A stretch of DNA of 64,000 nucleotides from Candidatus Saccharimonadota bacterium. GTDB taxonomy: Bacteria; Patescibacteriota; Saccharimonadia; Saccharimonadales; Saccharimonadaceae. This document shows, piece by piece, positions 1 through 64,000 of this stretch; the stretch's first letter is position 1; each line of letters starts with the position of its first letter. The DNA lies in the NCBI GenBank assembly GCA_017531585.1, contig JAFXKT010000001.1:310001-374000 (forward strand). The letters run 5' to 3'. Both the position numbers and the translations under genes were made by a program. The notes below the pieces were generated by a model, which was given only the letters and a program-made list of their open reading frames with translations, ran no database searches and was not told the origin of the DNA.

Positions 1-1
1 T

Positions 2-3000
2 GGCGATGCGACGAACAATGCGACAAACGAAGCTACTGCTGGTTGGAACGGTGGTGGTTCAGGTAGTACTGATGGTTCTGGTACGGAGAGTAATGGTAAC
101 GATAATGGCGGTGGCGGCGGTGGTGCTTCCGATATTCGCTATTTTGGTTCTATGAGCATTACGGCCGATGATCTAGTTTGGAATTCCAGCCTTGGTTTGG
201 CTTCCCGTGTCATGGTTGCTGGTGGTGGTGCTGGTTATGGCCCATACAATAACAACACATCTTTGGCTAACAAGTCCCTATCTTCCTATGGTGGTTACTA
301 TTTGAACAACACCGGCGGTAACGCTTTTGGTGTTGGTGCTAACGGTGGCGTTATTGACTGGGGTGGCCAGCCTGGTGGTGGCGGTGGTTACTGGGGTGGT
401 GCCAAGAACAGTGGTGTTTCTTATGGTGGTACAAACTATATTTCTGGTCATCTCGGTAGCTTGGCTATTGTTTCTTCATCTTCGACTAACTGGCGCCTCG
501 ATTCCAATGGCAACACCTGTACGGCTGCAACTGCTTTGACTGACGTCCTATGTTCTGTTCACTACAGCGACTTGAAGTTTACCTACACGACATCTTCTTA
601 TGGTTACGAAAGAATGCCAAAGCCAACTGACTTTTATGACACAGTTGAGCATGGTAGCTACACGAACGGTTATGTCCGCATTCGAGAATACTATCCAAAT
701 GATGATACGACTCTTCGTAGCTTGGTTGTAGTTGGTGAAGAGCTTGATCAAGATTTCGATCCGGAAGAGCACGAATATGTTGTCGATGTCGAAGCCGATA
801 CGACTTATGTTGATGTTACGGCTGTTGCAAATGATTCCGTTGCTTTCGTTAGTGGTGCTGGTAGGCACTATATTGCAGTTGGCGAATCGAAGGATATTGT
901 AATATCGGTTACGGCTGAGGATGGTACGACTAACGTTTATACCGTTACGGTTAATCGCCCGCTAACAGATAATCAGCTCTTCGGCTGTACTGGTTATCCT
1001 CAGATCTTTACTGCTCCACGCGAAGGTTACTACTATGTCAATCTTTGGGGTGCTCAGGGTGGTAAAGGTACGCGCGATACAACTGTAGGTGATGGTGCAA
1101 AAGGTGGCTTCACTCGCGGTATGATTCACTTTGATGAAGGTGATCAGGTTTATGTTTACGTTGGTTGTAAGGGTGGTGATTCGACAAACTACTACAAAGC
1201 TGTTGGCGGTACTGGCGGCTGGAACGGCGGTGCTAACGGTGGTAAGGATGATTCCGATAACAACGATACTGACAACGGTGGTGGCGGTGGTGGCGCTACG
1301 GATATCCGCCTAAGCGAGAGCTTGAATTCTCGTATCATGGTAGCTGGTGGTGGCGGCGGCTTCGCTTATTACTCTTACAATGCTATGGGTGACCGTGTTG
1401 GTGGTTACAACAAGAACAATACGAATGGCTATCAGTTTGGTCAGGGCCAGGCTGGTTATACTCACAGCAATAGTACTGGTACTGGCGGTGGTGCTGGTGG
1501 TTATTGGGGTGGCGCTAGCTCGGATAGGGCAGGTTTCGGTGGTACGAGTTTCGTATCTGGTTACAAGGAAAGCCTGGCTATTGCTTCGGTAGATTCTACT
1601 GCTTGGAGAACTGACAGCGAGGGTAATGCTTGTACGACCGCTTCGACAGATATTACTTGCTATACTCACTATTCTGGTAGAAAGTTTACAAACGTTCAGG
1701 TCATGAATGGTGGCCAGACAATGCCAGATCCATTCGATGCAGAAACGGATATTGTTGGTAATTCTGGTGATGGTGCTGCTCGCTTTACTTATGTTGTTCC
1801 TTCTTCCGATAACGATTTGAAGTCCTTGGTTCTTAGCGCTGGCACTTTAACCCCAGCTTTCAGTGCGAGCGAAACTCAGTATACAGCAGATATTCCAGCT
1901 GATCTCAATAGCGTTCAGGTTACAGCAATTGCAAACAGTGATGTCGCATATGTCGCTGGTAATGGCGTTTATGATCTTGCTGCTGGTGAGAAGAGAACTG
2001 TTACGATTGTCGTAACGGCAGAAGATGGCAGTACGAAGACCTATTCAATCGATGTTTATCGCCGCGCAATCGCAAGCTTGACGGTTACCGACGCTGAAGG
2101 TACGGATATTCCTCTAGCCTTCGATCCAACTACGAAGATTTATTCCGCAACGCTTGATGAAGATCAGACTTATGTAACGATTGCTGCAACAGCTATCAAT
2201 CCAGCAATGGTGGTTGAGGGTGAGGGTACTTTCCCGGTTCCTGCTGAATTTGCAGAATATGAAGTTAAGCTAAAGGGTAGAAATGCTCAGGGCGAGCTTG
2301 TTACTGACGAATATACAGTTGAGCTTTATCGTCCAGCAAAGCAGGGCGTTCAGGATGTTGATTTCTTTGTAAACGACGTTAAGGTTACAAATTGCAACGC
2401 TTCGACTTTCGAGTGTGAGGCAAATACTTACACTAATACAACAAAGATTTACCCAAGGACTAATTATCCAAGTCAGTACATTGTTGATTATTCGACGGGT
2501 AATCAATTTGATGAAGAAGAGCCTCTCATGCTCGAGACTCCTGTTGGTACTACGACCTTGGAAGTTTCTGTTGATGCTGAGGACATGAGCGAGACTCGTA
2601 TCTATACTCTTAACATTCATCACAATCTAACAACCAAGCTTCAGGCGCTTGAGATTACCAACTATGACACTGATCTTCTTGATGCTCTAGATAATGCTGG
2701 CTTTAACCCAGAGGTTACAAGCTATCATATTACAATTCCAAAGACTTACTATGATGTTGAGCTCAACGCTGTTCCGTCGGTTGATGGCTACTATGTAAAG
2801 ATTGAAGATAATCATGATCTTACAAATACCTATGGCACAATTACGATTACTGTTTGCGAAGCTTCCGACAAGTGCGTAACGAGTGAAGACGACGATATCA
2901 TCGACCCAACAGTTTATACGATTTCTTACACCAAGGTAGATAACAGTAATAGCTACGATATGATGGGTAGCTACCAGGTATTTACCGCTCCTGTAAATGA

Positions 3001-6000
3001 CCGTTATTACATGCAGGTCTGGGGTGCTCAGGGTGGTTCGATGAGCTGTGATAACTGGACTGGTAAAGGTGGTAAGGGTGGTTATGCTGCTGGTTTCTTG
3101 GATATGCAGGCTGGCGAGAAAGTCTATGTCTATGTAGGTCAGGCTGGTGAAGGCTATAACTGTCGTCAGTCTAACTACTATGGTGGTTGGAACGGCGGCG
3201 GTACTACTAACGGTGGTGCATCTGGCGGTGGTGGCGGCTCGGATATTCGTTACTTTGGTAACCATGAACCAAGCAGTGCAGAGCTTGCATGGAATAGCGA
3301 ACTAGGTCTTCGCTCTCGTATTATGGTCGCCGGCGGTGGTGGTGGTTCGAACGACCATACTAGTGGTGGTTACGGTGGTGGCCTTACTGGTGGTACCGGC
3401 GAATACGCTGGTGGTGCTTGTAACGGTGGTGATGCTATTGGTTATGGCGGTACTCAGCTCAATGCTGGCTCTGGTTGGCCATCTGGTGCATTTGGTGTTG
3501 GTGGCGGTCTTCCAAATACTCAGCCTGATGGTGGCTCCGGTGGTGGTGGCTACTGGGGTGGTGGTAAAGCTGGTGGTTGTAACCGCGCTGGTGGTGGTGG
3601 CTCTGGCTATGTTTCTGGTTATAAGGGCGCTATCGCTGTAGAATCTGCTGGTACAAATAGCCCACGCAGTGATTCTAACGGCAATATTTGTACTGCCGAA
3701 ACTGCTGCGACGGACGAAAAATGTTCTTACCACTATTCTGGTAAGGTTTTCGAAGAATCCGTCCTAAAGGGTGGTAATGAAGAAATGCCAACCCATGATA
3801 ACAAGAGCACGATGACTGGTAATTCTGGCTCTGGTTATGCTTGGATTCGTACGCTCAGCAAGAACGACTATCTCTACAACTTGACCGCTACTCTTGGTGA
3901 TGGCCAGAAGGCTTTCAGTCCAGTCTTTGATCCAACCACGCTAACTTACACTTTGACGCTAAGCCCATATGATTACTATGTCGATTTTGAAGCAGTCGCT
4001 CAGGATGTCGATGCAAAGATTGAGCTTGCTAACGATCAGACAGATAGCGTTGATGATAAGAATCGCCCAGTTGCTTCGACTCGCGTTAATGTTGAAACCG
4101 GTTCTCAGATTCAGAACATCAAGGTTACTAGCCCAGATGGCAAGAATCAGACCTATACAATTAATATCGTTCGCCCAGAAGGTGATAACAATACAACTCT
4201 TCTCAAGAGCCTTAGCGTAAATGCTGGTACGATTCAGGATACGTTCACGCCAACCCATAAAGCTTATACTGTAGATATTCCTGGCCGCTTCTTCGATCTA
4301 GACGTAACTGCAGTCCCATTTGCAAATGATGCAACAGTTACAATTACTGGTGATAAGTTCCTTGATCATACTACCGGTACAATCACGATTACAGTTTCGA
4401 AGGCTGGTCTCGAAGATTCCGTCTACACGATTGTTTATACCAAGGTAGATAACAACGCTGCAGATTTCCCATACAACTCAAGCTGTCAGCCATTTACTGC
4501 AGAGCTAACTGGTATGTATCATGTTCAGCTTTGGGGTGCTCAGGGTGGTTACCCAGTAAACAATACCTATACTGGTGGTAAGGGTGCTTACACTGAAGGC
4601 GATCTTGCACTTAATGCTGGCGATACTATTTATGTTTGTACTGGCCAGTTTACGAATGGTAACGGCGCAACCGTCGGTGGTGGTGGCGCAGGTAACAGCA
4701 ATAGCGGTTATGCTGGTGGTGGCGCTACGGACGTTCGCTGGTTCGGTGATGGTATTACTCCTACAAGCGCAGAGCTTGCTTGGAACAATATCAATGGTCT
4801 AAGTTCTCGTATTATGGTCGCAGCCGGTGGTTCTGGTGCAGTAACTTACACTACGAGTCGCTATTACAACAGTGGTTCTGCCGGTGGTGTCTTCAAGGGC
4901 TTCGATGGTAAGAATAATTATGAACCTTACTTTGGTCAGCCTAACGATGTTTCGACTGGTGGTACACAAATTGCTGGTGGTAATGCTGCGGATAATACAA
5001 ACTCTGAATACCGCAACGGTAAATCAGCTGGCGCAAATGGTCAGTTTGGTATCGGTGGTAACTCTGGCGGATGGGGTTCTGGTGCTGGTGGTGGCTACTT
5101 CGGTGGCGGCGGCGGCGCAAGTTCTGACTGGTCTGTAACTACCGGTGCTGGTGGCTCGAGCTATATCTCTGGTCACACTGGTTTCATTGCAATCGGTGCA
5201 AAGGGTAGCATTGGTGCACGCTTTGATTCGAATGGCGAAATCTGTCAAGAAGGTACAACAGATAATCTTTGCTCGGTTCACTATTCTGGCAAGGTCTTTG
5301 TAGAATCGAAGGCAATTGATGGCGAAAGCGAAATGCCAACCCAGGACAACACTGGTACTCAGATTGGTAATGCTGGCAATGGCCACGCTCTTATTACCAA
5401 GGCTTCAAACGATGCTTACCTACGCAGCATCAAGCTTTCTCGCAACGGCGCAGAACTTCTTGCTTCGGAGATGGCTTGGGATCAGGATTTTGATGCTTTG
5501 AAGTATAACTATACCGTAGAACTCGATTCGACAATTGAGTATGTCGATGTCGAAGGTATCGCACATAACGAAACCGCAGTTGTTACTGGCAATCAGAGAG
5601 TCACGCTTGATTATGGCGAAACAAGGGTTGTTACTCTTGGTGTAACTTCTGGTCTTAATACAAGCAAAACTTACACTGTTACTTTGACCCGTAAACAGGC
5701 CGAAGGCTCAACTCTTCTCAAGAGTTTGTCTATCGCAGACGCTAAGTTCAATCCAGACTTCGACAAGAATACAAAGACTTATGATGTCGTTCTAAAGAAG
5801 GGCGCAATCGATACAAAGGTTCTTTACGAAAAATTTGATAACGATGCAACAGTTACAATTACCGACGAAAATGGCGAAGCTTTCGATGCAAACGATAGCA
5901 AGAAGCTCTTCGGTGATGAAGGTACAATTACTGTTACTGTTAGCAAGACTGGTCTAGTTTCAGCAGTTTACACATTGAACTGGACTAAGGACGAAGGTAA

Positions 6001-9000
6001 GACCGAGTTCGAGTACGACGATAAGCCGCAACAGTTTATTGCGCCAATCTCTGGCTATTACAAGGTTGAGCTTTGGGGTGCAGAAGGTAACTCTCCTATC
6101 GGAAGCAAGCTAGGTGGTAACGGTGCATATACGAGCGGTAATATCTGGCTCAATAAAGATGAAGTTCTTTGGATCTATATTGGTGAACACCGCGAAGGTA
6201 ACCAGTCTCAGAGCGCGGCAACTTATAGCGATAATAGCTCGGCTGGCTTTGCTGCTCCAAGCTTCAACGCTGGCTCTATCGGTGGTCCATCTGAAAGCTC
6301 TGGCTACGGTGGTGGTGGCGCAACGGACGTTCGCCTTGTAAACGGTAAGTGGCATGACGCAGCCAGCCTTGCAAGCCGTATTATGGTCGCAGCTGGTGGT
6401 GGCGGTGCAGTTAGCTACGCTGGTGGTGCCTACGGTGGTAACGGTGGTGCACTAGTTGGCGAACAGGGTGCCCGTGCAATCTCTGGTAGCTCTGCAATTG
6501 TAAGCTCGCTACCTCAGGGCGCAACCCAGACTACTGGTGGCGCATCTGGTGTTATTACTGAAGGTTATGGTGGTAACATGGGTCCAGCTGGTCAGTTTGG
6601 TGTCGGTGGTAACGCTGGCGGCTCAGGCGTCGATCTCCAATATGGCGGTGGCGGCGGTGGCGGCTACTGGGGTGGTGCCGGTGGTGGCCATACAGGCGGC
6701 GTCGTCATCTCTGGCGCTGGTGGTTCGAGCTATATCTCTGGCTACAAGGGCTCAGTCGCAATCTATAGCGCAACTGATACCTCTCCACGCAAAGATAGCA
6801 ATGGCAACCTCTGTACCGATGGTACTCAAGATGTCGTTTGTTCTTATCACTATTCTGGCAAGGTATTCTATAACGGCGTAATGCGCGCAGGCGTAAACGA
6901 AGGTTATGGTAAGGCAGTTATTACAGCTCCAAGCGTAGATAATTACCTCAAGAGCCTAACAGCAGACAAGGGTTCCTTCGACAAAGCCTTTGCTCCAGAA
7001 ACAGACGAATATACCTTAACACTTAGCGCAACAGATACACGCGTCGAACTGTTCGCAACACCAAACGACAGTACTTCAGTCGTTGCGGGCGCAGGTGAAT
7101 ATATTATTAACGGCAACCGCGACATAACAATCACGGTTACTGGTGCAGATGGCACTTCGCGCAACTATCTAGTTCATATCGTTCGTCCAGCTATCGAAGG
7201 TCATTCAACTTTGCTTTCGAGCTTGACGATTGCAGATTATCCAATCGAATTCTATCCAAATACATTTGAATACGATATCGATATCACAGCAATCACGACT
7301 TCTTTGAACCTTAACTACACAACCTTCGATAATACAGCAACCGTAGCAGTTGCTGGTAATGATCATTTCTATGATGACGAAGGAACAGTCACCTTAACGG
7401 TCAGCGCAACAGGCGAAACCGATTCGGTTTACAAGATCAACTATCATCGTGATAACGGTGTAGAGAATACCTATGGTTCAACTGGTAGCTACCAAACCTT
7501 TACAGCTCCAAAAGATGGCTACTACACAATTGAGCTTTGGGGTGCAGCTGGTGGCATGGGTATGCGCGATATTGTCCGCATGGCTGGCGCAGCTGGTGGT
7601 TATACTCGCGGTAAAGTCTTCCTACATGCTGGTGATACGCTTTACATCTATGTCGGTGGCAAGGGTGGTATGGCAGAGTTTGGTTACTCGAAGCAGTATG
7701 GTCTTGGCGGCTGGAACGGTGGTGCGAATGGCTCGTCCGACCCAGATAGTCTTTCCGAAGGCGACTCCGATAACGGTGCTGGTGGTGGCGGCGCAACCGA
7801 TGTCCGCTGGTTCGGCTCAGGTGTAACACCAAGCGAGGCTGACCTCGAATGGGATAGCGAACTTGGTCTTGCAAGTCGCGTCATGGTCGCAGGCGGTGGC
7901 GGTGGCTTCGGTTACAGAAGCGGCTACAACGTCTACTTCCATACCGGTGGTTACTACTACAGCAACGAAAACGGCTACCAGTTTGGTAAAGGTCAACCAG
8001 GTATCTCCTACTATTACACCGGTTCCGGTGGTGGTGGCGGCGGCTACTGGGGTGGTAAAGCCATCAATAACGGTAGCGACAACGGCGCAGGTTATGGTGG
8101 TACAAGCTACGTCTCTGGTCACCTTGGCGGAAGCATCGCAATCGAATCCGCAAGCAGTACAAGCTGGAGAAAGGATTCAACCGGGGAAACAACCTGTACG
8201 ACCGCACTTGCAGCAACCGATATAACATGTACCTTACATTACTCTGGATTAGTCTTTACCGATACGGCAATGATTAGCGGTAACGGAATCATGCCGAGCC
8301 CATCAGGCGAAACGATGAGAGGTAACAACGGAGACGGTGCAGTAAGAATTACTTACGATAACCTCGATGACGACAATTTCCTCAAGAGTCTAACGGTAGA
8401 TCCAGGAACCTTAACACCAAGCTTTGATAAAGAAACAACAAGCTACACGGTGAACTTGCCAAGCAACCAGGCGATGACAACTATCGATGCGAAGGCAAGC
8501 AGCAAGGACGCAATTATAAGCGGACTTGGAGAATACAGAGTTAATGCTGGCGAAAGCGCAACCGCAAACATTATTATTACGGCAGAAAACGGTATTACTC
8601 GCACCTATACAGTTACAATCAATCGCGCGGCGGTCACGGGACACTCGACCAAGCTCGAAAGCCTCGCAATTGCGGAATATCCAAACTTCATCAGAAATTT
8701 CGATAGCGATACATTGAATTACAGCTTGGTAGTATCCGCAAAAACATACGACCTTAACATTACAGCAGTTCCATTCGACGATGAAGCAACGGCAACAATC
8801 GAAGGTGATCATAATCTTGGCGTAGACGGCGGAACGATAACAATTACAGTTACGCATACTGGCCAAAGCCCAACAACTTACACGATTACTTACACGCGTG
8901 AGAAATCCAATAAGACTTCGGGTTATGGTTGTACTGGAAACGTTCAAACCTATACCGCACCTTACTCTGGAAAGTTCAAGATTGAAGCCTGGGGCGCACA

Positions 9001-12000
9001 AGGTGGCCAAGGCGCAAACAAATCTACAGCTTATGCAGGTGGTTACGGTGCCTATACGGCAGGTGAAATCGAACTCGTAGCCGGCGACGTACTTTATCTT
9101 TATGTAGGATGCCAAGCTCCGGCACATAACTGGGCATCAACCGATCTATCGGCTGGTGGCTGGAATGGCGGTGGTGCAGGTGGCTTCTACTCGAATGGTA
9201 ATAGCTCCTATGCAGCGGGCGGCGGTGGCGGCGCATCAGACGTCGCACTCGTCCAAAGCGCAGTAACGACCGATTCACAAGGTCGCACGGTTCGTACATT
9301 AGAAAGTTATGCAAGTCGAATTATGGTAGCAGCCGGTGGTGGCGGTGGCGGTCCAAATCGTCACAATGATGGCCAAGCCGGTGGCGGCCTAAGCGTAATC
9401 GGACGCAAAGTTTACTACAGCGATACAGCATTCACGGTAAACGGTGGTAATCAAACAAGCGGTTATGCCTTCGGTTATGGTCTAAGTAGCGTTAGTACTT
9501 CAAGTAGCACTCGAATCGGTGGTGGTGGCGCAGGTTACTGGTCTGGTTATAACGACCTCAATCCACCTGCAGCTACTGGCCCAATTGAGGGTGTTGGTGG
9601 TACAAGCTACATCTCGGGCCATGCAGGTTCAGTCGCAGTAGCAGGCGCAGGCACAAGCAATCCTCGCACAGTAAACGGCCTAGCTTGTGTAACAGGAATC
9701 ACTACAGTAGATTGTTCGAAACACTACTCTGGTAAGTACTTTACAAATACAGTAATGATCGATGGTGCAGGCTACAGCTGGACAAATGTTCGCGGCAGCT
9801 ATGTAAAGCAGCCAACCGCTGATAGTCAAGTCCAGACTGGTCAAAGTGGTGATGGTTACATCAAGATTACGCCACTTGTTGCATCGGAAAACTGGTATCT
9901 TGACGACATTACCCACAAGGCCGATGGCCAAACAATTGGTACTTTAACTCAGAAGAATGATCCAAATGCAGGATTTGATCCACTAGCTACGGAATACAAC
10001 CTTGTAATTAACGCTTACGAAAACTACGTTGATGTTCAGGGTGTAACGGATGATATTACCGCAGTTGTAACGGGTGGCGGAGAAGTTGCACTTGATGAAG
10101 GCGAGAGCAAAGATGTAATTCTGGTTGTAACAGATGCAGCCGGCGATACGAAGACCTATACAGTCCACGTTAGCCGCGAAACTTACAACGGTGAGCATAC
10201 AACCAAGCTCAAGACCTTAACAGTAGCACTCTTCGATACAAATCTAACTCCTCACTTCTCGCCAGAAATTATGGGATACACAATTGATATCCCAGAGAAT
10301 GAGACGGATCTTAACTTTAGCTATACAACCTTCGATAACGAAGCGATCGTAACAGTTGCAGGCAATCAGCATCTAACTGCAGCGACTGGCAATATTACAA
10401 TCAATGTTGCTCATCCAGATGTATCTGGTACGGCAGTTGCAAGCTCAACCTATACAATTGCTTATCGCAAGGTTAAGTACGTTAACAAGGGCTATGATTA
10501 CACTGGTAATTACCAAGTCTTCACAGCTCCATACGACGGCGACTATCTCTTCGAGGCATGGGGCGCAGCAACTGGTTATGGCTCTGGTAAGGGTGCATAC
10601 ACCAAGGGTACGCTCTCGATGCTCGAAGGTGACACGGTTTATATCTATGTCGGTGCGGCGGGCGCAAGCTCAACTAACAGCAAACGCTTTAACGCTGGTA
10701 CAGGTAGCAGTGGTGGCTATAACGGTGGTGGTTCAACAGACTTCCGCTGGTTTGGCCGAGGTGTAACTCCAACTGATGCAAACCTAGTTTGGGATAGCGC
10801 AGTTGGTCGTGCAAGCCGCGTCATGGTAGCTGGTGGCGCTGGTTCCGGTAATAGCGGAACGGCAACCGGTTCTGGTGGTAAGCTTGTAGGTTTGACTGGT
10901 AGAGCACAGAACACTCCTGGTGGTACGCAATTCGCACCGGGCGCAAACGAAATTCCTGGTACCTATACAGATTCAGTCTTCGGTATTGCAAACGGTGGTT
11001 GTACTGGTGGTAACGGTTACTATCCGGGCGGCGCATCAAGTTGCGCAAACGGTGCTGGTGGTGGTTCAAGCTTCATCTCTGGTTACCTCGGCGCAGTTGC
11101 AGTCTCAAGCGTTGATGACTGGACGCCACGCAAAGATAGCCTAAATGCTACTTGTACAGAAGAATCTGCAAAGATTGATAATACTTGTAGCAAGCACTAC
11201 TCGGGTTTGATCTTTAAGAATCCTGAAATGTACTCTGGTGTGGAAGTGATTCCAACCAAGGATGGTACAAGTACACAAACTGGTAACAGCGGCAACGGTT
11301 ATGCCCGCGTTCAGCTAATCGGCGACTATACGCCAGCTGAATACCAGAACAGTAAGTCGCGTGATAATTATCTCAATGATCTTCAAAGCGACGTTGGCAC
11401 CTTAACTCAAGCAAGCAACCCAAGCGCAGGCTTCGACCCACTTGTCTTGGCTTACGACCTTGCAATCGACAAATACGATATCGACTACAAGCTAACTGGA
11501 ACCCTATCAGACGATAAGGCAACGGTAACTGGTCTAGACGTTGTTCGTACGATTGACGATGGTGAAGCTCAAGACATTACGATTACAGTAACGAGCGAAT
11601 ATGGCGATGTTCGCAACTATACAGTCCACGTACATCGCGATGCGATCGAAGAAAGCGACAGAACAACCTTACTCGAAAAGCTCGTAGTAAAGAACGAATC
11701 TGCCGATCTAACTCCTCGCTTCCGTCCAATTACAAACTATGACCCGAATAATAAGACTTATGAAGTCGAAGTTCTTTCCGGTCAAGTTAATATGGAGCTC
11801 GACTATAAGGCCTTCGATTCAGAGAAGGGCGCAACGGTCGCAGTTGCAGGAGATAAATATCTCTCCGACTCAGGTTATGTTACCTTAACAGTTTCCGAAG
11901 CAGGCCTCGAAGATACGGTTTACAGAATCCACTACACAAAGGTCGCAGCAGACGTAAACTTCTCGGCAGATTGTACAAAGTCTGTAAAGAAGATTGAAGT

Positions 12001-12738
12001 TCTTGCAAACGGCTTCTATGAACTCCAAGTTTGGGGTGCGCAAGGTGGTACCAACATGCAGGATGGTAGGCACACTACTGCTGGCGGTAGAGGTGGTTAC
12101 ACCAAGGGCGTTGCTGAACTCAAGAAGGGTGAAGACCTATATGTTGCAGTCGGTTGTAAAGGTCAGGATGCAGTGCGCGGTGGTGCGGCAGCAGGTGGCT
12201 GGAACGGTGGTGGTAACGGTTGGTGGGATCACTCCGATGATGAAGCTCAGGGTGCTGGTGGTGGCGCAACTTCCATTCAGAAATCTCTCATCGGCGATGG
12301 TCAGCTCAGGAATTACTCGAATAATCGCGACGATGTTCTAGTAGTCGCCGGCGGTGGCGGCGGTAGCCAGGCAAACTCTGGTGGTCACGGTGGCGGTCTA
12401 ACTGCTTATCCACCTGCTGGTAACGGTCACGGTTGGTACTGGGGCTATGAAGCTACGCAGACTTACGGTTATGCCTTCGGTTACGGCGAAAACGGCTACA
12501 GTCGCGGAAGCTGTGGTGGTTACGAAGCCGGCGGTGGCGGCGGCGGTTGGTACGGCGGTTTCACTATTAGCCATATCGACAACAACTGTGGTTCTGGTGG
12601 TGGTGGTTCAGGTTACTTTAAATCTGGCCTCCTCGAAGCCAAGTCTATTAACGGTGCTTCGACAATGCCAAATACTGCAGGCACGGGCACGATGACCGGT
12701 AAGACCGGCAACGGTTATGCCAAAGTCGTCATGAGAGA
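2..12738 (+). repeat. Nine glycine-rich domain modules alternating with cadherin-like domains
   Basis: This is a protein-level repeat with a period near 1.5 kb. Each module has a start motif of the form YQxFTAPxxGxYxxxxWGAQGG, a middle with WNGGG and GGGGATDxRWFG, then SRVMVAGGGGG, GGTSYVSGH and a Cys pair. Eight of the nine modules contain C-x8-C or C-x10-C followed two residues later by HYSG or HYSD; the last module, starting near 11947, has lost it. The first module is cut by the window edge. The module starting near 968 is followed by more than two sandwich domains, which explains its longer 2.0 kb spacing. The DNA is rich in GGT/GGC triplets and is similar between modules, so recombination or assembly collapse is possible here. 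Confidence 0.85.
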
Positions 12739-15700
12739 CTACTCGAGAAACAACTATCTTGATGTCTTGAATATTAGCTCCTTTAAGAAAGTGAACGGAG
12801 TTGAGGTCGAAGAAGATGAAAATCCTCAGTTGAATCCTCAGTTCGTCGCTCCGGTAAACGGTTCGGCTCATGCTACAGAATACTGGCTAGAGCTCAACTC
12901 AGAAGAGGACGCAGTTAATATTGAGGCTCGCCCAGCCGACGACAAATCTACTGTTGTAGGAACGGGTCGCCGCAATATTCCAGCCGAAGGTTACGACTGG
13001 GCGCTAACGGTTACAGCAGAATCTGGCGAACAAAGAAACTATGTAATTCATATCACTCGTCCAAAGTCTGCAACAAACAAGCTCCTTAGTATTCAGCACT
13101 CAGGTTTGATGCCAAGCATCTGTGAACGTGATACGACGAAGTTCTGTAATCTCAGTCCAGAGACCTTCAGTCCAAACGTCAATAATTACACAATGACGGT
13201 TCCGGCCGGTCAGCGTGAAATTAGCTTCACGGTCAATATGGGCCACTACTACGAAAAGATTTACTTCTCGCAGGACACTGGCCAAGAGCTTGAAGACCTA
13301 ACGCCTGGCGAAGAGGACGAGCGCACCGAAAGTTATGTATTTAACTACGATAAGCTTCGCCTCAAAGCTGGATACAACCAATTTAAGTTCCGCATCGTTT
13401 CAGAAACTGGTGAAGAGAACACGTACATTTACAATATCTATCGTGATACAACCGATGACAACTACCTCGATAATCTCGAAGTAGTCTATCCAACGGGCGT
13501 CGATCTAGGTTTCGACTATCTAGTTACCGAATACGCCTTCAGGGTAGAAAACAACGTTACGGGTGTCTCGCTCAAGATTACGCCAGATTCCGAGCTCGCT
13601 ACTTACGAAATTAGCATGAGCAACGAAGAAGGCGAGATTGGCTGTGAAGATCACGATGGAGATGATACTGCTGATTCAGATTGTGGCGGCCTAATCGTTG
13701 GTGAAAACTATATCAATGTGACGGTTACGGCTCCTGGCGATCCAAATGATCCGAGCGTGCCGAAAGAGAAGCGTACTTACACTCTCACGGTCTATCGCGT
13801 AGCAAGTGGTGATACCTTGCTCAAGACCTTGACGGTAAAGAATGGCTCGACAAATTACCAGCTCAGCCCAGAATTTAACCCAATCAAGACGGCATACACC
13901 TTAACAGTTGATAACGAGATTAGTAGCGTAGCGGTGGCGGCAACGCCAAACTCTAGCACGACTACAATCTTTGGCGCAAAGACCTATTCTCAGACTCATG
14001 CTTTGAATACCGGCGATAATCAGATAAATCTTGTTACGACCGCCCAAAACGGCGCAACGGAAACCTACACAATCATGATTACTCGCCGCAAGAACAGTAA
14101 TACGAATCTAAGTAGCTTGAGTGTCGACGGCTTCAACTTGACGCCGAGCTTCAACAAGAATGTAGTAGAATACACTCTTAACGTTGGCGCTCAGACGAAG
14201 GAACTTGACATTACTGCGATTCCAGAAGTAAACACCTCGACTTACAAGATTACTGGCAACAGTAACTTTAAGAACGGTGAAAACAATGTCGAGATTACAG
14301 TAACAGCCGAAGATGGCAGCGAGAAGACCTATACGATTACAGTTAACCGCCAAGGTTACACGGATAATCATCTATCTAGCCTCACGGTCAGCGACGACAA
14401 TACAACCTACGAATTGTCGCCAGCCTTTGACCCAGACTACGATAGTGAAGACGGCGTCTATACGGTATCGATTCCGAACGACGTAAATCGCGTAACAGTA
14501 GCAGGCGAACTTGCAGGTCTAGGTTCGACAGTAACTGGTCTTGGTGAGTACGCACTCCCGACCGGTACAACAACTGCAAGAATAAAGGTAACGAGTGAGA
14601 CTGGCGATGTTCGCGAATATGACATCGAAATCACTCGCGCCAAGAGTAGCGATTCGACCCTTAAGAGTTTGGTCCTAACCGATACGAGCGGAAACATCCT
14701 TACCTACGAACCAGCCTTTGATCCAGCGACGACCGCATATACAATTACGGTTCCAAACGAAATCAGGGAAGGTATCGTAAGCGCAACGCCAACCAACTGT
14801 GGCGCAACGGTTACTGGTCCAGATACCTACGAATTTAACGTTGAGCTTGGTACTCACGTTGATATCGTAGTAACGGCCGAGGATGAATCATCATCGACTA
14901 CCTACACTCTTGATATCGCACGCCAGAAGAGTGGTAACACGAACCTTGCTAACCTCTATATGGAGGAGGCAATCATCTCGCCACGCTTCAATAAGGAAAA
15001 TAAATCCTATACAGCAACAGTACCTTACGAAGTAGATAGCGCAACAGTAATCGCAATTCCAGAAGATACAACTTCTAGAGCAACGATTTCGGGTAACGAT
15101 AACTTGGTGGTTGGCCAGAACTTGATTACGGTCACAGTAACGAGTCAATCCAACAAGCAAGATACATACACGATTACGGTTACGCGCAATCCGGAACCAG
15201 TCTTTAATTTGAAGCTCGAAGATCTCAAGGTAAAGAATGGTGAAACCGAACTTACGCTTGACCCAACATTCAATAAGAATGATGGTCGACAGCTCTTTTA
15301 CACAGTAGAAGTAGAATACGAAGTAGATAGCTTGGATATCTTCGCTAGAGCACAGGAAGATACGGCTGGCGTTGGAATTAACGGTGGCAGCGCAGTATTT
15401 GATACGTTCTCTGGCGATGCAGCCAGCGCACATGTTACCTTTGATGTTGGTACGAACCTCATTCCGATTCGCGTCACTCGTACAGATACGGTTGGTGGCA
15501 CTCCAATCACTGAGGAACGTGATTACCAGGTAGCAATCGTTCGCAAGCCAAGCGATGATCCTCGTCTCTCGAACTTGATTATCAAGAACGGCACCATCTC
15601 GCCAGCCTTCCAGCCATCACAAGATCCAGAAGATCTCATGGCGGACGACTACTACGAGGTAAGGACCGAAGCTTCGAACCTCAAGTTTAGTACAGTTAAG

Positions 15701-18700
15701 ATGTTCCCAGAACAGAAGGTGAAATATGTAATCACTGACGAACAGGGCAACGTTTTGACTAAGAACTACAAGTTGACAGATGGCGAAAGTGTAACGATTA
15801 CCTTCACGGTAACTTCCGCGCTTGGCACTCGTACAAAGGTTTATGTCCTTCATGTAACGAAGGCGACCGCAACGAGTGCCCGCCTCGCCGACTTGTGGGT
15901 CGAGGGCTTCCAAATCTCGCCAAGCTTCAATCCAGATACGAAGCATTATACATTGACGGTTCAGGATAATACCAAGTCCGTCCTCGTCTATGCAACCCCA
16001 GAATCTGAGTTTGCGACAGTGACGGGTACAGGTGGCTACCAGCTACCACTTGGTACAACAACTGCAACCATCAATGTAACTTCGGAAGATGGACAGAGCA
16101 CAGATCAATATACAATCGATATCACGCGCATTGGTTCGCATGATGCAACCCTTGCTGGTCTCGGTGTAGTTGGTCACGAGATTGATCCAGATTTCCATAG
16201 CAATGTCTATGAGTATTCAGTTCAGGTAGCTTACAATGTTGAAGATGTAACGATTGTTGCGGTAGCAAACAACGAAGAATCGATTATTACTGGTGACGGC
16301 CTTCATACGGTTCGCCGCGGTACAAATCGCTTCCCAGTTCGCGTAACGAGCGGTGCAGGCGACACGCTTACTTACTATGTGAATGTGATTCGCGATAACC
16401 CAGTTACAGCATTGCTCGATAATCTTGCAGTCAGAAATTACAATCTCGACACAGCATTTAACTCGAACATCTTCAGATATTCCGTAACGGTCGATAACGA
16501 AGTTTCTCAGCTCATTAAAGATACGGACCTCATCATTTCGCCAATCGATGCAAAGGCAACTTATGAAGTTTACGATGCAAATGGCAACCGCGTAACAAGC
16601 GAGATGCCACTTGAAGTAGGCCTCAATACTTATCGCATCGTGGTAACCTCTAGTGATGGTGAAGAAACGGCAACCTATACATTGGTAATTAATCGCCAGT
16701 CGTATAGCAATACCTTCCTCTCTAGCTTGCAGGTGGTCGCAAATGGTGAAGCTCAGGAAATGACCCCAAGCTTCGTTAAGACGCAGCTATCTTACACGGT
16801 GGTTGTAGACAACGACGTAACGGAAATTGATATCAACGCGGTAGCAGAGAACTCCTCAACGAGAATCTCTGGTACTGGCCACAAAACAAACCTCGCAGTT
16901 GGTGATAACAACTATGTTATTACGGCAACTTCGAGCGCTGGTATCTCTCGTAAGTACCTTATCAATGTGATTCGCGCAGGTAGTTCAAACGCTCTTATCA
17001 AGACGCTTGAAAAGATTACGGAGCCACACGGCACGATTACGAAGACTGGCACATATACCTACGATCTCGTAGTTCCTCGCACGGTCACCGGCCTTACCTA
17101 TGACGACTTCCGCGTCGTTCCACAGGATCCAGGCGCAACAGTAACCTTGCAGCCATCGCTCGATTTGACGACTGGCAAGAACGACTACTTGATTACGGTA
17201 ACATCGCAAGATGGCAAAGCCACACTCGATTACACGGTTTATGTCCGCTACGATAGCGATGACGAAACACGCATTCGTGGCCTCACAACAACCGTGATGC
17301 CGGAAGGCGGAAGTGAAATCGCAGGCGAGCTTGTTCCAGACTTCGATCGTAACACCTATCGTTACAACGTCCAGATTCGTGATGATATGGATATCGCAAA
17401 GCTTGTTCCTATCCCAATCAACACAAAGCAGACGATTGTAAATCTTCAGCATTTGACGGACGGCTACGAGCTTACCGAAGTAGATTCTTCGAACGAAGCC
17501 AGCTATCATACGACAGTTCCAATTAATGTCTTGGCGGAAAACGGCGACACGGCAACCTATTATGTAACTTACGATAAGAACATTGCCGTGGGTCGTACGC
17601 TCAAGGACATTTATGTAACTTACGATAAAGACGCATGTGCTCCAGCAATCGAAGCTGACGGCGTAACTTGCGACGACAGCCCAACCTACGATCGCGAAAC
17701 TTACTCATACCACATGGATGTGGCTGACGAAGTTAAGGAAATCACATTGCACTTTACCGAAGACAACAAGAATCAGATTACAAAGATTTACAAAGTTGTT
17801 AACGGTGAAGACGTCGTCATCTATGGTGGCGACACAACCGCACTTTACCAAGGTCAGGGCACGGGTTCTCTAGAGAACAGCCTCGAAACAGGCGACAACG
17901 TGTTTAAGGTGGTAATGACGAACAGTCTAAACCAATCGACAACTTATACTTACACAATTACGCGCGAGATGAGTCAAAACAAAGATTTGCGCAGTCTTCG
18001 CGTAACCAATCCAAGCGGAGCAAGCTACACGCCAAGCTTCGATAAGGATAGGCTAGAGTATACAGTTATCGTTCCTTACGACAATGACGAGATTGAGCTC
18101 GAAGCAATCCCAGTTCGTCCGGATGCGCCAACAACAGTTGAGATTCGTGGCCTCAAGAATTTGATGGTCGGTAGCAACGACTCAACAATTACAGTTACGG
18201 CACACAACGGCGATAAGAAACGCTATATCGTTCACGTAATTCGCGCGCCTCAGGTAAACAACTTCTTGAAGCAGCTTACGGTATCGACAGGTGAGATTCA
18301 GATTCTTACCCCAGTCTTCAACCCAGCAACCCAGAGTTATAGCTTGGTAATTCCAAGTTCGAACGACATGGTAACGGTTCAGGGTATCGCAAGTGACGAA
18401 GAAGCGAACGTTACGGTGATTGGTCTCGATGGAGCATCATCGACAGCCGAGGGTGAAGCTCAGCTCGAGTTTGGCGTAAAGCTTGGTCAGAACCTTGCTT
18501 ATGTCAACGTCGAAAAGGATGGCAGTGTTCGCACCTATACGCTAAACATTACGCGTACGCCACTCAAGAACACCTTGCTCAAGAGCCTCACGCTCAACAA
18601 CGCGCAGATTTATGAAGACTTCTATGGCACTCGCCAAGATTATACGGCTCAAATCAATTACGAATACACGAGCCTCGATCTAACGGCAATCCCAGAAGAT

Positions 18701-21700
18701 CAGGACGCAATCGTCAACATAATCGGCGCAGATAACCTGACGGTTGGTGATAACCTAGTCTATATTAAGGTCACAAGTTCAGATCTAACACAGACTCGTA
18801 CATATACAATTACGGTGACAAGAGACGGAAACCCAAGCAACGATCTCGAACAGATTATTGTAAACGGCTCAGTCGTAAACGCCGAAATGGAGCCAAGCTT
18901 CCCACAAGATAACGTAGTGGATTACAAGTACTCGATTAGAAACGATTACACACAGGTCAACCTTGATGCAGTAGCAGAGAGCGAGCGTGCAATCGTAACC
19001 GGTACTGGTGTCATCTCGCTCGATGAGGGCGACAACATTACGCCAATCACGGTAGTAAGCGAAAGCGGCGATGTAAAGATTTACAATATTAATCTTTATC
19101 GCAAGCATAGCAATTACCTCAGAACCATCACGACGAGCGAAGGTGACATAGACGGCTTCATTAAGACGGAAAGCGATTACAGCATTAGTGTTGGCAACTA
19201 TGTGAAATCGATTACGATTCTCGGCATCGCAGAAGACTCGAATGCAACGGTTGGCGGCAACGGCACCTACACGATTCGCCCAGGCGACAACCACATTGTT
19301 GTCTCGGTCGTAAGCGTAGATGGCGAACTTCGTAACTATAACATTACAGTTAACCGCGAAGTTTCAAGCAATAATTACCTCTCGAAGTTGATTGTTGCAG
19401 AAGGCACGATGAGTCCAGCATTCGATCGCGAAACGACAGAATATACGGTCGACGTGATTGATACGGTGAACGTCTTAAGCCTTGATTACGCAACGGAAGA
19501 TCCAGATGCTTCGACAACGGTTCTAGGCAACAACCTAACCTACGGCGATGGTGATGTAACAATCCGCGTAAAGGCAACCGATGGTAGTACACGCGACTAT
19601 GTAATCCATGTTAAGAAACATCCTCGCAGCTACTTCGCAAACTTGCTCCGTGATTTGTCGGTGGATAAGGGTACGCTCAGTCCATCATTCGAACCGTACA
19701 TTAACAACTACACAGTAAATGTTACAAACGACGTAACCGAGATTACGATCTCGGCGGTTCGCGAATCTGAAGATATCCGCATGACTGGTACGGGTACGAA
19801 ACAGCTTGAAATGGGCGAAAACGTATTCCCAATCGTCTTGACGGATAACGAAGGTAACGAAAACATCTACAAGGTTACGGTCTTCAGGGCAGAAGTTCCA
19901 GATCCTCGTCTAGCAAAGATGAGCTTCAATAACGGTACGGTTAGCCCAACCTTTAACAAGAACTACTTCAAGTACAAGGTAACGACTACAACTGATGTTG
20001 ATGCGCTCGAAGTTAACGAGATTAAGACGGTCGAATCGACAGCAAGCTGCGTAATCACCCTTTCGGGCACGGTTAGCTTCTGTTCGGATATGAAGACCAT
20101 CCCAATCACGGATAACACCGAATTTACGATTCGCGTAACGGCAAGTGACGGTCGCAGCACACGTACTTATCGTGTAAATGTGGTTCGCAACAAGTCGAGC
20201 AACAACAAGCTAGCGGTTCTCGAGTCGAATGTTGGTACATTGTTACCAGAGTTTGACCCAGATACAAACAACTACGTTTTGAACATCGATAGAGATGTCC
20301 AGAGCGTCCAGCTAAGCGGTTCGGCACAATCGGCACGCGCAAGCATTTCTGGCATGGGCGTAGTAAGGATTCAGAGCGATGAACAGGTTGCCAACATTAC
20401 GGTAACGGCAGAGAATGGCTCGAAGAATGTTTACTCGGTACTCATCCAGCGTGGCAAGGATAATGATTCGACCTTGAGTGATCTTCGCGTAAAGGGCGAA
20501 ACCTTGAGTCCAAGCTTCAATCCAGCTACAACAGAATATACTGTTGCGGTTCCTTATGAAACCGAACAGGTAGTTGTAGAGGCAGATGCAGCAAAGCCAA
20601 CCTCAATTGTTTCCGGCACTGGCACAAAGAACTTGAACGAGGGTGATAACCTAGTAACCGTAACAGTGACGGCCGAAGATGGCAGCCACACGGATTATGA
20701 GGTAACAATTCATCGTGCTTCGATTGATAGCGCAGAAATCTCTGACCTATGGATTGAAGAAGGTGAGCTTAGCCCAACGTTTGTAGCATTAACAACTAAT
20801 TACAATACGGTAATTCCAAACGAATTCGATCATATTACGATTCATGGCAAACTATCCTCCGGTGGCGCAACATTCGAGGTTGACGAAGATGGCACTTATA
20901 CTGTTGGCGACAACACGGTAATTGTCAGCGGCAATCACGACCTCCATATCGGCACAAATATCGTGACGGTAGAAGTTCGTAGCCCACAGGGCAAGAGTAA
21001 GACTTATAGGATTACAGTTAACAAGAGTAACGAAACCTACAACTTGCTCAAGAGTCTTGAAGTAAAGAACGGCAACACGGTCTTGACCTTGACGCCAAGC
21101 TTTACAGAAGAGGGTATTTACTACGAACTACCAGATGTCGATAACAGTGTAACGAGCTTAACTGTGACGGCTCAGCCGAAGGATGCAACTGCGACAATTG
21201 CAGGCGTAAGCTTCGATATGACCGACATGAGCGGCGGTTCAATTAGCGCAGGCGAGAAGGCAACCGGTACGGCAAGTCTTGAACCAGGCGAGAACTTCAT
21301 CGTTCTAAAGTCTACAAGCTCAATCGACATCGCTCGTACGGTAAGAATCCGCGTCGTTCGCATCGAGAAGACCAACAACAAGTTGGCAAGCTTGACCGTG
21401 AACCCAGGCATCCTTGTTCCAGGCTTTACGGCCGACAGAACAAGCTATGCAGTGTCTTTGAATAATAATCAGACATCAATCACGGTCAATGCGACGGCGG
21501 CGGATAATACCGCTACGGTAAGCGGTACGGGTACGTTCAGTAACTTGCCGGTCGGCAGAACAGATATTCCAATCACGGTCACAAGCCAAAGCGGCGATAC
21601 GAATACTTATACAGTAAGCGTAACGCGCGCGGCCAATGATGACCTAACGATTACGAATATCACGCCAAGCGATGGTGAGATGAATCCAGATGACGTATTT

Positions 21701-22606
21701 ACAGGGAATAGCTACGAGCTAGCAGTTGAACCGGGCGTAAACGTTGTAAGCTTTGATATTACATTCAAGGAGCCAACGACAATCGCAACAGGCAACCGCA
21801 ATGTAGTTCTAACAAGCGACGATCAGACGATTACAGTAACGGCTACGGCTGAAACTGGCCGCACGAGAATCCTAAGCTTCCATGTCACGCGTGGCGTGGA
21901 TGTGACGGGCGTCGAACTTGCAGAACTAAGCGCAAACATCGTAGTGACGGATACTTACCAGATTCAGGCAAGCGTCTTGCCAGCGAAGGCTTCACAGGAG
22001 GTAACTTATACTTCTGCTGATCCAAGCATCGCAACGGTGGACGAAAATGGCCTTGTAACGGGTATGAAAGCTGGCACAACAACGATTCGTGTCGCAAGCG
22101 TAGCAAACCCAGATGTGAACTCGGAGTTTACGATTGGCGTCATTGGAAACCGTATTGAAAGCAATGAGCTAGATGTCTATCATGAGGATACTGATAACGT
22201 AGAGTTTAGTTATGTGATTGGCGCAGAACCGGCAACGGAGCTAAGCGATTTCGTCACGTTATTCTTGAATGAGCCAGAGTATCTTCGTATTTATTCAAGC
22301 GAAGATGATGGCGGCAGCGAGATAACTGATGAGTCTACGATTATTGGTAGCTATATGGAAATCGCATTAGTAATCGAAGGCCATGAGTATGATCGCGTCA
22401 TGATACTTATCCGAGGCGATTTGGATGGTGATGGTTATATCACCAGTGCGGACAATGCTATCCTATCTGAAGCAATCGACAATGCTTCATATACTAACAT
22501 TGAAAACATGATATCGGACGTTGACTTCGATGGCTATCCAACTAGTGCGGATTATGCGAAAATAGCACAATTCATTGACGGTGAAATAACTACCGTCAAT
22601 GAATAG
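2..22606 (+). CDS. Giant secreted glycine-rich/cadherin-like repeat protein with C-terminal dockerin (5' partial)
   Basis: The frame is open from base 2, so the true start, and presumably a signal peptide, lies before the window; the ATG at 152 is internal. At least 7,534 residues are visible, ending in TAG. In order: the end of one glycine-rich domain; eight further glycine-rich domains beginning near bases 968, 2938, 4447, 5995, 7459, 8905, 10474 and 11947, mostly separated by two cadherin-like beta-sandwich domains (Cadherin-like_b-1 type, with YTxxVxR ends); about 30 tandem cadherin-like domains (12.7-21.9 kb); a Big_2-type Ig domain (about 21902-22145); and a dockerin. The glycine-rich units carry the ALK/LTK-type signature (FTAPxxGxYxxxxWGAQGG, then VAGGGGG). 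No C-terminal membrane segment or LPXTG is seen, so attachment may depend on the dockerin. A role in surface adhesion or host contact is inference. The next gene follows after 190 bases containing a terminator and a promoter. Confidence 0.9.
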   Translation, partial: GDATNNATNEATAGWNGGGSGSTDGSGTESNGNDNGGGGGGASDIRYFGSMSITADDLVWNSSLGLASRVMVAGGGAGYGPYNNNTSLANKSLSSYGGYYLNNTGGNAFGVGANGGVIDWGGQPGGGGGYWGGAKNSGVSYGGTNYISGHLGSLAIVSSSSTNWRLDSNGNTCTAATALTDVLCSVHYSDLKFTYTTSSYGYERMPKPTDFYDTVEHGSYTNGYVRIREYYPNDDTTLRSLVVVGEELDQDFDPEEHEYVVDVEADTTYVDVTAVANDSVAFVSGAGRHYIAVGESKDIVISVTAEDGTTNVYTVTVNRPLTDNQLFGCTGYPQIFTAPREGYYYVNLWGAQGGKGTRDTTVGDGAKGGFTRGMIHFDEGDQVYVYVGCKGGDSTNYYKAVGGTGGWNGGANGGKDDSDNNDTDNGGGGGGATDIRLSESLNSRIMVAGGGGGFAYYSYNAMGDRVGGYNKNNTNGYQFGQGQAGYTHSNSTGTGGGAGGYWGGASSDRAGFGGTSFVSGYKESLAIASVDSTAWRTDSEGNACTTASTDITCYTHYSGRKFTNVQVMNGGQTMPDPFDAETDIVGNSGDGAARFTYVVPSSDNDLKSLVLSAGTLTPAFSASETQYTADIPADLNSVQVTAIANSDVAYVAGNGVYDLAAGEKRTVTIVVTAEDGSTKTYSIDVYRRAIASLTVTDAEGTDIPLAFDPTTKIYSATLDEDQTYVTIAATAINPAMVVEGEGTFPVPAEFAEYEVKLKGRNAQGELVTDEYTVELYRPAKQGVQDVDFFVNDVKVTNCNASTFECEANTYTNTTKIYPRTNYPSQYIVDYSTGNQFDEEEPLMLETPVGTTTLEVSVDAEDMSETRIYTLNIHHNLTTKLQALEITNYDTDLLDALDNAGFNPEVTSYHITIPKTYYDVELNAVPSVDGYYVKIEDNHDLTNTYGTITITVCEASDKCVTSEDDDIIDPTVYTISYTKVDNSNSYDMMGSYQVFTAPVNDRYYMQVWGAQGGSMSCDNWTGKGGKGGYAAGFLDMQAGEKVYVYVGQAGEGYNCRQSNYYGGWNGGGTTNGGASGGGGGSDIRYFGNHEPSSAELAWNSELGLRSRIMVAGGGGGSNDHTSGGYGGGLTGGTGEYAGGACNGGDAIGYGGTQLNAGSGWPSGAFGVGGGLPNTQPDGGSGGGGYWGGGKAGGCNRAGGGGSGYVSGYKGAIAVESAGTNSPRSDSNGNICTAETAATDEKCSYHYSGKVFEESVLKGGNEEMPTHDNKSTMTGNSGSGYAWIRTLSKNDYLYNLTATLGDGQKAFSPVFDPTTLTYTLTLSPYDYYVDFEAVAQDVDAKIELANDQTDSVDDKNRPVASTRVNVETGSQIQNIKVTSPDGKNQTYTINIVRPEGDNNTTLLKSLSVNAGTIQDTFTPTHKAYTVDIPGRFFDLDVTAVPFANDATVTITGDKFLDHTTGTITITVSKAGLEDSVYTIVYTKVDNNAADFPYNSSCQPFTAELTGMYHVQLWGAQGGYPVNNTYTGGKGAYTEGDLALNAGDTIYVCTGQFTNGNGATVGGGGAGNSNSGYAGGGATDVRWFGDGITPTSAELAWNNINGLSSRIMVAAGGSGAVTYTTSRYYNSGSAGGVFKGFDGKNNYEPYFGQPNDVSTGGTQIAGGNAADNTNSEYRNGKSAGANGQFGIGGNSGGWGSGAGGGYFGGGGGASSDWSVTTGAGGSSYISGHTGFIAIGAKGSIGARFDSNGEICQEGTTDNLCSVHYSGKVFVESKAIDGESEMPTQDNTGTQIGNAGNGHALITKASNDAYLRSIKLSRNGAELLASEMAWDQDFDALKYNYTVELDSTIEYVDVEGIAHNETAVVTGNQRVTLDYGETRVVTLGVTSGLNTSKTYTVTLTRKQAEGSTLLKSLSIADAKFNPDFDKNTKTYDVVLKKGAIDTKVLYEKFDNDATVTITDENGEAFDANDSKKLFGDEGTITVTVSKTGLVSAVYTLNWTKDEGKTEFEYDDKPQQFIAPISGYYKVELWGAEGNSPIGSKLGGNGAYTSGNIWLNKDEVLWIYIGEHREGNQSQSAATYSDNSSAGFAAPSFNAGSIGGPSESSGYGGGGATDVRLVNGKWHDAASLASRIMVAAGGGGAVSYAGGAYGGNGGALVGEQGARAISGSSAIVSSLPQGATQTTGGASGVITEGYGGNMGPAGQFGVGGNAGGSGVDLQYGGGGGGGYWGGAGGGHTGGVVISGAGGSSYISGYKGSVAIYSATDTSPRKDSNGNLCTDGTQDVVCSYHYSGKVFYNGVMRAGVNEGYGKAVITAPSVDNYLKSLTADKGSFDKAFAPETDEYTLTLSATDTRVELFATPNDSTSVVAGAGEYIINGNRDITITVTGADGTSRNYLVHIVRPAIEGHSTLLSSLTIADYPIEFYPNTFEYDIDITAITTSLNLNYTTFDNTATVAVAGNDHFYDDEGTVTLTVSATGETDSVYKINYHRDNGVENTYGSTGSYQTFTAPKDGYYTIELWGAAGGMGMRDIVRMAGAAGGYTRGKVFLHAGDTLYIYVGGKGGMAEFGYSKQYGLGGWNGGANGSSDPDSLSEGDSDNGAGGGGATDVRWFGSGVTPSEADLEWDSELGLASRVMVAGGGGGFGYRSGYNVYFHTGGYYYSNENGYQFGKGQPGISYYYTGSGGGGGGYWGGKAINNGSDNGAGYGGTSYVSGHLGGSIAIESASSTSWRKDSTGETTCTTALAATDITCTLHYSGLVFTDTAMISGNGIMPSPSGETMRGNNGDGAVRITYDNLDDDNFLKSLTVDPGTLTPSFDKETTSYTVNLPSNQAMTTIDAKASSKDAIISGLGEYRVNAGESATANIIITAENGITRTYTVTINRAAVTGHSTKLESLAIAEYPNFIRNFDSDTLNYSLVVSAKTYDLNITAVPFDDEATATIEGDHNLGVDGGTITITVTHTGQSPTTYTITYTREKSNKTSGYGCTGNVQTYTAPYSGKFKIEAWGAQGGQGANKSTAYAGGYGAYTAGEIELVAGDVLYLYVGCQAPAHNWASTDLSAGGWNGGGAGGFYSNGNSSYAAGGGGGASDVALVQSAVTTDSQGRTVRTLESYASRIMVAAGGGGGGPNRHNDGQAGGGLSVIGRKVYYSDTAFTVNGGNQTSGYAFGYGLSSVSTSSSTRIGGGGAGYWSGYNDLNPPAATGPIEGVGGTSYISGHAGSVAVAGAGTSNPRTVNGLACVTGITTVDCSKHYSGKYFTNTVMIDGAGYSWTNVRGSYVKQPTADSQVQTGQSGDGYIKITPLVASENWYLDDITHKADGQTIGTLTQKNDPNAGFDPLATEYNLVINAYENYVDVQGVTDDITAVVTGGGEVALDEGESKDVILVVTDAAGDTKTYTVHVSRETYNGEHTTKLKTLTVALFDTNLTPHFSPEIMGYTIDIPENETDLNFSYTTFDNEAIVTVAGNQHLTAATGNITINVAHPDVSGTAVASSTYTIAYRKVKYVNKGYDYTGNYQVFTAPYDGDYLFEAWGAATGYGSGKGAYTKGTLSMLEGDTVYIYVGAAGASSTNSKRFNAGTGSSGGYNGGGSTDFRWFGRGVTPTDANLVWDSAVGRASRVMVAGGAGSGNSGTATGSGGKLVGLTGRAQNTPGGTQFAPGANEIPGTYTDSVFGIANGGCTGGNGYYPGGASSCANGAGGGSSFISGYLGAVAVSSVDDWTPRKDSLNATCTEESAKIDNTCSKHYSGLIFKNPEMYSGVEVIPTKDGTSTQTGNSGNGYARVQLIGDYTPAEYQNSKSRDNYLNDLQSDVGTLTQASNPSAGFDPLVLAYDLAIDKYDIDYKLTGTLSDDKATVTGLDVVRTIDDGEAQDITITVTSEYGDVRNYTVHVHRDAIEESDRTTLLEKLVVKNESADLTPRFRPITNYDPNNKTYEVEVLSGQVNMELDYKAFDSEKGATVAVAGDKYLSDSGYVTLTVSEAGLEDTVYRIHYTKVAADVNFSADCTKSVKKIEVLANGFYELQVWGAQGGTNMQDGRHTTAGGRGGYTKGVAELKKGEDLYVAVGCKGQDAVRGGAAAGGWNGGGNGWWDHSDDEAQGAGGGATSIQKSLIGDGQLRNYSNNRDDVLVVAGGGGGSQANSGGHGGGLTAYPPAGNGHGWYWGYEATQTYGYAFGYGENGYSRGSCGGYEAGGGGGGWYGGFTISHIDNNCGSGGGGSGYFKSGLLEAKSINGASTMPNTAGTGTMTGKTGNGYAKVVMRDYSRNNYLDVLNISSFKKVNGVEVEEDENPQLNPQFVAPVNGSAHATEYWLELNSEEDAVNIEARPADDKSTVVGTGRRNIPAEGYDWALTVTAESGEQRNYVIHITRPKSATNKLLSIQHSGLMPSICERDTTKFCNLSPETFSPNVNNYTMTVPAGQREISFTVNMGHYYEKIYFSQDTGQELEDLTPGEEDERTESYVFNYDKLRLKAGYNQFKFRIVSETGEENTYIYNIYRDTTDDNYLDNLEVVYPTGVDLGFDYLVTEYAFRVENNVTGVSLKITPDSELATYEISMSNEEGEIGCEDHDGDDTADSDCGGLIVGENYINVTVTAPGDPNDPSVPKEKRTYTLTVYRVASGDTLLKTLTVKNGSTNYQLSPEFNPIKTAYTLTVDNEISSVAVAATPNSSTTTIFGAKTYSQTHALNTGDNQINLVTTAQNGATETYTIMITRRKNSNTNLSSLSVDGFNLTPSFNKNVVEYTLNVGAQTKELDITAIPEVNTSTYKITGNSNFKNGENNVEITVTAEDGSEKTYTITVNRQGYTDNHLSSLTVSDDNTTYELSPAFDPDYDSEDGVYTVSIPNDVNRVTVAGELAGLGSTVTGLGEYALPTGTTTARIKVTSETGDVREYDIEITRAKSSDSTLKSLVLTDTSGNILTYEPAFDPATTAYTITVPNEIREGIVSATPTNCGATVTGPDTYEFNVELGTHVDIVVTAEDESSSTTYTLDIARQKSGNTNLANLYMEEAIISPRFNKENKSYTATVPYEVDSATVIAIPEDTTSRATISGNDNLVVGQNLITVTVTSQSNKQDTYTITVTRNPEPVFNLKLEDLKVKNGETELTLDPTFNKNDGRQLFYTVEVEYEVDSLDIFARAQEDTAGVGINGGSAVFDTFSGDAASAHVTFDVGTNLIPIRVTRTDTVGGTPITEERDYQVAIVRKPSDDPRLSNLIIKNGTISPAFQPSQDPEDLMADDYYEVRTEASNLKFSTVKMFPEQKVKYVITDEQGNVLTKNYKLTDGESVTITFTVTSALGTRTKVYVLHVTKATATSARLADLWVEGFQISPSFNPDTKHYTLTVQDNTKSVLVYATPESEFATVTGTGGYQLPLGTTTATINVTSEDGQSTDQYTIDITRIGSHDATLAGLGVVGHEIDPDFHSNVYEYSVQVAYNVEDVTIVAVANNEESIITGDGLHTVRRGTNRFPVRVTSGAGDTLTYYVNVIRDNPVTALLDNLAVRNYNLDTAFNSNIFRYSVTVDNEVSQLIKDTDLIISPIDAKATYEVYDANGNRVTSEMPLEVGLNTYRIVVTSSDGEETATYTLVINRQSYSNTFLSSLQVVANGEAQEMTPSFVKTQLSYTVVVDNDVTEIDINAVAENSSTRISGTGHKTNLAVGDNNYVITATSSAGISRKYLINVIRAGSSNALIKTLEKITEPHGTITKTGTYTYDLVVPRTVTGLTYDDFRVVPQDPGATVTLQPSLDLTTGKNDYLITVTSQDGKATLDYTVYVRYDSDDETRIRGLTTTVMPEGGSEIAGELVPDFDRNTYRYNVQIRDDMDIAKLVPIPINTKQTIVNLQHLTDGYELTEVDSSNEASYHTTVPINVLAENGDTATYYVTYDKNIAVGRTLKDIYVTYDKDACAPAIEADGVTCDDSPTYDRETYSYHMDVADEVKEITLHFTEDNKNQITKIYKVVNGEDVVIYGGDTTALYQGQGTGSLENSLETGDNVFKVVMTNSLNQSTTYTYTITREMSQNKDLRSLRVTNPSGASYTPSFDKDRLEYTVIVPYDNDEIELEAIPVRPDAPTTVEIRGLKNLMVGSNDSTITVTAHNGDKKRYIVHVIRAPQVNNFLKQLTVSTGEIQILTPVFNPATQSYSLVIPSSNDMVTVQGIASDEEANVTVIGLDGASSTAEGEAQLEFGVKLGQNLAYVNVEKDGSVRTYTLNITRTPLKNTLLKSLTLNNAQIYEDFYGTRQDYTAQINYEYTSLDLTAIPEDQDAIVNIIGADNLTVGDNLVYIKVTSSDLTQTRTYTITVTRDGNPSNDLEQIIVNGSVVNAEMEPSFPQDNVVDYKYSIRNDYTQVNLDAVAESERAIVTGTGVISLDEGDNITPITVVSESGDVKIYNINLYRKHSNYLRTITTSEGDIDGFIKTESDYSISVGNYVKSITILGIAEDSNATVGGNGTYTIRPGDNHIVVSVVSVDGELRNYNITVNREVSSNNYLSKLIVAEGTMSPAFDRETTEYTVDVIDTVNVLSLDYATEDPDASTTVLGNNLTYGDGDVTIRVKATDGSTRDYVIHVKKHPRSYFANLLRDLSVDKGTLSPSFEPYINNYTVNVTNDVTEITISAVRESEDIRMTGTGTKQLEMGENVFPIVLTDNEGNENIYKVTVFRAEVPDPRLAKMSFNNGTVSPTFNKNYFKYKVTTTTDVDALEVNEIKTVESTASCVITLSGTVSFCSDMKTIPITDNTEFTIRVTASDGRSTRTYRVNVVRNKSSNNKLAVLESNVGTLLPEFDPDTNNYVLNIDRDVQSVQLSGSAQSARASISGMGVVRIQSDEQVANITVTAENGSKNVYSVLIQRGKDNDSTLSDLRVKGETLSPSFNPATTEYTVAVPYETEQVVVEADAAKPTSIVSGTGTKNLNEGDNLVTVTVTAEDGSHTDYEVTIHRASIDSAEISDLWIEEGELSPTFVALTTNYNTVIPNEFDHITIHGKLSSGGATFEVDEDGTYTVGDNTVIVSGNHDLHIGTNIVTVEVRSPQGKSKTYRITVNKSNETYNLLKSLEVKNGNTVLTLTPSFTEEGIYYELPDVDNSVTSLTVTAQPKDATATIAGVSFDMTDMSGGSISAGEKATGTASLEPGENFIVLKSTSSIDIARTVRIRVVRIEKTNNKLASLTVNPGILVPGFTADRTSYAVSLNNNQTSITVNATAADNTATVSGTGTFSNLPVGRTDIPITVTSQSGDTNTYTVSVTRAANDDLTITNITPSDGEMNPDDVFTGNSYELAVEPGVNVVSFDITFKEPTTIATGNRNVVLTSDDQTITVTATAETGRTRILSFHVTRGVDVTGVELAELSANIVVTDTYQIQASVLPAKASQEVTYTSADPSIATVDENGLVTGMKAGTTTIRVASVANPDVNSEFTIGVIGNRIESNELDVYHEDTDNVEFSYVIGAEPATELSDFVTLFLNEPEYLRIYSSEDDGGSEITDESTIIGSYMEIALVIEGHEYDRVMILIRGDLDGDGYITSADNAILSEAIDNASYTNIENMISDVDFDGYPTSADYAKIAQFIDGEITTVNE
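12739..21901 (+). repeat. Tandem array of about 30 cadherin-like beta-sandwich domains
   Basis: Each unit is about 85-95 residues. It opens with a motif like (N/D)xxLxxLxVxxGxLxPxFxxxxxxY and closes with VTxExGxxxxYxIxVxR. The units match the bacterial Cadherin-like_b-1 family (PF12733) by eye. They are divergent at the DNA level, unlike the glycine-rich modules upstream, so this looks like an old array. It probably forms a long stalk; that role is inferred from repeat architecture. Confidence 0.8.
22415..22603 (+). other. Dockerin type I-like domain at the C-terminus of the giant protein
   Basis: Two calcium-loop motifs are visible, GDLDGDGYITSAD and SDVDFDGYPTSAD, each followed by a helix-like stretch. 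This is the duplicated F-hand layout of type I dockerins. It is the last folded element of the protein. Dockerins bind cohesin domains, so this end probably docks the protein to a partner. Confidence 0.8.
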
Positions 22607-22639
22607 GGGGGCTTGCTCTAAGTTGAGAATCGGTTCATT

Positions 22640-22683
22640 AGTGGCGGCTATTGTCTCTATAGGCAGTAGGTAGCCACTTTTTT
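22640..22683 (+). terminator. Rho-independent terminator of the giant gene
   Basis: AGTGGC (22640-22645) pairs with GCCACT (22673-22678), followed by a run of T. The loop is long and partly structured, so the hairpin is moderate in strength. Confidence 0.6.
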
Positions 22684-22734
22684 GTTGGTTGGGTTTTGAT
22701 TGGAGGATGTTATCAAAAATATTGTATTTTAGTC

Positions 22735-22790
22735 TTTACAAACTATTCTTCTTATGATTAAATGGACTTAAACAAGGTCAAAATAAAAAC
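22735..22790 (+). promoter_or_regulatory. Promoter with AAGGTCA initial-region element, upstream of the 2,602-aa surface protein
   Basis: The -35 TTTACA (22735-22740) is separated by 17 nt from the -10 TTAAAT (22758-22763), which is preceded by an extended-10 TGA. Exactly 10 nt later stands AAGGTCAAAATAAAAA (22774-22789). The same 16-mer occurs at 45515-45530, and AAGGTCA at 30736, in both cases 10 nt after the -10. The ATG follows at 22797 with no clear Shine-Dalgarno sequence. Confidence 0.6.
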
Positions 22791-22796
22791 ATTAAA

Positions 22797-25700
22797 ATGA
22801 AAACACAAGAGAGAAAAAAGAGTGTTTTTAATACTCTGTTGAGGGTTTTTGCTATCGCTATGGCGATTAGCTCTTGTGTATTTTTGTCGCCTTCTAAAAC
22901 TTATGCAGAAGATCATACTTGCTCCGATCCGAATAACTGCTCGGCTTTTACTATAGAAGTTTATAGGTGTGAAGGGACTTGTGTCGCCAATAACCTTGGT
23001 CAGTTTGCTTCGAAAATTGCAAACGGCACGGCTAGTAGTTATTTAGTTGGTGATAGTGATAAAATTGCTGCTGGCGATAATCTTGTTATTGCTATTAAGT
23101 TTGTTCCTGCTAAGTATCAAAACACTTATCCAAAGACGTTTACTGATACGGTGACGTATAATACCGATTATTTCACTACGGTTAAGAAAGCTAATGGCAC
23201 GTTCTATTCTTATACAATCGCCAAACAGTTGCCATATACTACAGAAGAGCAGTGGGATGATGAGGCTGAAGATTATAAGACCGTAACGATTGCGCAGTAT
23301 ACTAATACACTAACAAATGTAAACGCTGGCGCTGTAGTTCAGCAGGTTCAGCCAAAGTCTGTTAGTGGTTCTCCAGCGATTGATAAAACAGCATATACAG
23401 GTTTCTTCTCTTTGTCAGTGAATGAAAATATTCCTGCAGGTGCACAGGCGACCATTGGTTTTAATGATTCGACTCCTACAAACATGGTTTTGTCTGGTCC
23501 AATTAATGGTACTGTTACTAAATTCCCATACAAGAAAACGGATTATGTTCTGAACTTTGCAGGCGATTCCGCTTCTACTGATGCAACCCTCAGCGCGCTT
23601 GCTGTAAAAAATAGTACCAATACGGTTACCTATCCACTAACTCCAACTTTTGATTCTACTTCGGCCGCAACTCCACGCAATACTTTCTCGACAAAGGTTC
23701 CTAGTTCAGTTTCTAGCATTAACATTCATGCGACTGCTAATGATAATAATGCTCAGGATATCCGTTTATTTGATGGCGAAAAGACTGACCAAGAAGTAGA
23801 GAACGATACTGATCCTACAAAGTCTATTGTCTCTGGTAGTTCGGTTCCGATTGTTGGTATTGGTAACAAGACGGTTGTAACTGGTGAGAATAAGTTTACT
23901 ATTGCAGTTACATCTCAGTCTGGAAATGTCCAAAATGAGATTATCTCGGTATATAAACTATCTAATGATGCAAATCTTTCGGATTTGGTTGTAGCAGGGG
24001 AAACTCTATCTCCAAGCTTCGTGCCATCTACTACGGGTTATACAATCGATAACGTTCCTTATTCGACAAAGAAGCTAAATATTAATGCTGCGGTCAGCGC
24101 AACGGGCAAAGCGACTTTGACTGGCACCGGAACCTGGAATTTTTCTTCGGATCCTACAGCGGCTACGACATTCACGCGCGATATCGTGGTTAGTCCAGAG
24201 GAATGTCAGTATGTTAATGGCGCAAATCAGGTTCAGGGCGCAAGCTGTGTAACGAAGACTTATACCATCACGGTAAACCGAGAAGCAGCGAGCACTGATG
24301 CGAATTTAAAATCACTTTCGGCGACCTACGTGCATACTACTGGCTCGTCGGCTACTACAGATTCATTAATTCAGAGCTCTCAAGCGGGTCAGACATTTGA
24401 TCTTGGCAGTATCGGTTACGGCGCGGAATCTATCAGCTTTGATGTTACGGCTAACCAAGAAAAAGCCAAGAAGATGACCATCTCGGTCAATGGCGGAGCA
24501 GAGACGACTATTGCGACAAGCGGTTCACCAATTTCTGGCACCGCAACTTGTAGTCTAAACGTTGGCGATAATACTTGCGTTATCAGGGTTACAGCAGAAG
24601 ACAACAGTACAACTCAAACCTATACGATTAAAGCTCATCGTCGTAGCAACGATGCAAGTTTGAAAACTTTGACTGTTTCGGCTATTCCAGCTTCGAGCAC
24701 GCCAGATTTAAGTCCAACTTTCCCAAACTCGAGTACTGATACTTATAACTATGTTTATAGCGAGAAGGCTACAAGTTATGCTGTTTCTGCCACTGTAAAC
24801 GATACAGATAAGACTGAGTCTATCGTAATGGCTGGTAACCATACGCCAAAGACTGAGACCGGAAATAGTATTACTGATAGCTTTACGCCAAGCGGCAATG
24901 TTTCTCCGGCTGATAGTGTAACTGTTACGGTTACTGCAGAGGATGGAAATACGCGCATCTATACGGTCAACCTCACGCGCGAGCGCTCGACCGATGCATC
25001 TCTAAGCGAAATCGTAATCACGACGAGCAACGGCACGACAACCGAAGATCATACGATTACGCCAACGGCAAACAACTACAGCTATTCGCTAGAAGTTGAG
25101 CCAGATGTAAGCACGATTGCGAACGTAACAGCAACACCAACCAGTTCACACGCAAATGTCGCTTCTGGAGATATTACTTACGATCAAGATTTGAAATTTG
25201 GTAGCGGTAACCCAGTAACAATCAAAGCAACTCCAGAGCAGGGTAACAAATCGCAATACAACATTACGATTACGCGCAAGGAATATAATATTGCGGGCGC
25301 AAGCAAGATTGAAGTTCGTTACGGCTCAGAATCGACCTGGACGGAAGTAAGCGGCGTAAGCGCAAATGAAGATGGTACTTTCAATCTTCGAGTCAAAGAT
25401 GTAAATCCAGTTCCATTTGGCACAGGCACGATGGAATTCATGGTAACCAAAGCCGAAGAACATGCACACGTTGAAGGTGATGGTTCGAAAACACTTGAAT
25501 CGAAGAAAGATAACGTATTTGCAATTACGGTTCAGTCTCAGGATAAATCCGTAACTCGTACCTATACATTCCATGTTTATCGTGAAGGCGACCCAGATAC
25601 CGGGCTAACGAGTTTGACGGTTGCAGGCATAACTCCTACGACGGTCGATACAACACACTTTGCGGTTACGATTCCATACTCAAAGGTAGAGGTTACCGAA

Positions 25701-28700
25701 AGCGATGTAAATGTGGTAACGCGAAGCGGTTTTGCGACTGTTGCGAAGAGTGGTACCTTACCAATTAACGCAGGTGAAACTAAAGATTATGTATTCACGG
25801 TAACAGCCCAAAATGATACAGTGGAGACTTATCACATTGCGATAACTCGTAAACAAAACGATCAGGCTGGCGCAAGCCAAATCACGCTTCGCCTATCTGA
25901 TGAATCGACGGGTACGCGTAACTGGGTACCATCAGGAAACCAGACGACATATACCTTCGAAATTCCATACAACAAGAGTCAGTATTACCTTGAGGCGGTA
26001 ATTCCGGATGGAGCAATCAGAGTATCGGAAGATCCATATGTGGATAGTGATGATCTCTTAACAATCGGCAGTAATGGCACTTCGGAACATAAGATAAAGA
26101 TTAAGTCGCAAGATGGAACCAAAGAAGTAGAATATACGATTACGGTCAATCGAGCGAAATCAGCAGATAAGAGCCTAACGGATTTGAATCTTACCTATAC
26201 CGAAGGCGACGGAACACAGCACATTAAACAAACGGTTACAAACTTCTCGCCAACGAATCCTTCTTACAATGTTTCGGTTGGAGGCGATGTAACAAATATT
26301 ACGATTGGTGCTTCGCTGGCCGACAGCAGGGCAAAGTTCGTTGAAACCGATAGTAACGCTGATTTAAGCAAATATGTCGATCTTGCTTATGACTTAAATC
26401 CTCCGATAACCTTTGAAGTTCAGGCTGAGGATGGATCGAAGCTAACTTATACAGTGAACGTCACGCGTCAACGCAAGACAAATCCGTACATTCAAAGTAT
26501 TACAATCAATGGCCAGCCACTAAATAATTACCTCGCAAGCGGAACTTATGACGGCGACCATGCAAATGGTACTTACGAATACACCTTAACAAAGTTTGAT
26601 AATAGCACGAGCCAAATCACAATTGATGCAGTGATGGTAGACGCAGATGATGCTCATGCAGAAATAAGCGCAAGTAAGGTATTTCCACAGAATGTCGCGC
26701 TCAATACGATTCACTATGGTGGTGCTCAAAACGCAGAGAACCAGATTGAATTCTATGGCGTAGCGCATAACGGCAGCAAGTGGAAATATACCTTGCATGT
26801 TTATCGTGACGCCAGCAGTGATGCAAGCGCTTCGGTAGAAGCTGATGCGGTTCAGGTCTACTGGAATGGTACTTGGCATAATGCAACGTGGACACCAAAC
26901 GAAAATGCCTACGTAATAACAGTTCCAAACTCGGTAACAACTGCAAGTAGTGCAAACGTCCAGGCGAAACCAAAGACTCCATGTACTGGCTGTAATGCAG
27001 CAACGGTTACGATGGACGAGCAAAAGACGCTCGTAACGGACGATGAAACGTATGATAACGTTAATAGATATGGCTTTACGGTAACGGCTGAAGATGGCAT
27101 AACGAATAAACATTACAATATTGAGATTACTCGTGAGAAATCTGACGACGCAACACTAAGTTCTTTGACAGTAGATAACGCCCAGGATGTAAGCATTGGT
27201 AGCTTTAATCCAAGCTTCTCGCCAAGCAATGGAGGTCCATATACCGTTACGGTTGGCAAAGATGTAAGTGATATTTATATCAACTACATACCGACCGAAG
27301 GACATGCGAATGTTACGGGCTATGGTCATAAAGAAATTGACGGCGTAGACGATGTCTTTACGATTGAAGTAATCCCAGAAAACGGCGATACGACCAAGAA
27401 GAAAACTTACACCTTGAATATCGTTCGTGAAAAATCTGACGATGCAACGCTAAGTGAGTTTAAGGTTACAAACCTAAACGGCGAAGCGTACACGATAACG
27501 CCAACCTTTAATCCAAGCGATTCGACGACGGTTTATCAAGTCTCAATTCCTGGTGACGAAGATCGTGTCTTGCTAGAATATGTCGGTTCGCAGAATCTAG
27601 CAGAAGGTGTAACACAGACGATTGCTTACACGGTAACGCCAGACAACGCTCCAAACGAATATAATATTCCGACTGGTGGCGAACGTACGCTTGGCGTAAA
27701 GGTAACAGCAGAGAACGGCACGACAGAGAAGACCTATAGTGTAAAGGTTACCCGCACGAAACGCAACAACGCATTACTCGATACCTTAACATATACCTTC
27801 AATGGCGGAACGACACAAAGCGTCAATCTTGAGAATTGCACTCTAGATGATGGCGAATATACCTGTGACCTAGGTCAGCTTGCAAGCAGCGGCGCTTCAG
27901 GAATGACTCTTGGCGCAACCGCAAAAGATGATCAGGCAACCATCACAGGTGACGTTTCGACTCCATTGACGATTTCGACAGGTAGAAACAGCTATCAGAT
28001 TACGGTGAAAGCCGAAGATGGTACGACTGAGCAAGTCTACAATATTACGCTCCTTAAGAAACCATCCGAAGAGGGTTCGCTCTCGAACATGTATGTAAAG
28101 GATGCCTCAAACCTTGATCCTGCTTTCAGTGCTGGAACATACAGCTACACGGTTACGATGAATGATGAGGATAAAGATAAACTTTATGCATCTGATATCG
28201 TAGCAACAAGAGCAAGCAATAAGGCGACAGCAGAGATGTCTGAGCCTATCGACTTGATTGTTAACCAGGATAACTGGTACACGATTACTATCAAGCCTGA
28301 AGCTTGTGATGATAAGTACGCAGACTTGGTGGCGGCGGGAGTTGTTAACTGTAATGACAATATTAAGACCTATTACATTAACGCTCAGCGCAAGCCTTCA
28401 TCAAATAGCTTCCTTTACAATGCAGAAGTAGATAGCGGTACGCGCATGTCGCCAACCTTCTCGAAGACTGGCTTTAACTACAACATTACGATTCCTTACG
28501 GTGGTAATTCGTTCGAAATAACGGCAGAGCCAGAACGCACGACATCAATCGTAACGGATAATGCCGGACATACCTTTACAAGCGCAAATAACTATAAGCA
28601 AAGAGTTTACTATAACGATTTGACGAATGGCGCCTACAGAATAACGGTAACGCCGCAATCTGGCGAAAATCCACGCTATTACAACTTTACAGTCTCGATA

Positions 28701-30605
28701 GCGCAATCCAGTGATAGTACCTTGGCAAGTTTGCAAGTTTGGAAAGATGGAAATCTAGTTGAATTAACTCCAGCGTTTGATGCGGGCCAGTTAGCCTACT
28801 CAATTCCAGATATCACGAATGATGTGACGGAATTAACCGTAATGGCAACAGAGAATAACCCAGACGCAACTTACCGTTACATCTATCAGAACAATGAAGT
28901 CTGCGGCGAAACGGGAAGTTGTAAGATTACTATTGATCCAAGCAAGACAATGCAGACGATCAAGGTGGAGGTAACGCCGGCCGATCAGAGCGGGCCAAGC
29001 GTTTACCGAATCGACTTTAACATCAAGAAAGACAATAACGCGAACCTTGCTACCTTATCAGTTGGAACTCCGGGCACACTAAACAGAAGCTTCGATCCAG
29101 GTACTACCGATTATTCAGTCAATGGCCTAACTTACGAAAACGTATCGGCGCCAGTAGTATTGAAGTATACGGTTAGTGACCCAGATGCAAGAGTTAGCAT
29201 AAATGGCGGCGCAGAGAAGACAGGCGGTACAGTGGAGTGGACCGAAAACCTGAACTTTGATACGACCGACAAGAAGCAGCAAACTATTGTCACGACGATT
29301 AAAGTTATCGCAGAAGATAATAGTTCGAAGACCTACACGGTTACGGCGATTAGGGCGGCTGCTATAGCAAGTAGCGATCCGACTCTAGCAGCCTTGAGTG
29401 TAACGGGTGAAACCCTAAGCCCAAGCTTTGCGGTAGACCACGAACCTTACGACATTGGCGAAATTGCATATTCGAAAGAGAGCATTGAAGTAAATGTTCA
29501 GCCAAACAACGAAGAAGCACGCGTCTTTATCAATGGCGATGAGGTAGCAATTAGTGGTGGTGTTGGCTCAGCAACAGTTGCGGCTCCTCAAACAAATGAT
29601 GAGCAAACGGTAACGATTCGCGTACTAGCAGGCAACAATGTAGACGAAAAGACCTACACGATTAAGTTCCATAAGAACGGTAGCTCAGATACAACGCTAT
29701 CTCAGATGGAATTTACAAATGGCACATTAAACGAAGACTATTCACCAGGGATAAAGAATTATACTTTGACTCTAGGGGAAGACCAGACGACAGGCATCAT
29801 CGTGACGCCAAATGATCCGAATGCGACAGTAAGCTTCGGTACAACTGACAACATGAAGATCTTGGACCCAGGTATAGAAATGGGTGTAACTGGTCTAACC
29901 GAAACGGTAAACACTCGTAAGCTCCTAATCATGGCACAGGACGGCACGATTGAGGATATTACAATCACAATCGTAAGAACTACTGGCGAAGATAGAATTA
30001 CTTCGTTAGCCTATGGCCACGAGATTACAGCGAGAAACGTTACGGTGGATGGTGAAGTTGCGAAGTATGGCTACATCATGAGCGTAGCGGATCGCAATAT
30101 TGGTGAGAGAGCAGCAGACGGAACATATCCAGATTATGATAATTCACCATCTGGAACGATGACAGTCGAATTGCTCGCAAACCAGCTGGATAACCAGCGT
30201 GTCAACTTGCACTTTTACAGACCAAACCTCGATGAAAACGGAATTTTCATCGGCAAGGGCGATGAGATTACAAGCGACGAAGTAATTGGTACCGGTACAG
30301 TTGTAACTCTTGAAGTAGATAACGTCTTGAAAGATCAGGTAATCGTTATTATCAAGGGCGAAGTAAACGGTGACGGTGTAATCAACTACAAGGACCGCGG
30401 TAAAATTATTAACCATAATGCTGCCGATGGAACAAAGTTTGCAGAAGGATCTCTTGGAATTATTGCAGCCGATATCGATAGTGACGGCATAATTAATTAC
30501 AAGGATCGTGGTAAAGTGATTAATCACACAGCCGCAGATGGAACCAGGATAAATTACGGTGCGATGCTAAACCCAGCGGGGGGAGGCGCGCCGCCTGGCT
30601 CCTGA
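22797..30605 (+). CDS. Secreted cadherin-like repeat protein with C-terminal dockerin (2,602 aa)
   Basis: The N-terminus is a typical signal peptide: basic MKTQERKK, a hydrophobic stretch to about residue 30, and a likely cut after TYA or YAE near residue 38. Residues about 45-255 form a non-repeat beta-rich domain with Cys residues. Its AAGDNLVIAIKF and TVTYNTDYF stretches recall the aGdxVxVxV and lxYDp parts of cohesins, a weak resemblance. From about residue 260 there are roughly 20 cadherin-like beta-sandwich repeats, each opening with DAxLxxLxV-type motifs. The last 80 residues hold a dockerin. There is no transmembrane anchor or LPXTG. The gene ends in TGA and is followed by a strong terminator. 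With the preceding giant gene and the next gene it forms a cluster sharing domain families; it is probably an exported surface or matrix protein, exact role unknown. Confidence 0.88.
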   Translation: MKTQERKKSVFNTLLRVFAIAMAISSCVFLSPSKTYAEDHTCSDPNNCSAFTIEVYRCEGTCVANNLGQFASKIANGTASSYLVGDSDKIAAGDNLVIAIKFVPAKYQNTYPKTFTDTVTYNTDYFTTVKKANGTFYSYTIAKQLPYTTEEQWDDEAEDYKTVTIAQYTNTLTNVNAGAVVQQVQPKSVSGSPAIDKTAYTGFFSLSVNENIPAGAQATIGFNDSTPTNMVLSGPINGTVTKFPYKKTDYVLNFAGDSASTDATLSALAVKNSTNTVTYPLTPTFDSTSAATPRNTFSTKVPSSVSSINIHATANDNNAQDIRLFDGEKTDQEVENDTDPTKSIVSGSSVPIVGIGNKTVVTGENKFTIAVTSQSGNVQNEIISVYKLSNDANLSDLVVAGETLSPSFVPSTTGYTIDNVPYSTKKLNINAAVSATGKATLTGTGTWNFSSDPTAATTFTRDIVVSPEECQYVNGANQVQGASCVTKTYTITVNREAASTDANLKSLSATYVHTTGSSATTDSLIQSSQAGQTFDLGSIGYGAESISFDVTANQEKAKKMTISVNGGAETTIATSGSPISGTATCSLNVGDNTCVIRVTAEDNSTTQTYTIKAHRRSNDASLKTLTVSAIPASSTPDLSPTFPNSSTDTYNYVYSEKATSYAVSATVNDTDKTESIVMAGNHTPKTETGNSITDSFTPSGNVSPADSVTVTVTAEDGNTRIYTVNLTRERSTDASLSEIVITTSNGTTTEDHTITPTANNYSYSLEVEPDVSTIANVTATPTSSHANVASGDITYDQDLKFGSGNPVTIKATPEQGNKSQYNITITRKEYNIAGASKIEVRYGSESTWTEVSGVSANEDGTFNLRVKDVNPVPFGTGTMEFMVTKAEEHAHVEGDGSKTLESKKDNVFAITVQSQDKSVTRTYTFHVYREGDPDTGLTSLTVAGITPTTVDTTHFAVTIPYSKVEVTESDVNVVTRSGFATVAKSGTLPINAGETKDYVFTVTAQNDTVETYHIAITRKQNDQAGASQITLRLSDESTGTRNWVPSGNQTTYTFEIPYNKSQYYLEAVIPDGAIRVSEDPYVDSDDLLTIGSNGTSEHKIKIKSQDGTKEVEYTITVNRAKSADKSLTDLNLTYTEGDGTQHIKQTVTNFSPTNPSYNVSVGGDVTNITIGASLADSRAKFVETDSNADLSKYVDLAYDLNPPITFEVQAEDGSKLTYTVNVTRQRKTNPYIQSITINGQPLNNYLASGTYDGDHANGTYEYTLTKFDNSTSQITIDAVMVDADDAHAEISASKVFPQNVALNTIHYGGAQNAENQIEFYGVAHNGSKWKYTLHVYRDASSDASASVEADAVQVYWNGTWHNATWTPNENAYVITVPNSVTTASSANVQAKPKTPCTGCNAATVTMDEQKTLVTDDETYDNVNRYGFTVTAEDGITNKHYNIEITREKSDDATLSSLTVDNAQDVSIGSFNPSFSPSNGGPYTVTVGKDVSDIYINYIPTEGHANVTGYGHKEIDGVDDVFTIEVIPENGDTTKKKTYTLNIVREKSDDATLSEFKVTNLNGEAYTITPTFNPSDSTTVYQVSIPGDEDRVLLEYVGSQNLAEGVTQTIAYTVTPDNAPNEYNIPTGGERTLGVKVTAENGTTEKTYSVKVTRTKRNNALLDTLTYTFNGGTTQSVNLENCTLDDGEYTCDLGQLASSGASGMTLGATAKDDQATITGDVSTPLTISTGRNSYQITVKAEDGTTEQVYNITLLKKPSEEGSLSNMYVKDASNLDPAFSAGTYSYTVTMNDEDKDKLYASDIVATRASNKATAEMSEPIDLIVNQDNWYTITIKPEACDDKYADLVAAGVVNCNDNIKTYYINAQRKPSSNSFLYNAEVDSGTRMSPTFSKTGFNYNITIPYGGNSFEITAEPERTTSIVTDNAGHTFTSANNYKQRVYYNDLTNGAYRITVTPQSGENPRYYNFTVSIAQSSDSTLASLQVWKDGNLVELTPAFDAGQLAYSIPDITNDVTELTVMATENNPDATYRYIYQNNEVCGETGSCKITIDPSKTMQTIKVEVTPADQSGPSVYRIDFNIKKDNNANLATLSVGTPGTLNRSFDPGTTDYSVNGLTYENVSAPVVLKYTVSDPDARVSINGGAEKTGGTVEWTENLNFDTTDKKQQTIVTTIKVIAEDNSSKTYTVTAIRAAAIASSDPTLAALSVTGETLSPSFAVDHEPYDIGEIAYSKESIEVNVQPNNEEARVFINGDEVAISGGVGSATVAAPQTNDEQTVTIRVLAGNNVDEKTYTIKFHKNGSSDTTLSQMEFTNGTLNEDYSPGIKNYTLTLGEDQTTGIIVTPNDPNATVSFGTTDNMKILDPGIEMGVTGLTETVNTRKLLIMAQDGTIEDITITIVRTTGEDRITSLAYGHEITARNVTVDGEVAKYGYIMSVADRNIGERAADGTYPDYDNSPSGTMTVELLANQLDNQRVNLHFYRPNLDENGIFIGKGDEITSDEVIGTGTVVTLEVDNVLKDQVIVIIKGEVNGDGVINYKDRGKIINHNAADGTKFAEGSLGIIAADIDSDGIINYKDRGKVINHTAADGTRINYGAMLNPAGGGAPPGS
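23571..29990 (+). repeat. About 20 tandem cadherin-like domains in the second surface protein
   Basis: The repeat starts are recognisable by DATLSALAV, DANLSDLVV, DASLKTLTV, DATLSSLTV, DSTLASLQV, DPTLAALSV and DTTLSQMEF. Each repeat ends in a YTxxVxR-like strand. The repeats differ from each other in length by up to about 25 residues. They are the same family as the array in the preceding giant gene and the four domains in the next gene. Confidence 0.75.
30357..30560 (+). other. Dockerin type I-like domain with two near-identical loops
   Basis: The two calcium-loop repeats, NGDGVINYKDRGKIINH and DSDGIINYKDRGKVINH, are nearly identical to each other, suggesting recent internal duplication or conversion. 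Both are followed by AADGT. This is the duplicated F-hand architecture of a dockerin. It is followed only by a Gly/Pro-rich tail. Confidence 0.8.
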
Positions 30606-30632
30606 TCGGGGAGGTGTGTAAAAGAAGTCTTG

Positions 30633-30662
30633 AAATGACCGGCAGGGGTGCCGGTCATTTTT
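30633..30662 (+). terminator. Strong Rho-independent terminator
   Basis: AAATGACCGGCA (30633-30644) pairs perfectly with TGCCGGTCATTT (30649-30660) across a GGGG loop, followed by further T. Confidence 0.92.
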
Positions 30663-30696
30663 GTGCTTGTTTTTTAGGGAATTTTGAAAAAAGTAC

Positions 30697-30775
30697 TAGC
30701 ATTATGATTGTGCTTGTGGTATTATAGGGTCATAAAAGGTCATTTTAACTAGAAACGGTCAAATTCTGGTTAAAA
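30697..30775 (+). promoter_or_regulatory. Promoter, AAGGTCA element and leader hairpin upstream of the 788-aa surface protein
   Basis: TAGCAT (30697-30702), 17 nt, then TATTAT (30720-30725) with an extended-10 TGG. Ten nt later comes AAGGTCA (30736-30742). It runs into a 12-bp stem, TTTTAACTAGAA (30743-30754) with TTCTGGTTAAAA (30764-30775), containing one G-T wobble. The 9-nt loop holds another GGTCA. The hairpin is followed by an A-rich stretch, not T, so it is not a terminator. Confidence 0.6.
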
Positions 30776-30815
30776 ATAAAATAAAAAGTCAAATTAAAAA
30801 AAGAGAGAGAATTTT

Positions 30816-33182
30816 ATGAAGCGTTTTTTGAAGAATGCAGCGGTCTTTGCTAGTTTGGCTTTTTGTGGTCTTTTCATTTTAAGCAATGATGTATTTGCTG
30901 ATGGCGGCTATTACGGCTTTAGTCAAGATTCTATTACCTTGGCGCCAGGCAATACCGGTTCCGTAAAAACAGTCGCAGCTCCAAACGATGCCGGTCGTAG
31001 AGTTTCCGCAGGTGATGCTGTTTTCTCGGGTGTAAATAATGATTGTGTTTCGGCAAGTATTGCTCCTACCGGTTACGGTTCTTGGGGTACTGGCGGTTCC
31101 ATTAACGTTAATAACGTAAATACGTCTGGTACTTTGGAAATTGGTACGGTTTCAATTAGCGCAAAGAATGTTAGTGTAAGCTGTTCTGCAACGGTAACAA
31201 TTTCTGGTGAACTTATGGATCATCAGGATGGCACTTCTCGTTCTTCGGCAACTCTAACTATCTATGTTGTTGCTCCAGAGCCAACTCCAGCTTCAAGTGA
31301 TAACCAGATTACAGGCCTTACGCCAAGTGCAGGTACCGCAAGTGGTTCTGGCTCAAACTGGACAATCAGTGATGTTCCACGCGATGCAACTTCTATTACT
31401 TTAACTCCATCGCTACCTGCAGGTGCAAGCGTTTCTGGTGGCAGCCCGGTAACTTGTGCGCTTAGCGGTGATAGTTCTGCTTGTAACTTTACGGTTATTG
31501 CAGAAGACGGTACTCCTAAAGATTACATCGTTACAATTAACAAGAAGAGCGAAGAGCCTACTCCAGAGCCAACTCCAGCAAAGAAGAGCTCTGATGCAAC
31601 TCTTAAATCCCTCAATGCTAGCGGATATAACTTGAACCCAAGCTTTAATCCAAATACTAGCTCATATACAATCAATGTTCAGAATAGTGTAGACGGCTTA
31701 AACTTTACAGCAATTCCAAATAGCGATAAGGCTACAGTTGAAATTACTGGTAATACTGGCTGGAAGGTCGGTGTAAATACCGTTATGATCACCGTTACAG
31801 CAGAGAACGGTTCAAAACAGACTTATACGGTTAACGTGATTCGCGCCAAGAACGCCGAGGCGGACAAGGCAAAGAAAGAAGAGAAGAAATCTGACAATAA
31901 TTACTTGTCTAACCTAATCTCTCACGATGGTGCAATTTCTCCAGATTTCGATAAGAATAAAACAAGCTATAGTGTCAAGGTTCCAAAAGATATTACAAAG
32001 CTAAATCTTACCGCAACTCCTGAAGATGAGAAGGCAAAGGTAGAGATTTTTGGCAACGAGAACTTTGAAATCGGCAAGACTACTCAGGTTACAATCGTTG
32101 TTACAGCAGAAGACGGTTCCAAGCGCATCTATACGCTTAACGTTACGAGAGAGAATGTTGAAGCAGAAACAGATTTGTCTGACCTTAGAGTAAGTGGTTA
32201 CTCAATCGAGCCTGGCTTCGATAAGGGTATTAATAAATACTCTCTAACAGTTCCTTATGATGTAGATCACTTGGACGTTATTGCTACAGCTGCAAAGCAA
32301 GGTTCTCGCGTAGAAATTATTGGTAATAATGGCCTAGCAGTTGGTAATAATACTATTCTCGTAAAGGTTACAGATAAGAACGGCTTCACGCATGTCTACG
32401 AACTTAATGTTCGCCGCATGGAAGAACCAACCTTCTTCGGTATTCGCCGCAGCGTTTGGAGAATTATCTTCATCGTCCTAGCATTGTTACTACTCTTACT
32501 CCTACTTCTATGGCTAATTTTCAGAAGGCGCCGCGAACGCGAAGAATATCACGAAACTCCAGTTATCGACTTCAAGCCAGCATTCAACTTTGGCTCTCGC
32601 GTCGGTACTGATGACGATACAGTAATGCCAAGCGGTATTAACAATCAGGCCGAATCTACTCCAGCTACAACGCTAACTCAGCCACAGACAACTCGCTATA
32701 TCGAGAATGAAGCTGATAGTGATGATGACGATGATCGCAAGATTGAAACCGTTGCTCAGCCAGTAACTGCTACAGTTACTCCAGTGGTTGGCGCAACAGT
32801 AACTCCAGCTATGGCGTCGAGCATGGCAAGCGAGAGATCCGTTATCGAGGCAGAGCGCCGCGCAAACAAGATTGAAGCAGAGCGCCTTGCAGCTGAACGC
32901 GAAAAGCTAGAAGAAGAAAAAGCTATTGAGGCAGAAGAGGTCGAAAGCGACGACGAAGATATTGAAGTTGTAACCAAAGACGAACTCTATGATGCTTTGA
33001 TGGACGTCAAAGAGAATCATGACTCTAGCAAGCTCAAACTTCTCATGAAGCAGGAAGAACTAAACCGCGAAAAAGAGAAAGTTAAAAGCGAAGCTGCTGC
33101 TCTAAAGGCGGAAAAGGCTCAGCAGGAAAAGAAAGCTGCTGTTCCTTCATTAGAGAAAGCCCAAGAAGAATTTTGGGGATAG
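30816..33182 (+). CDS. Membrane-anchored cadherin-like repeat protein with cytoplasmic charged tail (788 aa)
   Basis: A signal peptide (about residues 1-29, cut near VFA-DGG) leads into a beta-rich domain (30-150) with two Cys. Next come a Pro-rich linker, a first sandwich domain (about 160-245), a Thr/Pro/Glu linker, and three more cadherin-like domains (about 260-535), for four sandwich domains in all. One strong membrane span (about residues 550-570, with a run of leucines) is followed by a stop-transfer RRRRERE and a cytoplasmic tail of about 210 residues. The tail's second half is rich in Glu, Lys and Ala and looks coiled-coil. The Shine-Dalgarno sequence is only an AGAGAGAG stretch. It sits directly after the two dockerin proteins and shares their repeat family, so it may anchor or organise them at the membrane; that is inference. 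Confidence 0.85.
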   Translation: MKRFLKNAAVFASLAFCGLFILSNDVFADGGYYGFSQDSITLAPGNTGSVKTVAAPNDAGRRVSAGDAVFSGVNNDCVSASIAPTGYGSWGTGGSINVNNVNTSGTLEIGTVSISAKNVSVSCSATVTISGELMDHQDGTSRSSATLTIYVVAPEPTPASSDNQITGLTPSAGTASGSGSNWTISDVPRDATSITLTPSLPAGASVSGGSPVTCALSGDSSACNFTVIAEDGTPKDYIVTINKKSEEPTPEPTPAKKSSDATLKSLNASGYNLNPSFNPNTSSYTINVQNSVDGLNFTAIPNSDKATVEITGNTGWKVGVNTVMITVTAENGSKQTYTVNVIRAKNAEADKAKKEEKKSDNNYLSNLISHDGAISPDFDKNKTSYSVKVPKDITKLNLTATPEDEKAKVEIFGNENFEIGKTTQVTIVVTAEDGSKRIYTLNVTRENVEAETDLSDLRVSGYSIEPGFDKGINKYSLTVPYDVDHLDVIATAAKQGSRVEIIGNNGLAVGNNTILVKVTDKNGFTHVYELNVRRMEEPTFFGIRRSVWRIIFIVLALLLLLLLLLWLIFRRRREREEYHETPVIDFKPAFNFGSRVGTDDDTVMPSGINNQAESTPATTLTQPQTTRYIENEADSDDDDDRKIETVAQPVTATVTPVVGATVTPAMASSMASERSVIEAERRANKIEAERLAAEREKLEEEKAIEAEEVESDDEDIEVVTKDELYDALMDVKENHDSSKLKLLMKQEELNREKEKVKSEAAALKAEKAQQEKKAAVPSLEKAQEEFWG

Positions 33183-33194
33183 TGCAGAATAACG

Positions 33195-33219
33195 AAAACT
33201 AGCCGAAAGGCTAGTTTTT
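33195..33219 (+). terminator. Rho-independent terminator
   Basis: AAACTAGCC (33196-33204), a GAAA tetraloop, GGCTAGTTT (33209-33217), then T. A compact, convincing hairpin. Confidence 0.9.
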
Positions 33220-33257
33220 CTTGGGGTGGTAGCCTATGGCGCTTGCTGTAACGGATA

Positions 33258-33283
33258 TGGTATAATTGTCTCAATCAGGAGGT
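33258..33283 (+). promoter_or_regulatory. Extended -10 promoter and strong ribosome site deciding the start of the next gene
   Basis: TGG plus TATAAT (33261-33266), then AGGAGGT (33277-33283) four nt before the ATG at 33287. An upstream in-frame TTG at 33266 overlaps the -10 and cannot be the start. Confidence 0.75.
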
Positions 33284-33286
33284 AAA

Positions 33287-33904
33287 ATGAAGTTTAATCG
33301 GAAAAAAGTCAATTCCGACAAAGGGGTGGAGCCAAAGGCAAAATTGGCAGCTAACGACAGCGAATCTGCTGGCACTACCGTATTTCGTCCTGGATGGAAT
33401 CGTAGATCAGCACCAGCTAAGAAGGTTGAAGATGAACCAGAAAAGGTCGTAAAAGTAACTTCTTCTCAGAACAAAGACGATCTAGACAGAGGCGAAAACA
33501 TCTTCAAGTCCAAGAAGAAACTATTCATTATTGCTGGTACAGCAGCTGTTTTGGTTGCAGGTATCGTGGTTGCTTTCTTTATGCTTAATGGCAACAAAGA
33601 AGAAAAGCTATCTAATTCGCTTATCAAGATGGGGCGCGACTGGTACGAGAATTTCTACTATGACGGCTTCGAAGAGAGCAAGCGTGCAGATATCTTGTCT
33701 CGCTTTAAGGATATTGGTATCAAGGTAGATTTGGATAATCTTTCTAGGTATAACACAGAGGTTAATGCCGAGATTATCAAGGAGTTCAACCCAGACCAAG
33801 AAGGCGGTTGTAGTTCTACTGAGACAAAGATTGTAATCAAGCCAAAAGATCCATATGGCAAAACAGATTACGATATCGAAGCTATCCTAAGCTGCAAGAA
33901 ATAG
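33287..33904 (+). CDS. Small single-span membrane protein of unknown function (205 aa)
   Basis: I do not recognise a family. The first 75 residues are charged and probably disordered, with Lys/Arg and Glu/Asp patches. One membrane helix follows (about residues 79-100, LFIIAGTAAVLVAGIVVAFFML). The C-terminal domain of about 100 residues is likely outside the cell; it contains two Cys (GGCSS and the terminal SCKK) that could form a disulfide. There is no cleavable signal peptide. The ATG at 33287 is chosen because AGGAGGT lies just upstream and the longer reading would start inside the -10. It has its own promoter and terminator, between the surface-protein cluster and the convergent LOG gene. 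An accessory membrane role near the surface system is possible but unproven. Confidence 0.75.
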   Translation: MKFNRKKVNSDKGVEPKAKLAANDSESAGTTVFRPGWNRRSAPAKKVEDEPEKVVKVTSSQNKDDLDRGENIFKSKKKLFIIAGTAAVLVAGIVVAFFMLNGNKEEKLSNSLIKMGRDWYENFYYDGFEESKRADILSRFKDIGIKVDLDNLSRYNTEVNAEIIKEFNPDQEGGCSSTETKIVIKPKDPYGKTDYDIEAILSCKK

Positions 33905-33907
33905 AAC

Positions 33908-33941
33908 ATCAAAAAGACCCTCGTGCGAGGGTCTTTTTGAT
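33908..33941. terminator. Bidirectional terminator between convergent genes
   Basis: ATCAAAAAGACCCTCG (33908-33923) pairs perfectly with its complement (33926-33941). A-tracts and T-tracts on both sides let it serve the + strand membrane-protein gene and the - strand LOG gene. Confidence 0.92.
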
Positions 33942-33943
33942 GA

Positions 33944-34669
33944 TTAAATATGTGATTGCTTGAGTGAGAAGTGGTTGTATAGATTGTCGTAAATCTTTGG
34001 ATGGCCGACTTTGTTTGCGGCTTCAACGACTTCGTCGATATCATCGGTGATGCGATAGATTTTACGATCGCCCTTAGCAATAGTATGTAACTGATGCTCC
34101 ATCTTTTCGCCATACCATTTGTCTAGGCCTTTCCAGAAAGATTTTCCGATTAGGAACATCGGCATCTTTGGCATTTTGCCTTCCTGCATCAAGATAAGGA
34201 TTTCGCTGAACTCATCCATTGTGCCGAAGCCGCCAGGGAAGAAGACGTAGACTTTACTTGCAAAGGTAAGCATGACCTTGCGAGCGAAGAAGTAACGGAA
34301 TTCCATCGAATCGGTAACATAAGGATTGATGTGCTGCTCGTGGGCTAGTTCGATATTAAGACCGATACTGCGGCCGCCAGCTTCATAACAACCTTTATTT
34401 GCGGCTTCCATGATACCTGGTCCGCCGCCAGTGATTACGGGGTGACCATTGTGGGCAAGCTTTTCGCCTAATTCGGTTGCGAGCTTGCAGTATTTGCTAG
34501 CAGGGCTAAGGCGAGCAGAGCCAAAGATTGATACGCCCTGAGCGAAGGTGCGGATTTTTGCTAGACCTTGCTCGAGGTCTTTTGCGTAACGCAAAGAGCG
34601 TTCGACGTCTCCTGGATCAAGCTCTTCTTTTGCGATTTGCTCAAGCCAGCTGGTAATTGTTTTGTCCAT
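33944..34669 (-). CDS. LOG-family (TIGR00730) Rossmann-fold protein
   Basis: The 241-residue protein has the family signatures GGGPGIMEAANKG and PGGFGTMDEF (the PGGxGTxxE motif). Members with activity cleave the N-glycosidic bond of nucleoside 5'-monophosphates, releasing base and ribose 5-phosphate; older annotation calls them lysine decarboxylase-like. It is the last gene of a five-gene operon and starts in a TAATG overlap with the PfkB-type kinase stop, so the two are translationally coupled. Given upstream ribose-phosphate isomerase and epimerase genes, a role in recovering ribose 5-phosphate from nucleotides is plausible; that is inferred from context. The length is normal for a longer LOG subgroup (about 220-250). 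Confidence 0.9.
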   Translation of the reverse strand: MDKTITSWLEQIAKEELDPGDVERSLRYAKDLEQGLAKIRTFAQGVSIFGSARLSPASKYCKLATELGEKLAHNGHPVITGGGPGIMEAANKGCYEAGGRSIGLNIELAHEQHINPYVTDSMEFRYFFARKVMLTFASKVYVFFPGGFGTMDEFSEILILMQEGKMPKMPMFLIGKSFWKGLDKWYGEKMEHQLHTIAKGDRKIYRITDDIDEVVEAANKVGHPKIYDNLYNHFSLKQSHI

Positions 34670-35622
34670 TAAATAATTTCCTCCATTGGCATAGTGTGTA
34701 GTTTTGTACGGTTATTAAGGATGCCAGTTTTGCTTCCGACATGTTGAATGACAGAGGTCGAGTTGGCAGCGCCAAAGATAAGCGAATCTTTGAAGCTCTT
34801 TCCGGCGGCATAAGCAGCAAGGAAGCCACTACCAAAGGCGTCGCCTGCGCCAGTGCTATCTTTGACTGGCGGATCTTCGTATAGGCCAATCCTGTAAGCT
34901 GGACCAGCAGAGTAGGCAATTGCGCCACGAGAACCATCGGTAACGATGACATTCGGAATAAGGTCGTGAAGACGGCTGGCTAATTCTTTGAGTTCGGTAC
35001 CGTTGACGATCTGTTTGGCCTCTTTCTTGTTTACGAGCAAAACATCAACGTCTTCGAATAGGCCGATGAGCTGTTTTGGATGCTCAAGCTCAAGTTTGCC
35101 TGGATTAAACATGATTTTGATGTGTTCACGGCGAGCGATAGTAAAGATATCGTCGAGCTTATTCATGTCGCCACGAAGATTGGTAACATAAAGCCAATCT
35201 GGTTTGATTTTGACGAGGTCGCGTGGGTTAATCTGGTCGAACTTTGCGCTTGCGCCGCGGCAGGTTAGAATTGTGCGTTCGCCAGCTGGCGTGAGAAGAA
35301 CGACAGAGAAGCCAGTATGAACGCCCTTGAGTGTCTTTACGAATGAGCGATCGATGCCTTCGCGGTCTAGAGTATCGGTAACGGCTTGGCCGGCTGGATC
35401 TTCGGCGATACAGCCAAGAAAAATACTTTCGTGGCCGTAGCGAGCAAAGGTTGTAGCGGCATTAGTTGCGCCACCGCCAGTACTAAAATGGATTTTATCG
35501 ATGTCGATTTTAGTGCCAAGCTCAAACTGATTGAAAAAACCTTTTTTGTTGGTGCCGAAATCGTCATGGTCCATCAAGAAAACATCTTGAAGGGCGGCTC
35601 CGATACTAACAATGCGTGCCAT
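34669..35622 (-). CDS. PfkB-family sugar/nucleoside kinase
   Basis: The 317-residue ribokinase-fold kinase has GGGATNAATTFARYG near the N-terminus (sugar-binding Gly-rich region) and the C-terminal signature STGAGDAFGSGF carrying the catalytic Asp and anion hole. Family members phosphorylate ribose, fructose, adenosine or related substrates using ATP. The substrate cannot be told from sequence; the surrounding ribose-phosphate enzymes make ribose or a nucleoside likely. Translation is probably coupled on both sides: its ATG overlaps the stop of the epimerase-like gene (TAATG), and its own TAA overlaps the LOG start in the same way. Confidence 0.9.
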   Translation of the reverse strand: MARIVSIGAALQDVFLMDHDDFGTNKKGFFNQFELGTKIDIDKIHFSTGGGATNAATTFARYGHESIFLGCIAEDPAGQAVTDTLDREGIDRSFVKTLKGVHTGFSVVLLTPAGERTILTCRGASAKFDQINPRDLVKIKPDWLYVTNLRGDMNKLDDIFTIARREHIKIMFNPGKLELEHPKQLIGLFEDVDVLLVNKKEAKQIVNGTELKELASRLHDLIPNVIVTDGSRGAIAYSAGPAYRIGLYEDPPVKDSTGAGDAFGSGFLAAYAAGKSFKDSLIFGAANSTSVIQHVGSKTGILNNRTKLHTMPMEEII

Positions 35623-36272
35623 TAGATAGCGTCCTCTTTCTCGGTGAGTTTATTGAGTGTATTAAAGGTAGAAGCGGCATCTTCGGCTTTGGCGATTGCA
35701 CTGCCAACGTTGATAACGTCTACGCCAGCGTGTGTGATAATATGGATGTTTTCGGCATTTGCGCCGCCATCCCAACCGATTTCGATAGCTGGTTTAACAT
35801 CTCGGCAGAGAGCAACCTTTTCTAGAAGCAATAAATCCGCTTTGCCGCCATAATGGCCAAGGTCGCCAGAGAAAATCATGGCATGATCGGCAATAGAAAG
35901 AATGTTTTTGATGTTGCCAGGGTAGACTGGCTTGATAATTGCGACGCCAACCTTGATATCGTTTTCTTGAAGCTTCTGGAAGATTGGAATCAAATCTTCG
36001 TTTGCTTCGGCATGAAAAATAACTAGATTAGGCTTTAGCTTAATAAGGTTATCTAGATGAGCGGAAGGAGTAGTGGTCATCATATGGATGTCTACCGTCC
36101 AGCCTTTTGGCCACCAGATAGCGGTCTCGTTTAGAGTCTTATTGTCTGTAAGAGTGCCGTCGGAAATATCGATATGAACGCGCTTGGCGAAGTTGAAATA
36201 TTTTTGAACGGTATCTTTGAACTCGTTTGGATCTGAACTTAGAATTGTTGGAGCGATTGTTGTAATTGCCAT
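35622..36272 (-). CDS. Ribulose-phosphate 3-epimerase-like TIM-barrel protein
   Basis: The 216-residue protein has the Rpe layout: VHIDISDG (first catalytic Asp and preceding His), DIHMMTTTP in place of the DxHLM motif, FHAEA, EIGWDGGAN (second catalytic Asp) and VGSAIAKA (phosphate-binding end). The FVPN segment after the first motif is changed (TLTDN), and the usual GxAxNPxTP is GVAIIKPVYP, so substrate preference may differ from plain D-ribulose 5-phosphate. In the pentose phosphate pathway Rpe interconverts ribulose 5-phosphate and xylulose 5-phosphate. It lies between rpiB (17 nt gap) and the kinase (TAATG overlap). It could be a true Rpe or a related sugar-phosphate epimerase. Confidence 0.75.
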   Translation of the reverse strand: MAITTIAPTILSSDPNEFKDTVQKYFNFAKRVHIDISDGTLTDNKTLNETAIWWPKGWTVDIHMMTTTPSAHLDNLIKLKPNLVIFHAEANEDLIPIFQKLQENDIKVGVAIIKPVYPGNIKNILSIADHAMIFSGDLGHYGGKADLLLLEKVALCRDVKPAIEIGWDGGANAENIHIITHAGVDVINVGSAIAKAEDAASTFNTLNKLTEKEDAI

Positions 36273-36289
36273 AATATATCTTTCGTTGT

Positions 36290-36730
36290 TTAGCCTTCGT
36301 CTAGTTTTTGTTTACGTCGTAAGTATTTTTCGTCTGGTAGGGCAGCAGTGTGAATGAATTTATCGATGATGTCTCCGTAGAAATTGAGCTTTTCGTCTGC
36401 TGCTAGACAGAGAATATTTGCGTCGTTGTGACCTCGGGTTTCGACGGCCTCCTCCGGGCTATGACAGATAGCGGCACGGATTCCTTTGTAGCGGTTGGCT
36501 TGCATGGCCATGCCCTGGGCAGAGCCGCAGATGAGGATGCCGAAAGTCTGAGGGTCTTTGCTGTAATAAACTTGAGAAACGACGGCTTTTGCGAAATCAT
36601 TGTAATCGTCCTCGGCGTCGTACGTGACATTACCGCAGTCGATGCAAACTATTTCCTGGCTTGCGAGCCAGTTTGCGATTCGACCTTTTAGTTCCATGCC
36701 GCGATGATCGGCGCCGAGAAAGATTTGCAT
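36290..36730 (-). CDS. rpiB: Ribose-5-phosphate isomerase B
   Basis: The 146-residue protein matches RpiB/LacAB enzymes, which interconvert ribose 5-phosphate and ribulose 5-phosphate. Visible motifs are GADHRGMELKG at the N-terminus, ICGSAQGMAMQANRYKGIRAA (with the catalytic Cys in CGS) and RGHNDANILCL with the active-site His. Length is typical. The ATG has an AAGGAA site overlapping the stop of the GAPDH gene nine nt upstream, so both are on one transcript. The next gene is the epimerase-like gene, giving two consecutive pentose-phosphate steps. Confidence 0.92.
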   Translation of the reverse strand: MQIFLGADHRGMELKGRIANWLASQEIVCIDCGNVTYDAEDDYNDFAKAVVSQVYYSKDPQTFGILICGSAQGMAMQANRYKGIRAAICHSPEEAVETRGHNDANILCLAADEKLNFYGDIIDKFIHTAALPDEKYLRRKQKLDEG

Positions 36731-36739
36731 AATTATTCC

Positions 36740-37753
36740 TTAGTTAGCTTGGCCCATCTTGCCGAAGTCGACACTTAATTCTACTAGGCGGTTGCTGTAA
36801 CCCCATTCGTTGTCATACCAAGCGACAACCTTGATAAGAGTGCCATCAATACAGTCGGTGAGCTTCAAATCAACGATTGAAGAGTGGCTATTACCACGGT
36901 AGTCGATAGAAACGAGTTCTTCTTCGGTAGCATCAAGAATGCCCTGGAAGTATGGGCTAGCGGCTGCTTTCTTGAAGATATCGTTGATTTCTTCGATAGA
37001 AGTTGGGCGCTTTGTAACAGCAGTAATATCACTGAGGGATACTACTGGGGTTGGGACGCGAACAGAAAGACCATTAAAGTGGCCCTGCAAGCTTGGGATT
37101 GTCAAAGCAGCAGCTTTGGAAGCGCCAGTTGTGGTTGGAACGATGTTTTCGGCAGCGTTGCGACCTTCGCGGAGATCCTTGCATGGAGCGTCCTGTAGCT
37201 TCTGGCTAGCAGTGTAGCTATGAACAGTCGTCATCATAGCTTTCTCGATGCCAATATTGTCTTCGAGGACCTTCATGACAGGTGCGATACAGTTTGTGGT
37301 ACAGGAAGCGTTGGAAAGAATTTCGTCGCTTTCGAGGACGGTTTCTTCGTTAACGCCAAGAACGACAGTACGAGCACCTTCGCCTTTTGCTGGAGCAGAG
37401 ATTACAACCTTGCGTGCGCCAGCTTCGATATGTTTGCGTGCATCTTCTGGTTTGGTAAAGAAGCCAGTAGATTCGATAACAACATCTACGCCAAGATCCT
37501 TCCATGGAAGGGCAGCTGGGTCTTTTTCGGCATAAGCTTTGATTTGCTTGCCATCAACAATGATAGCGTCATCATCGTAGCTAACATCGTGATCATAAGT
37601 GCCATAGTTTGAATCGTATTTCAAAAGATGAGCTAGTGTTTTGTTGTCTGTTAAATCATTAATTGCGACGATTTCGACGTCGTTGCGGTCGAATGCAATT
37701 TTGAAGGCGTTGCGGCCAATGCGTCCAAAACCGTTGATAGCAATTTTAACCAT
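36740..37753 (-). CDS. gap: Glyceraldehyde-3-phosphate dehydrogenase, type I
   Basis: This 337-residue NAD-dependent GAPDH converts glyceraldehyde 3-phosphate, phosphate and NAD+ to 1,3-bisphosphoglycerate. The dinucleotide fold begins at MVKIAINGFGRIGR and the active site is SNASCTTNCIAPV with the catalytic Cys; WYDNEWGYSNR is near the end. A longer reading frame adds 44 residues upstream, but the true start is the ATG at 37753: AAGGAG lies five nt before it, the -10 lies inside the extension, and the family begins exactly here. It leads the operon gap-rpiB-rpe-like-pfkB-like-LOG and has a clear promoter, divergent from inorganic pyrophosphatase. Confidence 0.96.
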   Translation of the reverse strand: MVKIAINGFGRIGRNAFKIAFDRNDVEIVAINDLTDNKTLAHLLKYDSNYGTYDHDVSYDDDAIIVDGKQIKAYAEKDPAALPWKDLGVDVVIESTGFFTKPEDARKHIEAGARKVVISAPAKGEGARTVVLGVNEETVLESDEILSNASCTTNCIAPVMKVLEDNIGIEKAMMTTVHSYTASQKLQDAPCKDLREGRNAAENIVPTTTGASKAAALTIPSLQGHFNGLSVRVPTPVVSLSDITAVTKRPTSIEEINDIFKKAAASPYFQGILDATEEELVSIDYRGNSHSSIVDLKLTDCIDGTLIKVVAWYDNEWGYSNRLVELSVDFGKMGQAN

Positions 37754-37758
37754 TAAAA

Positions 37759-37799
37759 CTCCTTGTATATTTTGGATATTAGTTATGCTTATTATACCA
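37759..37799 (-). promoter_or_regulatory. Promoter and ribosome site of the GAPDH operon
   Basis: On the - strand, TGG plus TATAAT (37791-37796) forms an extended -10. AAGGAG (37759-37764) sits five nt before the ATG at 37753. No convincing -35 is seen. Confidence 0.75.
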
Positions 37800-37866
37800 T
37801 AAACACTCATACTTTTATTAGGGCTAATAACGGATATAGTTGTGTAATTTAAGGGAATATATTTCG

Positions 37867-37897
37867 TGATATAATAAAGGCACAAAAATAAAAGGAG
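37867..37897 (+). promoter_or_regulatory. Promoter and ribosome site of inorganic pyrophosphatase
   Basis: TGA plus TATAAT (37870-37875), then AAGGAG (37892-37897) eight nt before the ATG at 37906. Divergent from the GAPDH promoter about 70 nt away. Confidence 0.75.
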
Positions 37898-37905
37898 TTA
37901 TATCA

Positions 37906-38439
37906 ATGGCAGATTTTAACAAAATTCTTGAGCCAGGAGATTATAAGAACAATAGCATTAATGTCGTTATCGAAATCCCAACCGGTAGCAACCACAAGAT
38001 TGAATGGGATCGCAAGAATGCTTGCTTTATGCTTGATCGTATCGAACCAGTAGCTTTCGCAAAGCCATGCAACTATGGTTTTATTCCACAGACAATCGAC
38101 GAAGATGGCGATGAGCTTGACGCTCTAGTTATTACTGAACAGCCACTTACGACTGGCGTCTACATGAAGGCTCGTGTCCTTGGTGTTATGAAGTTCGTCG
38201 ATGGCGGTGAAGTTGATGACAAGATTATTTGTGTCGCTGACGATGATCGCAATAACGGTGATGCATACCAGACCCTAGAAGATCTTCCAAAGCGCACTCT
38301 TGAACAGATTGAATTCCACTTCAATCACTACAAGGATCTAAAGAAGCCTGGTACAACCAAGGTTGAAGGTTTCTTTGGTACAAAGGAAGCTCAGGAAGTT
38401 ATCGAAGCTGCTATTAAGCGCTGGAATGACGCTAAATAA
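37906..38439 (+). CDS. ppa: Inorganic pyrophosphatase, family I
   Basis: The 177-residue soluble enzyme hydrolyses pyrophosphate to two phosphates, pulling biosynthetic reactions forward. The family signature DGDELDALV (metal-binding aspartates) is present, as are IEIPTGSNHKIEWD and CNYGFIPQT near the N-terminus and the KPGTTKVEGFF stretch near the end. Length is normal for bacterial Ppa. It has its own extended -10 promoter, a good ribosome site and a terminator, so it is monocistronic. Confidence 0.96.
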   Translation: MADFNKILEPGDYKNNSINVVIEIPTGSNHKIEWDRKNACFMLDRIEPVAFAKPCNYGFIPQTIDEDGDELDALVITEQPLTTGVYMKARVLGVMKFVDGGEVDDKIICVADDDRNNGDAYQTLEDLPKRTLEQIEFHFNHYKDLKKPGTTKVEGFFGTKEAQEVIEAAIKRWNDAK

Positions 38440-38455
38440 TCAATAAATCTTTTGA

Positions 38456-38482
38456 AAAGCGCTCTGGAGCAGGGCGCTTTTT
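38456..38482 (+). terminator. Rho-independent terminator of ppa
   Basis: AAAGCGCTC (38456-38464) pairs with GGGCGCTTT (38472-38480, one wobble), followed by T. Confidence 0.85.
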
Positions 38483-38496
38483 GCTGATTTCTTGTA

Positions 38497-38505
38497 TGCT
38501 ATACT
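38497..38505 (+). promoter_or_regulatory. Extended -10 promoter of the SPFH operon
   Basis: TGC plus TATACT (38500-38505). A GGAG at 38521-38524 is 11 nt before the ATG, a long spacing. Confidence 0.6.
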
Positions 38506-38535
38506 AGAAGAAAATTTAATGGAGAAAACTTTACT

Positions 38536-39669
38536 ATGGGTTTTATCAGAGCATTTGCTGGCGGCCTAACTAGCAGTTTTGCCAATCAGTGGCTAGAATA
38601 CATGGTTCCACCAGCAAACATGACAGATCATGTTGCAATTGCAAAGGCAGTTCCAAATAAGGTTGCTGGTAGTGAAAATAACGACGGCGAAGAAAACGCT
38701 GGTGTCATTTCTGACGGTTCCAAGTTCTTGGTCCCAGAAAACACTTGTCTCGTTGTTCTAGAAAACGGTGCAATCACAGCTGTTATTGCAGAACCAGGTG
38801 GTTACGAATATCATGCACAGAACATCCCAGAAGCTAAGAGCTTGTTCGCAAAGGATGGCTTCTTCGCAAGTACATTCGGCCAGAGCTGGAACCAGTTCAA
38901 GTTCGGTGGTCAGCCAAGTAATCAGCAGGTTGCTTTCTATGTCAACCTAAGGACTATGGGTGGCTTCCCATATGGTACGCAAGAGCCAGTTCCTTATCTT
39001 GATGCAAACTACAACAACCTCGAGATGGCAGTTACAAGCTATGGTTCTTATGGCATTAAGATTGTTGACCCAGTTCTATTCATCAAGAACTTCGTTCCTG
39101 TTGATGTTGTTTCTGGCCAGGGCCGCAGCAGCTTTAGCCTAGACGTAGAAGACGAAACCAATACAAAGATGCTATTCGATGGCTTCATCGGTTCCTTCTC
39201 TAACGCTATGACGAAGTTCTGCAACGGTGGCAAGAGCTACATCGATATCAAGACCGATCAGGATGGCTTTGCTGGTGCTCTTAACGAGGTTCTCGAAGAG
39301 AAGTATCAGTGGGGTAGCAAGTTCGGTATCCAGGTTTGCGATGTTATGGTTGCTTCCGTCAAGCGTGACGAGAAGTCTCAGGCAGACGTCGACAGATTCA
39401 GAACTGGTGTTATGATGCAGGGTACTGTTGGCACGGCTTACAATCAGACTCAGGTTGCCGAAGGTATCAATGCTGCTGGTAACAACGGCGGTGGTGCTGG
39501 TATCATGGGCGTCGGTATGGGCGCAGGCATGATGGGTATGGGCTTTGGTACACCAGCTGGTGTTAACCCAATGCCACAGGCTCAGCCTCAGCAACCACAA
39601 CAGCCACAGCAACCAGCTCAGCCAGCAGATCCAAATGCTGCTGATGGTCAGACTCCAGCTGCTGAATAG
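38536..39669 (+). CDS. SPFH/Band 7 domain protein, YdjI-like
   Basis: The 377-residue protein resembles the Band_7_1/YdjI group (also labelled virion core protein-like): a short N-terminal helix, MVPPANMTDHVAI, then an SPFH domain (about 50-290) with VLENGAITAVIAEPGGYEY and a helical coil region. The tail from about residue 310 is low complexity: Gly/Met-rich (GVGMGAGMMGMGFG), then Pro/Gln/Ala-rich. SPFH proteins form membrane-associated oligomers. In Bacillus subtilis the related YdjI works with the membrane proteins YdjG/YdjH and PspA. Here the two downstream genes are zinc-ribbon membrane proteins of YdjG type, supporting the same kind of complex; no PspA gene is in the window. Confidence 0.85.
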   Translation: MGFIRAFAGGLTSSFANQWLEYMVPPANMTDHVAIAKAVPNKVAGSENNDGEENAGVISDGSKFLVPENTCLVVLENGAITAVIAEPGGYEYHAQNIPEAKSLFAKDGFFASTFGQSWNQFKFGGQPSNQQVAFYVNLRTMGGFPYGTQEPVPYLDANYNNLEMAVTSYGSYGIKIVDPVLFIKNFVPVDVVSGQGRSSFSLDVEDETNTKMLFDGFIGSFSNAMTKFCNGGKSYIDIKTDQDGFAGALNEVLEEKYQWGSKFGIQVCDVMVASVKRDEKSQADVDRFRTGVMMQGTVGTAYNQTQVAEGINAAGNNGGGAGIMGVGMGAGMMGMGFGTPAGVNPMPQAQPQQPQQPQQPAQPADPNAADGQTPAAE

Positions 39670-39682
39670 GTAGATTCAGATA

Positions 39683-41260
39683 ATGGTGGAACAGAAAAAA
39701 GATACGAAAGCTGATGTTTCGAAGCAAAAAACTTCGGCAAAAACAGCGAAAGTAGAGAAGACTGTTTCCATTGCGACGCAACGCTGCCCCCACTGTGGGG
39801 CAAGCGATGTGTCGACCAATGCGAAATCAGGTCAGCTTCGCTGCAATTTTTGTAGGAGTGAATTTGAGGCGAAAAGCGCAAATGCTCAAGGAACACTAGA
39901 GACCTTTGAGAATATTAAGGGTGATGTCGTTGCGACGGGCGCGAGCAATATTATCCCTGGCGAAGATATTATTGTTACCTTGGGTTGTCCTTCTTGCGGT
40001 GCGGAAGTTGTTGTTAATACGGCTGATGACCTTAGTCTAAAATGTCACTGGTGCCGCCATATTTTGACAGTTTCACACAAGATTCCAAACGGCGCAGTGC
40101 CAGATTTGGTTTTGCCATTCAAGATTAGCAAGACAAAAGCTATTGAGAAGATGAAAGAGTGGATAGAGCCATACAAGGCCAGTATGTCTAAGGAACTCTT
40201 TGGTAGCTTGAAGTTTGAAGAACTATCTGGTGTTTATTTTCCGTACATGATTACGGATGTTAAGGCTCATTCTACGGCTTATGGCCAGGGTGAACATACG
40301 AAGACTAAAGATTCTTCCGGTGCTACGGTAGAGGTTTATTCTGTTTCACGCGAGTTCGATCTTTATGTCGATGATTTGACGATTGAATCTTCTTCGAAAC
40401 GTTTGAATCAGGATGTTGCCGTAAACTCGAACAACGTTATCAACGCAATTATGCCGTTCGATACAGAGAATGCTGTATCTTGGAATGCTAACTATTTGCG
40501 TGGCTTCTCGAGCGAGAGAAGGGATACGAATATTAACGACCTGAAGGAATTAGTTGCCTTGCAGTCTGGAGATATTGCCCGTGCGCGCATGAAAGAGATG
40601 AACGAGCAGTATGACCGTGGTCTTCGTTGGCAAAAAGAGCATCTCAGCATTAAGGGGGTAAACTGGAAAGCTGCATATCTTCCTGTTTGGCTATATAGCT
40701 TTAGGAATACTAATGCGAATGATGGACGCATTTATTATATTGCCGTAAATGCTCGTACTGGAGAGACGGATGGCGTGTTGCCAGTAAAGGGAATTATTTC
40801 CGAGCATCGCGTCGGAGATAAGGCAAGGCATCATCACGAGATTGAAACTAGAAACGAGATTCGCGAACTTGTAAAAGAAGATCGCTACTTGCATACAAGA
40901 ACTGGCGTAACTTCTTCGGAGATTACTGGCAGGAACGATAGCCGTGTTATTGGTGCGGCTTCGTCTGGTCGTAGCGAGATGCTTAATAGTGAGCGTGGTC
41001 GTTTCGAGAATGGTGCAAACTACACAAAGAACTATGGCAATAATTCTTCTTCCGGATTATTGATTGGTATTATTCTGATTGTATTCCTCTTTATATTCGG
41101 TTCGCTCTTTATTGAAGGTTGCGCTAGCTGTACGATGGCTGGTGCTGGTAGTAGTAGTTATAGCAGTAGCTATTCGGACGATGATTACGATTATGATTTT
41201 GATGATTATGACTATGACTTTGGCGATTCGGATGGTTTTAGTTATGACTTTGATTATTAA
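39683..41260 (+). CDS. Double zinc-ribbon membrane protein, YdjG-like, with Asp/Tyr tail
   Basis: The 525-residue protein has a Lys-rich N-terminus and two TFIIB-like zinc ribbons: CPHCGASD...LRCNFC (about 34-60) and CPSCGAEV...LKCHWC (about 102-123). A large conserved domain (about 145-400) contains WKAAYLPVWLYSF. One membrane helix (about 454-478) is followed by a small Cys-containing loop (EGCASC) and a C-terminal tail made almost only of Asp, Tyr, Phe, Ser and Gly (about 489-525). It starts 13 nt after the SPFH stop with no clear Shine-Dalgarno sequence, so coupling or reinitiation is likely. It is a paralogue of the next gene. It probably recruits the SPFH protein to the membrane, by analogy with YdjG/YdjI; biochemical role unknown. 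Confidence 0.85.
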   Translation: MVEQKKDTKADVSKQKTSAKTAKVEKTVSIATQRCPHCGASDVSTNAKSGQLRCNFCRSEFEAKSANAQGTLETFENIKGDVVATGASNIIPGEDIIVTLGCPSCGAEVVVNTADDLSLKCHWCRHILTVSHKIPNGAVPDLVLPFKISKTKAIEKMKEWIEPYKASMSKELFGSLKFEELSGVYFPYMITDVKAHSTAYGQGEHTKTKDSSGATVEVYSVSREFDLYVDDLTIESSSKRLNQDVAVNSNNVINAIMPFDTENAVSWNANYLRGFSSERRDTNINDLKELVALQSGDIARARMKEMNEQYDRGLRWQKEHLSIKGVNWKAAYLPVWLYSFRNTNANDGRIYYIAVNARTGETDGVLPVKGIISEHRVGDKARHHHEIETRNEIRELVKEDRYLHTRTGVTSSEITGRNDSRVIGAASSGRSEMLNSERGRFENGANYTKNYGNNSSSGLLIGIILIVFLFIFGSLFIEGCASCTMAGAGSSSYSSSYSDDDYDYDFDDYDYDFGDSDGFSYDFDY

Positions 41261-41272
41261 AAGGGGTTATTA

Positions 41273-42799
41273 ATGGCGGAAGCAGCAGTAAAAAATAATG
41301 ATAATGGGTTAAACCGATGTCCTCATTGTGGTGCGACGGAGGTTGTACCAATCGCGAAAACAGGCTTACTGAAGTGTAAATATTGTCGTGCAGAATTTGA
41401 GGGTGTAAAGACCAACAAGGCCGGCGTCTCGAAGGATATGAAGAATAGGAATGTCGCTGCAGGTGCGGTAGACATTATTCCTGATGAGTCGGTAATCATG
41501 ACCTTTAAGTGCCCAGCTTGTGGTGCAGAGGTTGTGATTAATGCACAAGAATCTGTTAGTGCGCGCTGTCACTGGTGTCGTCATAATTTTGCTTTGAACG
41601 AAAAGATGCCGAACGGTGCTGTCCCGGATATGGTTTTGCCATTCAAACTAGAGAAGAGCGATGCCGAATCTAGAATTAAGGCTTTTGTGGATAAGCGTCA
41701 ATTCTTTGCGCATCCTCAGTTCAAAAAAGAGTTTAAAGCCGAAAACGTCATGGGCGTGTTCTTGCCATACATGGTTGTAGATGTAAATGCTCATTCGAAT
41801 CTGAAGGGTGTTGCAGAGCATAAAGTGCGCCAGTATACAGTTAAAACTGGCGAGCATTCAAGTACGACTTATTATGATGCGGATGCTTATAATGTAGAGC
41901 GTGATTTTGATATCTTGGTAGATGATTTGACAATCGAGGCATCTAGTGACAAGCTAAACCAGAATATTAAAACAAATACAAATAATGTTATTAATGCTGT
42001 TATGCCATTCGATACAGAGAACTGTGTTGATTGGAATCCTAACTTCTTGATTGGCTATGCTAGTGAACGTCGCGATACGAACGTTGGTGGTTTGGATGCT
42101 CAGATTAAGCTTCAGGTTGAAGATATTTCTAGATACAAGATGTATCAGGATATGATGTCTTTCTATGACCGTGGCGAAGCTTGGAGTTCTGAGGTGACAG
42201 AGATTAAAGGCTCTTTTTGGAAAGCTGCATATCTTCCAGTTTGGCTCTATAGCTATAGACAAGAAGATAACGGTCTTTTGCATTATGTGGCCGTAAATGC
42301 CAGAACTGGCGAGACGATGGGCAGTGTACCGATTAACAAATCCCGTCTCGTAGTTATCTCGACGATTATCGAGATTATTGGTATTATCTTGGGCTTTATG
42401 TGGATCAAGATGTGCCTGAGCAACTTTGATGACGACGATAATCCATTTTGGCTTGGTCTTCTTGGCTTTACGCCTGGCTTCTTGTTCTACTGGATGAAGA
42501 CGACGAAGTATCGCAATATGGATAAGCGACATACTTATGAGAAAGAAACGAGAATAGAGATTCAGAATCTAACTAAGAAAGATACTTTGTTTGAACAGAG
42601 AAAGCGTCTCAGGAACTCTCGTATTCAGGGTGAAAATGGCACACGTATAACTGGCGTGATTGCAACAAGTAATGAAAAGATGATGGGCGAAAAGATGGCG
42701 AATTTCCTAGGAATTGGACGTTCAGCAGATTCTCCAGTAAATAGTACTCCGGTTGGCGCTAAGGCCGAGCAGGAAGTAAAAGACAAATACGGAAAGTAA
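41273..42799 (+). CDS. Double zinc-ribbon membrane protein, YdjG-like paralogue
   Basis: The 508-residue protein is a paralogue of the preceding gene. It has two zinc ribbons (CPHCGATE...LKCKYC and CPACGAEV...ARCHWC), PDMVLPFKLEK, WKAAYLPVWLYSY and a similar middle domain. It differs at the end: two membrane segments (about residues 358-382 and 391-408) are followed by about 100 charged residues, and the Asp/Tyr tail is absent. The start is 12 nt after the previous stop with GGGG in the spacer. Two different YdjG-like subunits with one SPFH protein mirror the YdjG plus YdjH plus YdjI set of Bacillus; pairing into a heteromeric membrane complex is inference. Confidence 0.85.
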   Translation: MAEAAVKNNDNGLNRCPHCGATEVVPIAKTGLLKCKYCRAEFEGVKTNKAGVSKDMKNRNVAAGAVDIIPDESVIMTFKCPACGAEVVINAQESVSARCHWCRHNFALNEKMPNGAVPDMVLPFKLEKSDAESRIKAFVDKRQFFAHPQFKKEFKAENVMGVFLPYMVVDVNAHSNLKGVAEHKVRQYTVKTGEHSSTTYYDADAYNVERDFDILVDDLTIEASSDKLNQNIKTNTNNVINAVMPFDTENCVDWNPNFLIGYASERRDTNVGGLDAQIKLQVEDISRYKMYQDMMSFYDRGEAWSSEVTEIKGSFWKAAYLPVWLYSYRQEDNGLLHYVAVNARTGETMGSVPINKSRLVVISTIIEIIGIILGFMWIKMCLSNFDDDDNPFWLGLLGFTPGFLFYWMKTTKYRNMDKRHTYEKETRIEIQNLTKKDTLFEQRKRLRNSRIQGENGTRITGVIATSNEKMMGEKMANFLGIGRSADSPVNSTPVGAKAEQEVKDKYGK

Positions 42800-42803
42800 T
42801 CGG

Positions 42804-42830
42804 AAGGGCCGCGAGGGGGCGGTCCTTTTT
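42804..42830 (+). terminator. Rho-independent terminator of the SPFH operon
   Basis: AAGGGCCGC (42804-42812) pairs with GCGGTCCTT (42819-42827, one wobble), followed by T. Confidence 0.85.
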
Positions 42831-42847
42831 GTGCTATCTCTGTTATT

Positions 42848-42856
42848 TGATATAAT
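42848..42856 (+). promoter_or_regulatory. Extended -10 promoter giving an apparently leaderless cysS transcript
   Basis: TGA plus TATAAT (42851-42856) ends nine nt before the ATG. No Shine-Dalgarno sequence fits between them. Confidence 0.7.
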
Positions 42857-42865
42857 GAGCTTATT

Positions 42866-44221
42866 ATGAAACTATATAACACCGCGAGTAGAAAGCTCGA
42901 AGAATTTAAGCCACAAAATCCTAACGAAGTTAAGATTTATACTTGTGGTCCAACGGTATATAGTTATGCGCACATTGGCAATATGACGAGCTATGTCTAT
43001 TGGGATTTGCTCGTTCGTACTTTGCAGCTTAATGGCTGGAAGGTAAAGCGCATTATGAATCTTACAGATGTTGGTCATCTTACCTCTGATGCTGATGATG
43101 GTGAAGACAAAATGGAGAAGGGCGCACGTCGTGAAGGTTTGACGGTTTGGGATATTGCAAAGAAGTATTCTGATGCATTCCTAGATAATTTCCATGCTCT
43201 TAATTTGCTAGAGCCAGCAAAAATCTGCCCAGCAACGAAGTATATCGAGCAAGACATGAAGCTCGTAGATTTGCTTGACGAGAAGGGCTATCTTTACGAC
43301 ACGAAAGACGGTTTGTATTTTGATACGAGCAAGTTTAAAGGTTATGCAGATTTTGCTCATCTTGATCTTGAGCATTTACAGGCTGGCAAGCGTGTAGAGT
43401 TTAGTAGTGAAAAGCGCAATGCTTCAGACTTTGCGGTCTGGAAATGGATTCAGGAGGGCGAGGATCACGCAATGCGTTGGAAATATCGCGGTCGTGATGG
43501 TTATCCTGGCTGGCATCTAGAATGTTCTGTAATTGCTCATGAAGAGCTTGGTGAAACTTTGGATATTCACACTGGTGGTATTGATCATATTATGGTTCAT
43601 CATAGTAACGAGATTGCTCAGAGTGAGGCGGCTTTTGGTAAGAAGTTTAGTAACTATTGGGTACATTGTAACTTTATTACGAGTGACGGCCAGAAGATTT
43701 CGAAATCTCTTGGTAATGGCTATACCTTTGCCGATCTTGCAGAGAAGGGTTATACCCCGATGGATTTCAAGATGTGGATCTTACAGGGTCATTACCAGTC
43801 CGAGCGCAACTTTACTTTCCAGGATTTGTTTGCTGCACATCAGCGTTTGATGAACTATAGGAACTTTGCTGCATTAAGATGGCAGGAAAAGGGTGAAGAT
43901 TTACTAGAGCTCCGTGAGGAAATCTTGAACGAGCTCAATAACAACCTAAACTCTGCCGGCGCGTTTGCGAAGCTTGATGAAGTTGTTTCTAAATCTGTTC
44001 CAAGTGAAGATTTTGTTAAATTCTTGGATGAAGTATTCGGTCTAGGTCTTCTTGAATCTACGCCAGATATCTCGGATGAGAACAAGGAAAAGATAGCGGA
44101 TCGCGTAAAGGCTAAAGAGATGAAAGATTATGCTTTGGCAGATAAGATTCGTGACGAACTTGCGCGTGATGGCATTGAAGTTTTGGACGGCAAAGACAAA
44201 ACCTACTGGCGCTTTAAGTAG
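42866..44221 (+). CDS. cysS: Cysteinyl-tRNA synthetase
   Basis: The 451-residue class I synthetase charges tRNA-Cys. Visible features are CGPTVYSYAHIGN near the N-terminus (first zinc Cys plus the HIGH-type ATP site), WHLECSVIAHEELG (further zinc ligands), HTGGIDHIMVHHSNEIAQ, and GQKISKSLGN as the KMSKS loop. The C-terminal helical region and the short anticodon domain ending in TYWRF are complete; total length is slightly below that of E. coli. It is monocistronic with a bidirectional terminator shared with the convergent permease gene. The ATG is nine nt after a perfect TATAAT, so the mRNA is probably leaderless. Confidence 0.97.
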   Translation: MKLYNTASRKLEEFKPQNPNEVKIYTCGPTVYSYAHIGNMTSYVYWDLLVRTLQLNGWKVKRIMNLTDVGHLTSDADDGEDKMEKGARREGLTVWDIAKKYSDAFLDNFHALNLLEPAKICPATKYIEQDMKLVDLLDEKGYLYDTKDGLYFDTSKFKGYADFAHLDLEHLQAGKRVEFSSEKRNASDFAVWKWIQEGEDHAMRWKYRGRDGYPGWHLECSVIAHEELGETLDIHTGGIDHIMVHHSNEIAQSEAAFGKKFSNYWVHCNFITSDGQKISKSLGNGYTFADLAEKGYTPMDFKMWILQGHYQSERNFTFQDLFAAHQRLMNYRNFAALRWQEKGEDLLELREEILNELNNNLNSAGAFAKLDEVVSKSVPSEDFVKFLDEVFGLGLLESTPDISDENKEKIADRVKAKEMKDYALADKIRDELARDGIEVLDGKDKTYWRFK

Positions 44222-44226
44222 ATAGC

Positions 44227-44260
44227 AAAAATACCGCTCTATGACTGGAGCGGTATTTTT
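44227..44260. terminator. Bidirectional terminator between cysS and the AI-2E-family gene
   Basis: AAAAATACCGCTC (44227-44239) pairs perfectly with GAGCGGTATTTTT (44248-44260), with an 8-nt loop. Confidence 0.92.
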
Positions 44261-44266
44261 ATGGAC

Positions 44267-45412
44267 TTAATTCTTTGCGATTAGCTGCTTGTCCGGATTT
44301 TGTTCTTTGGCGCGTTTAGGCTTCTTTTCTTTATTAGAGGGAAGGAAACCATCGCCGAGCTCTTCGAGTAAGACCTTGACGCAGCCAGCGATAGGAATAG
44401 CAACGATAGCGCCGATTAGGCCAAACATATATACGCCGATTGTGACACTTGCGAGGACAACGAGAGCTGGAAGCTGCAAGCCTTTGCCTTGAACCTTTGG
44501 TGAAATGAAGTTGCTTTCGATCTGTAGATAGATAATGGTATAGATCAAGAATGCAAGACCAGCTGGCCAGGAGTTGAAGGCAAGGAGTAATGCGACGAGC
44601 GTGCCGCCAATGAAGCTACCAAACATTGGAATAAGGCTTAGAACGCCAGTAATGATACCCATTGGGAAAGCTAGACCAGAAGAGAAGTTAAAGATGAGAC
44701 TTAGGACAAAGACCGAAATGGAAGTGAAACAGGCATTGATTAAGCCGACAGTAATGGCGTTCGAGACGTATTTACTTACAACTTGAGCCATACGAGTGAT
44801 GATGGTCTGGATTTTGCCAGCGTGCTCGTTGGTACGGAAGTTGCTCCAGAATTGCTTAATGATGTCTGGACCTTCGATAAGCATAAGGAAGGCAAGAACC
44901 AAGATAAGAATAGTTGCTGTAACTGCGCTACCGATCGCACCAACGGTGTTAGCTAGGTTTGCACCAAAATCTTTAATGAAGTTGCTAGAGAAATCTCCGA
45001 GAGCAGTACTGATTTCGCCCTGAAGATTATCTATACCGAAGTTTTTGCCGAACTTGTTCAAGAATTCTAGATTAATGCTGGAATTGTTGTAGATTTGCGG
45101 CAAGTTTGCAATGAAACGCTGGGTTTCGTTACCGATGGTTGGTACAACAATAGCAACAAAGGCAATAACTACGCCAACGACAATAATATACGACAGAGCG
45201 ATAGGAAGCTTGCGTCCTTGGCCTGGAATAATGTCTGCTAATTTGTTAACTAGTGGCGAAATGGCGAGAGCTAAGAATAGGGCAGCGCCAAGAATGATTA
45301 AGCCGGCAGCGGCTTTAAATAATAAGAGGCCTGCAAGAGCTAGGCCGAAAAGAACTAGCCAGAACCGTATAAAGGTTTTGGTACTAATCTCGAGTTTATG
45401 AGTATTGTCCAT
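44267..45412 (-). CDS. AI-2E-family membrane transporter (PerM/TqsA-like)
   Basis: The 381-residue polytopic protein belongs to the AI-2E transporter family (formerly UPF0118). It has paired N-terminal helices (about 16-55), a third helix (about 70-95), a soluble segment (about 95-150), then further helices, with the conserved PMGIITGVLSLIPMFGSFIGG in the C-terminal half and PKVQGKGLQLPALVVL. Members are linked to autoinducer export or small-molecule permeation, but function is known for few. The C-terminus is basic (KEKKPKRAKE). The - strand promoter TGC plus TACAAT ends six nt before the ATG, so the transcript looks leaderless. It is transcribed away from the sortase-type surface-protein gene. 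Confidence 0.9.
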   Translation of the reverse strand: MDNTHKLEISTKTFIRFWLVLFGLALAGLLLFKAAAGLIILGAALFLALAISPLVNKLADIIPGQGRKLPIALSYIIVVGVVIAFVAIVVPTIGNETQRFIANLPQIYNNSSINLEFLNKFGKNFGIDNLQGEISTALGDFSSNFIKDFGANLANTVGAIGSAVTATILILVLAFLMLIEGPDIIKQFWSNFRTNEHAGKIQTIITRMAQVVSKYVSNAITVGLINACFTSISVFVLSLIFNFSSGLAFPMGIITGVLSLIPMFGSFIGGTLVALLLAFNSWPAGLAFLIYTIIYLQIESNFISPKVQGKGLQLPALVVLASVTIGVYMFGLIGAIVAIPIAGCVKVLLEELGDGFLPSNKEKKPKRAKEQNPDKQLIAKN

Positions 45413-45418
45413 AAGGAT

Positions 45419-45427
45419 ATTGTAGCA
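45419..45427 (-). promoter_or_regulatory. Extended -10 promoter of the AI-2E-family gene, leaderless
   Basis: On the - strand, TGC plus TACAAT (45419-45424), followed six nt later by the ATG at 45412. Confidence 0.7.
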
Positions 45428-45474
45428 TGGTATAGATGCTGGATTTGAGGTAGGGAGAATTATTAAAAAAGGCC

Positions 45475-45530
45475 TTGCATTTTCTAAAAAGCTTGTGCTA
45501 TATTGAAATTACAAAAGGTCAAAATAAAAA
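45475..45530 (+). promoter_or_regulatory. Promoter with AAGGTCA initial-region element upstream of the sortase-type surface protein
   Basis: TTGCAT (45475-45480), 18 nt, then TATATT (45499-45504) with an extended-10 TGC. Exactly 10 nt later is AAGGTCAAAATAAAAA (45515-45530), identical to 22774-22789. GCTTGTG before the -10 also recurs upstream of the gene at 30816. Confidence 0.65.
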
Positions 45531-45531
45531 A

Positions 45532-45619
45532 GCGAAATAAAAACATAGTTGTTGGAAATAGGTCAATTTTTGGCAATTATTAAACACAAAAACATTTGTA
45601 CCTTTATTTCGCGGGAGGT
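45532..45619 (+). promoter_or_regulatory. Long 5' leader with a distal stem abutting the ribosome site
   Basis: GCGAAATAAA (45532-45541) is perfectly complementary to TTTATTTCGC (45603-45612), which touches the Shine-Dalgarno sequence GGGAGGT (45613-45619). The 61-nt loop contains a second GGTCA. The leader is about 115 nt, much longer than most in this window. The stem could influence translation initiation. Confidence 0.5.
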
Positions 45620-45625
45620 AAAAAA

Positions 45626-48316
45626 ATGGCGCATTTCGGTGTGCAAAAAGCAAAGAGTAAAGCTCTTGTAGCTTTGGCTGCAGCCGCTGCTATTAGTGGC
45701 GCGGCATTCAATTCTGCTCCAGCTAACGCTGCTAGTACGATGCAGATTGGTACTTTTTCCATTGAAGCTGATGGTAAGTTGCCAGCAGTCGTAGGTGGTT
45801 GGAGTCAAAACTATGATTACTGGACCTACGAAGTTTCCGAAGAAGAAACTGGTCTTCATAAAATTAAGCCAAATGATTATTTCGGCTGTGACAGAAGGAC
45901 TGGTACTTCGGGCTCGGGTGTTCTCTTGAAGAATAAAGAGGCATTCCAGAACTTCGTAACAAACTATAATGGCGCTGCCGATAAGATGATTCAGGCCTGT
46001 GAGCAGGTTACTGATTCTCATAAGTCCGGAAAACTAGGCGTATATGAAATTGAATTTAACTCCGAAGAAGGACACGCCTACCAGAACTCGATTTATACAA
46101 CTTATTCCGGAGAAATATTTACAGTTAAGACGGATTTGGATTTTGATCCGGATGCACATCTAGAAGAAAATAGCGAATCAAGCCATTTGATTATCCGTAA
46201 TACCTTTAATAACAATGGAAAAATGGCCTTCCAGGTAACGCCTAAGAAGGTTGGTAATACTCAATTGAGATACGTAAAAGGTGATCAGACTCTTGGTGAT
46301 TTTTCTATTTATGTTTCAGATATCGAAGACATAGATTCTGAAGGTAATATTTATTACAATAACCCTGACAGGTACGGTGATGGTTACTTTGCTGCCTATG
46401 CGCACTATATTGGTACAGAAGCTTTGGATTTAGGCGATATTGAGACAAATCTACCATCAGGTCGTGTTTATCTTGAAATTGGTACTAGAGGGAATGAGGC
46501 TATGAGCGAAACTGGAACCGATAGTCCTGTTACTGTAGGTACGAAGAATAATCCTCTCACTCTAAACCTAGGAAGCCTTAACGATTCATTGACTATTAAT
46601 GGTGGGAGCCATGTAAAGTTTACTGGAAATATCAATAACGATATCACTATTAATAAAAACACGCTCGTAGAAGGTGATCCGCTAGTTGCTTCTTTGACTG
46701 TTGAGAGTGATTCTACTCAGAACAGTGGCGAAATGCGCAACATCGTCAACGAAGGTGACTTAACGATTAAGGGCGGTACTTACAATAATATCCAGATTAG
46801 AGGCGGTAATATCGATATTCAGGGCGGCTCGTTCAGACAGGAAGGCAAGGCTGCGACAATGTTGAATGATAGCATTGTTCGTGGTAGTAGTGATGGTTCA
46901 ATTACTATTTCTGGCGCCGATACAAAATTCGAGCATGTCGTAACATCTCCGGAAGGCGATAATGCTATCTGGCACAATGATACCTACGCTTTGATTCATA
47001 CTTATGGCTCAGATGTTACTATCGATGGCGGTACATTTATAAGCAATGGCTCCATTATTAGTGGCGAAGATTATACTGACGCTACGACTCCAAGGGGCAA
47101 CTATACGATTAACGGTGGTACCTTCGAAGCAAAGCATATTGCTGCCTTTTCAAATAACTGGCAGGGCAAGATGATGATCAATGGTGGCGATTTCAAGACA
47201 ACCGATCGCTTCTATGTCTGGGATACGCTAGAAGATTGGGAAGATCATAAGCTACTCAATCAATACGACTCTTTGCCAGAAGGATTAGGGTCTGTCGGTG
47301 AAGTTGTCCGCTACGCAGATAGCGAAGGAAACGAGCACCGTAACTGGGGTACAGGCTCAATGGGTATTACTCGTACGCTAATTAAGCCAACTCTAGCAAA
47401 TATGGAAGTAAATGGCGGCGACTTTTCGGATGGCTATGACGAAGACAGCGATACTGGCGTCTTCCCGGCAGCCGATCATGATGAAGTTGAACTTGATGGT
47501 GATTATGATAATGATGGCCGCAAGGACGTAAGAGTTCTTCCTGCAGAGACATATGAAATTGCCGTAGAAGTTGGCGAAAAAACACATCCACGCGATCTTC
47601 CTGAAGGCTACGAAATTGTTTCTATCGATGGCGACGATGTCTGTACGGCAGAAATCATCGATGGTGCAATTGTCATTTCGGGTCTTTCGGCAGGTGAATG
47701 TACCGTAAAGGCATCCGATAAAGAAAATGATATTCAGGTCTTTAATGTCCATGTTACGGATCTTGAGAATTATACTGAAGGTGATCCACTAAGCATCCCA
47801 GTAGGTGAAACCAAGACTCCAGAAGATCTTGATGGTAAGAATCCAGAAGATTTGGATTGGACGGTTGTCGAAGGTCGCGACTATTGTACAGTAAGCGACA
47901 GCGGTGCAATTACTGCAATTAAAGGCGGTGGCACTTGTAAGGTGACTGCTCGCGACCCAGAAACTGGCGACACTAAGGTCTGGGAAGTCCAGACAACTGA
48001 ACCGCTAGAAATCGGTGTTGGCGAATCTAAGAAACCAACTGATCTTCCAGAAGGTGCAGAGAATGGCGAATGGAGCAGCAGTGATACAAATGTCTGCACA
48101 GTCGCAAGCGATGGTACTATCACTGGTAAGAAAGCAGGTACTTGCTATGTAACTCTTACCCTTGATGGTAAAGTCTATACCTGGAAAGTTACCATTACTG
48201 GTAACCCAGATACAGCAGATAAAACTCGCGCAGCTATATTCACAGTTGCCGGTGCAGTAACCGCAGGCTTTGCAGCTTTGTCGGTAGCAGCACGCCGCTT
48301 CTTCGGACGCAAATAA
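45626..48316 (+). CDS. Secreted beta-helix/Big-like surface protein with sortase-type C-terminal signal (896 aa)
   Basis: The signal peptide is Ala-rich with cleavage near ANA-A (about residue 37). An N-terminal domain of about 230 residues follows. A region around 280-560 has NGGxF and GGTF repeats typical of right-handed parallel beta-helices (TINGGTFEAKH, TIDGGTFISNG). Three Big-like Ig domains (about 625-860) each hold one Cys pair (DVCTAE/GECTVK, DYCTVS/GTCKVT, NVCTVA/GTCYVT). The C-terminus is NPDTADKT, then a hydrophobic helix, then RRFFGRK, the layout of a sortase sorting signal with a non-LPXTG motif. The ATG at 45626 is chosen over a TTG 30 nt upstream because GGGAGGT lies six nt before it. 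Function is unknown; surface adhesion is likely. Confidence 0.85.
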   Translation: MAHFGVQKAKSKALVALAAAAAISGAAFNSAPANAASTMQIGTFSIEADGKLPAVVGGWSQNYDYWTYEVSEEETGLHKIKPNDYFGCDRRTGTSGSGVLLKNKEAFQNFVTNYNGAADKMIQACEQVTDSHKSGKLGVYEIEFNSEEGHAYQNSIYTTYSGEIFTVKTDLDFDPDAHLEENSESSHLIIRNTFNNNGKMAFQVTPKKVGNTQLRYVKGDQTLGDFSIYVSDIEDIDSEGNIYYNNPDRYGDGYFAAYAHYIGTEALDLGDIETNLPSGRVYLEIGTRGNEAMSETGTDSPVTVGTKNNPLTLNLGSLNDSLTINGGSHVKFTGNINNDITINKNTLVEGDPLVASLTVESDSTQNSGEMRNIVNEGDLTIKGGTYNNIQIRGGNIDIQGGSFRQEGKAATMLNDSIVRGSSDGSITISGADTKFEHVVTSPEGDNAIWHNDTYALIHTYGSDVTIDGGTFISNGSIISGEDYTDATTPRGNYTINGGTFEAKHIAAFSNNWQGKMMINGGDFKTTDRFYVWDTLEDWEDHKLLNQYDSLPEGLGSVGEVVRYADSEGNEHRNWGTGSMGITRTLIKPTLANMEVNGGDFSDGYDEDSDTGVFPAADHDEVELDGDYDNDGRKDVRVLPAETYEIAVEVGEKTHPRDLPEGYEIVSIDGDDVCTAEIIDGAIVISGLSAGECTVKASDKENDIQVFNVHVTDLENYTEGDPLSIPVGETKTPEDLDGKNPEDLDWTVVEGRDYCTVSDSGAITAIKGGGTCKVTARDPETGDTKVWEVQTTEPLEIGVGESKKPTDLPEGAENGEWSSSDTNVCTVASDGTITGKKAGTCYVTLTLDGKVYTWKVTITGNPDTADKTRAAIFTVAGAVTAGFAALSVAARRFFGRK

Positions 48317-48331
48317 AAACTAATTAATAAG

Positions 48332-48367
48332 GATTATGCCGACACCTCTCCCATGGTCGGCATAATC
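48332..48367 (+). repeat. Perfect 12-bp inverted repeat without T-tract
   Basis: GATTATGCCGAC (48332-48343) and its exact complement (48356-48367) are separated by 12 nt. The flanks are A-rich rather than T-rich on the + strand, so it is not a standard terminator for the + gene. It may stabilise the mRNA 3' end. Confidence 0.7.
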
Positions 48368-48391
48368 TAAAAAAATGACCTAAATCTTATG

Positions 48392-48425
48392 AAAGTCCCT
48401 CCACCTCCCAGGGGGATTTTCTTTT
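48392..48425 (+). terminator. Probable terminator of the sortase-type surface gene
   Basis: AAAGTCCC (48392-48399) pairs with GGGATTTT (48413-48420, one wobble) across a 13-nt loop. The T-tract is interrupted by one C. Confidence 0.55.
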
Positions 48426-48432
48426 GCTCAAC

Positions 48433-48462
48433 AAAAAACGGCTTTTATTTAGCCGTTTTTTT
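48433..48462. terminator. Bidirectional terminator, mainly for tgt
   Basis: AAAAAACGGCT (48433-48443) and AGCCGTTTTTT (48451-48461) form a perfect stem with a 7-nt loop and T-tracts on both strands. Confidence 0.85.
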
Positions 48463-48464
48463 GA

Positions 48465-49595
48465 TTAGTTATAATATTTTGCTAAGAAATCTTTCATATA
48501 ATCTTCGAGGGTGTCATTTAGGATGGCTTCTCGAATTAGGTCTACGGTATGAACGATAAAGTATTCGTTGTGAATGCTAGCTAGAGTTTTGCCAGTAATC
48601 TCGTCAGTTTTGAAGAGGTGATGGAGATAGGCGGCGCTGTAATGTTTGCAGCAATAGCACTCGCAACCTTCGTCGATAGGATTAAAATCTTCTTTAAACC
48701 TAGCATTCTTGATGTTTACGCGGCCGTTTTTGGTGTAGATTGCGCCGTTGCGAGCTTGTCTGGTTGGTCCGACACAGTCGAAGGTGTCGCAGCCGTATAG
48801 AGCACCATAGAACAAATCGCGTGGTTCGCTGCCCATGCCAAGGAGATGGCGAGGTTTGTTCTGCGGAAGGATTTCGTTTGTGAGCTTGATGATGTTTGGC
48901 GTCTCGTCTTCGGTAGTGTAGAGGGAGCCGATACCAAAACCATCAACTGGCAAATCTTTCATAAACTCTGCAGATTCGCGACGAAGATCTTCGAAAGTAC
49001 CACCTTGAACTACAGCGTAGAGCGCCTGATATGGTTTGCCGTTTGCTTCGGCTTCTTTTGCTAGTTTTTGATGTTCAGCGATGTCGATTGGGAGCCACTC
49101 ATGCGTGCGCTTCATAGCTTTTAGCATAACGTCGTGATCACGAGAATCTGCAACACAGTCGAAAGCCATATGAATGTCTGCGCCAATTTTCCATTGAGCC
49201 TGCATGGAGCTTTCTGGGGTCATACGGAGCTTGTCGCCATTGATATGAGATTTAAAGGTTACACCTTCGAAATCTACCTTGGCGCTTGGAAGGCTAAGAA
49301 TCTGGAAGCCGCCAGAATCGGTAAAGGTTGGACCTTCATAGCTCGTGAATTTGCTCAGGCCACCAGCTTTTTCGATTAAATCTACGCCAGGGGCGAGAAG
49401 GAGGTGGTAAGTGTTTGCAAGGATAGCCTGGCTGCCGAGTTCTTTCATTTGGGCAAAGGTTAAGGCTTTAACGGTTGCACGAGTTGCGGCACCAACAAAA
49501 CAAGGGGTCTGGATATCTCCATGCGGAGTATGGATGGTTCCGACACGGGCAAGACCGTTTTGTTTTTTAATTTCGAAAGAAAAGCCAGGATTCAT
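48465..49595 (-). CDS. tgt: tRNA-guanine transglycosylase
   Basis: The 376-residue bacterial Tgt swaps guanine-34 in tRNAs with GUN anticodons for preQ1, the entry step to queuosine. Signatures are TPCFVGAATRATVKAL, FTDSGGFQ (catalytic Asp), HLLGMGSEPRDL, FDCVGPTRQARNG (nucleophile Asp), and the zinc site CECYCC followed by His residues. Length is normal. It is followed upstream on the same strand by an Lgt-like gene and queA, the next enzyme of the pathway. No preQ1 synthesis genes (queC/D/E/F) are in the window, so salvaged base is probable. TGC plus TATAAT ends six nt before the ATG, giving a leaderless transcript. Confidence 0.96.
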   Translation of the reverse strand: MNPGFSFEIKKQNGLARVGTIHTPHGDIQTPCFVGAATRATVKALTFAQMKELGSQAILANTYHLLLAPGVDLIEKAGGLSKFTSYEGPTFTDSGGFQILSLPSAKVDFEGVTFKSHINGDKLRMTPESSMQAQWKIGADIHMAFDCVADSRDHDVMLKAMKRTHEWLPIDIAEHQKLAKEAEANGKPYQALYAVVQGGTFEDLRRESAEFMKDLPVDGFGIGSLYTTEDETPNIIKLTNEILPQNKPRHLLGMGSEPRDLFYGALYGCDTFDCVGPTRQARNGAIYTKNGRVNIKNARFKEDFNPIDEGCECYCCKHYSAAYLHHLFKTDEITGKTLASIHNEYFIVHTVDLIREAILNDTLEDYMKDFLAKYYN

Positions 49596-49601
49596 AAGAG
49601 T

Positions 49602-49610
49602 ATTATAGCA
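49602..49610 (-). promoter_or_regulatory. Extended -10 promoter of tgt, leaderless
   Basis: On the - strand, TGC plus TATAAT (49602-49607), with six nt to the ATG at 49595 and no Shine-Dalgarno sequence. Confidence 0.75.
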
Positions 49611-49626
49611 TCTTATTTGACGATTT

Positions 49627-50364
49627 CTAAATACGATGTGATAATATTTTTTCGATTTTTCGCCAATACTTTTTGTAGAGCAGTAGGAGAATTAGGGCGG
49701 CGAGGCAGGCTATCTGGTTTGCGGAGATAATTGCGGTTTCGTGATTGTAGCGCAAGAAATCCAGGAGGAGTTTTGCAATTATGCAAATGATTAGAGTTGC
49801 GTAGGCTCTGGTTGTTTGATTTTTGGTACGAGTGAGGCTTAGGAAAATTGCAAGAAAAACGATGGTTTCTAGTAGTTGGATCGGGAAGAAACTAGAATTT
49901 GGCAGCCATTCGTAATGAACAGCAAAAGGACCATCGTAATTAATGCCATGGCAGCAAGAGGCGGAGAGACAAGCGAGCTTTGCGATTGAATATAGGAGAG
50001 GCAAAGCGATGATGCTTGAAGTGATAATTGCTTGTTTTGGTAGTTTTAGCATATTTGGGGTGCCAAGCAGTCTCAAGAATTTTGGATTATTTTGGTATCT
50101 TTCAAAAACGAAGGCACAGAGAATTATTCCAGCTGCGGCGCCAACAGAGGCGAGGCCGATTTGCTGGAAAAGAATTAGGTTGGCTAGGATACTAAAGATA
50201 TAAATAGAGATAATGGAACAGAGGCAATAGATAAGGGCGAACCTTGATGGTGCTTTTTGATTTCTGAGTTGTTTATAGATAAAGAATTCGCCAATTAGAA
50301 GCGCAACAATAATAAGCAGGCCATAGACCTGATGAGGATGGTTCGGAATAAAGATGGTTGGCAT
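49627..50364 (-). CDS. Lgt-like (prolipoprotein diacylglyceryl transferase family) membrane protein
   Basis: The 245-residue protein has about seven hydrophobic segments. It contains CLSASCCHGINYDGPFAVHYEW and FFPIQLLETIVF, matching the divergent Lgt-type signature (GCCxG, then PxQLxE) in PF01790, and a late FLRYNHE resembling the Arg/Glu region. Lgt moves a diacylglyceryl group from phosphatidylglycerol to the lipobox Cys of prolipoproteins in the plasma membrane. Whether this short, divergent member retains that activity is unclear. It lies between tgt and queA with its own leaderless promoter (TGC plus TATAAT, eight nt to the ATG), which makes a link to queuosine unlikely. I call it Lgt-like rather than lgt. 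Confidence 0.7.
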   Translation of the reverse strand: MPTIFIPNHPHQVYGLLIIVALLIGEFFIYKQLRNQKAPSRFALIYCLCSIISIYIFSILANLILFQQIGLASVGAAAGIILCAFVFERYQNNPKFLRLLGTPNMLKLPKQAIITSSIIALPLLYSIAKLACLSASCCHGINYDGPFAVHYEWLPNSSFFPIQLLETIVFLAIFLSLTRTKNQTTRAYATLIICIIAKLLLDFLRYNHETAIISANQIACLAALILLLLYKKYWRKIEKILSHRI

Positions 50365-50372
50365 TTGGGCTA

Positions 50373-50381
50373 ATTATAGCA
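50373..50381 (-). promoter_or_regulatory. Extended -10 promoter of the Lgt-like gene, leaderless
   Basis: On the - strand, TGC plus TATAAT (50373-50378), eight nt before the ATG at 50364. It lies just inside the 21-nt gap after queA. Confidence 0.65.
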
Positions 50382-50385
50382 CGAG

Positions 50386-51408
50386 CTATTTGATGAGCAT
50401 TGAGTCGCCGTAGCTGAGGAGTTTGTAGCCGGATTCGACGGCGTGATCGTAAGCTGGTTTGAGATTTTCCCAGCCAGCGAATGCACTTGCGAGCATAAGA
50501 ACAGTAGATTTTGGCGCATGGAAATTCGTAAGTAATGCATCGACAATCTGGAACTTGAAGCCAGGATAGATAAAGATATCGTCTTCGCCTTCGGTTTTGC
50601 CGGTTTTGGCATAGAATTCTAGAGTTCTAGTAACGGTAGTGCCAACGGCAACGACTTTATGTCCAGCTTTCTTGGTTTCTTCGATGGCTTTCAAAGTCTC
50701 TTCTGGAATATGGAACCATTCGGAATGCATATGGTGTTCTTCGACTTTGTCGCTACGGATAGGCAAGAAAGTGCCAAGGCCAACGTGAAGGGTAAGATAT
50801 TTAATATCAATACCTTTTTCTTTGAGCTCGTCCATGAGCTGGTTAGTCATATTGAGACTGGCGGTTGGAGCAGCAGCAGAGCCGAGCTGTTTGGCCCAGA
50901 CGGTCTGATAGCGCTTAATATCTTCTGGGGTTGCATCGCGGTGAAGATATGGTGGCAATGGAACAGAACCATGATCTTCGACAATGTCTACTAGTGGGCG
51001 GGAAGAGCTGACGGTAGCGGTGCCGTTACCGAGGATTTCGCGAATTGTAACAGTATCTTCGGTCTTTTCGCCATCGCGTTTGTCAAGGATAGTCAAAATA
51101 TCGCCAGCACGAAGCTTGCCATGATACATGACGGAGTTTAGATCGCTTTTGTGCTTTTCAAGAACGACTAGTTCGCGTGGATGATCGTTTGGAAGTTTGG
51201 CAAAAAGTCTAGCACGCATGACGCGAGTATCGTTAAGGATGACTAAATCGCCTGGCTCAAGAAAATCTGCCAACTTGGCGTAACGAGAATCTGTGATATT
51301 GCCATTATTCTTGTCTAGGACAAGAAGGCGAGTAGTGCCGCGAGTTTTTGGCGGTTCTTTAGCAATACACTCATCTGGAAGATTATAGTTATAATCTGAA
51401 ACTAACAT
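50386..51408 (-). CDS. queA: S-adenosylmethionine:tRNA ribosyltransferase-isomerase
   Basis: The 340-residue enzyme transfers and isomerises the ribosyl part of SAM onto preQ1-34 in tRNA, forming epoxyqueuosine. Family landmarks are DYNYNLPDECIAKEPPKTRGTTRLL at the start, DLVILNDTRVMRARL, DYQTVWAKQLGSAAAPTA-type sequence (here RYQTVWAKQLGSAAAPTASL), LHVGLGTFLPI and TNFHAPKSTVLMLASAFAG near the end. The ATG at 51408 is preferred to an in-frame start 36 nt upstream because the family begins with MLVSDY and the upstream extension runs through the promoter. TATAAT ends seven nt before this ATG, so the mRNA appears leaderless. It pairs functionally with tgt two genes away. Confidence 0.96.
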   Translation of the reverse strand: MLVSDYNYNLPDECIAKEPPKTRGTTRLLVLDKNNGNITDSRYAKLADFLEPGDLVILNDTRVMRARLFAKLPNDHPRELVVLEKHKSDLNSVMYHGKLRAGDILTILDKRDGEKTEDTVTIREILGNGTATVSSSRPLVDIVEDHGSVPLPPYLHRDATPEDIKRYQTVWAKQLGSAAAPTASLNMTNQLMDELKEKGIDIKYLTLHVGLGTFLPIRSDKVEEHHMHSEWFHIPEETLKAIEETKKAGHKVVAVGTTVTRTLEFYAKTGKTEGEDDIFIYPGFKFQIVDALLTNFHAPKSTVLMLASAFAGWENLKPAYDHAVESGYKLLSYGDSMLIK

Positions 51409-51415
51409 AGGGGAT

Positions 51416-51421
51416 ATTATA
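51416..51421 (-). promoter_or_regulatory. -10 of queA, leaderless
   Basis: TATAAT on the - strand (51416-51421), seven nt upstream of the ATG at 51408. No Shine-Dalgarno sequence is present in those seven bases. Confidence 0.65.
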
Positions 51422-51452
51422 CAATTTTTTATCTGTTTTGGCAAAGCTGGGC

Positions 51453-51481
51453 TTGTTATTTTGGTTAAGCTGTGCCATAAT
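51453..51481 (+). promoter_or_regulatory. Promoter of the MYG1-family gene
   Basis: TTGTTA (51453-51458), 17 nt, then CATAAT (51476-51481) preceded by an extended-10 TGC. Confidence 0.6.
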
Positions 51482-51544
51482 ATATAAGCTTTTTACGAGT
51501 TGTAAAGGGTGCACATTTTGTAAGAAAGTACGGTGATAAGAACA

Positions 51545-52555
51545 ATGATTGAGTTTTCTAGTTTTGATGATGCTACTTTCGTTACGCATAGTGGAAAGTT
51601 CCATGCGGACGAAGTAATGGCGACTGCTATTTTACTCGAACTTCGTGACGCCTATAAGCATGGCCTTATCAAGGATGAGGAGCTTGGTGCTTTGGCGGGG
51701 AAGTTTTCGAGTGATTCTTTTGTGCTTTGTCGTATTCCTGAGATTATGGGCGACATGGACACGAAGGGCAAATTCCTCTATGATATCGGCGGTCGTGATT
51801 ATGATCATCATCAGTTAGAGCGAAACGGAAAACGAGATAATGGCATCTATTACTCATCTGTTGGCCTGATTTGGAAAGAGTTCGGAATGTTGATTTGCAA
51901 AAACGTCTTTCCAAAATCAGAAGATTTGACAAAGCGTCTTTGGGCTGCGATAGATAAAAAATTAGTGCAGGTCATTGATGCGGGGGATAACGGACAATTC
52001 CCTGAGATTGTAAACGAGATGCCTATAATGAACCTCGACGAATTGATTGGTGAGTTTAATCCGGTTTGGAAAGACAGCCAGACTATCGAATCTCAGAATC
52101 GTTGCTTTATTAAAGCGGTCGATTTTGCGGGTGGAATATTTGATAGAATGATGATTTGCGAAACAGCGAAGATCTCGGCAATTTCTACGGTAGAATCAGC
52201 AATTAACAAATCTGAAGATGGAGTTCTGATTCTCCCCAAGTATCTTCCATGGGAAGAGTATGTAATCAGCTCTGATAATCCCAAGGCAAGAAAAATCATG
52301 TTAGCAGTGTTTCCATCCAATCGTGATGAGGGCTGCTATGTCGTAATGTCCCCACGGGACGAATCTGGCAAGAGTAGAATGCTAATGCCGGCGAACTGGC
52401 GCGGAAAGCGCAACGAAGAGCTTGATGATTTTGTCGAGGGCGGTACGTTCTGTCATGCAAACGGCTTTATGGCTGTTGCAGATAGTTTCGAACATGCAGT
52501 TTCGATGGCTCATGCTGCAATTTCCGACCCTGGCAGCGAAATGCTTGCAAGCTAA
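51545..52555 (+). CDS. MYG1/UPF0160-family protein (DHH-like metal-dependent hydrolase)
   Basis: The protein of about 336 residues matches the MYG1 family: THSGKFHADEVMATAIL at the N-terminus, YDIGGRDYDHHQ (metal-binding His/Asp cluster), WAAIDKKLVQVIDAGDNG, and a C-terminal LMPANWRGKRNEELDD and FCHANGFMAVA. Eukaryotic MYG1 has been described as a 3'-5' RNA exonuclease; bacterial members are mostly uncharacterised. A GTG four codons upstream (51533) is also possible, but the family starts close to the ATG at 51545. Neither start has a good Shine-Dalgarno sequence. It has its own promoter about 60 nt upstream and a strong terminator. Confidence 0.85.
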   Translation: MIEFSSFDDATFVTHSGKFHADEVMATAILLELRDAYKHGLIKDEELGALAGKFSSDSFVLCRIPEIMGDMDTKGKFLYDIGGRDYDHHQLERNGKRDNGIYYSSVGLIWKEFGMLICKNVFPKSEDLTKRLWAAIDKKLVQVIDAGDNGQFPEIVNEMPIMNLDELIGEFNPVWKDSQTIESQNRCFIKAVDFAGGIFDRMMICETAKISAISTVESAINKSEDGVLILPKYLPWEEYVISSDNPKARKIMLAVFPSNRDEGCYVVMSPRDESGKSRMLMPANWRGKRNEELDDFVEGGTFCHANGFMAVADSFEHAVSMAHAAISDPGSEMLAS

Positions 52556-52575
52556 TAAGTTCACCTACTTTGTGT

Positions 52576-52603
52576 TCGGCCACTATATATGTGGCCGATT
52601 TTT
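52576..52603 (+). terminator. Rho-independent terminator of the MYG1-family gene
   Basis: TCGGCCAC (52576-52583) pairs with GTGGCCGA (52591-52598) across a TATATAT loop, followed by TTTTT. Confidence 0.92.
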
Positions 52604-52613
52604 ATTGTCTCTA

Positions 52614-52669
52614 TAACTAGATATGGTGTGAAGAAACTATTGACACACACTATATCTAGGGTTTAGAAT
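52614..52669 (+). promoter_or_regulatory. Consensus promoter overlapped by two NrdR-box-like operators
   Basis: TTGACA (52640-52645), 18 nt, TAGAAT (52664-52669). ACACTATATCTAGGGT (52647-52662) fills the spacer and matches the NrdR box consensus ACACWATATMTWGTGT at 15 of 16 positions as I recall it. TAACTAGATATGGTGT (52614-52629) upstream is a weaker copy (13 of 16 on the reverse strand). Centres are 33 bp apart, about three helical turns, as is usual for paired NrdR boxes. The two form a 14-bp inverted repeat around the -35. Confidence 0.75.
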
Positions 52670-52766
52670 AAAAGCATAAGCAACAACGCACGCTAAGAAG
52701 TAATAAGCAAAAGCAGCGTAGCGCAAAGCTAAAGCAAAAACGATAAACCAAGACAAGGATGGGGTT

Positions 52767-53201
52767 ATGAAGAATATCATTTATTTTGATGCACGCGATA
52801 AAAAGAGCTTCGACTTTGAGCGTTATGCGAAGTCGCTCAAAACTCTCGCTGATGTTCCGGAGAAGGCAATCAAAGAAGCTCTCAAAAAAGTTGATCAATA
52901 CGAAAATATGCACGTGAGCGTTCTAGTGGAGTTGGGAACGGCTTTGCTTGCAAAGTATGGTAACGAAGATATTGCGAAGAAGTATTTCGAATCTCATGAC
53001 CAATACTTTGGTGGTAAGTTTGAGCGTTTGCGTCGTATTACGGGCTATCTTGTCGGTACGCTAGATAGATGGAATGATGGTAAGAAAGCAGAAGAGCGTG
53101 CACGCGTAAAGCATTCTGTTAATTCTAGTATCGATGATAATGAGCGTGCTAGCAGACTTGCCGAGCAGGCGATCGCTAGAAACGTTGCTTATGCAGCTTA
53201 G
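52767..53201 (+). CDS. Small protein resembling the glycyl-radical C-terminus of anaerobic ribonucleotide reductase (NrdD-like)
   Basis: The 144-residue protein has a mostly helical N-terminal part (1-85). The following segment contains RRITGYLVG and then WNDGKKAEERARVKH, which matches the last 30 residues of NrdD (R-R-x-x-G-Y-L, then W/F-N-x-G-K/R and R-V-x-H); the Gly in GYL is where NrdD carries its radical. The protein has no Cys, so the NrdD zinc site and any thiol chemistry are absent. It may be a standalone or spare glycyl-radical domain, or a regulatory relative. Two NrdR-box-like operators overlap its promoter, supporting a ribonucleotide-reductase link. The leader is about 90 nt; AAGGA precedes the ATG. 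Confidence 0.65.
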   Translation: MKNIIYFDARDKKSFDFERYAKSLKTLADVPEKAIKEALKKVDQYENMHVSVLVELGTALLAKYGNEDIAKKYFESHDQYFGGKFERLRRITGYLVGTLDRWNDGKKAEERARVKHSVNSSIDDNERASRLAEQAIARNVAYAA

Positions 53202-53215
53202 ACTCCATTAGCTGG

Positions 53216-53247
53216 AAATATCCGCAGAAATGCGGGTATTTTTTTGT
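53216..53247 (+). terminator. Rho-independent terminator of the NrdD-like gene
   Basis: AAATATCCGCA (53216-53226), GAAA loop, TGCGGGTATTT (53231-53241) with one wobble, then a long T-run. Confidence 0.9.
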
Positions 53248-53330
53248 TGAAATTTGTAAAAAATCGATAAAAAAGTCCCAAATGTTAACTTTTGTTGCGG
53301 AAATGTAAGGCGTAGTTGGTGGTAGTTTTC

Positions 53331-53375
53331 GTTGCGCAACCATATAATTAGGGCATAAATTATTTAATTTAAGGA
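53331..53375 (+). promoter_or_regulatory. Promoter with GTTGCGCAAC palindrome and ribosome site for the XRE gene
   Basis: The perfect palindrome GTTGCGCAAC (53331-53340) sits two nt before TATAAT (53343-53348). A related half-site, GTTGCGGA, lies at about 53294. AAGGA (53371-53375) is eight nt before the ATG at 53384. The palindrome could be an autoregulatory operator. Confidence 0.5.
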
Positions 53376-53383
53376 ACATTTAT

Positions 53384-54058
53384 ATGACATTACCAGAAAG
53401 ATTAACAAAGCTTCGCAAGCTTGCTGGCCTTTCGCAAGAAGAGGTTGCAGAAAAGCTTGAAGTAACAAGGCAAACAGTTTCGAAGTGGGAAACCGGCCAA
53501 TCTAGTCCAGATCTAGATAAGGTATTACCACTTTGTGGACTATATAATGTAACACCTGATGAATTGTTACATGATGGTGGAACCGAAGGAGCAGAAAAAG
53601 AAATCGCCGAGAATAACTTTGCCCGTTCAGAGGAACAGGATGAAAGGATTATGGCAAAGAAGAAACTAACAGGTATTCTTGGCGGCGTATTATTATACTT
53701 CGTCGCAATTGCATTTATCATGATTGCGATTCCTGTTATGCAGATTAGTCCAGTAGTTGCTAGCGCAATCTTTATTCTATTATTCGCAGCTGCAACGCTC
53801 ATTATTATTTATTCTTCTATTATCTATAAGAAGAAATCGCATAAAAAGATAGCTGATACAAAAGAGAAAAAGCTATACAAGACTATTGATAGTGTTTTGG
53901 CATTTTCGACTTTGGCTGTCTATCTACTCGTAAGTTTCATGACTATGGCATGGCATATTACTTGGATTATTTGGATCATTTATGCCGTACTTAGCCAGGC
54001 CGCAAAACTAATTATTATGTTAACTACAGGAAAGGACGTTGATGATGACGAAGAATAA
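53384..54058 (+). CDS. XRE-family regulator with C-terminal membrane domain
   Basis: The 224-residue protein starts with a helix-turn-helix of the XRE/Cro type (about residues 3-60; LSQEEVAEKLEVTRQTVSKWETGQSSPDLDKV). An acidic linker follows, then four hydrophobic segments in two pairs (about 90-145 and 163-215). This HTH plus membrane layout is common in Gram-positive bacteria, where such proteins regulate envelope or antimicrobial-peptide genes near them. Its 3' end overlaps the next gene by 17 nt, so both are translated from one mRNA. The palindrome before its -10 suggests autoregulation. The signal sensed is unknown. Confidence 0.88.
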   Translation: MTLPERLTKLRKLAGLSQEEVAEKLEVTRQTVSKWETGQSSPDLDKVLPLCGLYNVTPDELLHDGGTEGAEKEIAENNFARSEEQDERIMAKKKLTGILGGVLLYFVAIAFIMIAIPVMQISPVVASAIFILLFAAATLIIIYSSIIYKKKSHKKIADTKEKKLYKTIDSVLAFSTLAVYLLVSFMTMAWHITWIIWIIYAVLSQAAKLIIMLTTGKDVDDDEE

Positions 54059-54893
54059 TCGTGGAGGCTTGATTGCCGGAATCATAGTTTTATTTCTCAT
54101 TGCTGCTAGTCTTGGTGTATTTCTTGTCTTTGCTATTGGCCATTTTGGTGGTTTCAACTTTGGTGGCTTTAGCTTGGGTGAAAGTGATCGCTTGGCGCTC
54201 GAGAAAGAATTTGAGCTAGATAATGTTAATTTGATTAGCTCGGATAGCGATGCTGCAAATATTCATATTTCAAAGAGTACTGACGGTGCAGAAAAAGTTA
54301 AGGTACGTATCTTAGCAGAAGAGAAAGTAACGGTTTCTGCCGAGAAGAATGATAGCTCGATTGATATTTATGCTAAGGAAGAATGTCACTTTATTTGCTT
54401 TGGCCAAAAGAAGAGCACGATTGATATTGTCTTGCCTGAAAATTATGAGGGTGATTTTAAAATCAAATCCGATGCGGGCGATATTGATATCGATGATTTT
54501 GAGAAAGCTAGTCTAGACCTTAATGCCGATGCTGGCAATAATAAAATTGGCAAACTAAAAGCGATTGCGGTAAATGTCGATGCTGGCAAAGTAGAAATCG
54601 AGGGCGCAGAAAACATTAATGCTGAAATTGATGCGGGCGATCTTCGCATTAACGAATGTACGAACAAGCTTTACGTAAAGAATGATACGGGAAACGTCGA
54701 AATTGATAATCTAAGTCTTAAGGAAGATTCTACAGTTATCGTCGATGTTGGTAATATCAAAATTAATAACGTTGGCGATGTTCGCGTAGATGTAAATAAG
54801 AGCGTTGGCAATAGTAGTGTTAATGGCGGCAATCCAAAAGCCGATGTTAATCTTACTGTTAAAGCAGACGTTGGCAATATAGACATTCGCTAA
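54042..54893 (+). CDS. Membrane-anchored DUF4097-like beta-repeat protein
   Basis: The 283-residue protein has one N-terminal membrane helix (about 9-32) and a Gly/Phe-rich linker, then repeated short beta-strand units (DAGDIDIDDF, DAGKVEIEG, DAGDLRINE, DTGNVEIDN, DVGNIKINN, DVGNIDIR) typical of DUF4097/adhesin-like solenoids. The only Cys residues visible are in KEECHFICFGQ and NECTNK. Start choice: the ATG at 54042, with AAAGGA five nt upstream inside the XRE gene; ATG 54045 is equally possible, and the TTG at 54039 is less likely. The pair XRE-TM plus DUF4097 suggests a small envelope-response operon. Function of DUF4097 proteins is unknown. Confidence 0.82.
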   Translation: MMTKNNRGGLIAGIIVLFLIAASLGVFLVFAIGHFGGFNFGGFSLGESDRLALEKEFELDNVNLISSDSDAANIHISKSTDGAEKVKVRILAEEKVTVSAEKNDSSIDIYAKEECHFICFGQKKSTIDIVLPENYEGDFKIKSDAGDIDIDDFEKASLDLNADAGNNKIGKLKAIAVNVDAGKVEIEGAENINAEIDAGDLRINECTNKLYVKNDTGNVEIDNLSLKEDSTVIVDVGNIKINNVGDVRVDVNKSVGNSSVNGGNPKADVNLTVKADVGNIDIR

Positions 54894-54896
54894 ACA

Positions 54897-54925
54897 AAAA
54901 ACCACCAGTTTTGCTGGTGGTTTTT
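54897..54925. terminator. Bidirectional terminator between DUF4097-like and HAD genes
   Basis: AAAAACCACCAG (54897-54908), TTTTG loop, CTGGTGGTTTTT (54914-54925); a perfect 12-bp stem. Confidence 0.93.
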
Positions 54926-54930
54926 GGTGA

Positions 54931-55560
54931 TTAGTTTTGCAGGAAAGCTTCACAGTATTCTTTGATTTTTGGCAGTTCTAGGCCGCTGACGCAGGCAGAT
55001 TTCCAGCCAGCGTTTTTGGCTGCAGCGACGTTAGCTTCCGTATCGTCAAGGAAGAGGATATTTTCTGGCGAGATTGAAACTTGCTCGTTAATGCGACTAT
55101 AGATTTGTGGATTTGGTTTTGATAAGCCAAGATCGAAAGAGAAGAATAGATAATCATAATCTTCGAGTTTGAGCTGTTTCGAAATGCGCTCTTTGTCTAG
55201 AACGATGAGGTTGGACAGGATACCAATACTACAGCGATCTTTTAGGCTGGTTTCGTAGCTTGAAACTTCTGGATAATAATCGGTTTTTGAAAGATGTTCT
55301 AGGAAGTTCTGTTTGAAATCTTCGAAGTTTCCGGATAATCTCAAGTCGGCTTTGATTTGATTGTATTTTGTCTCGAGCTCTTCTAGGGTTCTTGCGGAAG
55401 TGATGTCGTATTTGTCTAGGATTTTTGATTCTAGAATATCTTCGCCAGTGTAACCGAGTTTAGAAAAGACGTCTTGATAGGCCTTAAAGAAGGAATAACC
55501 GGTTTTATGACTATCTACAATGCCGCCCCAGTCGAAAAGAATTAGTTTTGATTGTTTCAT
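54931..55560 (-). CDS. HAD-superfamily hydrolase (subfamily IA)
   Basis: The 209-residue haloacid dehalogenase-fold protein shows motif I FDWGGIVD (nucleophile Asp; the usual second Asp is Gly, as in the YihX-type group), motif II ILSN, the motif III Lys in LSKPNPQIY, and motif IV LFLDDTEANV. A helical cap lies between residues about 15 and 90. Members are phosphatases for small sugar phosphates, nucleotides or similar; the missing second Asp can alter or weaken phosphatase chemistry. The substrate is unknown. The - strand promoter TGA plus TATAAT ends six nt before the ATG, so the mRNA looks leaderless. It diverges from the transglutaminase-like gene 39 nt away. Confidence 0.88.
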   Translation of the reverse strand: MKQSKLILFDWGGIVDSHKTGYSFFKAYQDVFSKLGYTGEDILESKILDKYDITSARTLEELETKYNQIKADLRLSGNFEDFKQNFLEHLSKTDYYPEVSSYETSLKDRCSIGILSNLIVLDKERISKQLKLEDYDYLFFSFDLGLSKPNPQIYSRINEQVSISPENILFLDDTEANVAAAKNAGWKSACVSGLELPKIKEYCEAFLQN

Positions 55561-55566
55561 GCAGTA

Positions 55567-55588
55567 ATTATATCAAGAGTGTTAATAT
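55567..55588. promoter_or_regulatory. Divergent pair of extended -10 promoters
   Basis: Minus strand: TGA plus TATAAT (55567-55572) for the HAD gene, six nt to its ATG. Plus strand: TGT plus TAATAT (55583-55588) for the gene at 55600, 11 nt to its ATG. The two promoters nearly overlap, so transcription in the two directions may compete. Confidence 0.6.
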
Positions 55589-55599
55589 AGCTAACAAGT

Positions 55600-56133
55600 A
55601 TGCAAGAAGATTTGGAACGATTATTAAAGCTAATGAAAACAATTAAATATGGTTGGGTTGGCTATGATGGCGAAAAGCACGAAAGAATAGGGAAGAAATT
55701 TGCCGAAGAATATCGTTTGCAATTAAAGTCTGATCTTCTTTCGACGAAGCTAGGTGTTTGCTGGGACCAGGTAGAATATGAAGCTTGGGTGCTTGGCGAT
55801 ACCTGCGAGTTTAAACGCATCGCATTTGTATACTATGGTGAAAAAGAAATGCCATCACATACTTTTATTGTTGTGCATGAAGATAATGATTGGTTCTGGC
55901 TAGAGCATGCTTGGGGACGCAAGGCAGGTGTTTATAAGTTCGGTAGTCTAGAAGAATTGTTGAAGGCGGCTATGAAGGATTGGATAAAAGATTTTCCTCT
56001 ACCAGACGATTATGACAAGGATAAAATTGCGATTTATGACTATTCAGAGCCACTCACGAATCTAAGCTCGGATGAGTTTTATAGGCATCTTGAGACTGGA
56101 AAGAAGATTTCTACAAAAGGAATCGTAGATTAG
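55600..56133 (+). CDS. Transglutaminase-like/papain-fold cysteine protein, possible peptidase
   Basis: I do not recognise a named family. The 177-residue cytoplasmic protein contains LGVCWDQVEYEAWVL, then SHTFIVVHEDNDWFWLEHAW. The order Cys (in a helix start GVCWD), His (before a beta strand) and Glu/Asp (in LEHAW) matches the catalytic triad of transglutaminase-like and papain-fold enzymes. There is no signal peptide or membrane helix. Such folds include proteases, deamidases and acyltransferases; the actual reaction is unknown. It is monocistronic with its own promoter and a convergent hairpin downstream. Confidence 0.7.
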   Translation: MQEDLERLLKLMKTIKYGWVGYDGEKHERIGKKFAEEYRLQLKSDLLSTKLGVCWDQVEYEAWVLGDTCEFKRIAFVYYGEKEMPSHTFIVVHEDNDWFWLEHAWGRKAGVYKFGSLEELLKAAMKDWIKDFPLPDDYDKDKIAIYDYSEPLTNLSSDEFYRHLETGKKISTKGIVD

Positions 56134-56136
56134 TAA

Positions 56137-56165
56137 AATCCCCCAAGCGATTCGCCTGGGGGATT
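56137..56165. terminator. Hairpin between convergent genes, probable terminator
   Basis: AATCCCCCA (56137-56145) pairs with TGGGGGATT (56157-56165); GCG/CGC extends the stem inside after a mismatch. The T-tracts are weak, so efficiency is uncertain. Confidence 0.6.
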
Positions 56166-56179
56166 AATTGTGTGGCAGA

Positions 56180-56467
56180 TTATGCAGCATTGATTTTCAC
56201 AGCGCCGTGAGCGAGCAGCTCAATTGCAGTACTAACCGCTACTGCATCTGCCAGCTCGGAAACAATCGCAATTGTGCCGTTCTTGCCATCAAGATGGCTA
56301 AAGCGAACGACGGCGATTCTGCCATTGTGGATACCAACACCAAAGAGAACATTGCCATGCTTCGAATGAAGCAGGAAGAATGAGTTCATCTCGGGATGTT
56401 GCTCGTAAGAGCACTCGTAGCCATCGGCAGTAAGCAATTGCTCGAGCATAAGAAATCTCTCGGCCAT
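56180..56467 (-). CDS. Small uncharacterised protein (95 aa) with very strong expression signals
   Basis: I do not recognise this protein. It is a compact alpha/beta, 95-residue protein with no membrane segment and one Cys, looking cytoplasmic. It reads continuously with normal codons. The expression signals are unusually good for this window: TTGACT-17-TATAAA, an extended TGG, and GGAGGTG seven nt before the ATG. The roughly 60-nt leader contains a GAACC/GGTTC hairpin. That suggests high or regulated expression. It is convergent with the transglutaminase-like gene and divergent from the Nudix gene. Function cannot be proposed. Confidence 0.75.
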   Translation of the reverse strand: MAERFLMLEQLLTADGYECSYEQHPEMNSFFLLHSKHGNVLFGVGIHNGRIAVVRFSHLDGKNGTIAIVSELADAVAVSTAIELLAHGAVKINAA

Positions 56468-56474
56468 GTGAATT

Positions 56475-56563
56475 CACCTCCTCTCTAAAGTGGTGGAGAA
56501 CCGAAAGGTTCGCGGACGTGCGTCTGATGTAGAGTTTATACCATTTTTTAAGGTAAAAGTCAA
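56475..56563 (-). promoter_or_regulatory. Strong promoter, leader hairpin and ribosome site of the 95-aa gene
   Basis: On the - strand: TTGACT (56558-56563), 17 nt, TATAAA (56535-56540) with TGG. A hairpin GAACC-TTTC-GGTTC lies at 56498-56511, and GGAGGTG at 56475-56481. It is the closest to a housekeeping consensus promoter in the window after the NrdR-type one. Confidence 0.75.
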
Positions 56564-56579
56564 TGCGGTAATGTAAAGG

Positions 56580-56585
56580 TATAAT
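56580..56585 (+). promoter_or_regulatory. -10 of the Nudix gene, leaderless
   Basis: TATAAT (56580-56585) ends eight nt before the ATG at 56594; no Shine-Dalgarno sequence. Confidence 0.6.
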
Positions 56586-56593
56586 ATATAGAT

Positions 56594-57094
56594 ATGGGAT
56601 ACGTAGGAAGTTATTTATGGAAAATGCGTCAGAAATTTGAGCACGACACGGTTATGTCTGCGACAACTGACGTAATACCGATTCGTGACGGTAAAATATG
56701 CATGGTTCTAAATAGGGAGCATCGTTTCTGGAGTTTTCCTGGCGGCCATGCAGAGCTAGGTCTTTCTTGGCAGGAAGCTGCAAGGAAAGAGTTGGCGGAA
56801 GAGGCTGGTTTAGTTGCAAAAGATGAAGATATGAAGCCTTTTGCAAGTATTTCTGGATATACGATTACTTATGGATATAATGATCCGGTTAACCTTTTCT
56901 CGCTAAGTTTTGTTTGTGAGAAGTTTGATGAACATGATATTGAAGATGAGGAAGAAATCGCAGAGAAACACTGGTTTGAATTTGATGAGATTGATGGGCT
57001 AGAGAAATCTGTATATGCAGACGCGATTTGGAAAGCATACAAAAAGTATTTGGAAACGGGCGAGTTTCAGCAGGTAGTGCTTAGGAATAACTAG
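56594..57094 (+). CDS. Nudix hydrolase
   Basis: The 166-residue protein carries a Nudix box, GGHAELGLSWQEAARKELAEE then AGL, around residues 50-73. The core Glu residues of the REUXEE part are kept as KELAEE, but the Arg is Lys and the first conserved Glu is replaced, so the box is slightly divergent. Nudix enzymes cleave nucleoside diphosphate derivatives, for example oxidised nucleotides or ADP-ribose; the substrate is not predictable here. No membrane helix or signal peptide is seen. The promoter places the start within about two nt of the ATG. Confidence 0.88.
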   Translation: MGYVGSYLWKMRQKFEHDTVMSATTDVIPIRDGKICMVLNREHRFWSFPGGHAELGLSWQEAARKELAEEAGLVAKDEDMKPFASISGYTITYGYNDPVNLFSLSFVCEKFDEHDIEDEEEIAEKHWFEFDEIDGLEKSVYADAIWKAYKKYLETGEFQQVVLRNN

Positions 57095-57118
57095 CCTTTT
57101 GTAGATTAGCTCAAAAGA

Positions 57119-57150
57119 TGGTATAATAACAGATAAGAATTATAGAAAGG
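57119..57150 (+). promoter_or_regulatory. Promoter and ribosome site deciding the TTG start of ychF
   Basis: TGG plus TATAAT (57122-57127), then GAAAGG (57145-57150) seven nt before the TTG at 57158. Confidence 0.7.
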
Positions 57151-57157
57151 TCTTATT

Positions 57158-58222
57158 TTGAGTTTACAAATTGGAATTGTTGGTCTTGCAAACGTTGGTA
57201 AAAGTTCGCTTTTTAATGCTTTGACAAATGCTGGCGCATTGTCCGCGAACTATCCTTTTGCAACGATTGAGCCAAATACTGGTATTGTTGGCGTGCCAGA
57301 CGAAAGATTGAATGTCTTAGCAAAAATGTATGGAGCGGCAAAAGTTGTTCCTGCGACAGTAGAATTCGTAGATATTGCTGGACTAATTGCAGGCGCATCA
57401 AAGGGTGAAGGTCTTGGTAACAAGTTCCTTGCTAATATTCGCGAGTGCAAGGTTATTTGCCATGTTGTTCGCGTGTTTAAAGATAGCAACGTTACGCACG
57501 TTGCGGGCGGACCAGATCCAAAGCGCGATATTGAAACGGTAGAGTTAGAACTTGCTCTTGCCGATATCGAGACGCTAGAGAAGGCAATTCCAAAAATGCA
57601 CAAAGATACAAAGAGTGGTGATAAGGATGCTATTAAGCGCGAAGCAAACGCTCAGAAAGTTTTGGATGAACTAAAGTCTGGTAAAACTCACGTTGCTTCA
57701 GTTGAAGGTTTGGAACTTCTTAGCGCAAAGCCGGTGTTCTATATGTTCAATATGGACGAAGACGAGCTTGTAGATGAAGCAAAGAAGAAAGAGCTTGCCG
57801 ATATGGTTGCTCCGCAGAAGTGTGTGTTTGTAAACGCTAAACTAGAGGCCGAAATGGCAGACATGTCCGCAGAAGATAAACAGGTATTCCTAGACTCTTA
57901 TGGAATCAAGGAAGATGGCCTAACTCAGCTAGTCCATGTTGCTTACGACACGCTTGGCCTTCAGAGTTATCTTACTGCTGGTGATAAAGAATGCCGTGCA
58001 TGGACAATTCCAAAGGGCGCAACAGCTCCGCAAGCTGCAGGCGTAATCCATACGGATTTTGAACGTGGTTTCATCGCTGCAAATATTTGCAAATTCGATG
58101 ATCTTGTAAAGCTCGGTTCGGAGAAGGCAGTTAAAGAAGCTGGTCTCATGCGTACAGAAGGCAAAGATTACGTTATGCAAGACGGCGACGTCGTAGAGTT
58201 TAAGTTTAACGTTTCTAAATAA
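57158..58222 (+). CDS. ychF: Redox-/stress-linked P-loop ATPase/GTPase YchF (OLA1 family)
   Basis: The 354-residue protein has G1 GLANVGKSSLFNALT, G3 VDIAGLIAGASKGEGLGNKFLANI, and the family-specific MFNMDEDEL where NKxD would be (explaining the ATP preference of YchF/OLA1). Then follow a coiled helical domain and a C-terminal TGS domain (CRAWTIPKGATAPQAAGVIHTDFERGFIAA). YchF binds ribosomes and is linked to stress responses. The start is TTG: it has GAAAGG at correct spacing, the sequence MSLQIGIVGL aligns with the family start, and no ATG or GTG fits. It is monocistronic. Confidence 0.96.
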   Translation: MSLQIGIVGLANVGKSSLFNALTNAGALSANYPFATIEPNTGIVGVPDERLNVLAKMYGAAKVVPATVEFVDIAGLIAGASKGEGLGNKFLANIRECKVICHVVRVFKDSNVTHVAGGPDPKRDIETVELELALADIETLEKAIPKMHKDTKSGDKDAIKREANAQKVLDELKSGKTHVASVEGLELLSAKPVFYMFNMDEDELVDEAKKKELADMVAPQKCVFVNAKLEAEMADMSAEDKQVFLDSYGIKEDGLTQLVHVAYDTLGLQSYLTAGDKECRAWTIPKGATAPQAAGVIHTDFERGFIAANICKFDDLVKLGSEKAVKEAGLMRTEGKDYVMQDGDVVEFKFNVSK

Positions 58223-58232
58223 TATATAAATA

Positions 58233-58267
58233 AAAGGTCGCGTTCAAGGATGAAGGGCGCGATTTTT
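58233..58267 (+). terminator. Rho-independent terminator of ychF
   Basis: AAAGGTCGCG (about 58233-58242) pairs with CGCGATTTTT (58258-58267) including wobbles, followed by G then mixed sequence. Confidence 0.75.
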
Positions 58268-58299
58268 GTATAAAATGTTTGTGCTTAGGATTACGTTTA

Positions 58300-58308
58300 T
58301 GCTAATAT
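58300..58308 (+). promoter_or_regulatory. Extended -10 promoter of the pilus operon, leaderless
   Basis: TGC plus TAATAT (58303-58308), six nt before the ATG at 58315. A TATAAT at 58306-58311 overlaps it but would put the start inside the gene. Confidence 0.6.
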
Positions 58309-58314
58309 AATAGT

Positions 58315-59364
58315 ATGAGTCTAAGTTATGGTGTGGGTAGCTTCTTTGCACTAGATGTGGGCACGGATGCATTACGTATGGTCGAATTGACAAGCACTGG
58401 AAAGCAGGGCTGGTCTTTGTCGCACTTTGCGTATGTTCCTGTGAGCCGTCAGATTTTGCAGGATAGCAGTGACGCTGGTAAGCGTCGCCTCGGTGAAACG
58501 ATTGCAAGTGCAGCCGAGCAAGCCGGAATTAAAACAAAGAAAATTGCTCTAGGTTTACCATCTAGCAAAACATTTACGACTATTATTGAGATTCCTACTC
58601 AGGATAATAAGTCGATGGATAAGATTATTCGCTATCATGCGGATCAGTATATTCCAATGCCTATTGATGAGGCCACAGTGGATTATGTAATTTTGGGACC
58701 AAGCCCAAATGATCCTCAGGTAACTGAAGTTTTGCTTTCATCGACGGCAACAAAGTACGCAGAAGAGAGAATGGAAGGCGTAGAGGCCTTTGGTTTTGAT
58801 TTGATTGCAATGGAGCCAGATTCCATAGCGATGTCTCGTGCTTTGACGCCTCCAGGCATTACTGATGCTAGGTTGATAATTGACTATGGTGAAGACTCAA
58901 CGGATTTGACAGTCGTATATAACGGCGCGCCTCGTTTGGTACGCTCGCTTCCTGGCGGCTTGTCTATTCTAACCCGCACTGTAGCAGGTTCTCTCAACGT
59001 AAAAGAGAGTCAAGCTAGACAGTTTATCTTGAAGTTTGGTCTTGCACAAGACAAACTTGACGGTCAGGTATTTAAAGCCCTTGATCAGCCACTAGAAAAC
59101 TTTGCTGGTGAGCTTACGAAGTCTGTAAACTTCTTCCGCGCAAAGTATCCAAATATCAATGTTGGTGGAATCCTTCTTTCTGGATTTGCAGGTATTATTC
59201 CATTCTTAGGCGAATATATTGAAGCTAAGACTGGAATTGCAACATCTGAAGGTACTCCATGGCAGATGGTCCGTGTAACGCAACAGCAACAGCAGGCATT
59301 GTCTCAGGTTGCAGCTGAGTTCGCAGTAGCGATTGGCTTAGCGGAAAGGACAAATAGTAGATAA
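58315..59364 (+). CDS. pilM: Type IV pilus assembly protein PilM
   Basis: The 349-residue actin-like cytoplasmic protein belongs to the type IV pilus alignment subcomplex. It begins near FFALDVGTDALRMVEL (phosphate-1 loop of the actin/FtsA fold) and contains LIIDYGEDSTDLTVVYNG (phosphate-2 region) and GGILLSGFAGIIPFLGEYIE (adenosine region). PilM binds the short N-terminal cytoplasmic part of PilN. It is the first gene of a five-gene pilus operon; the next ATG starts one nt after its TAA. The operon is probably transcribed from a leaderless promoter. Confidence 0.93.
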   Translation: MSLSYGVGSFFALDVGTDALRMVELTSTGKQGWSLSHFAYVPVSRQILQDSSDAGKRRLGETIASAAEQAGIKTKKIALGLPSSKTFTTIIEIPTQDNKSMDKIIRYHADQYIPMPIDEATVDYVILGPSPNDPQVTEVLLSSTATKYAEERMEGVEAFGFDLIAMEPDSIAMSRALTPPGITDARLIIDYGEDSTDLTVVYNGAPRLVRSLPGGLSILTRTVAGSLNVKESQARQFILKFGLAQDKLDGQVFKALDQPLENFAGELTKSVNFFRAKYPNINVGGILLSGFAGIIPFLGEYIEAKTGIATSEGTPWQMVRVTQQQQQALSQVAAEFAVAIGLAERTNSR

Positions 59365-59365
59365 T

Positions 59366-60577
59366 ATGTTTGAAATTAGTTTAGTTCCTGAAGTAAAAGC
59401 GAAATTGCTTCGCCAAGAAAAAATACGCAATCTAGTTATTATTTTGTGTATCTTTGTAGCAATTGGCTGCGGCGCAATTCTATTGATTTTGACAGGTATT
59501 ATTAGCGGTCAGGGCATTGCTCTTAATGCTAAAGATCATGAAATTGCTTGCCGTATTGGTGATGGTAGCGCTCAAGACAAGAACTGCTCGAAGTTCGGTA
59601 CAGCTATCATGAAGACTGATAACCTTGACGAAATGCTTTCGGTTCAAAACCAGATGAATAACATCGGTACATTGAATGCGAACAAGGTTAAGTTCTCTCG
59701 CATTTTCCCAATGCTAAGTGTTCTTTTGATTAATAATAACGGTTATTCGATTAAGGCTTCTGAGGTAAATCTAGATTTCGCAAGCCAGACAATCACCTTT
59801 GATGCTGTCGGTTATTCTGAAAGCCGTGTTTACTCGAACTCTCTAGCCGCTTTCAAGGCTAGCGCTAATACATCTTACTTTGATTATGGTGATTATATCG
59901 GTGTTGATGAAAACCAGAACGAGTTCACAATTCCTAGCTTCTGTATTACAGAGCTAAAGAGTGCAGTTAATGGTTATCTCTATGGTATCTATCATCGCTA
60001 TACTCCAGGCTGTGAAGCAGATATGATAAGCAAGGAAGACGACAAGAAGGACGAAGGCGAGGGTTCTACTACAGACGATTCCGAAAAGAAAGTTGTCCAT
60101 TCTCCTAAAGATGTATTTATTCGCCGCACATACAAGTCTGTTGATGATATGAGCGACTACAAGAACGGCAATAATAAAGAAGATGAGAATAAACTTCTTG
60201 CCAAGGCTAATGAAGTTGCTAAGACTCAGGGTTTGATCTCTGCTGATATTGAAGCAGCTCCAACTGGCTTCTACTTCTCGAGTAGTTGTGTACAATACGA
60301 TGCTGATGGCGACTTCAGTGAGGAAGCTACTCGCAATCAGTGCCCAATTTCACCAGCTGGTATTGAAGCATCTGACTTCGGTTATGGCCGCGATGAAGCA
60401 AATAATCCAGTATTTAGCTTTTCGGTTACAATTCCATACTCGAAAGAGATTTTCGCTCAGTCGAGCCATCATGTTGTATTCAATGGCCCAACACGCAAGA
60501 ACGTAACTCCAAGCTACAAACAGTTTGATGACATGTTCGCAAAACCGGCTAAAGATGTCGTGAAGGAGGACAAATAA
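59366..60577 (+). CDS. PilN-like type IV pilus assembly protein (403 aa)
   Basis: The N-terminus MFEISLVPEVKAKLLRQEK is the conserved PilN segment that docks into PilM. One membrane helix (about residues 21-46) follows, then a periplasmic/outer region. The protein is about twice as long as usual PilN (about 180-220). The extra part includes an acidic, low-complexity insert around residues 219-245 (KEDDKKDEGEGSTTDDSEKK) and a second folded region rich in aromatic residues. It starts one nt after pilM and its TAA overlaps the next ATG (TAATG). I call it PilN-like because the C-terminal half has no counterpart I recognise. Confidence 0.82.
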   Translation: MFEISLVPEVKAKLLRQEKIRNLVIILCIFVAIGCGAILLILTGIISGQGIALNAKDHEIACRIGDGSAQDKNCSKFGTAIMKTDNLDEMLSVQNQMNNIGTLNANKVKFSRIFPMLSVLLINNNGYSIKASEVNLDFASQTITFDAVGYSESRVYSNSLAAFKASANTSYFDYGDYIGVDENQNEFTIPSFCITELKSAVNGYLYGIYHRYTPGCEADMISKEDDKKDEGEGSTTDDSEKKVVHSPKDVFIRRTYKSVDDMSDYKNGNNKEDENKLLAKANEVAKTQGLISADIEAAPTGFYFSSSCVQYDADGDFSEEATRNQCPISPAGIEASDFGYGRDEANNPVFSFSVTIPYSKEIFAQSSHHVVFNGPTRKNVTPSYKQFDDMFAKPAKDVVKEDK

Positions 60578-61458
60578 TGGCAAAACCACGTAGTTCTGCG
60601 GATAGTGAAGGTGCATCCGTATTGAAGCGCATCAAAATCACACGCGCACAAAAGATCATGTTTGGTTTCGTGTGTGGTGCTTCTATTATCTTTGGTGTCA
60701 CTTTAGTCCTAAGTATTTATTTGATTAGAACAATTTCCTTCAATGCTAAGGTCGATAGCCAGAAGGGCATGGTTATCGATGCATTAAAGAAAGATCAAAA
60801 TAATCTTAACCAACTTGCTACATCCATCGATAATCTTTCAGAAAACGAGTATCTCGAAGTTGTCGCAAAGGAAAGAAAGAACGAGCTTTACAACTGTTCT
60901 GACTATGTAGACAAGAAGTCATTTAGCGATGGCGATGAGATCAGTGCTGAAGATATTGAAAAGATGAACGCTTGTTCTTCGCTTCGTGTTATCGCTGAGG
61001 CTATGCCAACGGTTTCTTCGAATGTTTCGAGCCAGGATATCGCAATTGGGACTTATGCTCAGCTAGAGAAGATTCTTGATGTAGCAAACGTCCGTGGTAA
61101 TACTACCGACGATGATGGCATCATGAGTGTTGATGAGTCCGGTACAAGTGACTTTACAGATACTGCTAAGCAGGGTGTTACTGTTAAGCCAGTAAGTACT
61201 CTCGAAGCGAGTGTAAATCTTGAAGATGGTTCTGCTCAGATTTATAGTTTCATGGAGACAGTCGACCGTTCGATTCGTAATTTCGATCTCCAGAGTGCTA
61301 CTCTTGAGCTTGGCGATTCGATGAAGTTTACTGGCAGCTACTATACCTATTACACAAACCCTGTAACTCTTGAAGTTAAGAAACGTGTAATTTGCGCAGA
61401 CAAGTCTAGCGATGCTTGTAAGAAAAAGGGTGGCGACAAGAGCCTAAAGAGTAAATAG
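60577..61458 (+). CDS. PilO-like type IV pilus assembly protein (293 aa)
   Basis: The assignment rests on position after PilN and topology: a basic cytoplasmic N-terminus (LKRIKITRAQK), one membrane helix (about 29-52), then a coiled region (VIDALKKDQNNLNQLATSIDNL) and a periplasmic/outer domain, as in PilO. Sequence similarity to typical PilO is low by eye. Three to five Cys residues are outside the membrane (YNCSDY, NACSS, VICAD, DACKKK), allowing disulfides. The ending is Lys-rich. It overlaps pilN by one nt and is followed by the small membrane gene after 18 nt. Confidence 0.75.
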   Translation: MAKPRSSADSEGASVLKRIKITRAQKIMFGFVCGASIIFGVTLVLSIYLIRTISFNAKVDSQKGMVIDALKKDQNNLNQLATSIDNLSENEYLEVVAKERKNELYNCSDYVDKKSFSDGDEISAEDIEKMNACSSLRVIAEAMPTVSSNVSSQDIAIGTYAQLEKILDVANVRGNTTDDDGIMSVDESGTSDFTDTAKQGVTVKPVSTLEASVNLEDGSAQIYSFMETVDRSIRNFDLQSATLELGDSMKFTGSYYTYYTNPVTLEVKKRVICADKSSDACKKKGGDKSLKSK

Positions 61459-61476
61459 CGATAAGAAAGGAAATAA

Positions 61477-61887
61477 ATGAAGAGTACAGATATAGCATTG
61501 ATTATCCTAATCGCTGCAATTTCAATTGGCATTTCTTTCTGGGTTACTAACGCTGTTCTTGGTGACCCAGCAGAATCTGTTGCCGAAGTCAGTTATATTG
61601 ACGACATCGGTGGCATTGTTGCTGGTCCGGATCCAGAAACCTTTAATACCTTTGCGTTGAACCCAACAACGGATGTTGTTGTTGGCTGTGATGCGGGTCA
61701 GACTTGGGTTTCTATTCGCTGTGTTGATAACGATAAGATTATCTATGACAAGAATGGTAACATCGATGCTGATGCAACGAATGCTAACTATGATCCAAAT
61801 GCTCCAAAGGAAGAAGAACAAACTCCAGAAGAGAATCCAGAAACTCCAGAAAATCCAGTAGACGAAAACATTAACGAGGGCTTTTAG
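61477..61887 (+). CDS. Small membrane-anchored protein in the pilus operon (136 aa)
   Basis: I do not recognise a family. One N-terminal membrane helix (about residues 6-26, IALIILIAAISIGISFWVTN) leads to an exported domain with two Cys (VGCDAG and IRCVD) nine residues apart. A disordered, acidic Pro/Glu/Asn tail (PKEEEQTPEENPETPENP) ends the protein. AAAGGAA lies just before the ATG. Its place between the PilO-like gene and pilB suggests a pilus role such as a PilP-like partner, but there is no lipobox and no sequence evidence for PilP. Confidence 0.78.
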   Translation: MKSTDIALIILIAAISIGISFWVTNAVLGDPAESVAEVSYIDDIGGIVAGPDPETFNTFALNPTTDVVVGCDAGQTWVSIRCVDNDKIIYDKNGNIDADATNANYDPNAPKEEEQTPEENPETPENPVDENINEGF

Positions 61888-61893
61888 TTTCCG

Positions 61894-61909
61894 CGAGCTT
61901 TATAGCTCG
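61894..61909 (+). other. Short stem-loop between the small membrane gene and pilB
   Basis: CGAGCT (61894-61899), TTAT loop, AGCTCG (61904-61909). No T-run follows, so it is not a terminator. It could mark an mRNA processing or stabilising site before pilB. Confidence 0.4.
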
Positions 61910-61928
61910 AAATAATCCAAAAGAAAAT

Positions 61929-63686
61929 ATGTTACTGACTAAGGAACAACAAGACAAAATTGTCGATATATTGATTGACTATGGCTTGGTAGATATTAAT
62001 GCTGCCAAGAAGGTTTATGCTGAAGTAATTAAAAGCGGTCAGCCAATTTTGGCTGCTTTGAAAGCTAAGGGTGTTGCAACCGATGACTGTATTCAGCATG
62101 CTACGGCAATTGTTATTGATTCTCCTTATGTTGATCTTAGAAATCTTCGCTTTGATAAAGATTCGCTCTTAAGAATTCCTCAGAATATCGCTCAGCAATC
62201 TCGTGTAGTACCGCTAAATGTTAAGGATGGACAGCTTTATGTTGCTGTTCTTGATCCTTCAAACATTCAGCGCATCGATTATATTACTACGCTTGTAAAG
62301 ATGCCGGTTAAGGTTGTTATGACCTCTGATGCTGGTATCGATAATGCGTTATTGCAATATGTAGCCGACCTTAAGGATGTTAATCGTGCGGCTGCGAACG
62401 AGGAAAAGGAAGCGAAGAGCCATAGTGGTGATGCTCAGACGATTACTCAGGACTCGCCAATTTCTAAGGCGCTTTCTTCGATTTTGGATTATGCTGCAAA
62501 ATCTAAGGCTTCAGATATTCATATTGAGCCTCTAGAAAAATCTTTGGTTATTCGTTGTCGTATTGATGGTGTTCTTCGTAAGGTCATGGAGCTTCCGAAA
62601 TCTATCGAGCCGGCTCTAGTTAGCCGTATTAAGATTATGGCTCGTCTAAAGATTGACGAACACCGTACGCCTCAGGACGGTCAGTTTACCGTTATTGTAA
62701 ACGATAACGAAATCGACCTTCGTATTGCTATCTCTCCAGTTGTTTGGGGTGAGCAAGTTGTTATTCGTCTTTTGGATAAGACGGGTACGGCTATGGAAGT
62801 AGAGAAGATGGGTATGACGGGCCGTGCGCTTCGTGATGTTCTTGAAGGCATTTCCAAGCCAAATGGTATGATTTTGACTTCTGGTCCTACAGGTTCTGGT
62901 AAGTCTACGACGCTTTATGCTTTGGTTCAGAAGATTAAGAATGAATCAATTAATATTGTTACGCTCGAGGATCCAGTAGAGTACAAGATGGATGGCGTAA
63001 ATCAGATTCAGGTGAATCTTGATGCTGGTTTGACGTTTGCTTCTGGTCTTCGTTCTATCTTGCGCCAGGACCCTGACGTTGTTCTTGTAGGTGAGATTCG
63101 CGATGCCGAAACTGCTGGTCTTGCTGTTCAGGCGGCTTTGACTGGTCACTTGGTGTTCTCGACATTGCACACGAACTCTGCAGCAGGTATCTTGCCTCGT
63201 CTTCTCGATATGGGCATCGAGCCATTCCTTATTGCATCGACTTTGAATACGGTTATTGGTCAGCGTCTTGTCCGCCGTGTTGCGGAACGCCACGACAGCT
63301 ATCGCTCAAGTGAGATGCAGACTCAGGAAATTAACAGTGCTATTGGGCAGTTGCTTCCAAATTCGGCTGCGGCGGTCGGTCCGGTTAGCGATGATCTTGG
63401 TTATACAAATTTGCCAATTGCTAATAATCAGGGTTATACGCTCGTGAAGGGCGTAGATTCCGATGAGGCTCCTGGTGGTTTCAAGGGTCGTGCTGGTATT
63501 TATGAGACGATTACGGTTGATGAAGATATTCAGAAGTTAATCATTGCTCACGCTACATCTGCAGACATCATGAATGTTGCTAAGATGAAGGGCACCGTAA
63601 CGATGCGCCAAGATGGTTTCTTGAAAGCTTTGAGTGGTGTTACGACGCTAGACGAAGTTAACCGCGTGGCAAGTGACTTGGCATAA
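61929..63686 (+). CDS. pilB: Type IV pilus extension ATPase PilB (GspE family)
   Basis: The 585-residue secretion ATPase has an N-terminal MshEN/GspE_N domain (about 1-135) and a helical linker. Its ATPase core has ASDIHIEP, Walker A SGPTGSGKSTTLY (about 318-330), the Asp box DPVEY, Walker B region DPDVVLVGEIRDAETAGLA (about 381-398) and HTNSAAGILPRL. PilB powers pilin polymerisation at the inner membrane. After GQRLVRR, where most PilB/GspE have a CxxC...CxxC zinc subdomain, this protein has a Cys-free insert of about 65 residues (SYRSSEMQTQ to DEAPGG), so the zinc site is lost. The Shine-Dalgarno sequence is weak (AAAAGAAA). It ends the operon and has a strong terminator. Confidence 0.95.
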   Translation: MLLTKEQQDKIVDILIDYGLVDINAAKKVYAEVIKSGQPILAALKAKGVATDDCIQHATAIVIDSPYVDLRNLRFDKDSLLRIPQNIAQQSRVVPLNVKDGQLYVAVLDPSNIQRIDYITTLVKMPVKVVMTSDAGIDNALLQYVADLKDVNRAAANEEKEAKSHSGDAQTITQDSPISKALSSILDYAAKSKASDIHIEPLEKSLVIRCRIDGVLRKVMELPKSIEPALVSRIKIMARLKIDEHRTPQDGQFTVIVNDNEIDLRIAISPVVWGEQVVIRLLDKTGTAMEVEKMGMTGRALRDVLEGISKPNGMILTSGPTGSGKSTTLYALVQKIKNESINIVTLEDPVEYKMDGVNQIQVNLDAGLTFASGLRSILRQDPDVVLVGEIRDAETAGLAVQAALTGHLVFSTLHTNSAAGILPRLLDMGIEPFLIASTLNTVIGQRLVRRVAERHDSYRSSEMQTQEINSAIGQLLPNSAAAVGPVSDDLGYTNLPIANNQGYTLVKGVDSDEAPGGFKGRAGIYETITVDEDIQKLIIAHATSADIMNVAKMKGTVTMRQDGFLKALSGVTTLDEVNRVASDLA

Positions 63687-63691
63687 AAAGG

Positions 63692-63728
63692 ATAAACCCT
63701 CGGAGATATTACCGAGGGTTTATTTTTT
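63692..63728. terminator. Strong terminator after pilB, probably bidirectional
   Basis: ATAAACCCTCGG (63692-63703) pairs perfectly with CCGAGGGTTTAT (63712-63723), followed by TTTTTT; the other strand has TCCTTTTT. Confidence 0.92.
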
Positions 63729-63736
63729 GCGGATGT

Positions 63737-64000
63737 TTAGTATATTACGTTTCTGTAATGGCCGGAATCTCTGAGACTAAGATCTGTGTCGGTGCGTCCC
63801 GAGTAGTCATGTTGGAGATTAAGATAAGCTTCGTTTGCTAGATTATCGTCGGTATCTCCGATGGCATACCAGTAATAATCTGCATAATCGTTACCGAGGT
63901 AGCGCTGAATGCAAATGGCGATATTTCTGGTCTGTGCAGGATGAACGAAACTCAGATAGAGTCCACGTCCGCAGCATTTTGTGCCTGCGGCTCGCATCGA
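63737..64000 (-). CDS. C-terminal part of an unknown protein, cut by the window end
   Basis: The frame is open to the edge of the window, so the start lies beyond it; an in-frame ATG at 63997 may be internal. The visible 86-88 residues include CCGRGLYLSF, TRNIAICIQRYLGNDY, DYYWYAIGD and a hydrophilic end (SGRTDTDLSLRDSGHY). It ends just before the bidirectional terminator shared with pilB, which supports a real convergent gene. The composition resembles an exported or pilin-type C-terminal domain, but that is a guess. No family is recognised. Confidence 0.55.
   Translation of the reverse strand, partial: SMRAAGTKCCGRGLYLSFVHPAQTRNIAICIQRYLGNDYADYYWYAIGDTDDNLANEAYLNLQHDYSGRTDTDLSLRDSGHYRNVIY

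Follow-up and report, generated by a model that had tools for sequence, protein, structure and literature searches.

A 33.7-kb block of three genes for large exported surface proteins, lying between conserved housekeeping genes, is present in one lineage of Candidatus Saccharibacteria and cleanly missing from another that is about 95% identical to it. The block makes up 3.3% of a 1.01-Mb genome, and its first gene encodes a protein of 7,671 aa; the other two products are 2,602 and 788 aa long. On balance, we lean towards reading it as a surface-fibre locus that is specific to certain lineages of host-dependent Saccharibacteria, its products exported by the Sec route, tied to the cell non-covalently, mediating contact, and its genes gained or lost as a block. 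Positions given without a contig refer to the window, the whole stretch of 64,000 nucleotides that was analysed (G000:C4:310001-374000, where G000 is the window's genome), and the three genes of the block, their domains and the hairpin and repeat at its right edge are on the forward strand unless stated otherwise.

The giant gene extends over window positions -409..22606 (G000:C4:309591-332606; 1..22606 inside the window), is 23,016 nt long and alone accounts for 2.27% of the genome. An earlier note on the window had described a frame from 2 to 22606 that is still open at base 2 and gives at least 7,534 residues, and had taken the gene to be truncated. Indeed, 7,534 codons precede the stop, and the start is an ATG at C4:309591, 411 bases before window base 2 and the first start after an upstream stop (sequence L005), which excludes a frame closed by stops just upstream and lacking a start. 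The ATG at 152 lies, as the note had said, within a glycine-rich domain, the first of the protein. The 7,671 codons contain no internal stop and end in a single terminal one, and with 37 cadherin-like and nine glycine-rich Pfam matches in one uninterrupted frame, a chance open reading frame can be dismissed. The idea of an exported protein from a small-genome organism has also gained support: by eye and by hydropathy, the first 36 residues (MGVIKARKFKLFIASILSIFGLFGLSVLLSSKNASA|ADE) form a Sec signal peptide, and the genome assembly comprises 1,014,252 bases in 6 contigs at 99.6% completeness.

The domain content is of a type associated with surface contact, in agreement with the role that the earlier note had suggested. 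Pfam recognises nine ALK_LTK_GRD domains (PF12810; 106-135 bits, cut-off 24.5), 37 cadherin-like beta-sandwich domains (PF12733), a single Big_2 domain and, at the C-terminus, a dockerin-like module. The glycine-rich domains are located at -148..685, 1022-1792, 3002-3853, 4508-5401, 6050-6925, 7511-8356, 8966-9874, 10535-11317 and 12002-12727, and the last eight (1022..12727) are interspersed with one or two cadherin-like domains each. This alternation takes up residues 1-4,380; the remainder is mostly an array of cadherin-like domains (13469..21628), in which 26 of the 37 were detected. The immunoglobulin-like Big_2 domain follows at approximately 21901..22099 (residues 18-83 of the stretch translated from 21851-22606), and the C-terminal module (22127..22606) ends in a duplicated Ca-loop segment resembling dockerin type I (PF00404), which scores 25.4 bits when scanned alone and 20.6 bits within a 3,834-aa piece (cut-off 22.9).

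The nine glycine-rich copies, concentrated in the N-terminal half, have diverged to 35-57% identity, and a profile built from them matches the solved ALK ectodomain (E 2e-4). An AlphaFold2 model of the domain based on the eight copies in the window reached pLDDT 64 and pTM 0.70, and the 21 best PDB matches in a fold search with that model were all ALK/LTK (probability 1.00, but a low TM of 0.27-0.44). The modelling thus supports a predicted core in common with ALK/LTK, with the rest of the domain poorly modelled. The Pfam family and top fold matches are the same as those of the glycine-rich domain of animal ALK/LTK receptor kinases; in contrast to these, the giant carries nine copies in an exported bacterial protein and has no kinase. 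Our literature search found no report of ALK_LTK_GRD domains in Saccharibacteria.

The second gene (22797..30605) encodes the 2,602-aa protein, with a signal peptide, an orphan N-terminal domain, 12 cadherin-like matches and a C-terminal dockerin-like module scoring 20.9 bits, just under the cut-off of 22.9. The third (30816..33182) encodes the 788-aa membrane protein, again with a signal peptide and an orphan N-terminal domain, followed by three cadherin-like matches, one strong transmembrane helix around residues 540-573 and a charged cytoplasmic tail; it is likely the anchor. All 52 cadherin-like matches of the genome, nearly all of them over the cut-off, fall in these three genes (37+12+3). 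The two orphan domains matched no Pfam family and no solved structure, and among 376 genomes of the family no convincing relatives were found except in the second carrier lineage described below; the AlphaFold2 prediction for the one in the 2,602-aa protein was uninformative (pLDDT 32). We considered these domains as candidate cohesins and found no support: neither has a Pfam match, and that of the 788-aa protein is unlike the cohesins of a related cluster (see below). A terminator-like hairpin with a T-rich 3' arm directly after the 788-aa gene closes the block (33195..33218; placed on the reverse strand in one listing). Whether the three genes form a single operon is uncertain since a second terminator-like hairpin, at 30632-30661, separates the second gene from the third.

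What the earlier note missed is that the gene belongs to a block of three and that a near-identical relative lacks this block. A DnaE search led to the empty site and named the relatives as Candidatus Saccharibacteria, sampled mostly from the guts of ruminants and other herbivores, among them Ca. Nanosyncoccus alces (55% over a C-terminal DnaE piece). In the near-identical relative (L077, by its coordinates genome G035), DnaE is 99% identical and the flanking DNA 93-97%, about 95%, identical to that of the window's genome, yet 47 bp take the place of about 33.8 kb. There, dnaE and a small helix-turn-helix gene are followed directly by a 205/212-aa gene, LOG, pfkB and rpe, and no cadherin-like domains were found in that genome. 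Most other relatives examined likewise have the dnaE-LOG-pfkB-rpe neighbourhood without the block. According to the junction alignment, an 8-bp repeat, TGGGGTGG, marks both edges (left -498..-491, right 33222..33229), the copies being 33.7 kb apart; it may stem from duplication of a target site or from a deletion through microhomology, and fits either polarity. The block looks like a lineage-specific, optional unit, gained or lost as a whole. A search of viral contigs with the N-terminus of the giant gave no relative and thus no sign of a phage origin. The short gene at the right edge of the island (33266-33904), encoding the 205/212-aa protein, is present in L077 and in the second carrier lineage, was not seen in L078, and is faster-evolving in L077 (dN/dS 0.25) than its neighbours. 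Between it and LOG, an inverted repeat whose 17-bp arms match perfectly and lie 2 nt apart (33907-33942) is likely a shared bidirectional terminator.

In the second carrier lineage (G024), of the same genus, the right end of the block lies on a contig of 8.6 kb and matches with 95.3% identity. This contig holds the anchor gene complete, the last 1,124 codons of the gene for the second protein and the same flanking genes. The 788-aa proteins of the two lineages are 97.5% identical with a dN/dS of 0.061, and the 1,124 codons of the second protein give 0.064; the two companion genes are under strong purifying selection. The earlier note had supposed strong selection for the giant; these figures cover its companions, as no orthologue of the giant was found, and the giant's absence from G024 is uninformative because the dnaE region is missing from that bin. 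The dS of the block (0.20) is similar to that of the flanking genes (0.12-0.23), which implies that the block descended with the genome; a recent transfer between the two lineages was considered and rejected on the same grounds.

Among 393 genomes of the class searched for cadherin-like domains, a comparable density was found in only one other, G376, from a different genus of the same family. Its cluster (L203:1154-19235, on G376:C11) encodes tandem exported proteins of 2,112, 2,649, 741 and 512 aa, all rich in cadherin-like domains. The order of its genes resembles that of our block, two large exported cadherin-like proteins preceding a single-helix anchor; the C-terminal modules of the four long proteins from the two genomes are related and align around two Ca-type loops, and the middle protein, of 2,649 aa, carries a C-terminal dockerin (33.9 bits against a cut-off of 22.9). 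The 741-aa protein, which has a transmembrane helix, matches the 788-aa anchor with 42% identity along 469 residues. Part of the resemblance among the cadherin-like domains of the two clusters is the generic similarity of repeats, and no similarity was found between the cytoplasmic tails of the two anchors. There are clear differences as well: the first protein has 2,112 aa against 7,671 and no PF12810 matches, the cluster lies in a different genomic place, and its membrane proteins, including the extra one of 512 aa, carry recognisable N-terminal cohesins (39.8 bits in the 741-aa and 25.2 bits in the 512-aa protein; Pfam cut-off 24.1). A dockerin is thus accompanied by cohesins within the G376 cluster, whereas the window's genome gave no match to cohesin (PF00963), and the N-terminal domain of its 788-aa protein resembles neither the G376 cohesins nor any Pfam family. 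With a long exported protein that bears the dockerin and two single-helix proteins that bear cohesins, the G376 locus holds a non-cellulosomal cohesin/dockerin pair. From its domains, the cluster suggests long fibres docked on a membrane anchor, and also how fibres without a sortase signal could stay on such cells.

In the arrangement that we propose, the giant would be a long Sec-exported chain of cadherin-like beta-sandwich domains, the nine ALK/LTK-type glycine-rich domains towards its N-terminus serving as outward binding heads for recognition and the Big_2/dockerin-like module at its C-terminus facing the cell. No LPXTG-like motif is present in any of the three block proteins, which sets them apart from LPXTG-anchored giant adhesins of Gram-positive bacteria, and neither the giant nor the 2,602-aa protein has a transmembrane helix besides the signal; the giant is therefore most likely held non-covalently. 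The link would most likely be a calcium-dependent docking to the co-encoded proteins, ending at the 788-aa single-helix protein. At about 4 nm per domain, the stalk could extend to the order of 200 nm, comparable with the cell, and the fibre may bring the cell into contact with a bacterial host or with some other surface in the gut. The docking chemistry and orientation of the fibre, its role in adhesion and its target are all our inferences. A more specific version, in which C-terminal dockerin-type modules form a membrane-tied, non-cellulosomal cohesin/dockerin chain on the single-helix anchor and the locus is swapped at a housekeeping site as a host-range cassette, is one that we entertain only tentatively. 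Host contact is the first candidate role, since cultivated Saccharibacteria live on bacterial hosts, with type IV pili driving the episymbiosis (PMC12206443, PMC10633639). Protective and substrate-binding roles stay as its alternatives.

The great number of domains and the lack of a binding motif with a demonstrated ligand would also suit a proteinaceous coat against phages, proteases or predators, in which the glycine-rich domains are structural rather than recognition heads. Giant Omnitrophota proteins have been proposed to form a coat (PMC10066038), and presence and absence between near-identical lineages fits phage-driven turnover. Nine glycine-rich domains diverged as far as these and clustered in the N-terminal half, however, resemble a repertoire of heads more than a uniform lattice, and Pfam finds no S-layer or peptidoglycan-binding domain in the block proteins; we regard a coat as unlikely, if worth keeping in mind. 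We are more doubtful still of a gut-substrate adhesin, which would attach the cell to mucin, plant fibre or the surface of the animal without involving a bacterial host. Dockerin and cohesin modules are typical of fibre-degrading gut bacteria and the close relatives come mostly from herbivore guts, but the three proteins contain no carbohydrate-binding module or glycoside hydrolase, so the dockerin-bearing glycoside hydrolases of a cellulosome are absent from them, and the cultivated members of the group need bacterial hosts (PMC10633639, PMC12206443).

There are two further explanations, and we give very little credence to either. The giant is known from one assembly only and a near-identical genome lacks the block, so the 33.7 kb might have been misjoined to the contig or the giant frame produced by mis-joined repeats. 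Collapse or chimerism is nevertheless improbable because the longest exact direct repeat anywhere in the island is 21 bp; moreover, the right junction recurs with the same flanking genes in the independent G024 assembly, and the codon usage of the block resembles that of resident genes (RSCU correlation 0.89-0.93; 0.87 for dnaE). With no orthologue of the giant for a between-species measure of selection, one could also picture a gene that has swollen as its repeats multiplied and that is now neutral or in decay, without a maintained function. Such a gene would hardly keep 7,671 codons free of internal stops, its repeats are strongly diverged and not freshly expanded, the paralogous glycine-rich copies differ by pN 0.32-0.39 against pS 0.63-0.71, and the companion genes evolve at a dN/dS of 0.06.

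The earlier note had called the giant one of the largest bacterial genes, which overstates the case. UniProt holds 41,754 "huge" proteins of at least 5,000 aa, a sizable share of them bacterial (PMC11573180), and among the giant reading frames of Omnitrophota, one in Velamenicoccus archaeovorus has 39,678 aa (PMC10066038); at 7,671 aa, the giant falls well short of those record proteins of tens of thousands of residues. Within its group it stands out, though not among bacteria at large: the next longest saccharibacterial frame seen with these domains has about 2,660 aa, in a comparison where fragmented assemblies hide long genes. The Omnitrophota resemble our organism in being ultrasmall and host-associated and in having giant proteins on their surface, which in some cases bear dockerins and are proposed to act in adhesion, but their giants are up to five times longer, with many transmembrane helices and few recognised domains (PMC10066038). 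Giant1-5 of Apilactobacillus kunkeei are extracellular proteins of 3,000-8,000 aa from consecutive genes that make up 6% of a small genome, with a patchy distribution and recombination; that species belongs to an unrelated phylum, the heads of Giant1-4 are beta-solenoids akin to those of serine-rich repeat adhesins, and the abstract mentions no ALK/LTK-type glycine-rich domains (PMC12863079). The predatory CPR bacterium Vampirococcus lugosii, like our organism one of the Patescibacteria and an epibiont, has a surface rich in giant membrane proteins of 1,392-4,163 aa thought to attach the cell to its host; they are shorter and built of DUF11, PKD, integrin and fibronectin domains, and we saw no description of a presence/absence block for them (PMC8080830).

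What lets ultrasmall episymbionts select a host and stay attached to it is still being worked out, type IV pili being one factor under study, and a locus present in one lineage and cleanly missing from one about 95% identical constitutes a natural experiment: carrier and non-carrier lineages should differ in partner if host range or attachment depends on the locus. Another member of the genus encodes two further large exported proteins, each of about 2,400 aa, that contain glycine-rich domains (L178:8864-20000 and L179:2-3313, on G006:C2); their architecture is unlike that of the giant, and they are apparently not orthologous to it. Within the window, a 906-aa protein at 45596-48316 has a Big_2 domain near its C-terminus and otherwise no Pfam match, and is possibly a further surface protein. 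Finally, upstream of dnaE lies the gene of a 1,749-aa acidic, Glu-rich protein without a Pfam match (L005:319-5568), which contains three near-identical repeats (SEKNFEREKALETFFG...).

What the first reader, a model, noticed from the sequence alone, without database searches (positions are those of the whole stretch)
22415..30560. Candidate cohesin-dockerin surface assembly built from two adjacent giant proteins
Both giants end in dockerin-type duplicated calcium loops and neither has its own membrane or sortase anchor. The N-terminal domain of the second protein (about residues 45-255) has cohesin-like stretches (AAGDNLVIAIKF, TVTYNTDYF). If it is a cohesin, the first giant could dock onto the second, and copies of the second could chain head to tail. 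This would be a non-cellulosomal assembly used for surface architecture.
Basis: inference. Interest (0 to 1): 0.7.

Follow-up and report, generated by a model that had tools for sequence, protein, structure and literature searches.

The report
Dockerin-tethered giant surface proteins in Saccharibacteria
In a tiny parasitic-type bacterium, two giant surface proteins end in a calcium-dependent 'plug' (dockerin), and the next gene encodes a membrane-anchored protein that very probably carries the matching 'socket', which looks like an immunoglobulin-type domain rather than the textbook cohesin.

Summary
The dockerins are real: the only two PF00404 matches in this 1.01-Mb Saccharibacteria genome are the C-termini of the two giants (7671 and 2602 aa). 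Neither giant has a membrane or LPXTG anchor. The proposed cohesin (giant 2 N-domain) is not supported: no Pfam or profile match, and the AlphaFold model is unusable (pLDDT 39). It is not excluded either. The missing partner is most likely the third gene, 30816-33182: signal peptide, N-terminal beta domain, cadherin-like repeats, one TM helix, 220-aa cytoplasmic tail. Across the family, dockerin genes are followed directly by such an anchor in 20 of 27 cases. A relative (G030) has the orthologous operon, with a Pfam cohesin at the N-terminus of its anchor. A profile of this anchor's N-domain family found 31 genes, all 31 directly behind a dockerin gene. At one conserved site the dockerin type and the anchor N-domain type differ together between relatives. 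Six genomes have a three-gene chain: cargo-Doc, receptor+Doc adaptor, receptor+TM. Giant 2 occupies the adaptor position. In this lineage the receptor domain resembles Big_2/Ig-like domains, not cohesin, which may explain dockerins in genomes without cohesins. Binding is inferred, not shown.

The parts
1..22606 (+). Giant 1 (7671 aa; true start 410 nt upstream of the window at contig C4:309591): signal peptide, about ten ALK/LTK-type glycine-rich domains (PF12810) alternating with cadherin-like domains, then a long run of cadherin-like domains (PF12733), one Big_2, X-like module, C-terminal dockerin
   Evidence: sequence
22193..22414 (+). X-like module before dockerin 1; the C-terminal 190 aa with it are conserved in the orthologous giant 1 of relative G030 (33% identity, E 3.5e-17)
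22415..22576 (+). Dockerin type I domain of giant 1 (two calcium loops)
   Evidence: (E 7.2e-7)
22797..30605 (+). Giant 2 (2602 aa): signal peptide, unassigned N-domain, a long run of cadherin-like repeats, X-like module, dockerin
22908..23582 (+).
   Evidence: position by analogy
30357..30527 (+). Dockerin of giant 2 (two nearly identical loops, NYKDRGK-INH); recognition positions differ from dockerin 1
   Evidence: E 2.8e-4; independent HMM E 3.6e-10
30632..30661 (+). 13-bp hairpin with T-rich tail between giant 2 and the anchor gene (attenuator- or terminator-like)
   Evidence: consensus scan only; number of sites not above shuffles
30816..33182 (+). Membrane anchor protein (788 aa), proposed surface tether; ortholog in G030 carries a Pfam cohesin at its N-terminus
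30897..31283 (+). N-domain of the anchor: proposed dockerin receptor (type C family, Ig-like/Big_2-like in other members)
   Evidence: (the only match in this genome, but this sequence is a row of the query)
31581..32435 (+). Three cadherin-like domains of the anchor (PF12733)
32463..32522 (+). Single transmembrane helix of the anchor
32523..33179 (+). About 220-residue acidic/coiled cytoplasmic tail; its last ~40 aa resemble the tail of the G030 anchor
   Evidence: (E 0.004)
33266..33904 (+). Small single-TM protein (up to 212 aa), fourth gene of the conserved cluster (33% identical in G030, E 1e-22)
33907..33942 (.). 16-bp stem terminator-like hairpin directly after the small gene, probable end of the cluster
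   Evidence: consensus scan only

Best explanation
The cluster encodes a non-covalent, probably calcium-dependent surface tether. Giant 1 and giant 2 are secreted, rod-like adhesin or coat proteins with no anchor of their own; each carries a C-terminal dockerin. The next gene (30816-33182) makes a single-pass membrane protein whose N-terminal domain is the socket for the dockerin of giant 2 and so holds it at the cell surface (inferred from gene order and covariation across relatives). Giant 1 is attached either through the N-domain of giant 2, which would make giant 2 an adaptor (inferred from three-gene chains in relatives), or to the same anchor. Shown here: the dockerins, the absence of other anchors, the anchor's architecture, the conserved dockerin-then-anchor gene order, and an orthologous operon whose anchor has a Pfam cohesin. 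Inferred: the physical binding, the partner of dockerin 1, and the role in surface architecture or adhesion.
For: (1) In 198 family genomes PF00404 occurs in 34. For 27 dockerin genes with a readable downstream neighbour, 20 are followed directly (usually -13 to +58 nt; one at 209 nt) by a gene for a single C-terminal-TM protein, against 20/137 other genes (Fisher p 1.8e-9). (2) Several of these anchors carry Pfam cohesins next to the dockerin: G030, G097, G008; in G049 and G151 the cohesin is on the upstream side. Their profile matches solved cohesins. (3) G030 has the orthologous cluster: giant 1 C-term 33% (E 3.5e-17), giant 2 C-term 35% (E 1.6e-8), anchor 42% (E 1e-88), small gene 33% (E 1e-22); its anchor N-domain is a PF00963 cohesin (E 2.8e-10). 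(4) The window anchor N-domain matches other anchors' N-domains (E 1.7e-6 to 7e-5, pairwise). A profile of that family finds 31 genes with the domain, all 31 directly downstream of a dockerin gene (20 of them in genomes not used to build it). (5) Covariation at one locus (pth-topA): G193 vs G216 cargo 61% identical but dockerins 24%, anchor N-domains 39% against 51% for the rest of the anchor; G216 vs G221 unlike cargo but dockerins 64%, N-domains 68% against 48%. (6) Three-gene chains with a receptor+dockerin adaptor in six genomes.
Against: No binding was tested. Both AlphaFold models were too poor to use. The window anchor's N-domain has no Pfam match and no profile match to cohesins. The doc/receptor similarity correlation (Mantel r 0.74, Spearman 0.29, p 0.006) is partly shared ancestry. 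7 of 27 dockerin genes lack a downstream anchor. The giant 2-anchor gap (210 nt, with a hairpin) is longer than the usual overlap. Most of the 31 receptor genes come from two genera, and six are the second receptor of a chain system, so they are not independent events. Dockerin similarity of giant 2 to type C partners is not uniformly higher than to others.
Confidence: 0.74

Rival explanations
1. One reading: the N-domain of giant 2 is a cohesin, giant 1 docks onto it, and giant 2 polymerises head to tail through its own dockerin.
For: Relatives encode real receptor+dockerin adaptors in the same gene position. In those, doc1 resembles doc2 (45-58% identity) and N-adaptor resembles N-anchor (39-46%); in the window and in G030 doc1 and doc2 differ (27% and 35%) and the two N-domains are unrelated, as expected if each N-domain matches its own dockerin.
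Against: The N-domain has no Pfam, PF00963 or profile match, no relatives in 45 genus genomes apart from a chance-level hit, and an unusable fold model. Self-chaining is disfavoured because dockerin 2 has its own adjacent candidate receptor.
Confidence: 0.35
2. Dockerins 1 and 2 both bind the anchor N-domain; giant 2's N-domain is a ligand-binding or adhesive tip unrelated to docking.
For: Only one anchor of the receptor family is found in this genome. Giant 2's N-domain has the tip position and the domain in the same place is triplicated in G030, as adhesive or sugar-binding modules often are.
Against: The two dockerins share only 27% identity and differ at the loop positions that usually set specificity. 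In G030 there are two dockerin giants and two anchors.
Confidence: 0.3
3. The C-terminal calcium loops are only folding or stability caps (orphan dockerins with no partner), as could be supposed for dockerins in genomes without cohesins.
For: No PF00963 cohesin in the genome; dockerin-like modules are widespread outside cellulosomes (Peer et al. 2009, cited in PMC8542988 and PMC10066038; not read here).
Against: The tight, repeated coupling to a membrane anchor gene (20/27; 31/31 in the reverse direction) and co-change of dockerin and anchor N-domain at one locus are not expected for a cap.
Confidence: 0.12
4. A true but fast-diverging cohesin fold lies behind both receptor types; the Ig-like resemblance is superficial.
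For: The orthologous G030 anchor has a Pfam cohesin in this position; weak profile links type C - type D (85% probability) - cohesin (67%, 25 columns only).
Against: Type C members match Big_2 (7 of 11, best E 2e-5) and the Ig-like domains of an IgA Fc receptor and S-layer proteins in the PDB (E 2e-4 to 5e-3), never a cohesin.
Confidence: 0.4

Closest known systems
Clostridial cellulosome anchoring and adaptor scaffoldins (for example Acetivibrio and Ruminococcus systems, PMC4217186; adaptor scaffoldins, PMC4959524)
   Same: Dockerin at the C-terminus of a secreted protein, receptor on a surface-anchored protein, and Coh-Doc adaptors building chains.
   Different: No catalytic or cellulose-binding modules in the giants; the anchor is a single-pass TM protein directly downstream of its dockerin partner; the receptor here is not recognisable as a cohesin; one dockerin gene to one anchor gene rather than many enzymes on a scaffold.
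Non-cellulosomal cohesin (NagJ, PDB 2ozn and related entries; matched by relatives' anchors)
   Same: A cohesin outside any cellulosome; relatives' anchor cohesins match it in sequence.
   Different: Soluble enzymes rather than a membrane anchor and giant repeat proteins.
Candidatus Stygibacter (Cloacimonadota) cohesin-dockerin complex (PMC8542988)
   Same: Uncultured bacterium with dockerin proteins including a glycine-rich surface protein with a dockerin.
   Different: Has a canonical scaffoldin with tandem cohesins and hydrolytic cargo.
Giant ORF with nine dockerins in Omnitrophota (PMC10066038) and essential dockerin protein SEML1_0315 of Southlakia epibionticum (PMC10633639)
   Same: Dockerins on large or essential envelope proteins of host-dependent ultrasmall bacteria; SEML1_0315 is a saccharibacterial dockerin protein required for growth.
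   Different: No receptor was proposed in the passages read; both papers suggested adhesion or sugar binding by the dockerin protein.

Membership tests
Dockerin type I (PF00404) | Two calcium-binding F-hand loops at the C-terminus | tested here: met
   Both giants
Dockerin type I (PF00404) | Score over the curated cut-off | tested here: inconclusive
   Giant 1 over (29.8 bits); giant 2 below (21.5 against 22.9), but E 3.6e-10 with an independent dockerin HMM
Dockerin type I (PF00404) | Calcium-dependent binding to a partner module | not testable with these tools
   Only gene order and covariation available
Cohesin (PF00963), N-domain of giant 2 | Sequence match to the cohesin profile | tested here: not met
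   No match in the genome, none at E 10, profile-profile none
Cohesin (PF00963), N-domain of giant 2 | Nine-strand jelly-roll fold | tested here: inconclusive
   AlphaFold mean pLDDT 38.8
Cohesin (PF00963), N-domain of the anchor (30897-31283) | Sequence match to the cohesin profile | tested here: not met
Cohesin (PF00963), N-domain of the anchor (30897-31283) | Jelly-roll fold | tested here: inconclusive
   AlphaFold mean pLDDT 33.5
Dockerin-receptor anchor of Saccharibacteria (defined here by relatives) | Signal peptide, N-terminal beta domain, C-terminal TM, encoded directly 3' of a dockerin gene | tested here: met
Big_2 / Ig-like domain (receptor type C) | Profile match | tested here: inconclusive
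   7 of 11 members match Big_2 (best E 2e-5) and the type C profile matches Ig-like domains in the PDB (E 2.2e-4), but the window's own copy has no match
Cellulosome | Cohesin scaffoldin plus dockerin-bearing CAZymes | tested here: not met
   Giants have only cadherin-like, glycine-rich and Big_2 domains; no cohesin in the genome

The most novel reading that the evidence does not exclude
Saccharibacteria use a dockerin receptor that is not a cohesin: an Ig-like (Big_2-type) domain on a one-pass membrane anchor, encoded immediately after its dockerin partner, with adaptor proteins that let giant surface fibres be chained onto the membrane. If so, genomes with dockerins but no cohesins are not orphans; they have a second class of receptor that annotation misses.
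Probability: 0.45. Interest if true: 0.75.

Novelty: new variant of a known kind. Interest (0 to 1): 0.62.

Why it matters
Host-dependent Patescibacteria must hold on to other cells, yet how their giant surface proteins are attached is largely unknown. A plug-and-socket tether encoded by neighbouring genes would give a general rule for finding the attachment machinery of these bacteria. It would predict the partner of the essential dockerin protein SEML1_0315 in a genetically tractable species (PMC10633639). It would also give dockerins a new class of partner, offering a testable answer to why many genomes have dockerins but no cohesin.

Tried and rejected
AlphaFold of giant 2's N-domain (single sequence; pLDDT 38.8) and of the anchor N-domain (two sequences; pLDDT 33.5): unusable, so no fold search was run. 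The weak hit of giant 2's N-domain in G224 (E 0.0045) is a pilin-cluster protein without dockerin context: rejected. The G030 giant 2 N-domain (three copies) looks similar by eye, but shuffles (Z up to 2) and hhalign do not support homology; its profile finds nothing convincing elsewhere. Viral contigs: nothing. The genome-contig scan found only G183 (JAUMYE010000043, Candidatus Saccharibacteria S16M_St_8) and a distant cadherin-like protein in a Bacilli MAG. A direct link of the anchor N-domain to cohesin was not significant.

Full report
SETTING. The window is contig C4:310001-374000 of a 1.01-Mb, 6-contig genome estimated 99.6% complete. Its close relative G183 is JAUMYE010000043, 'Candidatus Saccharibacteria bacterium S16M_St_8'. 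Four genes on the + strand form the cluster: giant 1 (starts 410 nt upstream of the window, 7671 aa), giant 2 (22797-30605, 2602 aa), a 788-aa protein (30816-33182) and a small single-TM protein (33266-33904). A strong terminator-like hairpin follows (the hairpin is a consensus match only).

OBSERVATION. Both giants have a signal peptide, long runs of cadherin-like domains (PF12733) and a C-terminal dockerin. Giant 1 also has about ten ALK/LTK glycine-rich domains and a Big_2 domain. The genome has exactly two PF00404 matches, these two, and no PF00963 cohesin. The giants have no TM segment beyond the signal peptide and no LPxTG motif, although the genome carries six sortase matches. The cohesin assignment for giant 2's N-domain does not: no Pfam match at E 10, no convincing relatives in the genus, no profile match, fold model unusable.

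THE MISSING PARTNER. The gene directly after giant 2 encodes a signal peptide, an N-terminal beta-type domain of about 130 aa, three cadherin-like domains, one TM helix and a 220-aa cytoplasmic tail. Comparative evidence says this is the tether. In 198 genomes of the same family dockerins occur in 34 and cohesins in 10. Of 27 dockerin genes with a readable downstream neighbour, 20 (in about ten genera) are followed immediately, often with an ATGA-type overlap, by a gene for a protein with a single C-terminal TM helix, against 20 of 137 other genes (Fisher p 1.8e-9). Several of these anchors have PF00963 cohesins at their N-terminus, and their profile finds solved cohesins, including NagJ.

ORTHOLOGOUS OPERON. 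Relative G030 (another genus) has the same four-part cluster plus a second anchor: a glycine-rich/cadherin-like giant with X-like module and dockerin, a 2649-aa giant 2 with dockerin, a 741-aa anchor, a 512-aa anchor and the small TM protein. Identities: giant 1 C-terminus 33% (E 3.5e-17), giant 2 C-terminus 35% (E 1.6e-8), anchor 42% over residues 87-543 (E 1e-88), small protein 33% (E 1e-22). The G030 anchor's N-domain is a Pfam cohesin (E 2.8e-10). This places a cohesin in the orthologous position of the window's anchor N-domain.

THE RECEPTOR DOMAIN HERE IS NOT A RECOGNISABLE COHESIN. The window's anchor N-domain aligns with the N-domains of other anchors (type C; pairwise E 1.7e-6, 4e-5, 7e-5) but not significantly with cohesins. 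A profile of types C/D (A5, which includes the window copy) searched over 394 family genomes found 36 genomes with a match. Among the fetched loci, 31 genes carry the domain strongly, and all 31 lie directly behind a gene whose C-terminus matches a dockerin HMM built only from other (cohesin-type and type B) systems; 20 of the 31 are in genomes not used to build the profile. Type C members match Big_2 (7 of 11, best E 2e-5), and their profile matches Ig-like domains of an IgA Fc receptor and S-layer proteins in the PDB (E 2e-4 to 5e-3). Type C links to D (85%) and D weakly to cohesin (67% over 25 columns), so a diverged cohesin is not excluded.

COVARIATION. At one conserved chromosomal site (between pth and topA) three species of the genus carry dockerin-anchor pairs. 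G193 and G216 have orthologous cargo (61% identical before the dockerin), but their dockerins are only 24% identical; their anchors are 51% identical outside the N-domain and 39% within it. G216 and G221 have different cargo, yet their dockerins are 64% and anchor N-domains 68% identical, against 48% for the rest of the anchor. Thus dockerin similarity follows the anchor N-domain and not the cargo. Over 16 pairs the similarity matrices correlate (Mantel r 0.74; Spearman 0.29, p 0.006), with shared ancestry as a confounder.

CHAINS. In six genomes of another genus (G239, G254, G631, G642, G617, G633) a middle gene encodes a 274-276-aa adaptor: type C receptor domain at the N-terminus and dockerin at the C-terminus. 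It stands between a large dockerin protein and a receptor+TM anchor. Giant 2 (N-domain ... dockerin) has the same place and polarity. In four adaptor genomes measured the two dockerins are alike (45-58%) and the two receptor domains are alike (39-46%). In the window and G030 both the dockerins (27%, 35%) and the N-domains differ. This pattern fits giant 2 as an adaptor with a receptor of its own type, but it is indirect.

WIDER. Across 286 genomes of the phylum, dockerins (E<=1e-6) occur in 51 and cohesins (E<=1e-4) in 70; both in 21 (12.5 expected; Fisher p 0.004). In eight of the 21 a cohesin lies within about 1.2 kb downstream of a dockerin or in the same short cluster (adjacency read by hand from the coordinate tables). 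I found no paper in the held library that describes a cohesin-dockerin or dockerin-anchor system in Patescibacteria. An essential saccharibacterial dockerin protein, SEML1_0315, is known without a partner (PMC10633639). Most subscription journals and preprints are not held, so prior description cannot be ruled out.

VERDICT. The tether model is well supported by gene order, orthology and covariation, but binding is unproven. Which receptor holds giant 1 is open.

Noticed in passing
1-13000: Giant 1 carries about ten repeats of the ALK/LTK glycine-rich domain (PF12810), best known from metazoan receptor kinases, alternating with cadherin-like domains.
   Followed up: no
30632-30661 and 33195-33218: Hairpins in the gaps before and after the anchor gene, possibly setting the ratio of giants to anchor.
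   Followed up: no
Relatives G362:C27 and G389:C33/C36 (other Patescibacteria families; coordinates): Runs of dockerin genes of about 620-715 aa; in G362 five of them are followed by a 945-aa protein with two cohesins and a dockerin: a candidate cellulosome-like cluster in an ultrasmall bacterium.
   Followed up: no
L054 (G169:C19): A dockerin gene followed by two anchors in tandem with similar N-domains; the first also has a long DPT repeat spacer.
   Followed up: partly
L175 (G622:C8): Two complete dockerin-anchor pairs facing each other (convergent), both of type C.
   Followed up: partly
L001:18865-19194 (just upstream of giant 1): Short gene (109 aa) with a helix-turn-helix-like start, possibly a truncated RhuM-type protein (impression from sequence only).
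   Followed up: no

Follow-up and report, generated by a model that had tools for sequence, protein, structure and literature searches.

Among the closest described counterparts of the system presented here is SrtB, the class B sortase of Bacillus anthracis, with its substrate IsdC. A study of this enzyme states that SrtB requires aspartate at P2′ of its substrate, the IsdC peptide DNPKTGDE, and that three residues bind the asparagine at P4, namely, Tyr191, Ser231, and Arg243, the last of them catalytic (PMC11987632). The same study reports that lysine at P2 works better than leucine, gives NPQTN as the signal of Staphylococcus aureus IsdC, and describes two SrtB enzymes as specific for heme transporter proteins (PMC11987632). 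BasL, a candidate substrate of B. anthracis SrtB whose sortase is unsettled, carries NSKTA according to another report, which makes it a precedent for alanine at P1′ (PMC3208642). A further paper states that a sortase family occurs in over half of the CPR genomes (PMC6744442).

The locus we compare with these systems lies in a window of 64,000 nucleotides (G000:C4:310001-374000) from a Saccharibacterium genome of 1.01 Mb that is 99.6% complete. It encodes an 896-aa protein, and the ATG is preceded by a gggaggt stretch, a possible ribosome-binding site. By eye, “INGGTF”-like repeats fill a long region of the protein. In its Ig-like region (Table 1), a Pfam Big_2 match at residues 805-847 (48038-48166; 1.9e-6) scores over the cut-off, and a weaker match at residues 653-711 falls below its own. 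We infer an adhesin-like role. The gene is probably monocistronic, because both neighbors, an AI-2E-type transporter gene (-) and tgt (-), are on the opposite strand. Among 45 genomes of the genus, a full-length match was found only in G094, as a 93% identical ortholog.

An earlier note on this DNA had described a sortase-type C terminus consisting of NPDTAD in place of LPXTG, a 21-residue hydrophobic stretch, and RRFFGRK. All three elements are present in the sequence, with KTR separating the motif from the hydrophobic stretch. The span given for them, 47570-48316, does hold the C-terminal part but covers only the C-terminal quarter of an ORF that starts at 45626. When window ORFs of at least 60 aa were screened by script, four had, close to the C terminus, PxT with a hydrophobic stretch behind it; the three besides our protein are 62-70 aa long and lack a basic end. 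The 896-aa protein has the full general layout of a sorted protein, with PxT, a hydrophobic stretch, a basic end, and, judged by eye, a signal peptide. Its motif has Asn at P4, Pro, Thr at P1, and Asp at P2′, as in class B substrates, and the genome encodes sortases. The asparagine at P4 does not fit LPXTG-type signals (class A/C, PF00746), and of the 13 weak PF00746 matches found genome-wide (E up to 10), not one coincides with the gene. By analogy with class B sortases, the cut is expected between T863 and A864.

Table 1. Positions of the 896-aa gene and its features (window coordinates), and of related tails, internal-signal proteins, and sortases in the source genome (contig coordinates)
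Feature	Position	Strand	Basis or remark
Gene of 896-aa predicted wall-anchored surface protein	45626..48316	+	ORF
Putative signal peptide MAHFGVQKAKSKALVALAAAAAISGAAFNSAPANA, residues 1 to ~35	45626..45730	+	Putative cleavage site, judged by eye
C-terminal Ig-like region	47582..48166	+	Pfam
Sorting motif NPDTAD, residues 860-865	48203..48220	+	Sequence
21-residue hydrophobic stretch AAIFTVAGAVTAGFAALSVAA	48230..48292	+	Sequence
Basic tail RRFFGRK, then stop	48293..48313	+	Sequence
Weak terminator-like site 3′ of the gene	48398..48415	+	3 in region vs 2.3 expected; not above chance
NPDTAD tail, 896-aa gene	45626..48316	+	Pattern; Big_2 domain
NPDTAD tail	C5:374797		Pattern
NPETGD tail	C5:12949		LRR protein; pattern
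NPDTVD tail	C4:106555		Big_2 protein; pattern
NPETSD tail	C5:457497		Protein with 11 Cna_B; pattern
NPDTAS tail	C4:4519		Found by profile of five NPxTxD tails, pattern unused
VPNTAD tail	C5:429756		Added by a later profile
Internal-signal protein	C4:192738		
Internal-signal protein	C4:390777		
Internal-signal protein	C5:97074		
L001, class C sortase			Grouped with genes of LPFTG and LPHTG proteins
L002, class E/C-like sortase			
L003, class F-like protein			Adjoins secY; TLxTC box reads TLSLVSV
L004, class B sortase	G000:C5:124113-124952		TIGR03064; stand-alone between leuS and nusB
L005 and L006, class B sortases			TIGR03064; each beside pilin-like genes; L006 0.05 bits under cut-off

The pattern NPxTxD matches the source genome 10 times, compared with 3 times for a backward control pattern. 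Five of the 10 are placed 32-37 codons ahead of a stop, and each of the five has a hydrophobic stretch and a basic end after it. A separate search for NP[DE]T returned 30 matches; six are the C-terminal NP tails of Table 1, and the tail layout is absent from the other 24. Judged by eye, all six genes begin with a signal peptide-like segment; in the NPETGD gene, a stop codon follows this segment. P2 is acidic (D/E) in all six tails, and P2′ is Asp in five of them, including D865 of the 896-aa protein. The NPxTxD letters precede different transmembrane (TM) sequences at a fixed place, and since the proteins that carry them have different domains (Big_2, Cna_B, LRR), what these proteins have in common is the signal. 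On sequence grounds, then, the NPDTAD-TM-basic C terminus is not a chance occurrence. Other tails in the genome read LPFTG, LPHTG, and LPKTG. The Pfam model Gram_pos_anchor was set aside as a tail test: it misses the NP tails, and it is no test at a lax threshold because 13 of 14 control genomes then also match.

A layout of motif, TM, and basic end is common to exosortase and rhombosortase systems, and the tail might be used by a sorting protease of one of those types. We consider this extremely improbable: a scan of three tail proteins against NCBIfam sorting domains gave no match at E up to 1, and both the motif and the genetic associations described below fit class B sortases.

Six genes of the source genome match the sortase family PF04203 over its cut-off (Table 1). 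In the class F-like protein the catalytic Cys appears lost, as judged from its TLxTC box. The class B model TIGR03064 has three matches, of which two exceed its cut-off and the third falls just short, and the stand-alone gene L004 scores 168.2 bits against a cut-off of 153.75. His165, Cys260 (within TLSTC), and Arg266 of L004 are invariant in 18 aligned relatives. L004 aligns to B. anthracis SrtB (2oqw) at 9.8e-34, and the SrtB residues Tyr191, Ser231, and Arg243 align with Tyr218, Ser258, and Arg266 of L004. Its AlphaFold model (pLDDT 87.4) is predicted to have the SrtB fold, and the best 19 of 50 listed PDB matches are all class B sortases. The Saccharibacterium system is thus like SrtB/IsdC in its predicted fold, TLSTC, and catalytic residues, and in Asn at P4, Pro, Thr, and Asp at P2′. 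It differs in that P1′ is often Ala and P2 is acidic in this species, and, unlike the heme-specific SrtB enzymes, it has several diverse secreted candidate substrates. Covariation between the P2 residue and the loop behind TLSTC, looked for by eye, was not established.

In nine of the nine genus genomes in a draw of 151 genomes from the family, the L004-type sortase gene lies beside nusB and/or leuS, whose identities in the source genome were verified by Pfam. The remaining class B enzymes, L005 and L006, resemble the Spy0129 type of Streptococcus pyogenes (3psq) in being class B by TIGR03064 and in lying beside DUF7601-type pilin-like genes; in the source genome, one of the two is also beside a signal peptidase gene. 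NPDTAD could be a real signal on which an enzyme other than L004 acts, since pilin-linked class B, class C, and class E/C-like sortases are all encoded here and the pilin-linked class B type is found in 9/9 genus genomes of the draw as well. In a sortase tree (midpoint-rooted, with the root for drawing only), however, the 13 pilin-linked class B sequences form a clade of their own (100/100), and the pilin-like neighbors of L005 and L006 carry other tails, SPAGRFFMILPF and VSTGVAMYIVPF. The stand-alone enzymes of the genus form a different clade (98/95) together with those of G006, G020, G028, and G134, which are four of the five genomes outside the genus with a class B enzyme; tails were detected in three of them. 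G002, the fifth, has its class B sortase on a long branch outside this clade. The class C sortase, for its part, is encoded in a group with the LPFTG and LPHTG proteins. Action by one of these other enzymes therefore seems unlikely to us, and comparative evidence makes L004 the most likely enzyme for NPxTxD.

Several expectations of the earlier note bear on these results. It had called for a sortase in the genome and for other proteins ending in the same way, and we found both, the latter as five more C-terminal NP[DE]Tx[DS] tails. Its observation is correct, and its proposal that NPDTAD would define the recognition sequence of the organism's sortase is supported and largely right, but NPDTAD is one spelling of NPxTxD, and NPxTxD is not the sole recognition sequence because the genome has LPFTG, LPHTG, and LPKTG tails too and because the class B enzymes L005 and L006 stand beside pilin-like proteins with other tails. 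The motif does differ from LPXTG, as the note had it; it belongs to the class B kind represented by NPQTN and NPKTG and is thus a variant rather than a new system.

We then considered how the tails are distributed. Across the 45 genus genomes, NPxT[AG]D has 113 matches, compared with 34 for a backward control. C-terminal tails, defined as lying 26-50 codons from the stop, followed by a hydrophobic stretch, and preceded by >100 open codons, make up 58 of the 112 distinct matches. The other 54 include five internal motif-TM proteins and serine hydroxymethyltransferase (Pfam), in which NPGTGD or NPETGD recurs across the genus and is incidental.

In the draw of 151 family genomes, a class B sortase is present in 14, comprising 9/9 from the genus and 5/142 others. 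Tails were detected with profile A3 at one threshold throughout (E ≤0.01); a narrower profile, A2, matched strongly only in the source genome and G094, so the broader one was needed. Because A3 was trained on the genus, it favors tail detection there and has a smaller reach beyond it. C-terminal NPxTxD tails were detected in 11 of the 14 genomes with a class B sortase (eight of the nine in the genus, plus G006, G020, and G028), compared with 1 of 137 without (Fisher, 2.7e-13 by genome; 8.5e-5 outside the genus). Counted by genus, tails occur in 4/6 genera with a class B sortase versus 1/55 without (Fisher, 1.4e-4). The single tail without the sortase, in G145, is an NPQTGD stretch in a broken frame. 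No tail was detected with A3 in G134 and G002, which have a class B sortase, and in G120, which also has one, the C-terminal tails read only TPNTGD and LPRTGD, with internal NPxTWD besides. In 17 other genomes that lack a class B sortase, the A3 match fell on a histidine kinase, on tails of LPxTG-like type, or on TMs that lack the motif; for matches outside the genus, one locus per genome was read (18 genomes without the sortase, and G006, G020, and G028). LPQTAD in G100, a candidate internal signal, was rejected since it sits in a histidine kinase. Directly downstream of the class B sortase gene in G028 is a gene whose C terminus reads NPATGD-TM-KRR.

Within the tails, P4 varies, with V, S, T, A, or L in some, so recognition may be looser than NPxTxD. 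Conservation in the A3 alignment is partly by construction because the pattern used to gather most of the tails fixed N, P, T, A/G, and D; P1′ is Ala in 27 of 44 listed tails, most of which had been chosen for having Ala or Gly there. In G109, eight of nine tails that were read have Gln at P2, as opposed to an acidic residue in the source genome, which indicates that species differ at this position. The acidic P2 of the source genome also weighs against a class B reading, given the preference of B. anthracis SrtB for Lys over Leu there (PMC11987632).

Another reading is that the C terminus is a membrane anchor only, with the C-tail retained and the letters NPDTAD incidental. A TM with a basic end by itself retains many proteins, and cleavage of the tail is a prediction. 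Against this, NPxTxD recurs at a fixed place before differing TMs and in proteins with differing domains, more than half of its distinct genus matches are tails, and the tails co-occur with a class B sortase, near which NP genes also lie in Firmicutes. We therefore regard incidental letters as very unlikely. The association is best read as pointing to a sorting system made up of a class B sortase and an NPxTxD signal, with the activity of the enzyme predicted.

A search with L004 returned 46 loci from named genomes, 6 from Saccharibacteria and 40 from others (uncultured Bacilli, Clostridia, Erysipelotrichaceae, Clostridium, or “Tenericutes”); the relatives at 98-99% identity carry the name Candidatus Saccharibacteria. 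An NPxT[ASGN]D-TM-basic gene lies near 22 of the 40 Firmicutes sortase loci, a count that covers the sortase flanks (up to 3 kb) and is uncontrolled for the frequency of such genes elsewhere in those genomes. Of the rest, 1 has an IPNTGD gene, the sole xPxTx tail of another kind, and 17 have none, with several clipped by contig ends. The class B sortases of gut Bacilli and Clostridia share 34-53% identity with L004. Two differences separate the groups: P2 is Lys or Asn in the gut Bacilli and Clostridia, whereas it is acidic in our genome, and their sortase is near a substrate gene, whereas that of the Saccharibacterium stands alone between leuS and nusB. In the tree, the stand-alone Saccharibacteria clade belongs to a broader group that also contains Firmicutes sequences (98/97). 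Sortase and signal are common to Saccharibacteria and gut Firmicutes, probably by horizontal transfer, the direction of which would be read from the rarity of class B sortases in the Saccharibacteria family. An enzyme for surface display and the code it reads may thus have passed jointly between a minimal genome and gut Firmicutes.

Taken with the comparison to SrtB, we think it very probable that the C terminus of the 896-aa protein is a class B-type sorting signal (NPxTxD) and that the stand-alone sortase L004 acts on it. The N-terminal signal peptide would export the protein, and the C-terminal TM and basic tail would hold it while L004 recognizes NPxTxD and its Cys attacks the carbonyl of the Thr. 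The A-D-TM tail would then be released and the protein transferred to an amine of a cell wall precursor. L004 would serve the other NP-tail proteins of the genome as well. In this scheme we infer the acting sortase, the cut site, the covalent anchor, and, in the comparison with Firmicutes, the direction of transfer. Known Saccharibacteria live attached to other bacteria, and to our knowledge the way they display attachment proteins is poorly known. In the open-access literature, with subscription papers mostly outside the search, we found no class B sortase or NPxTAD-type signal described for the phylum. A reliable tag would allow the candidate wall-anchored proteins of a whole genus to be listed by a simple search and would pair them with one enzyme.

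The motif also occurs inside large surface proteins. In 22 proteins of the genus, including three from the source genome (Table 1), an internal PxTx(D) precedes a TM hairpin that bears an AxA resembling a signal peptidase site. The layout runs from a signal peptide and a domain to [N/S/T/A/I]PxTx(D), a TM, a basic loop, a second TM ending in AxA, and long repeats, with the motif ~160-630 residues from the frame start. P4 is N in 14/22 and P2′ is D in 16/22; the set was selected in part for P and T. In 18 of the 22, [AVST]xA ends 53-58 residues past the first motif residue, and in the other four it ends later. Among the first 15 proteins collected, all had [AVST]xA behind the second TM, versus 33 of 74 control hydrophobic segments, a rough comparison in equal windows; the remaining seven also have AxA, within a wider window that has no matching control. 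Profile A4, built from ten internal-signal proteins, matched 14 proteins in six genus genomes, seven of them new, and all seven have PxT-TM at the expected place. A4 does not match C4:192738 or C4:390777 despite their having the same layout.

These proteins may, tentatively, be precursors of two products, with a sortase cutting at the motif and a signal peptidase ~53-70 residues later. If so, the genus would use the NPxTxD code in two ways, and one chain would give rise to two surface proteins, one of them wall-anchored. The nearest precedent we found, by resemblance, is the N-terminal region of Gram-positive IgA1 metalloproteases, which has an N-terminal LPXTG with a cut stated to lie 56 residues downstream (PMC9637739); the near-N-terminal motif and the distance to the putative cut site, the AxA-like one in our proteins, would be similar. 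With the predicted topology, the 22 proteins would also have the two TMs and the extracellular remainder of such a region. The motifs differ, being LPXTG in the metalloproteases and PxTx(D), mostly with NP, in the internal-signal proteins. G5 and M26 domains were absent from the five of the 22 proteins that were scanned (one over its first 370 aa only). Clear domains, namely, Flg_new/InlB or DUF285 repeats, were found in four of the five. Among the 151 family genomes, matches to A4 that span the hairpin occur only within the genus; in G017, G057, G122, and G138, which have no class B sortase, A4 matches the domain only, in free-standing frames of 171-193 aa.

Among C-terminal tails carrying NPxTxD, the proposed class B sortase sorting motif, the residue after Pro (P2) is acidic in all six NP tails of our own Saccharibacteria genome (G000), whereas it is Gln in 8 of the 9 tails read from G109. 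This species difference suggests co-adaptation of the motif with the sortase. Val replaces Asn at P4 in a further tail of our genome, VPNTADN-TM-KKSSK. The LRR protein with an NPETGD tail contains an in-frame stop immediately after its signal peptide; in its G171 relative (L227), the frame is open at that position.

We also observed large surface proteins in which an internal PxTx(D) motif, followed by a TM hairpin and an AxA-like site, lies ahead of a repeat region. These internal-signal proteins are possibly two-product precursors. In genomes without a class B sortase, frames of 171-193 aa that stand alone and begin with a signal peptide-like segment resemble the N-terminal domain of these proteins.

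Locations of the features discussed
Feature	Location	Loci or genomes
VPNTADN-TM-KKSSK tail, 367-aa frame	G000:C5:429756	L020
LRR protein, NPETGD tail	G000:C5:12949	L032:6989-8047
Internal-signal proteins, own genome	G000:C4:192738, C4:390777, C5:97074	L277, L278, L040
Internal-signal proteins, further loci		L280-L282, L284, L285, L294, L295, L316, L317, L322, L325, L330, L348, L349, L358-L362
Free-standing frames		L350-L353; G057, G017, G122, G138
Pilus-like loci, neighbor regions of L005 and L006		L035:10241-16893, L036:5996-7150
Sortase-family protein adjoining secY	G000:C5:252646	L003:1243-1905

Two further loci of our genome (L005 and L006), each with a class B sortase, are pilus-like together with their neighbors: DUF7601-type pilin-like proteins, whose tails lack an xPxTG motif (SPAGRFFMILPF, VSTGVAMYIVPF), adjoin the sortase at both, and a signal peptidase is additionally present at L005. 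In the sortase-family protein beside secY, the catalytic Cys seems to have been lost, because TLSLVSV stands in place of the TLxTC box; this protein may represent a non-catalytic sortase fold.
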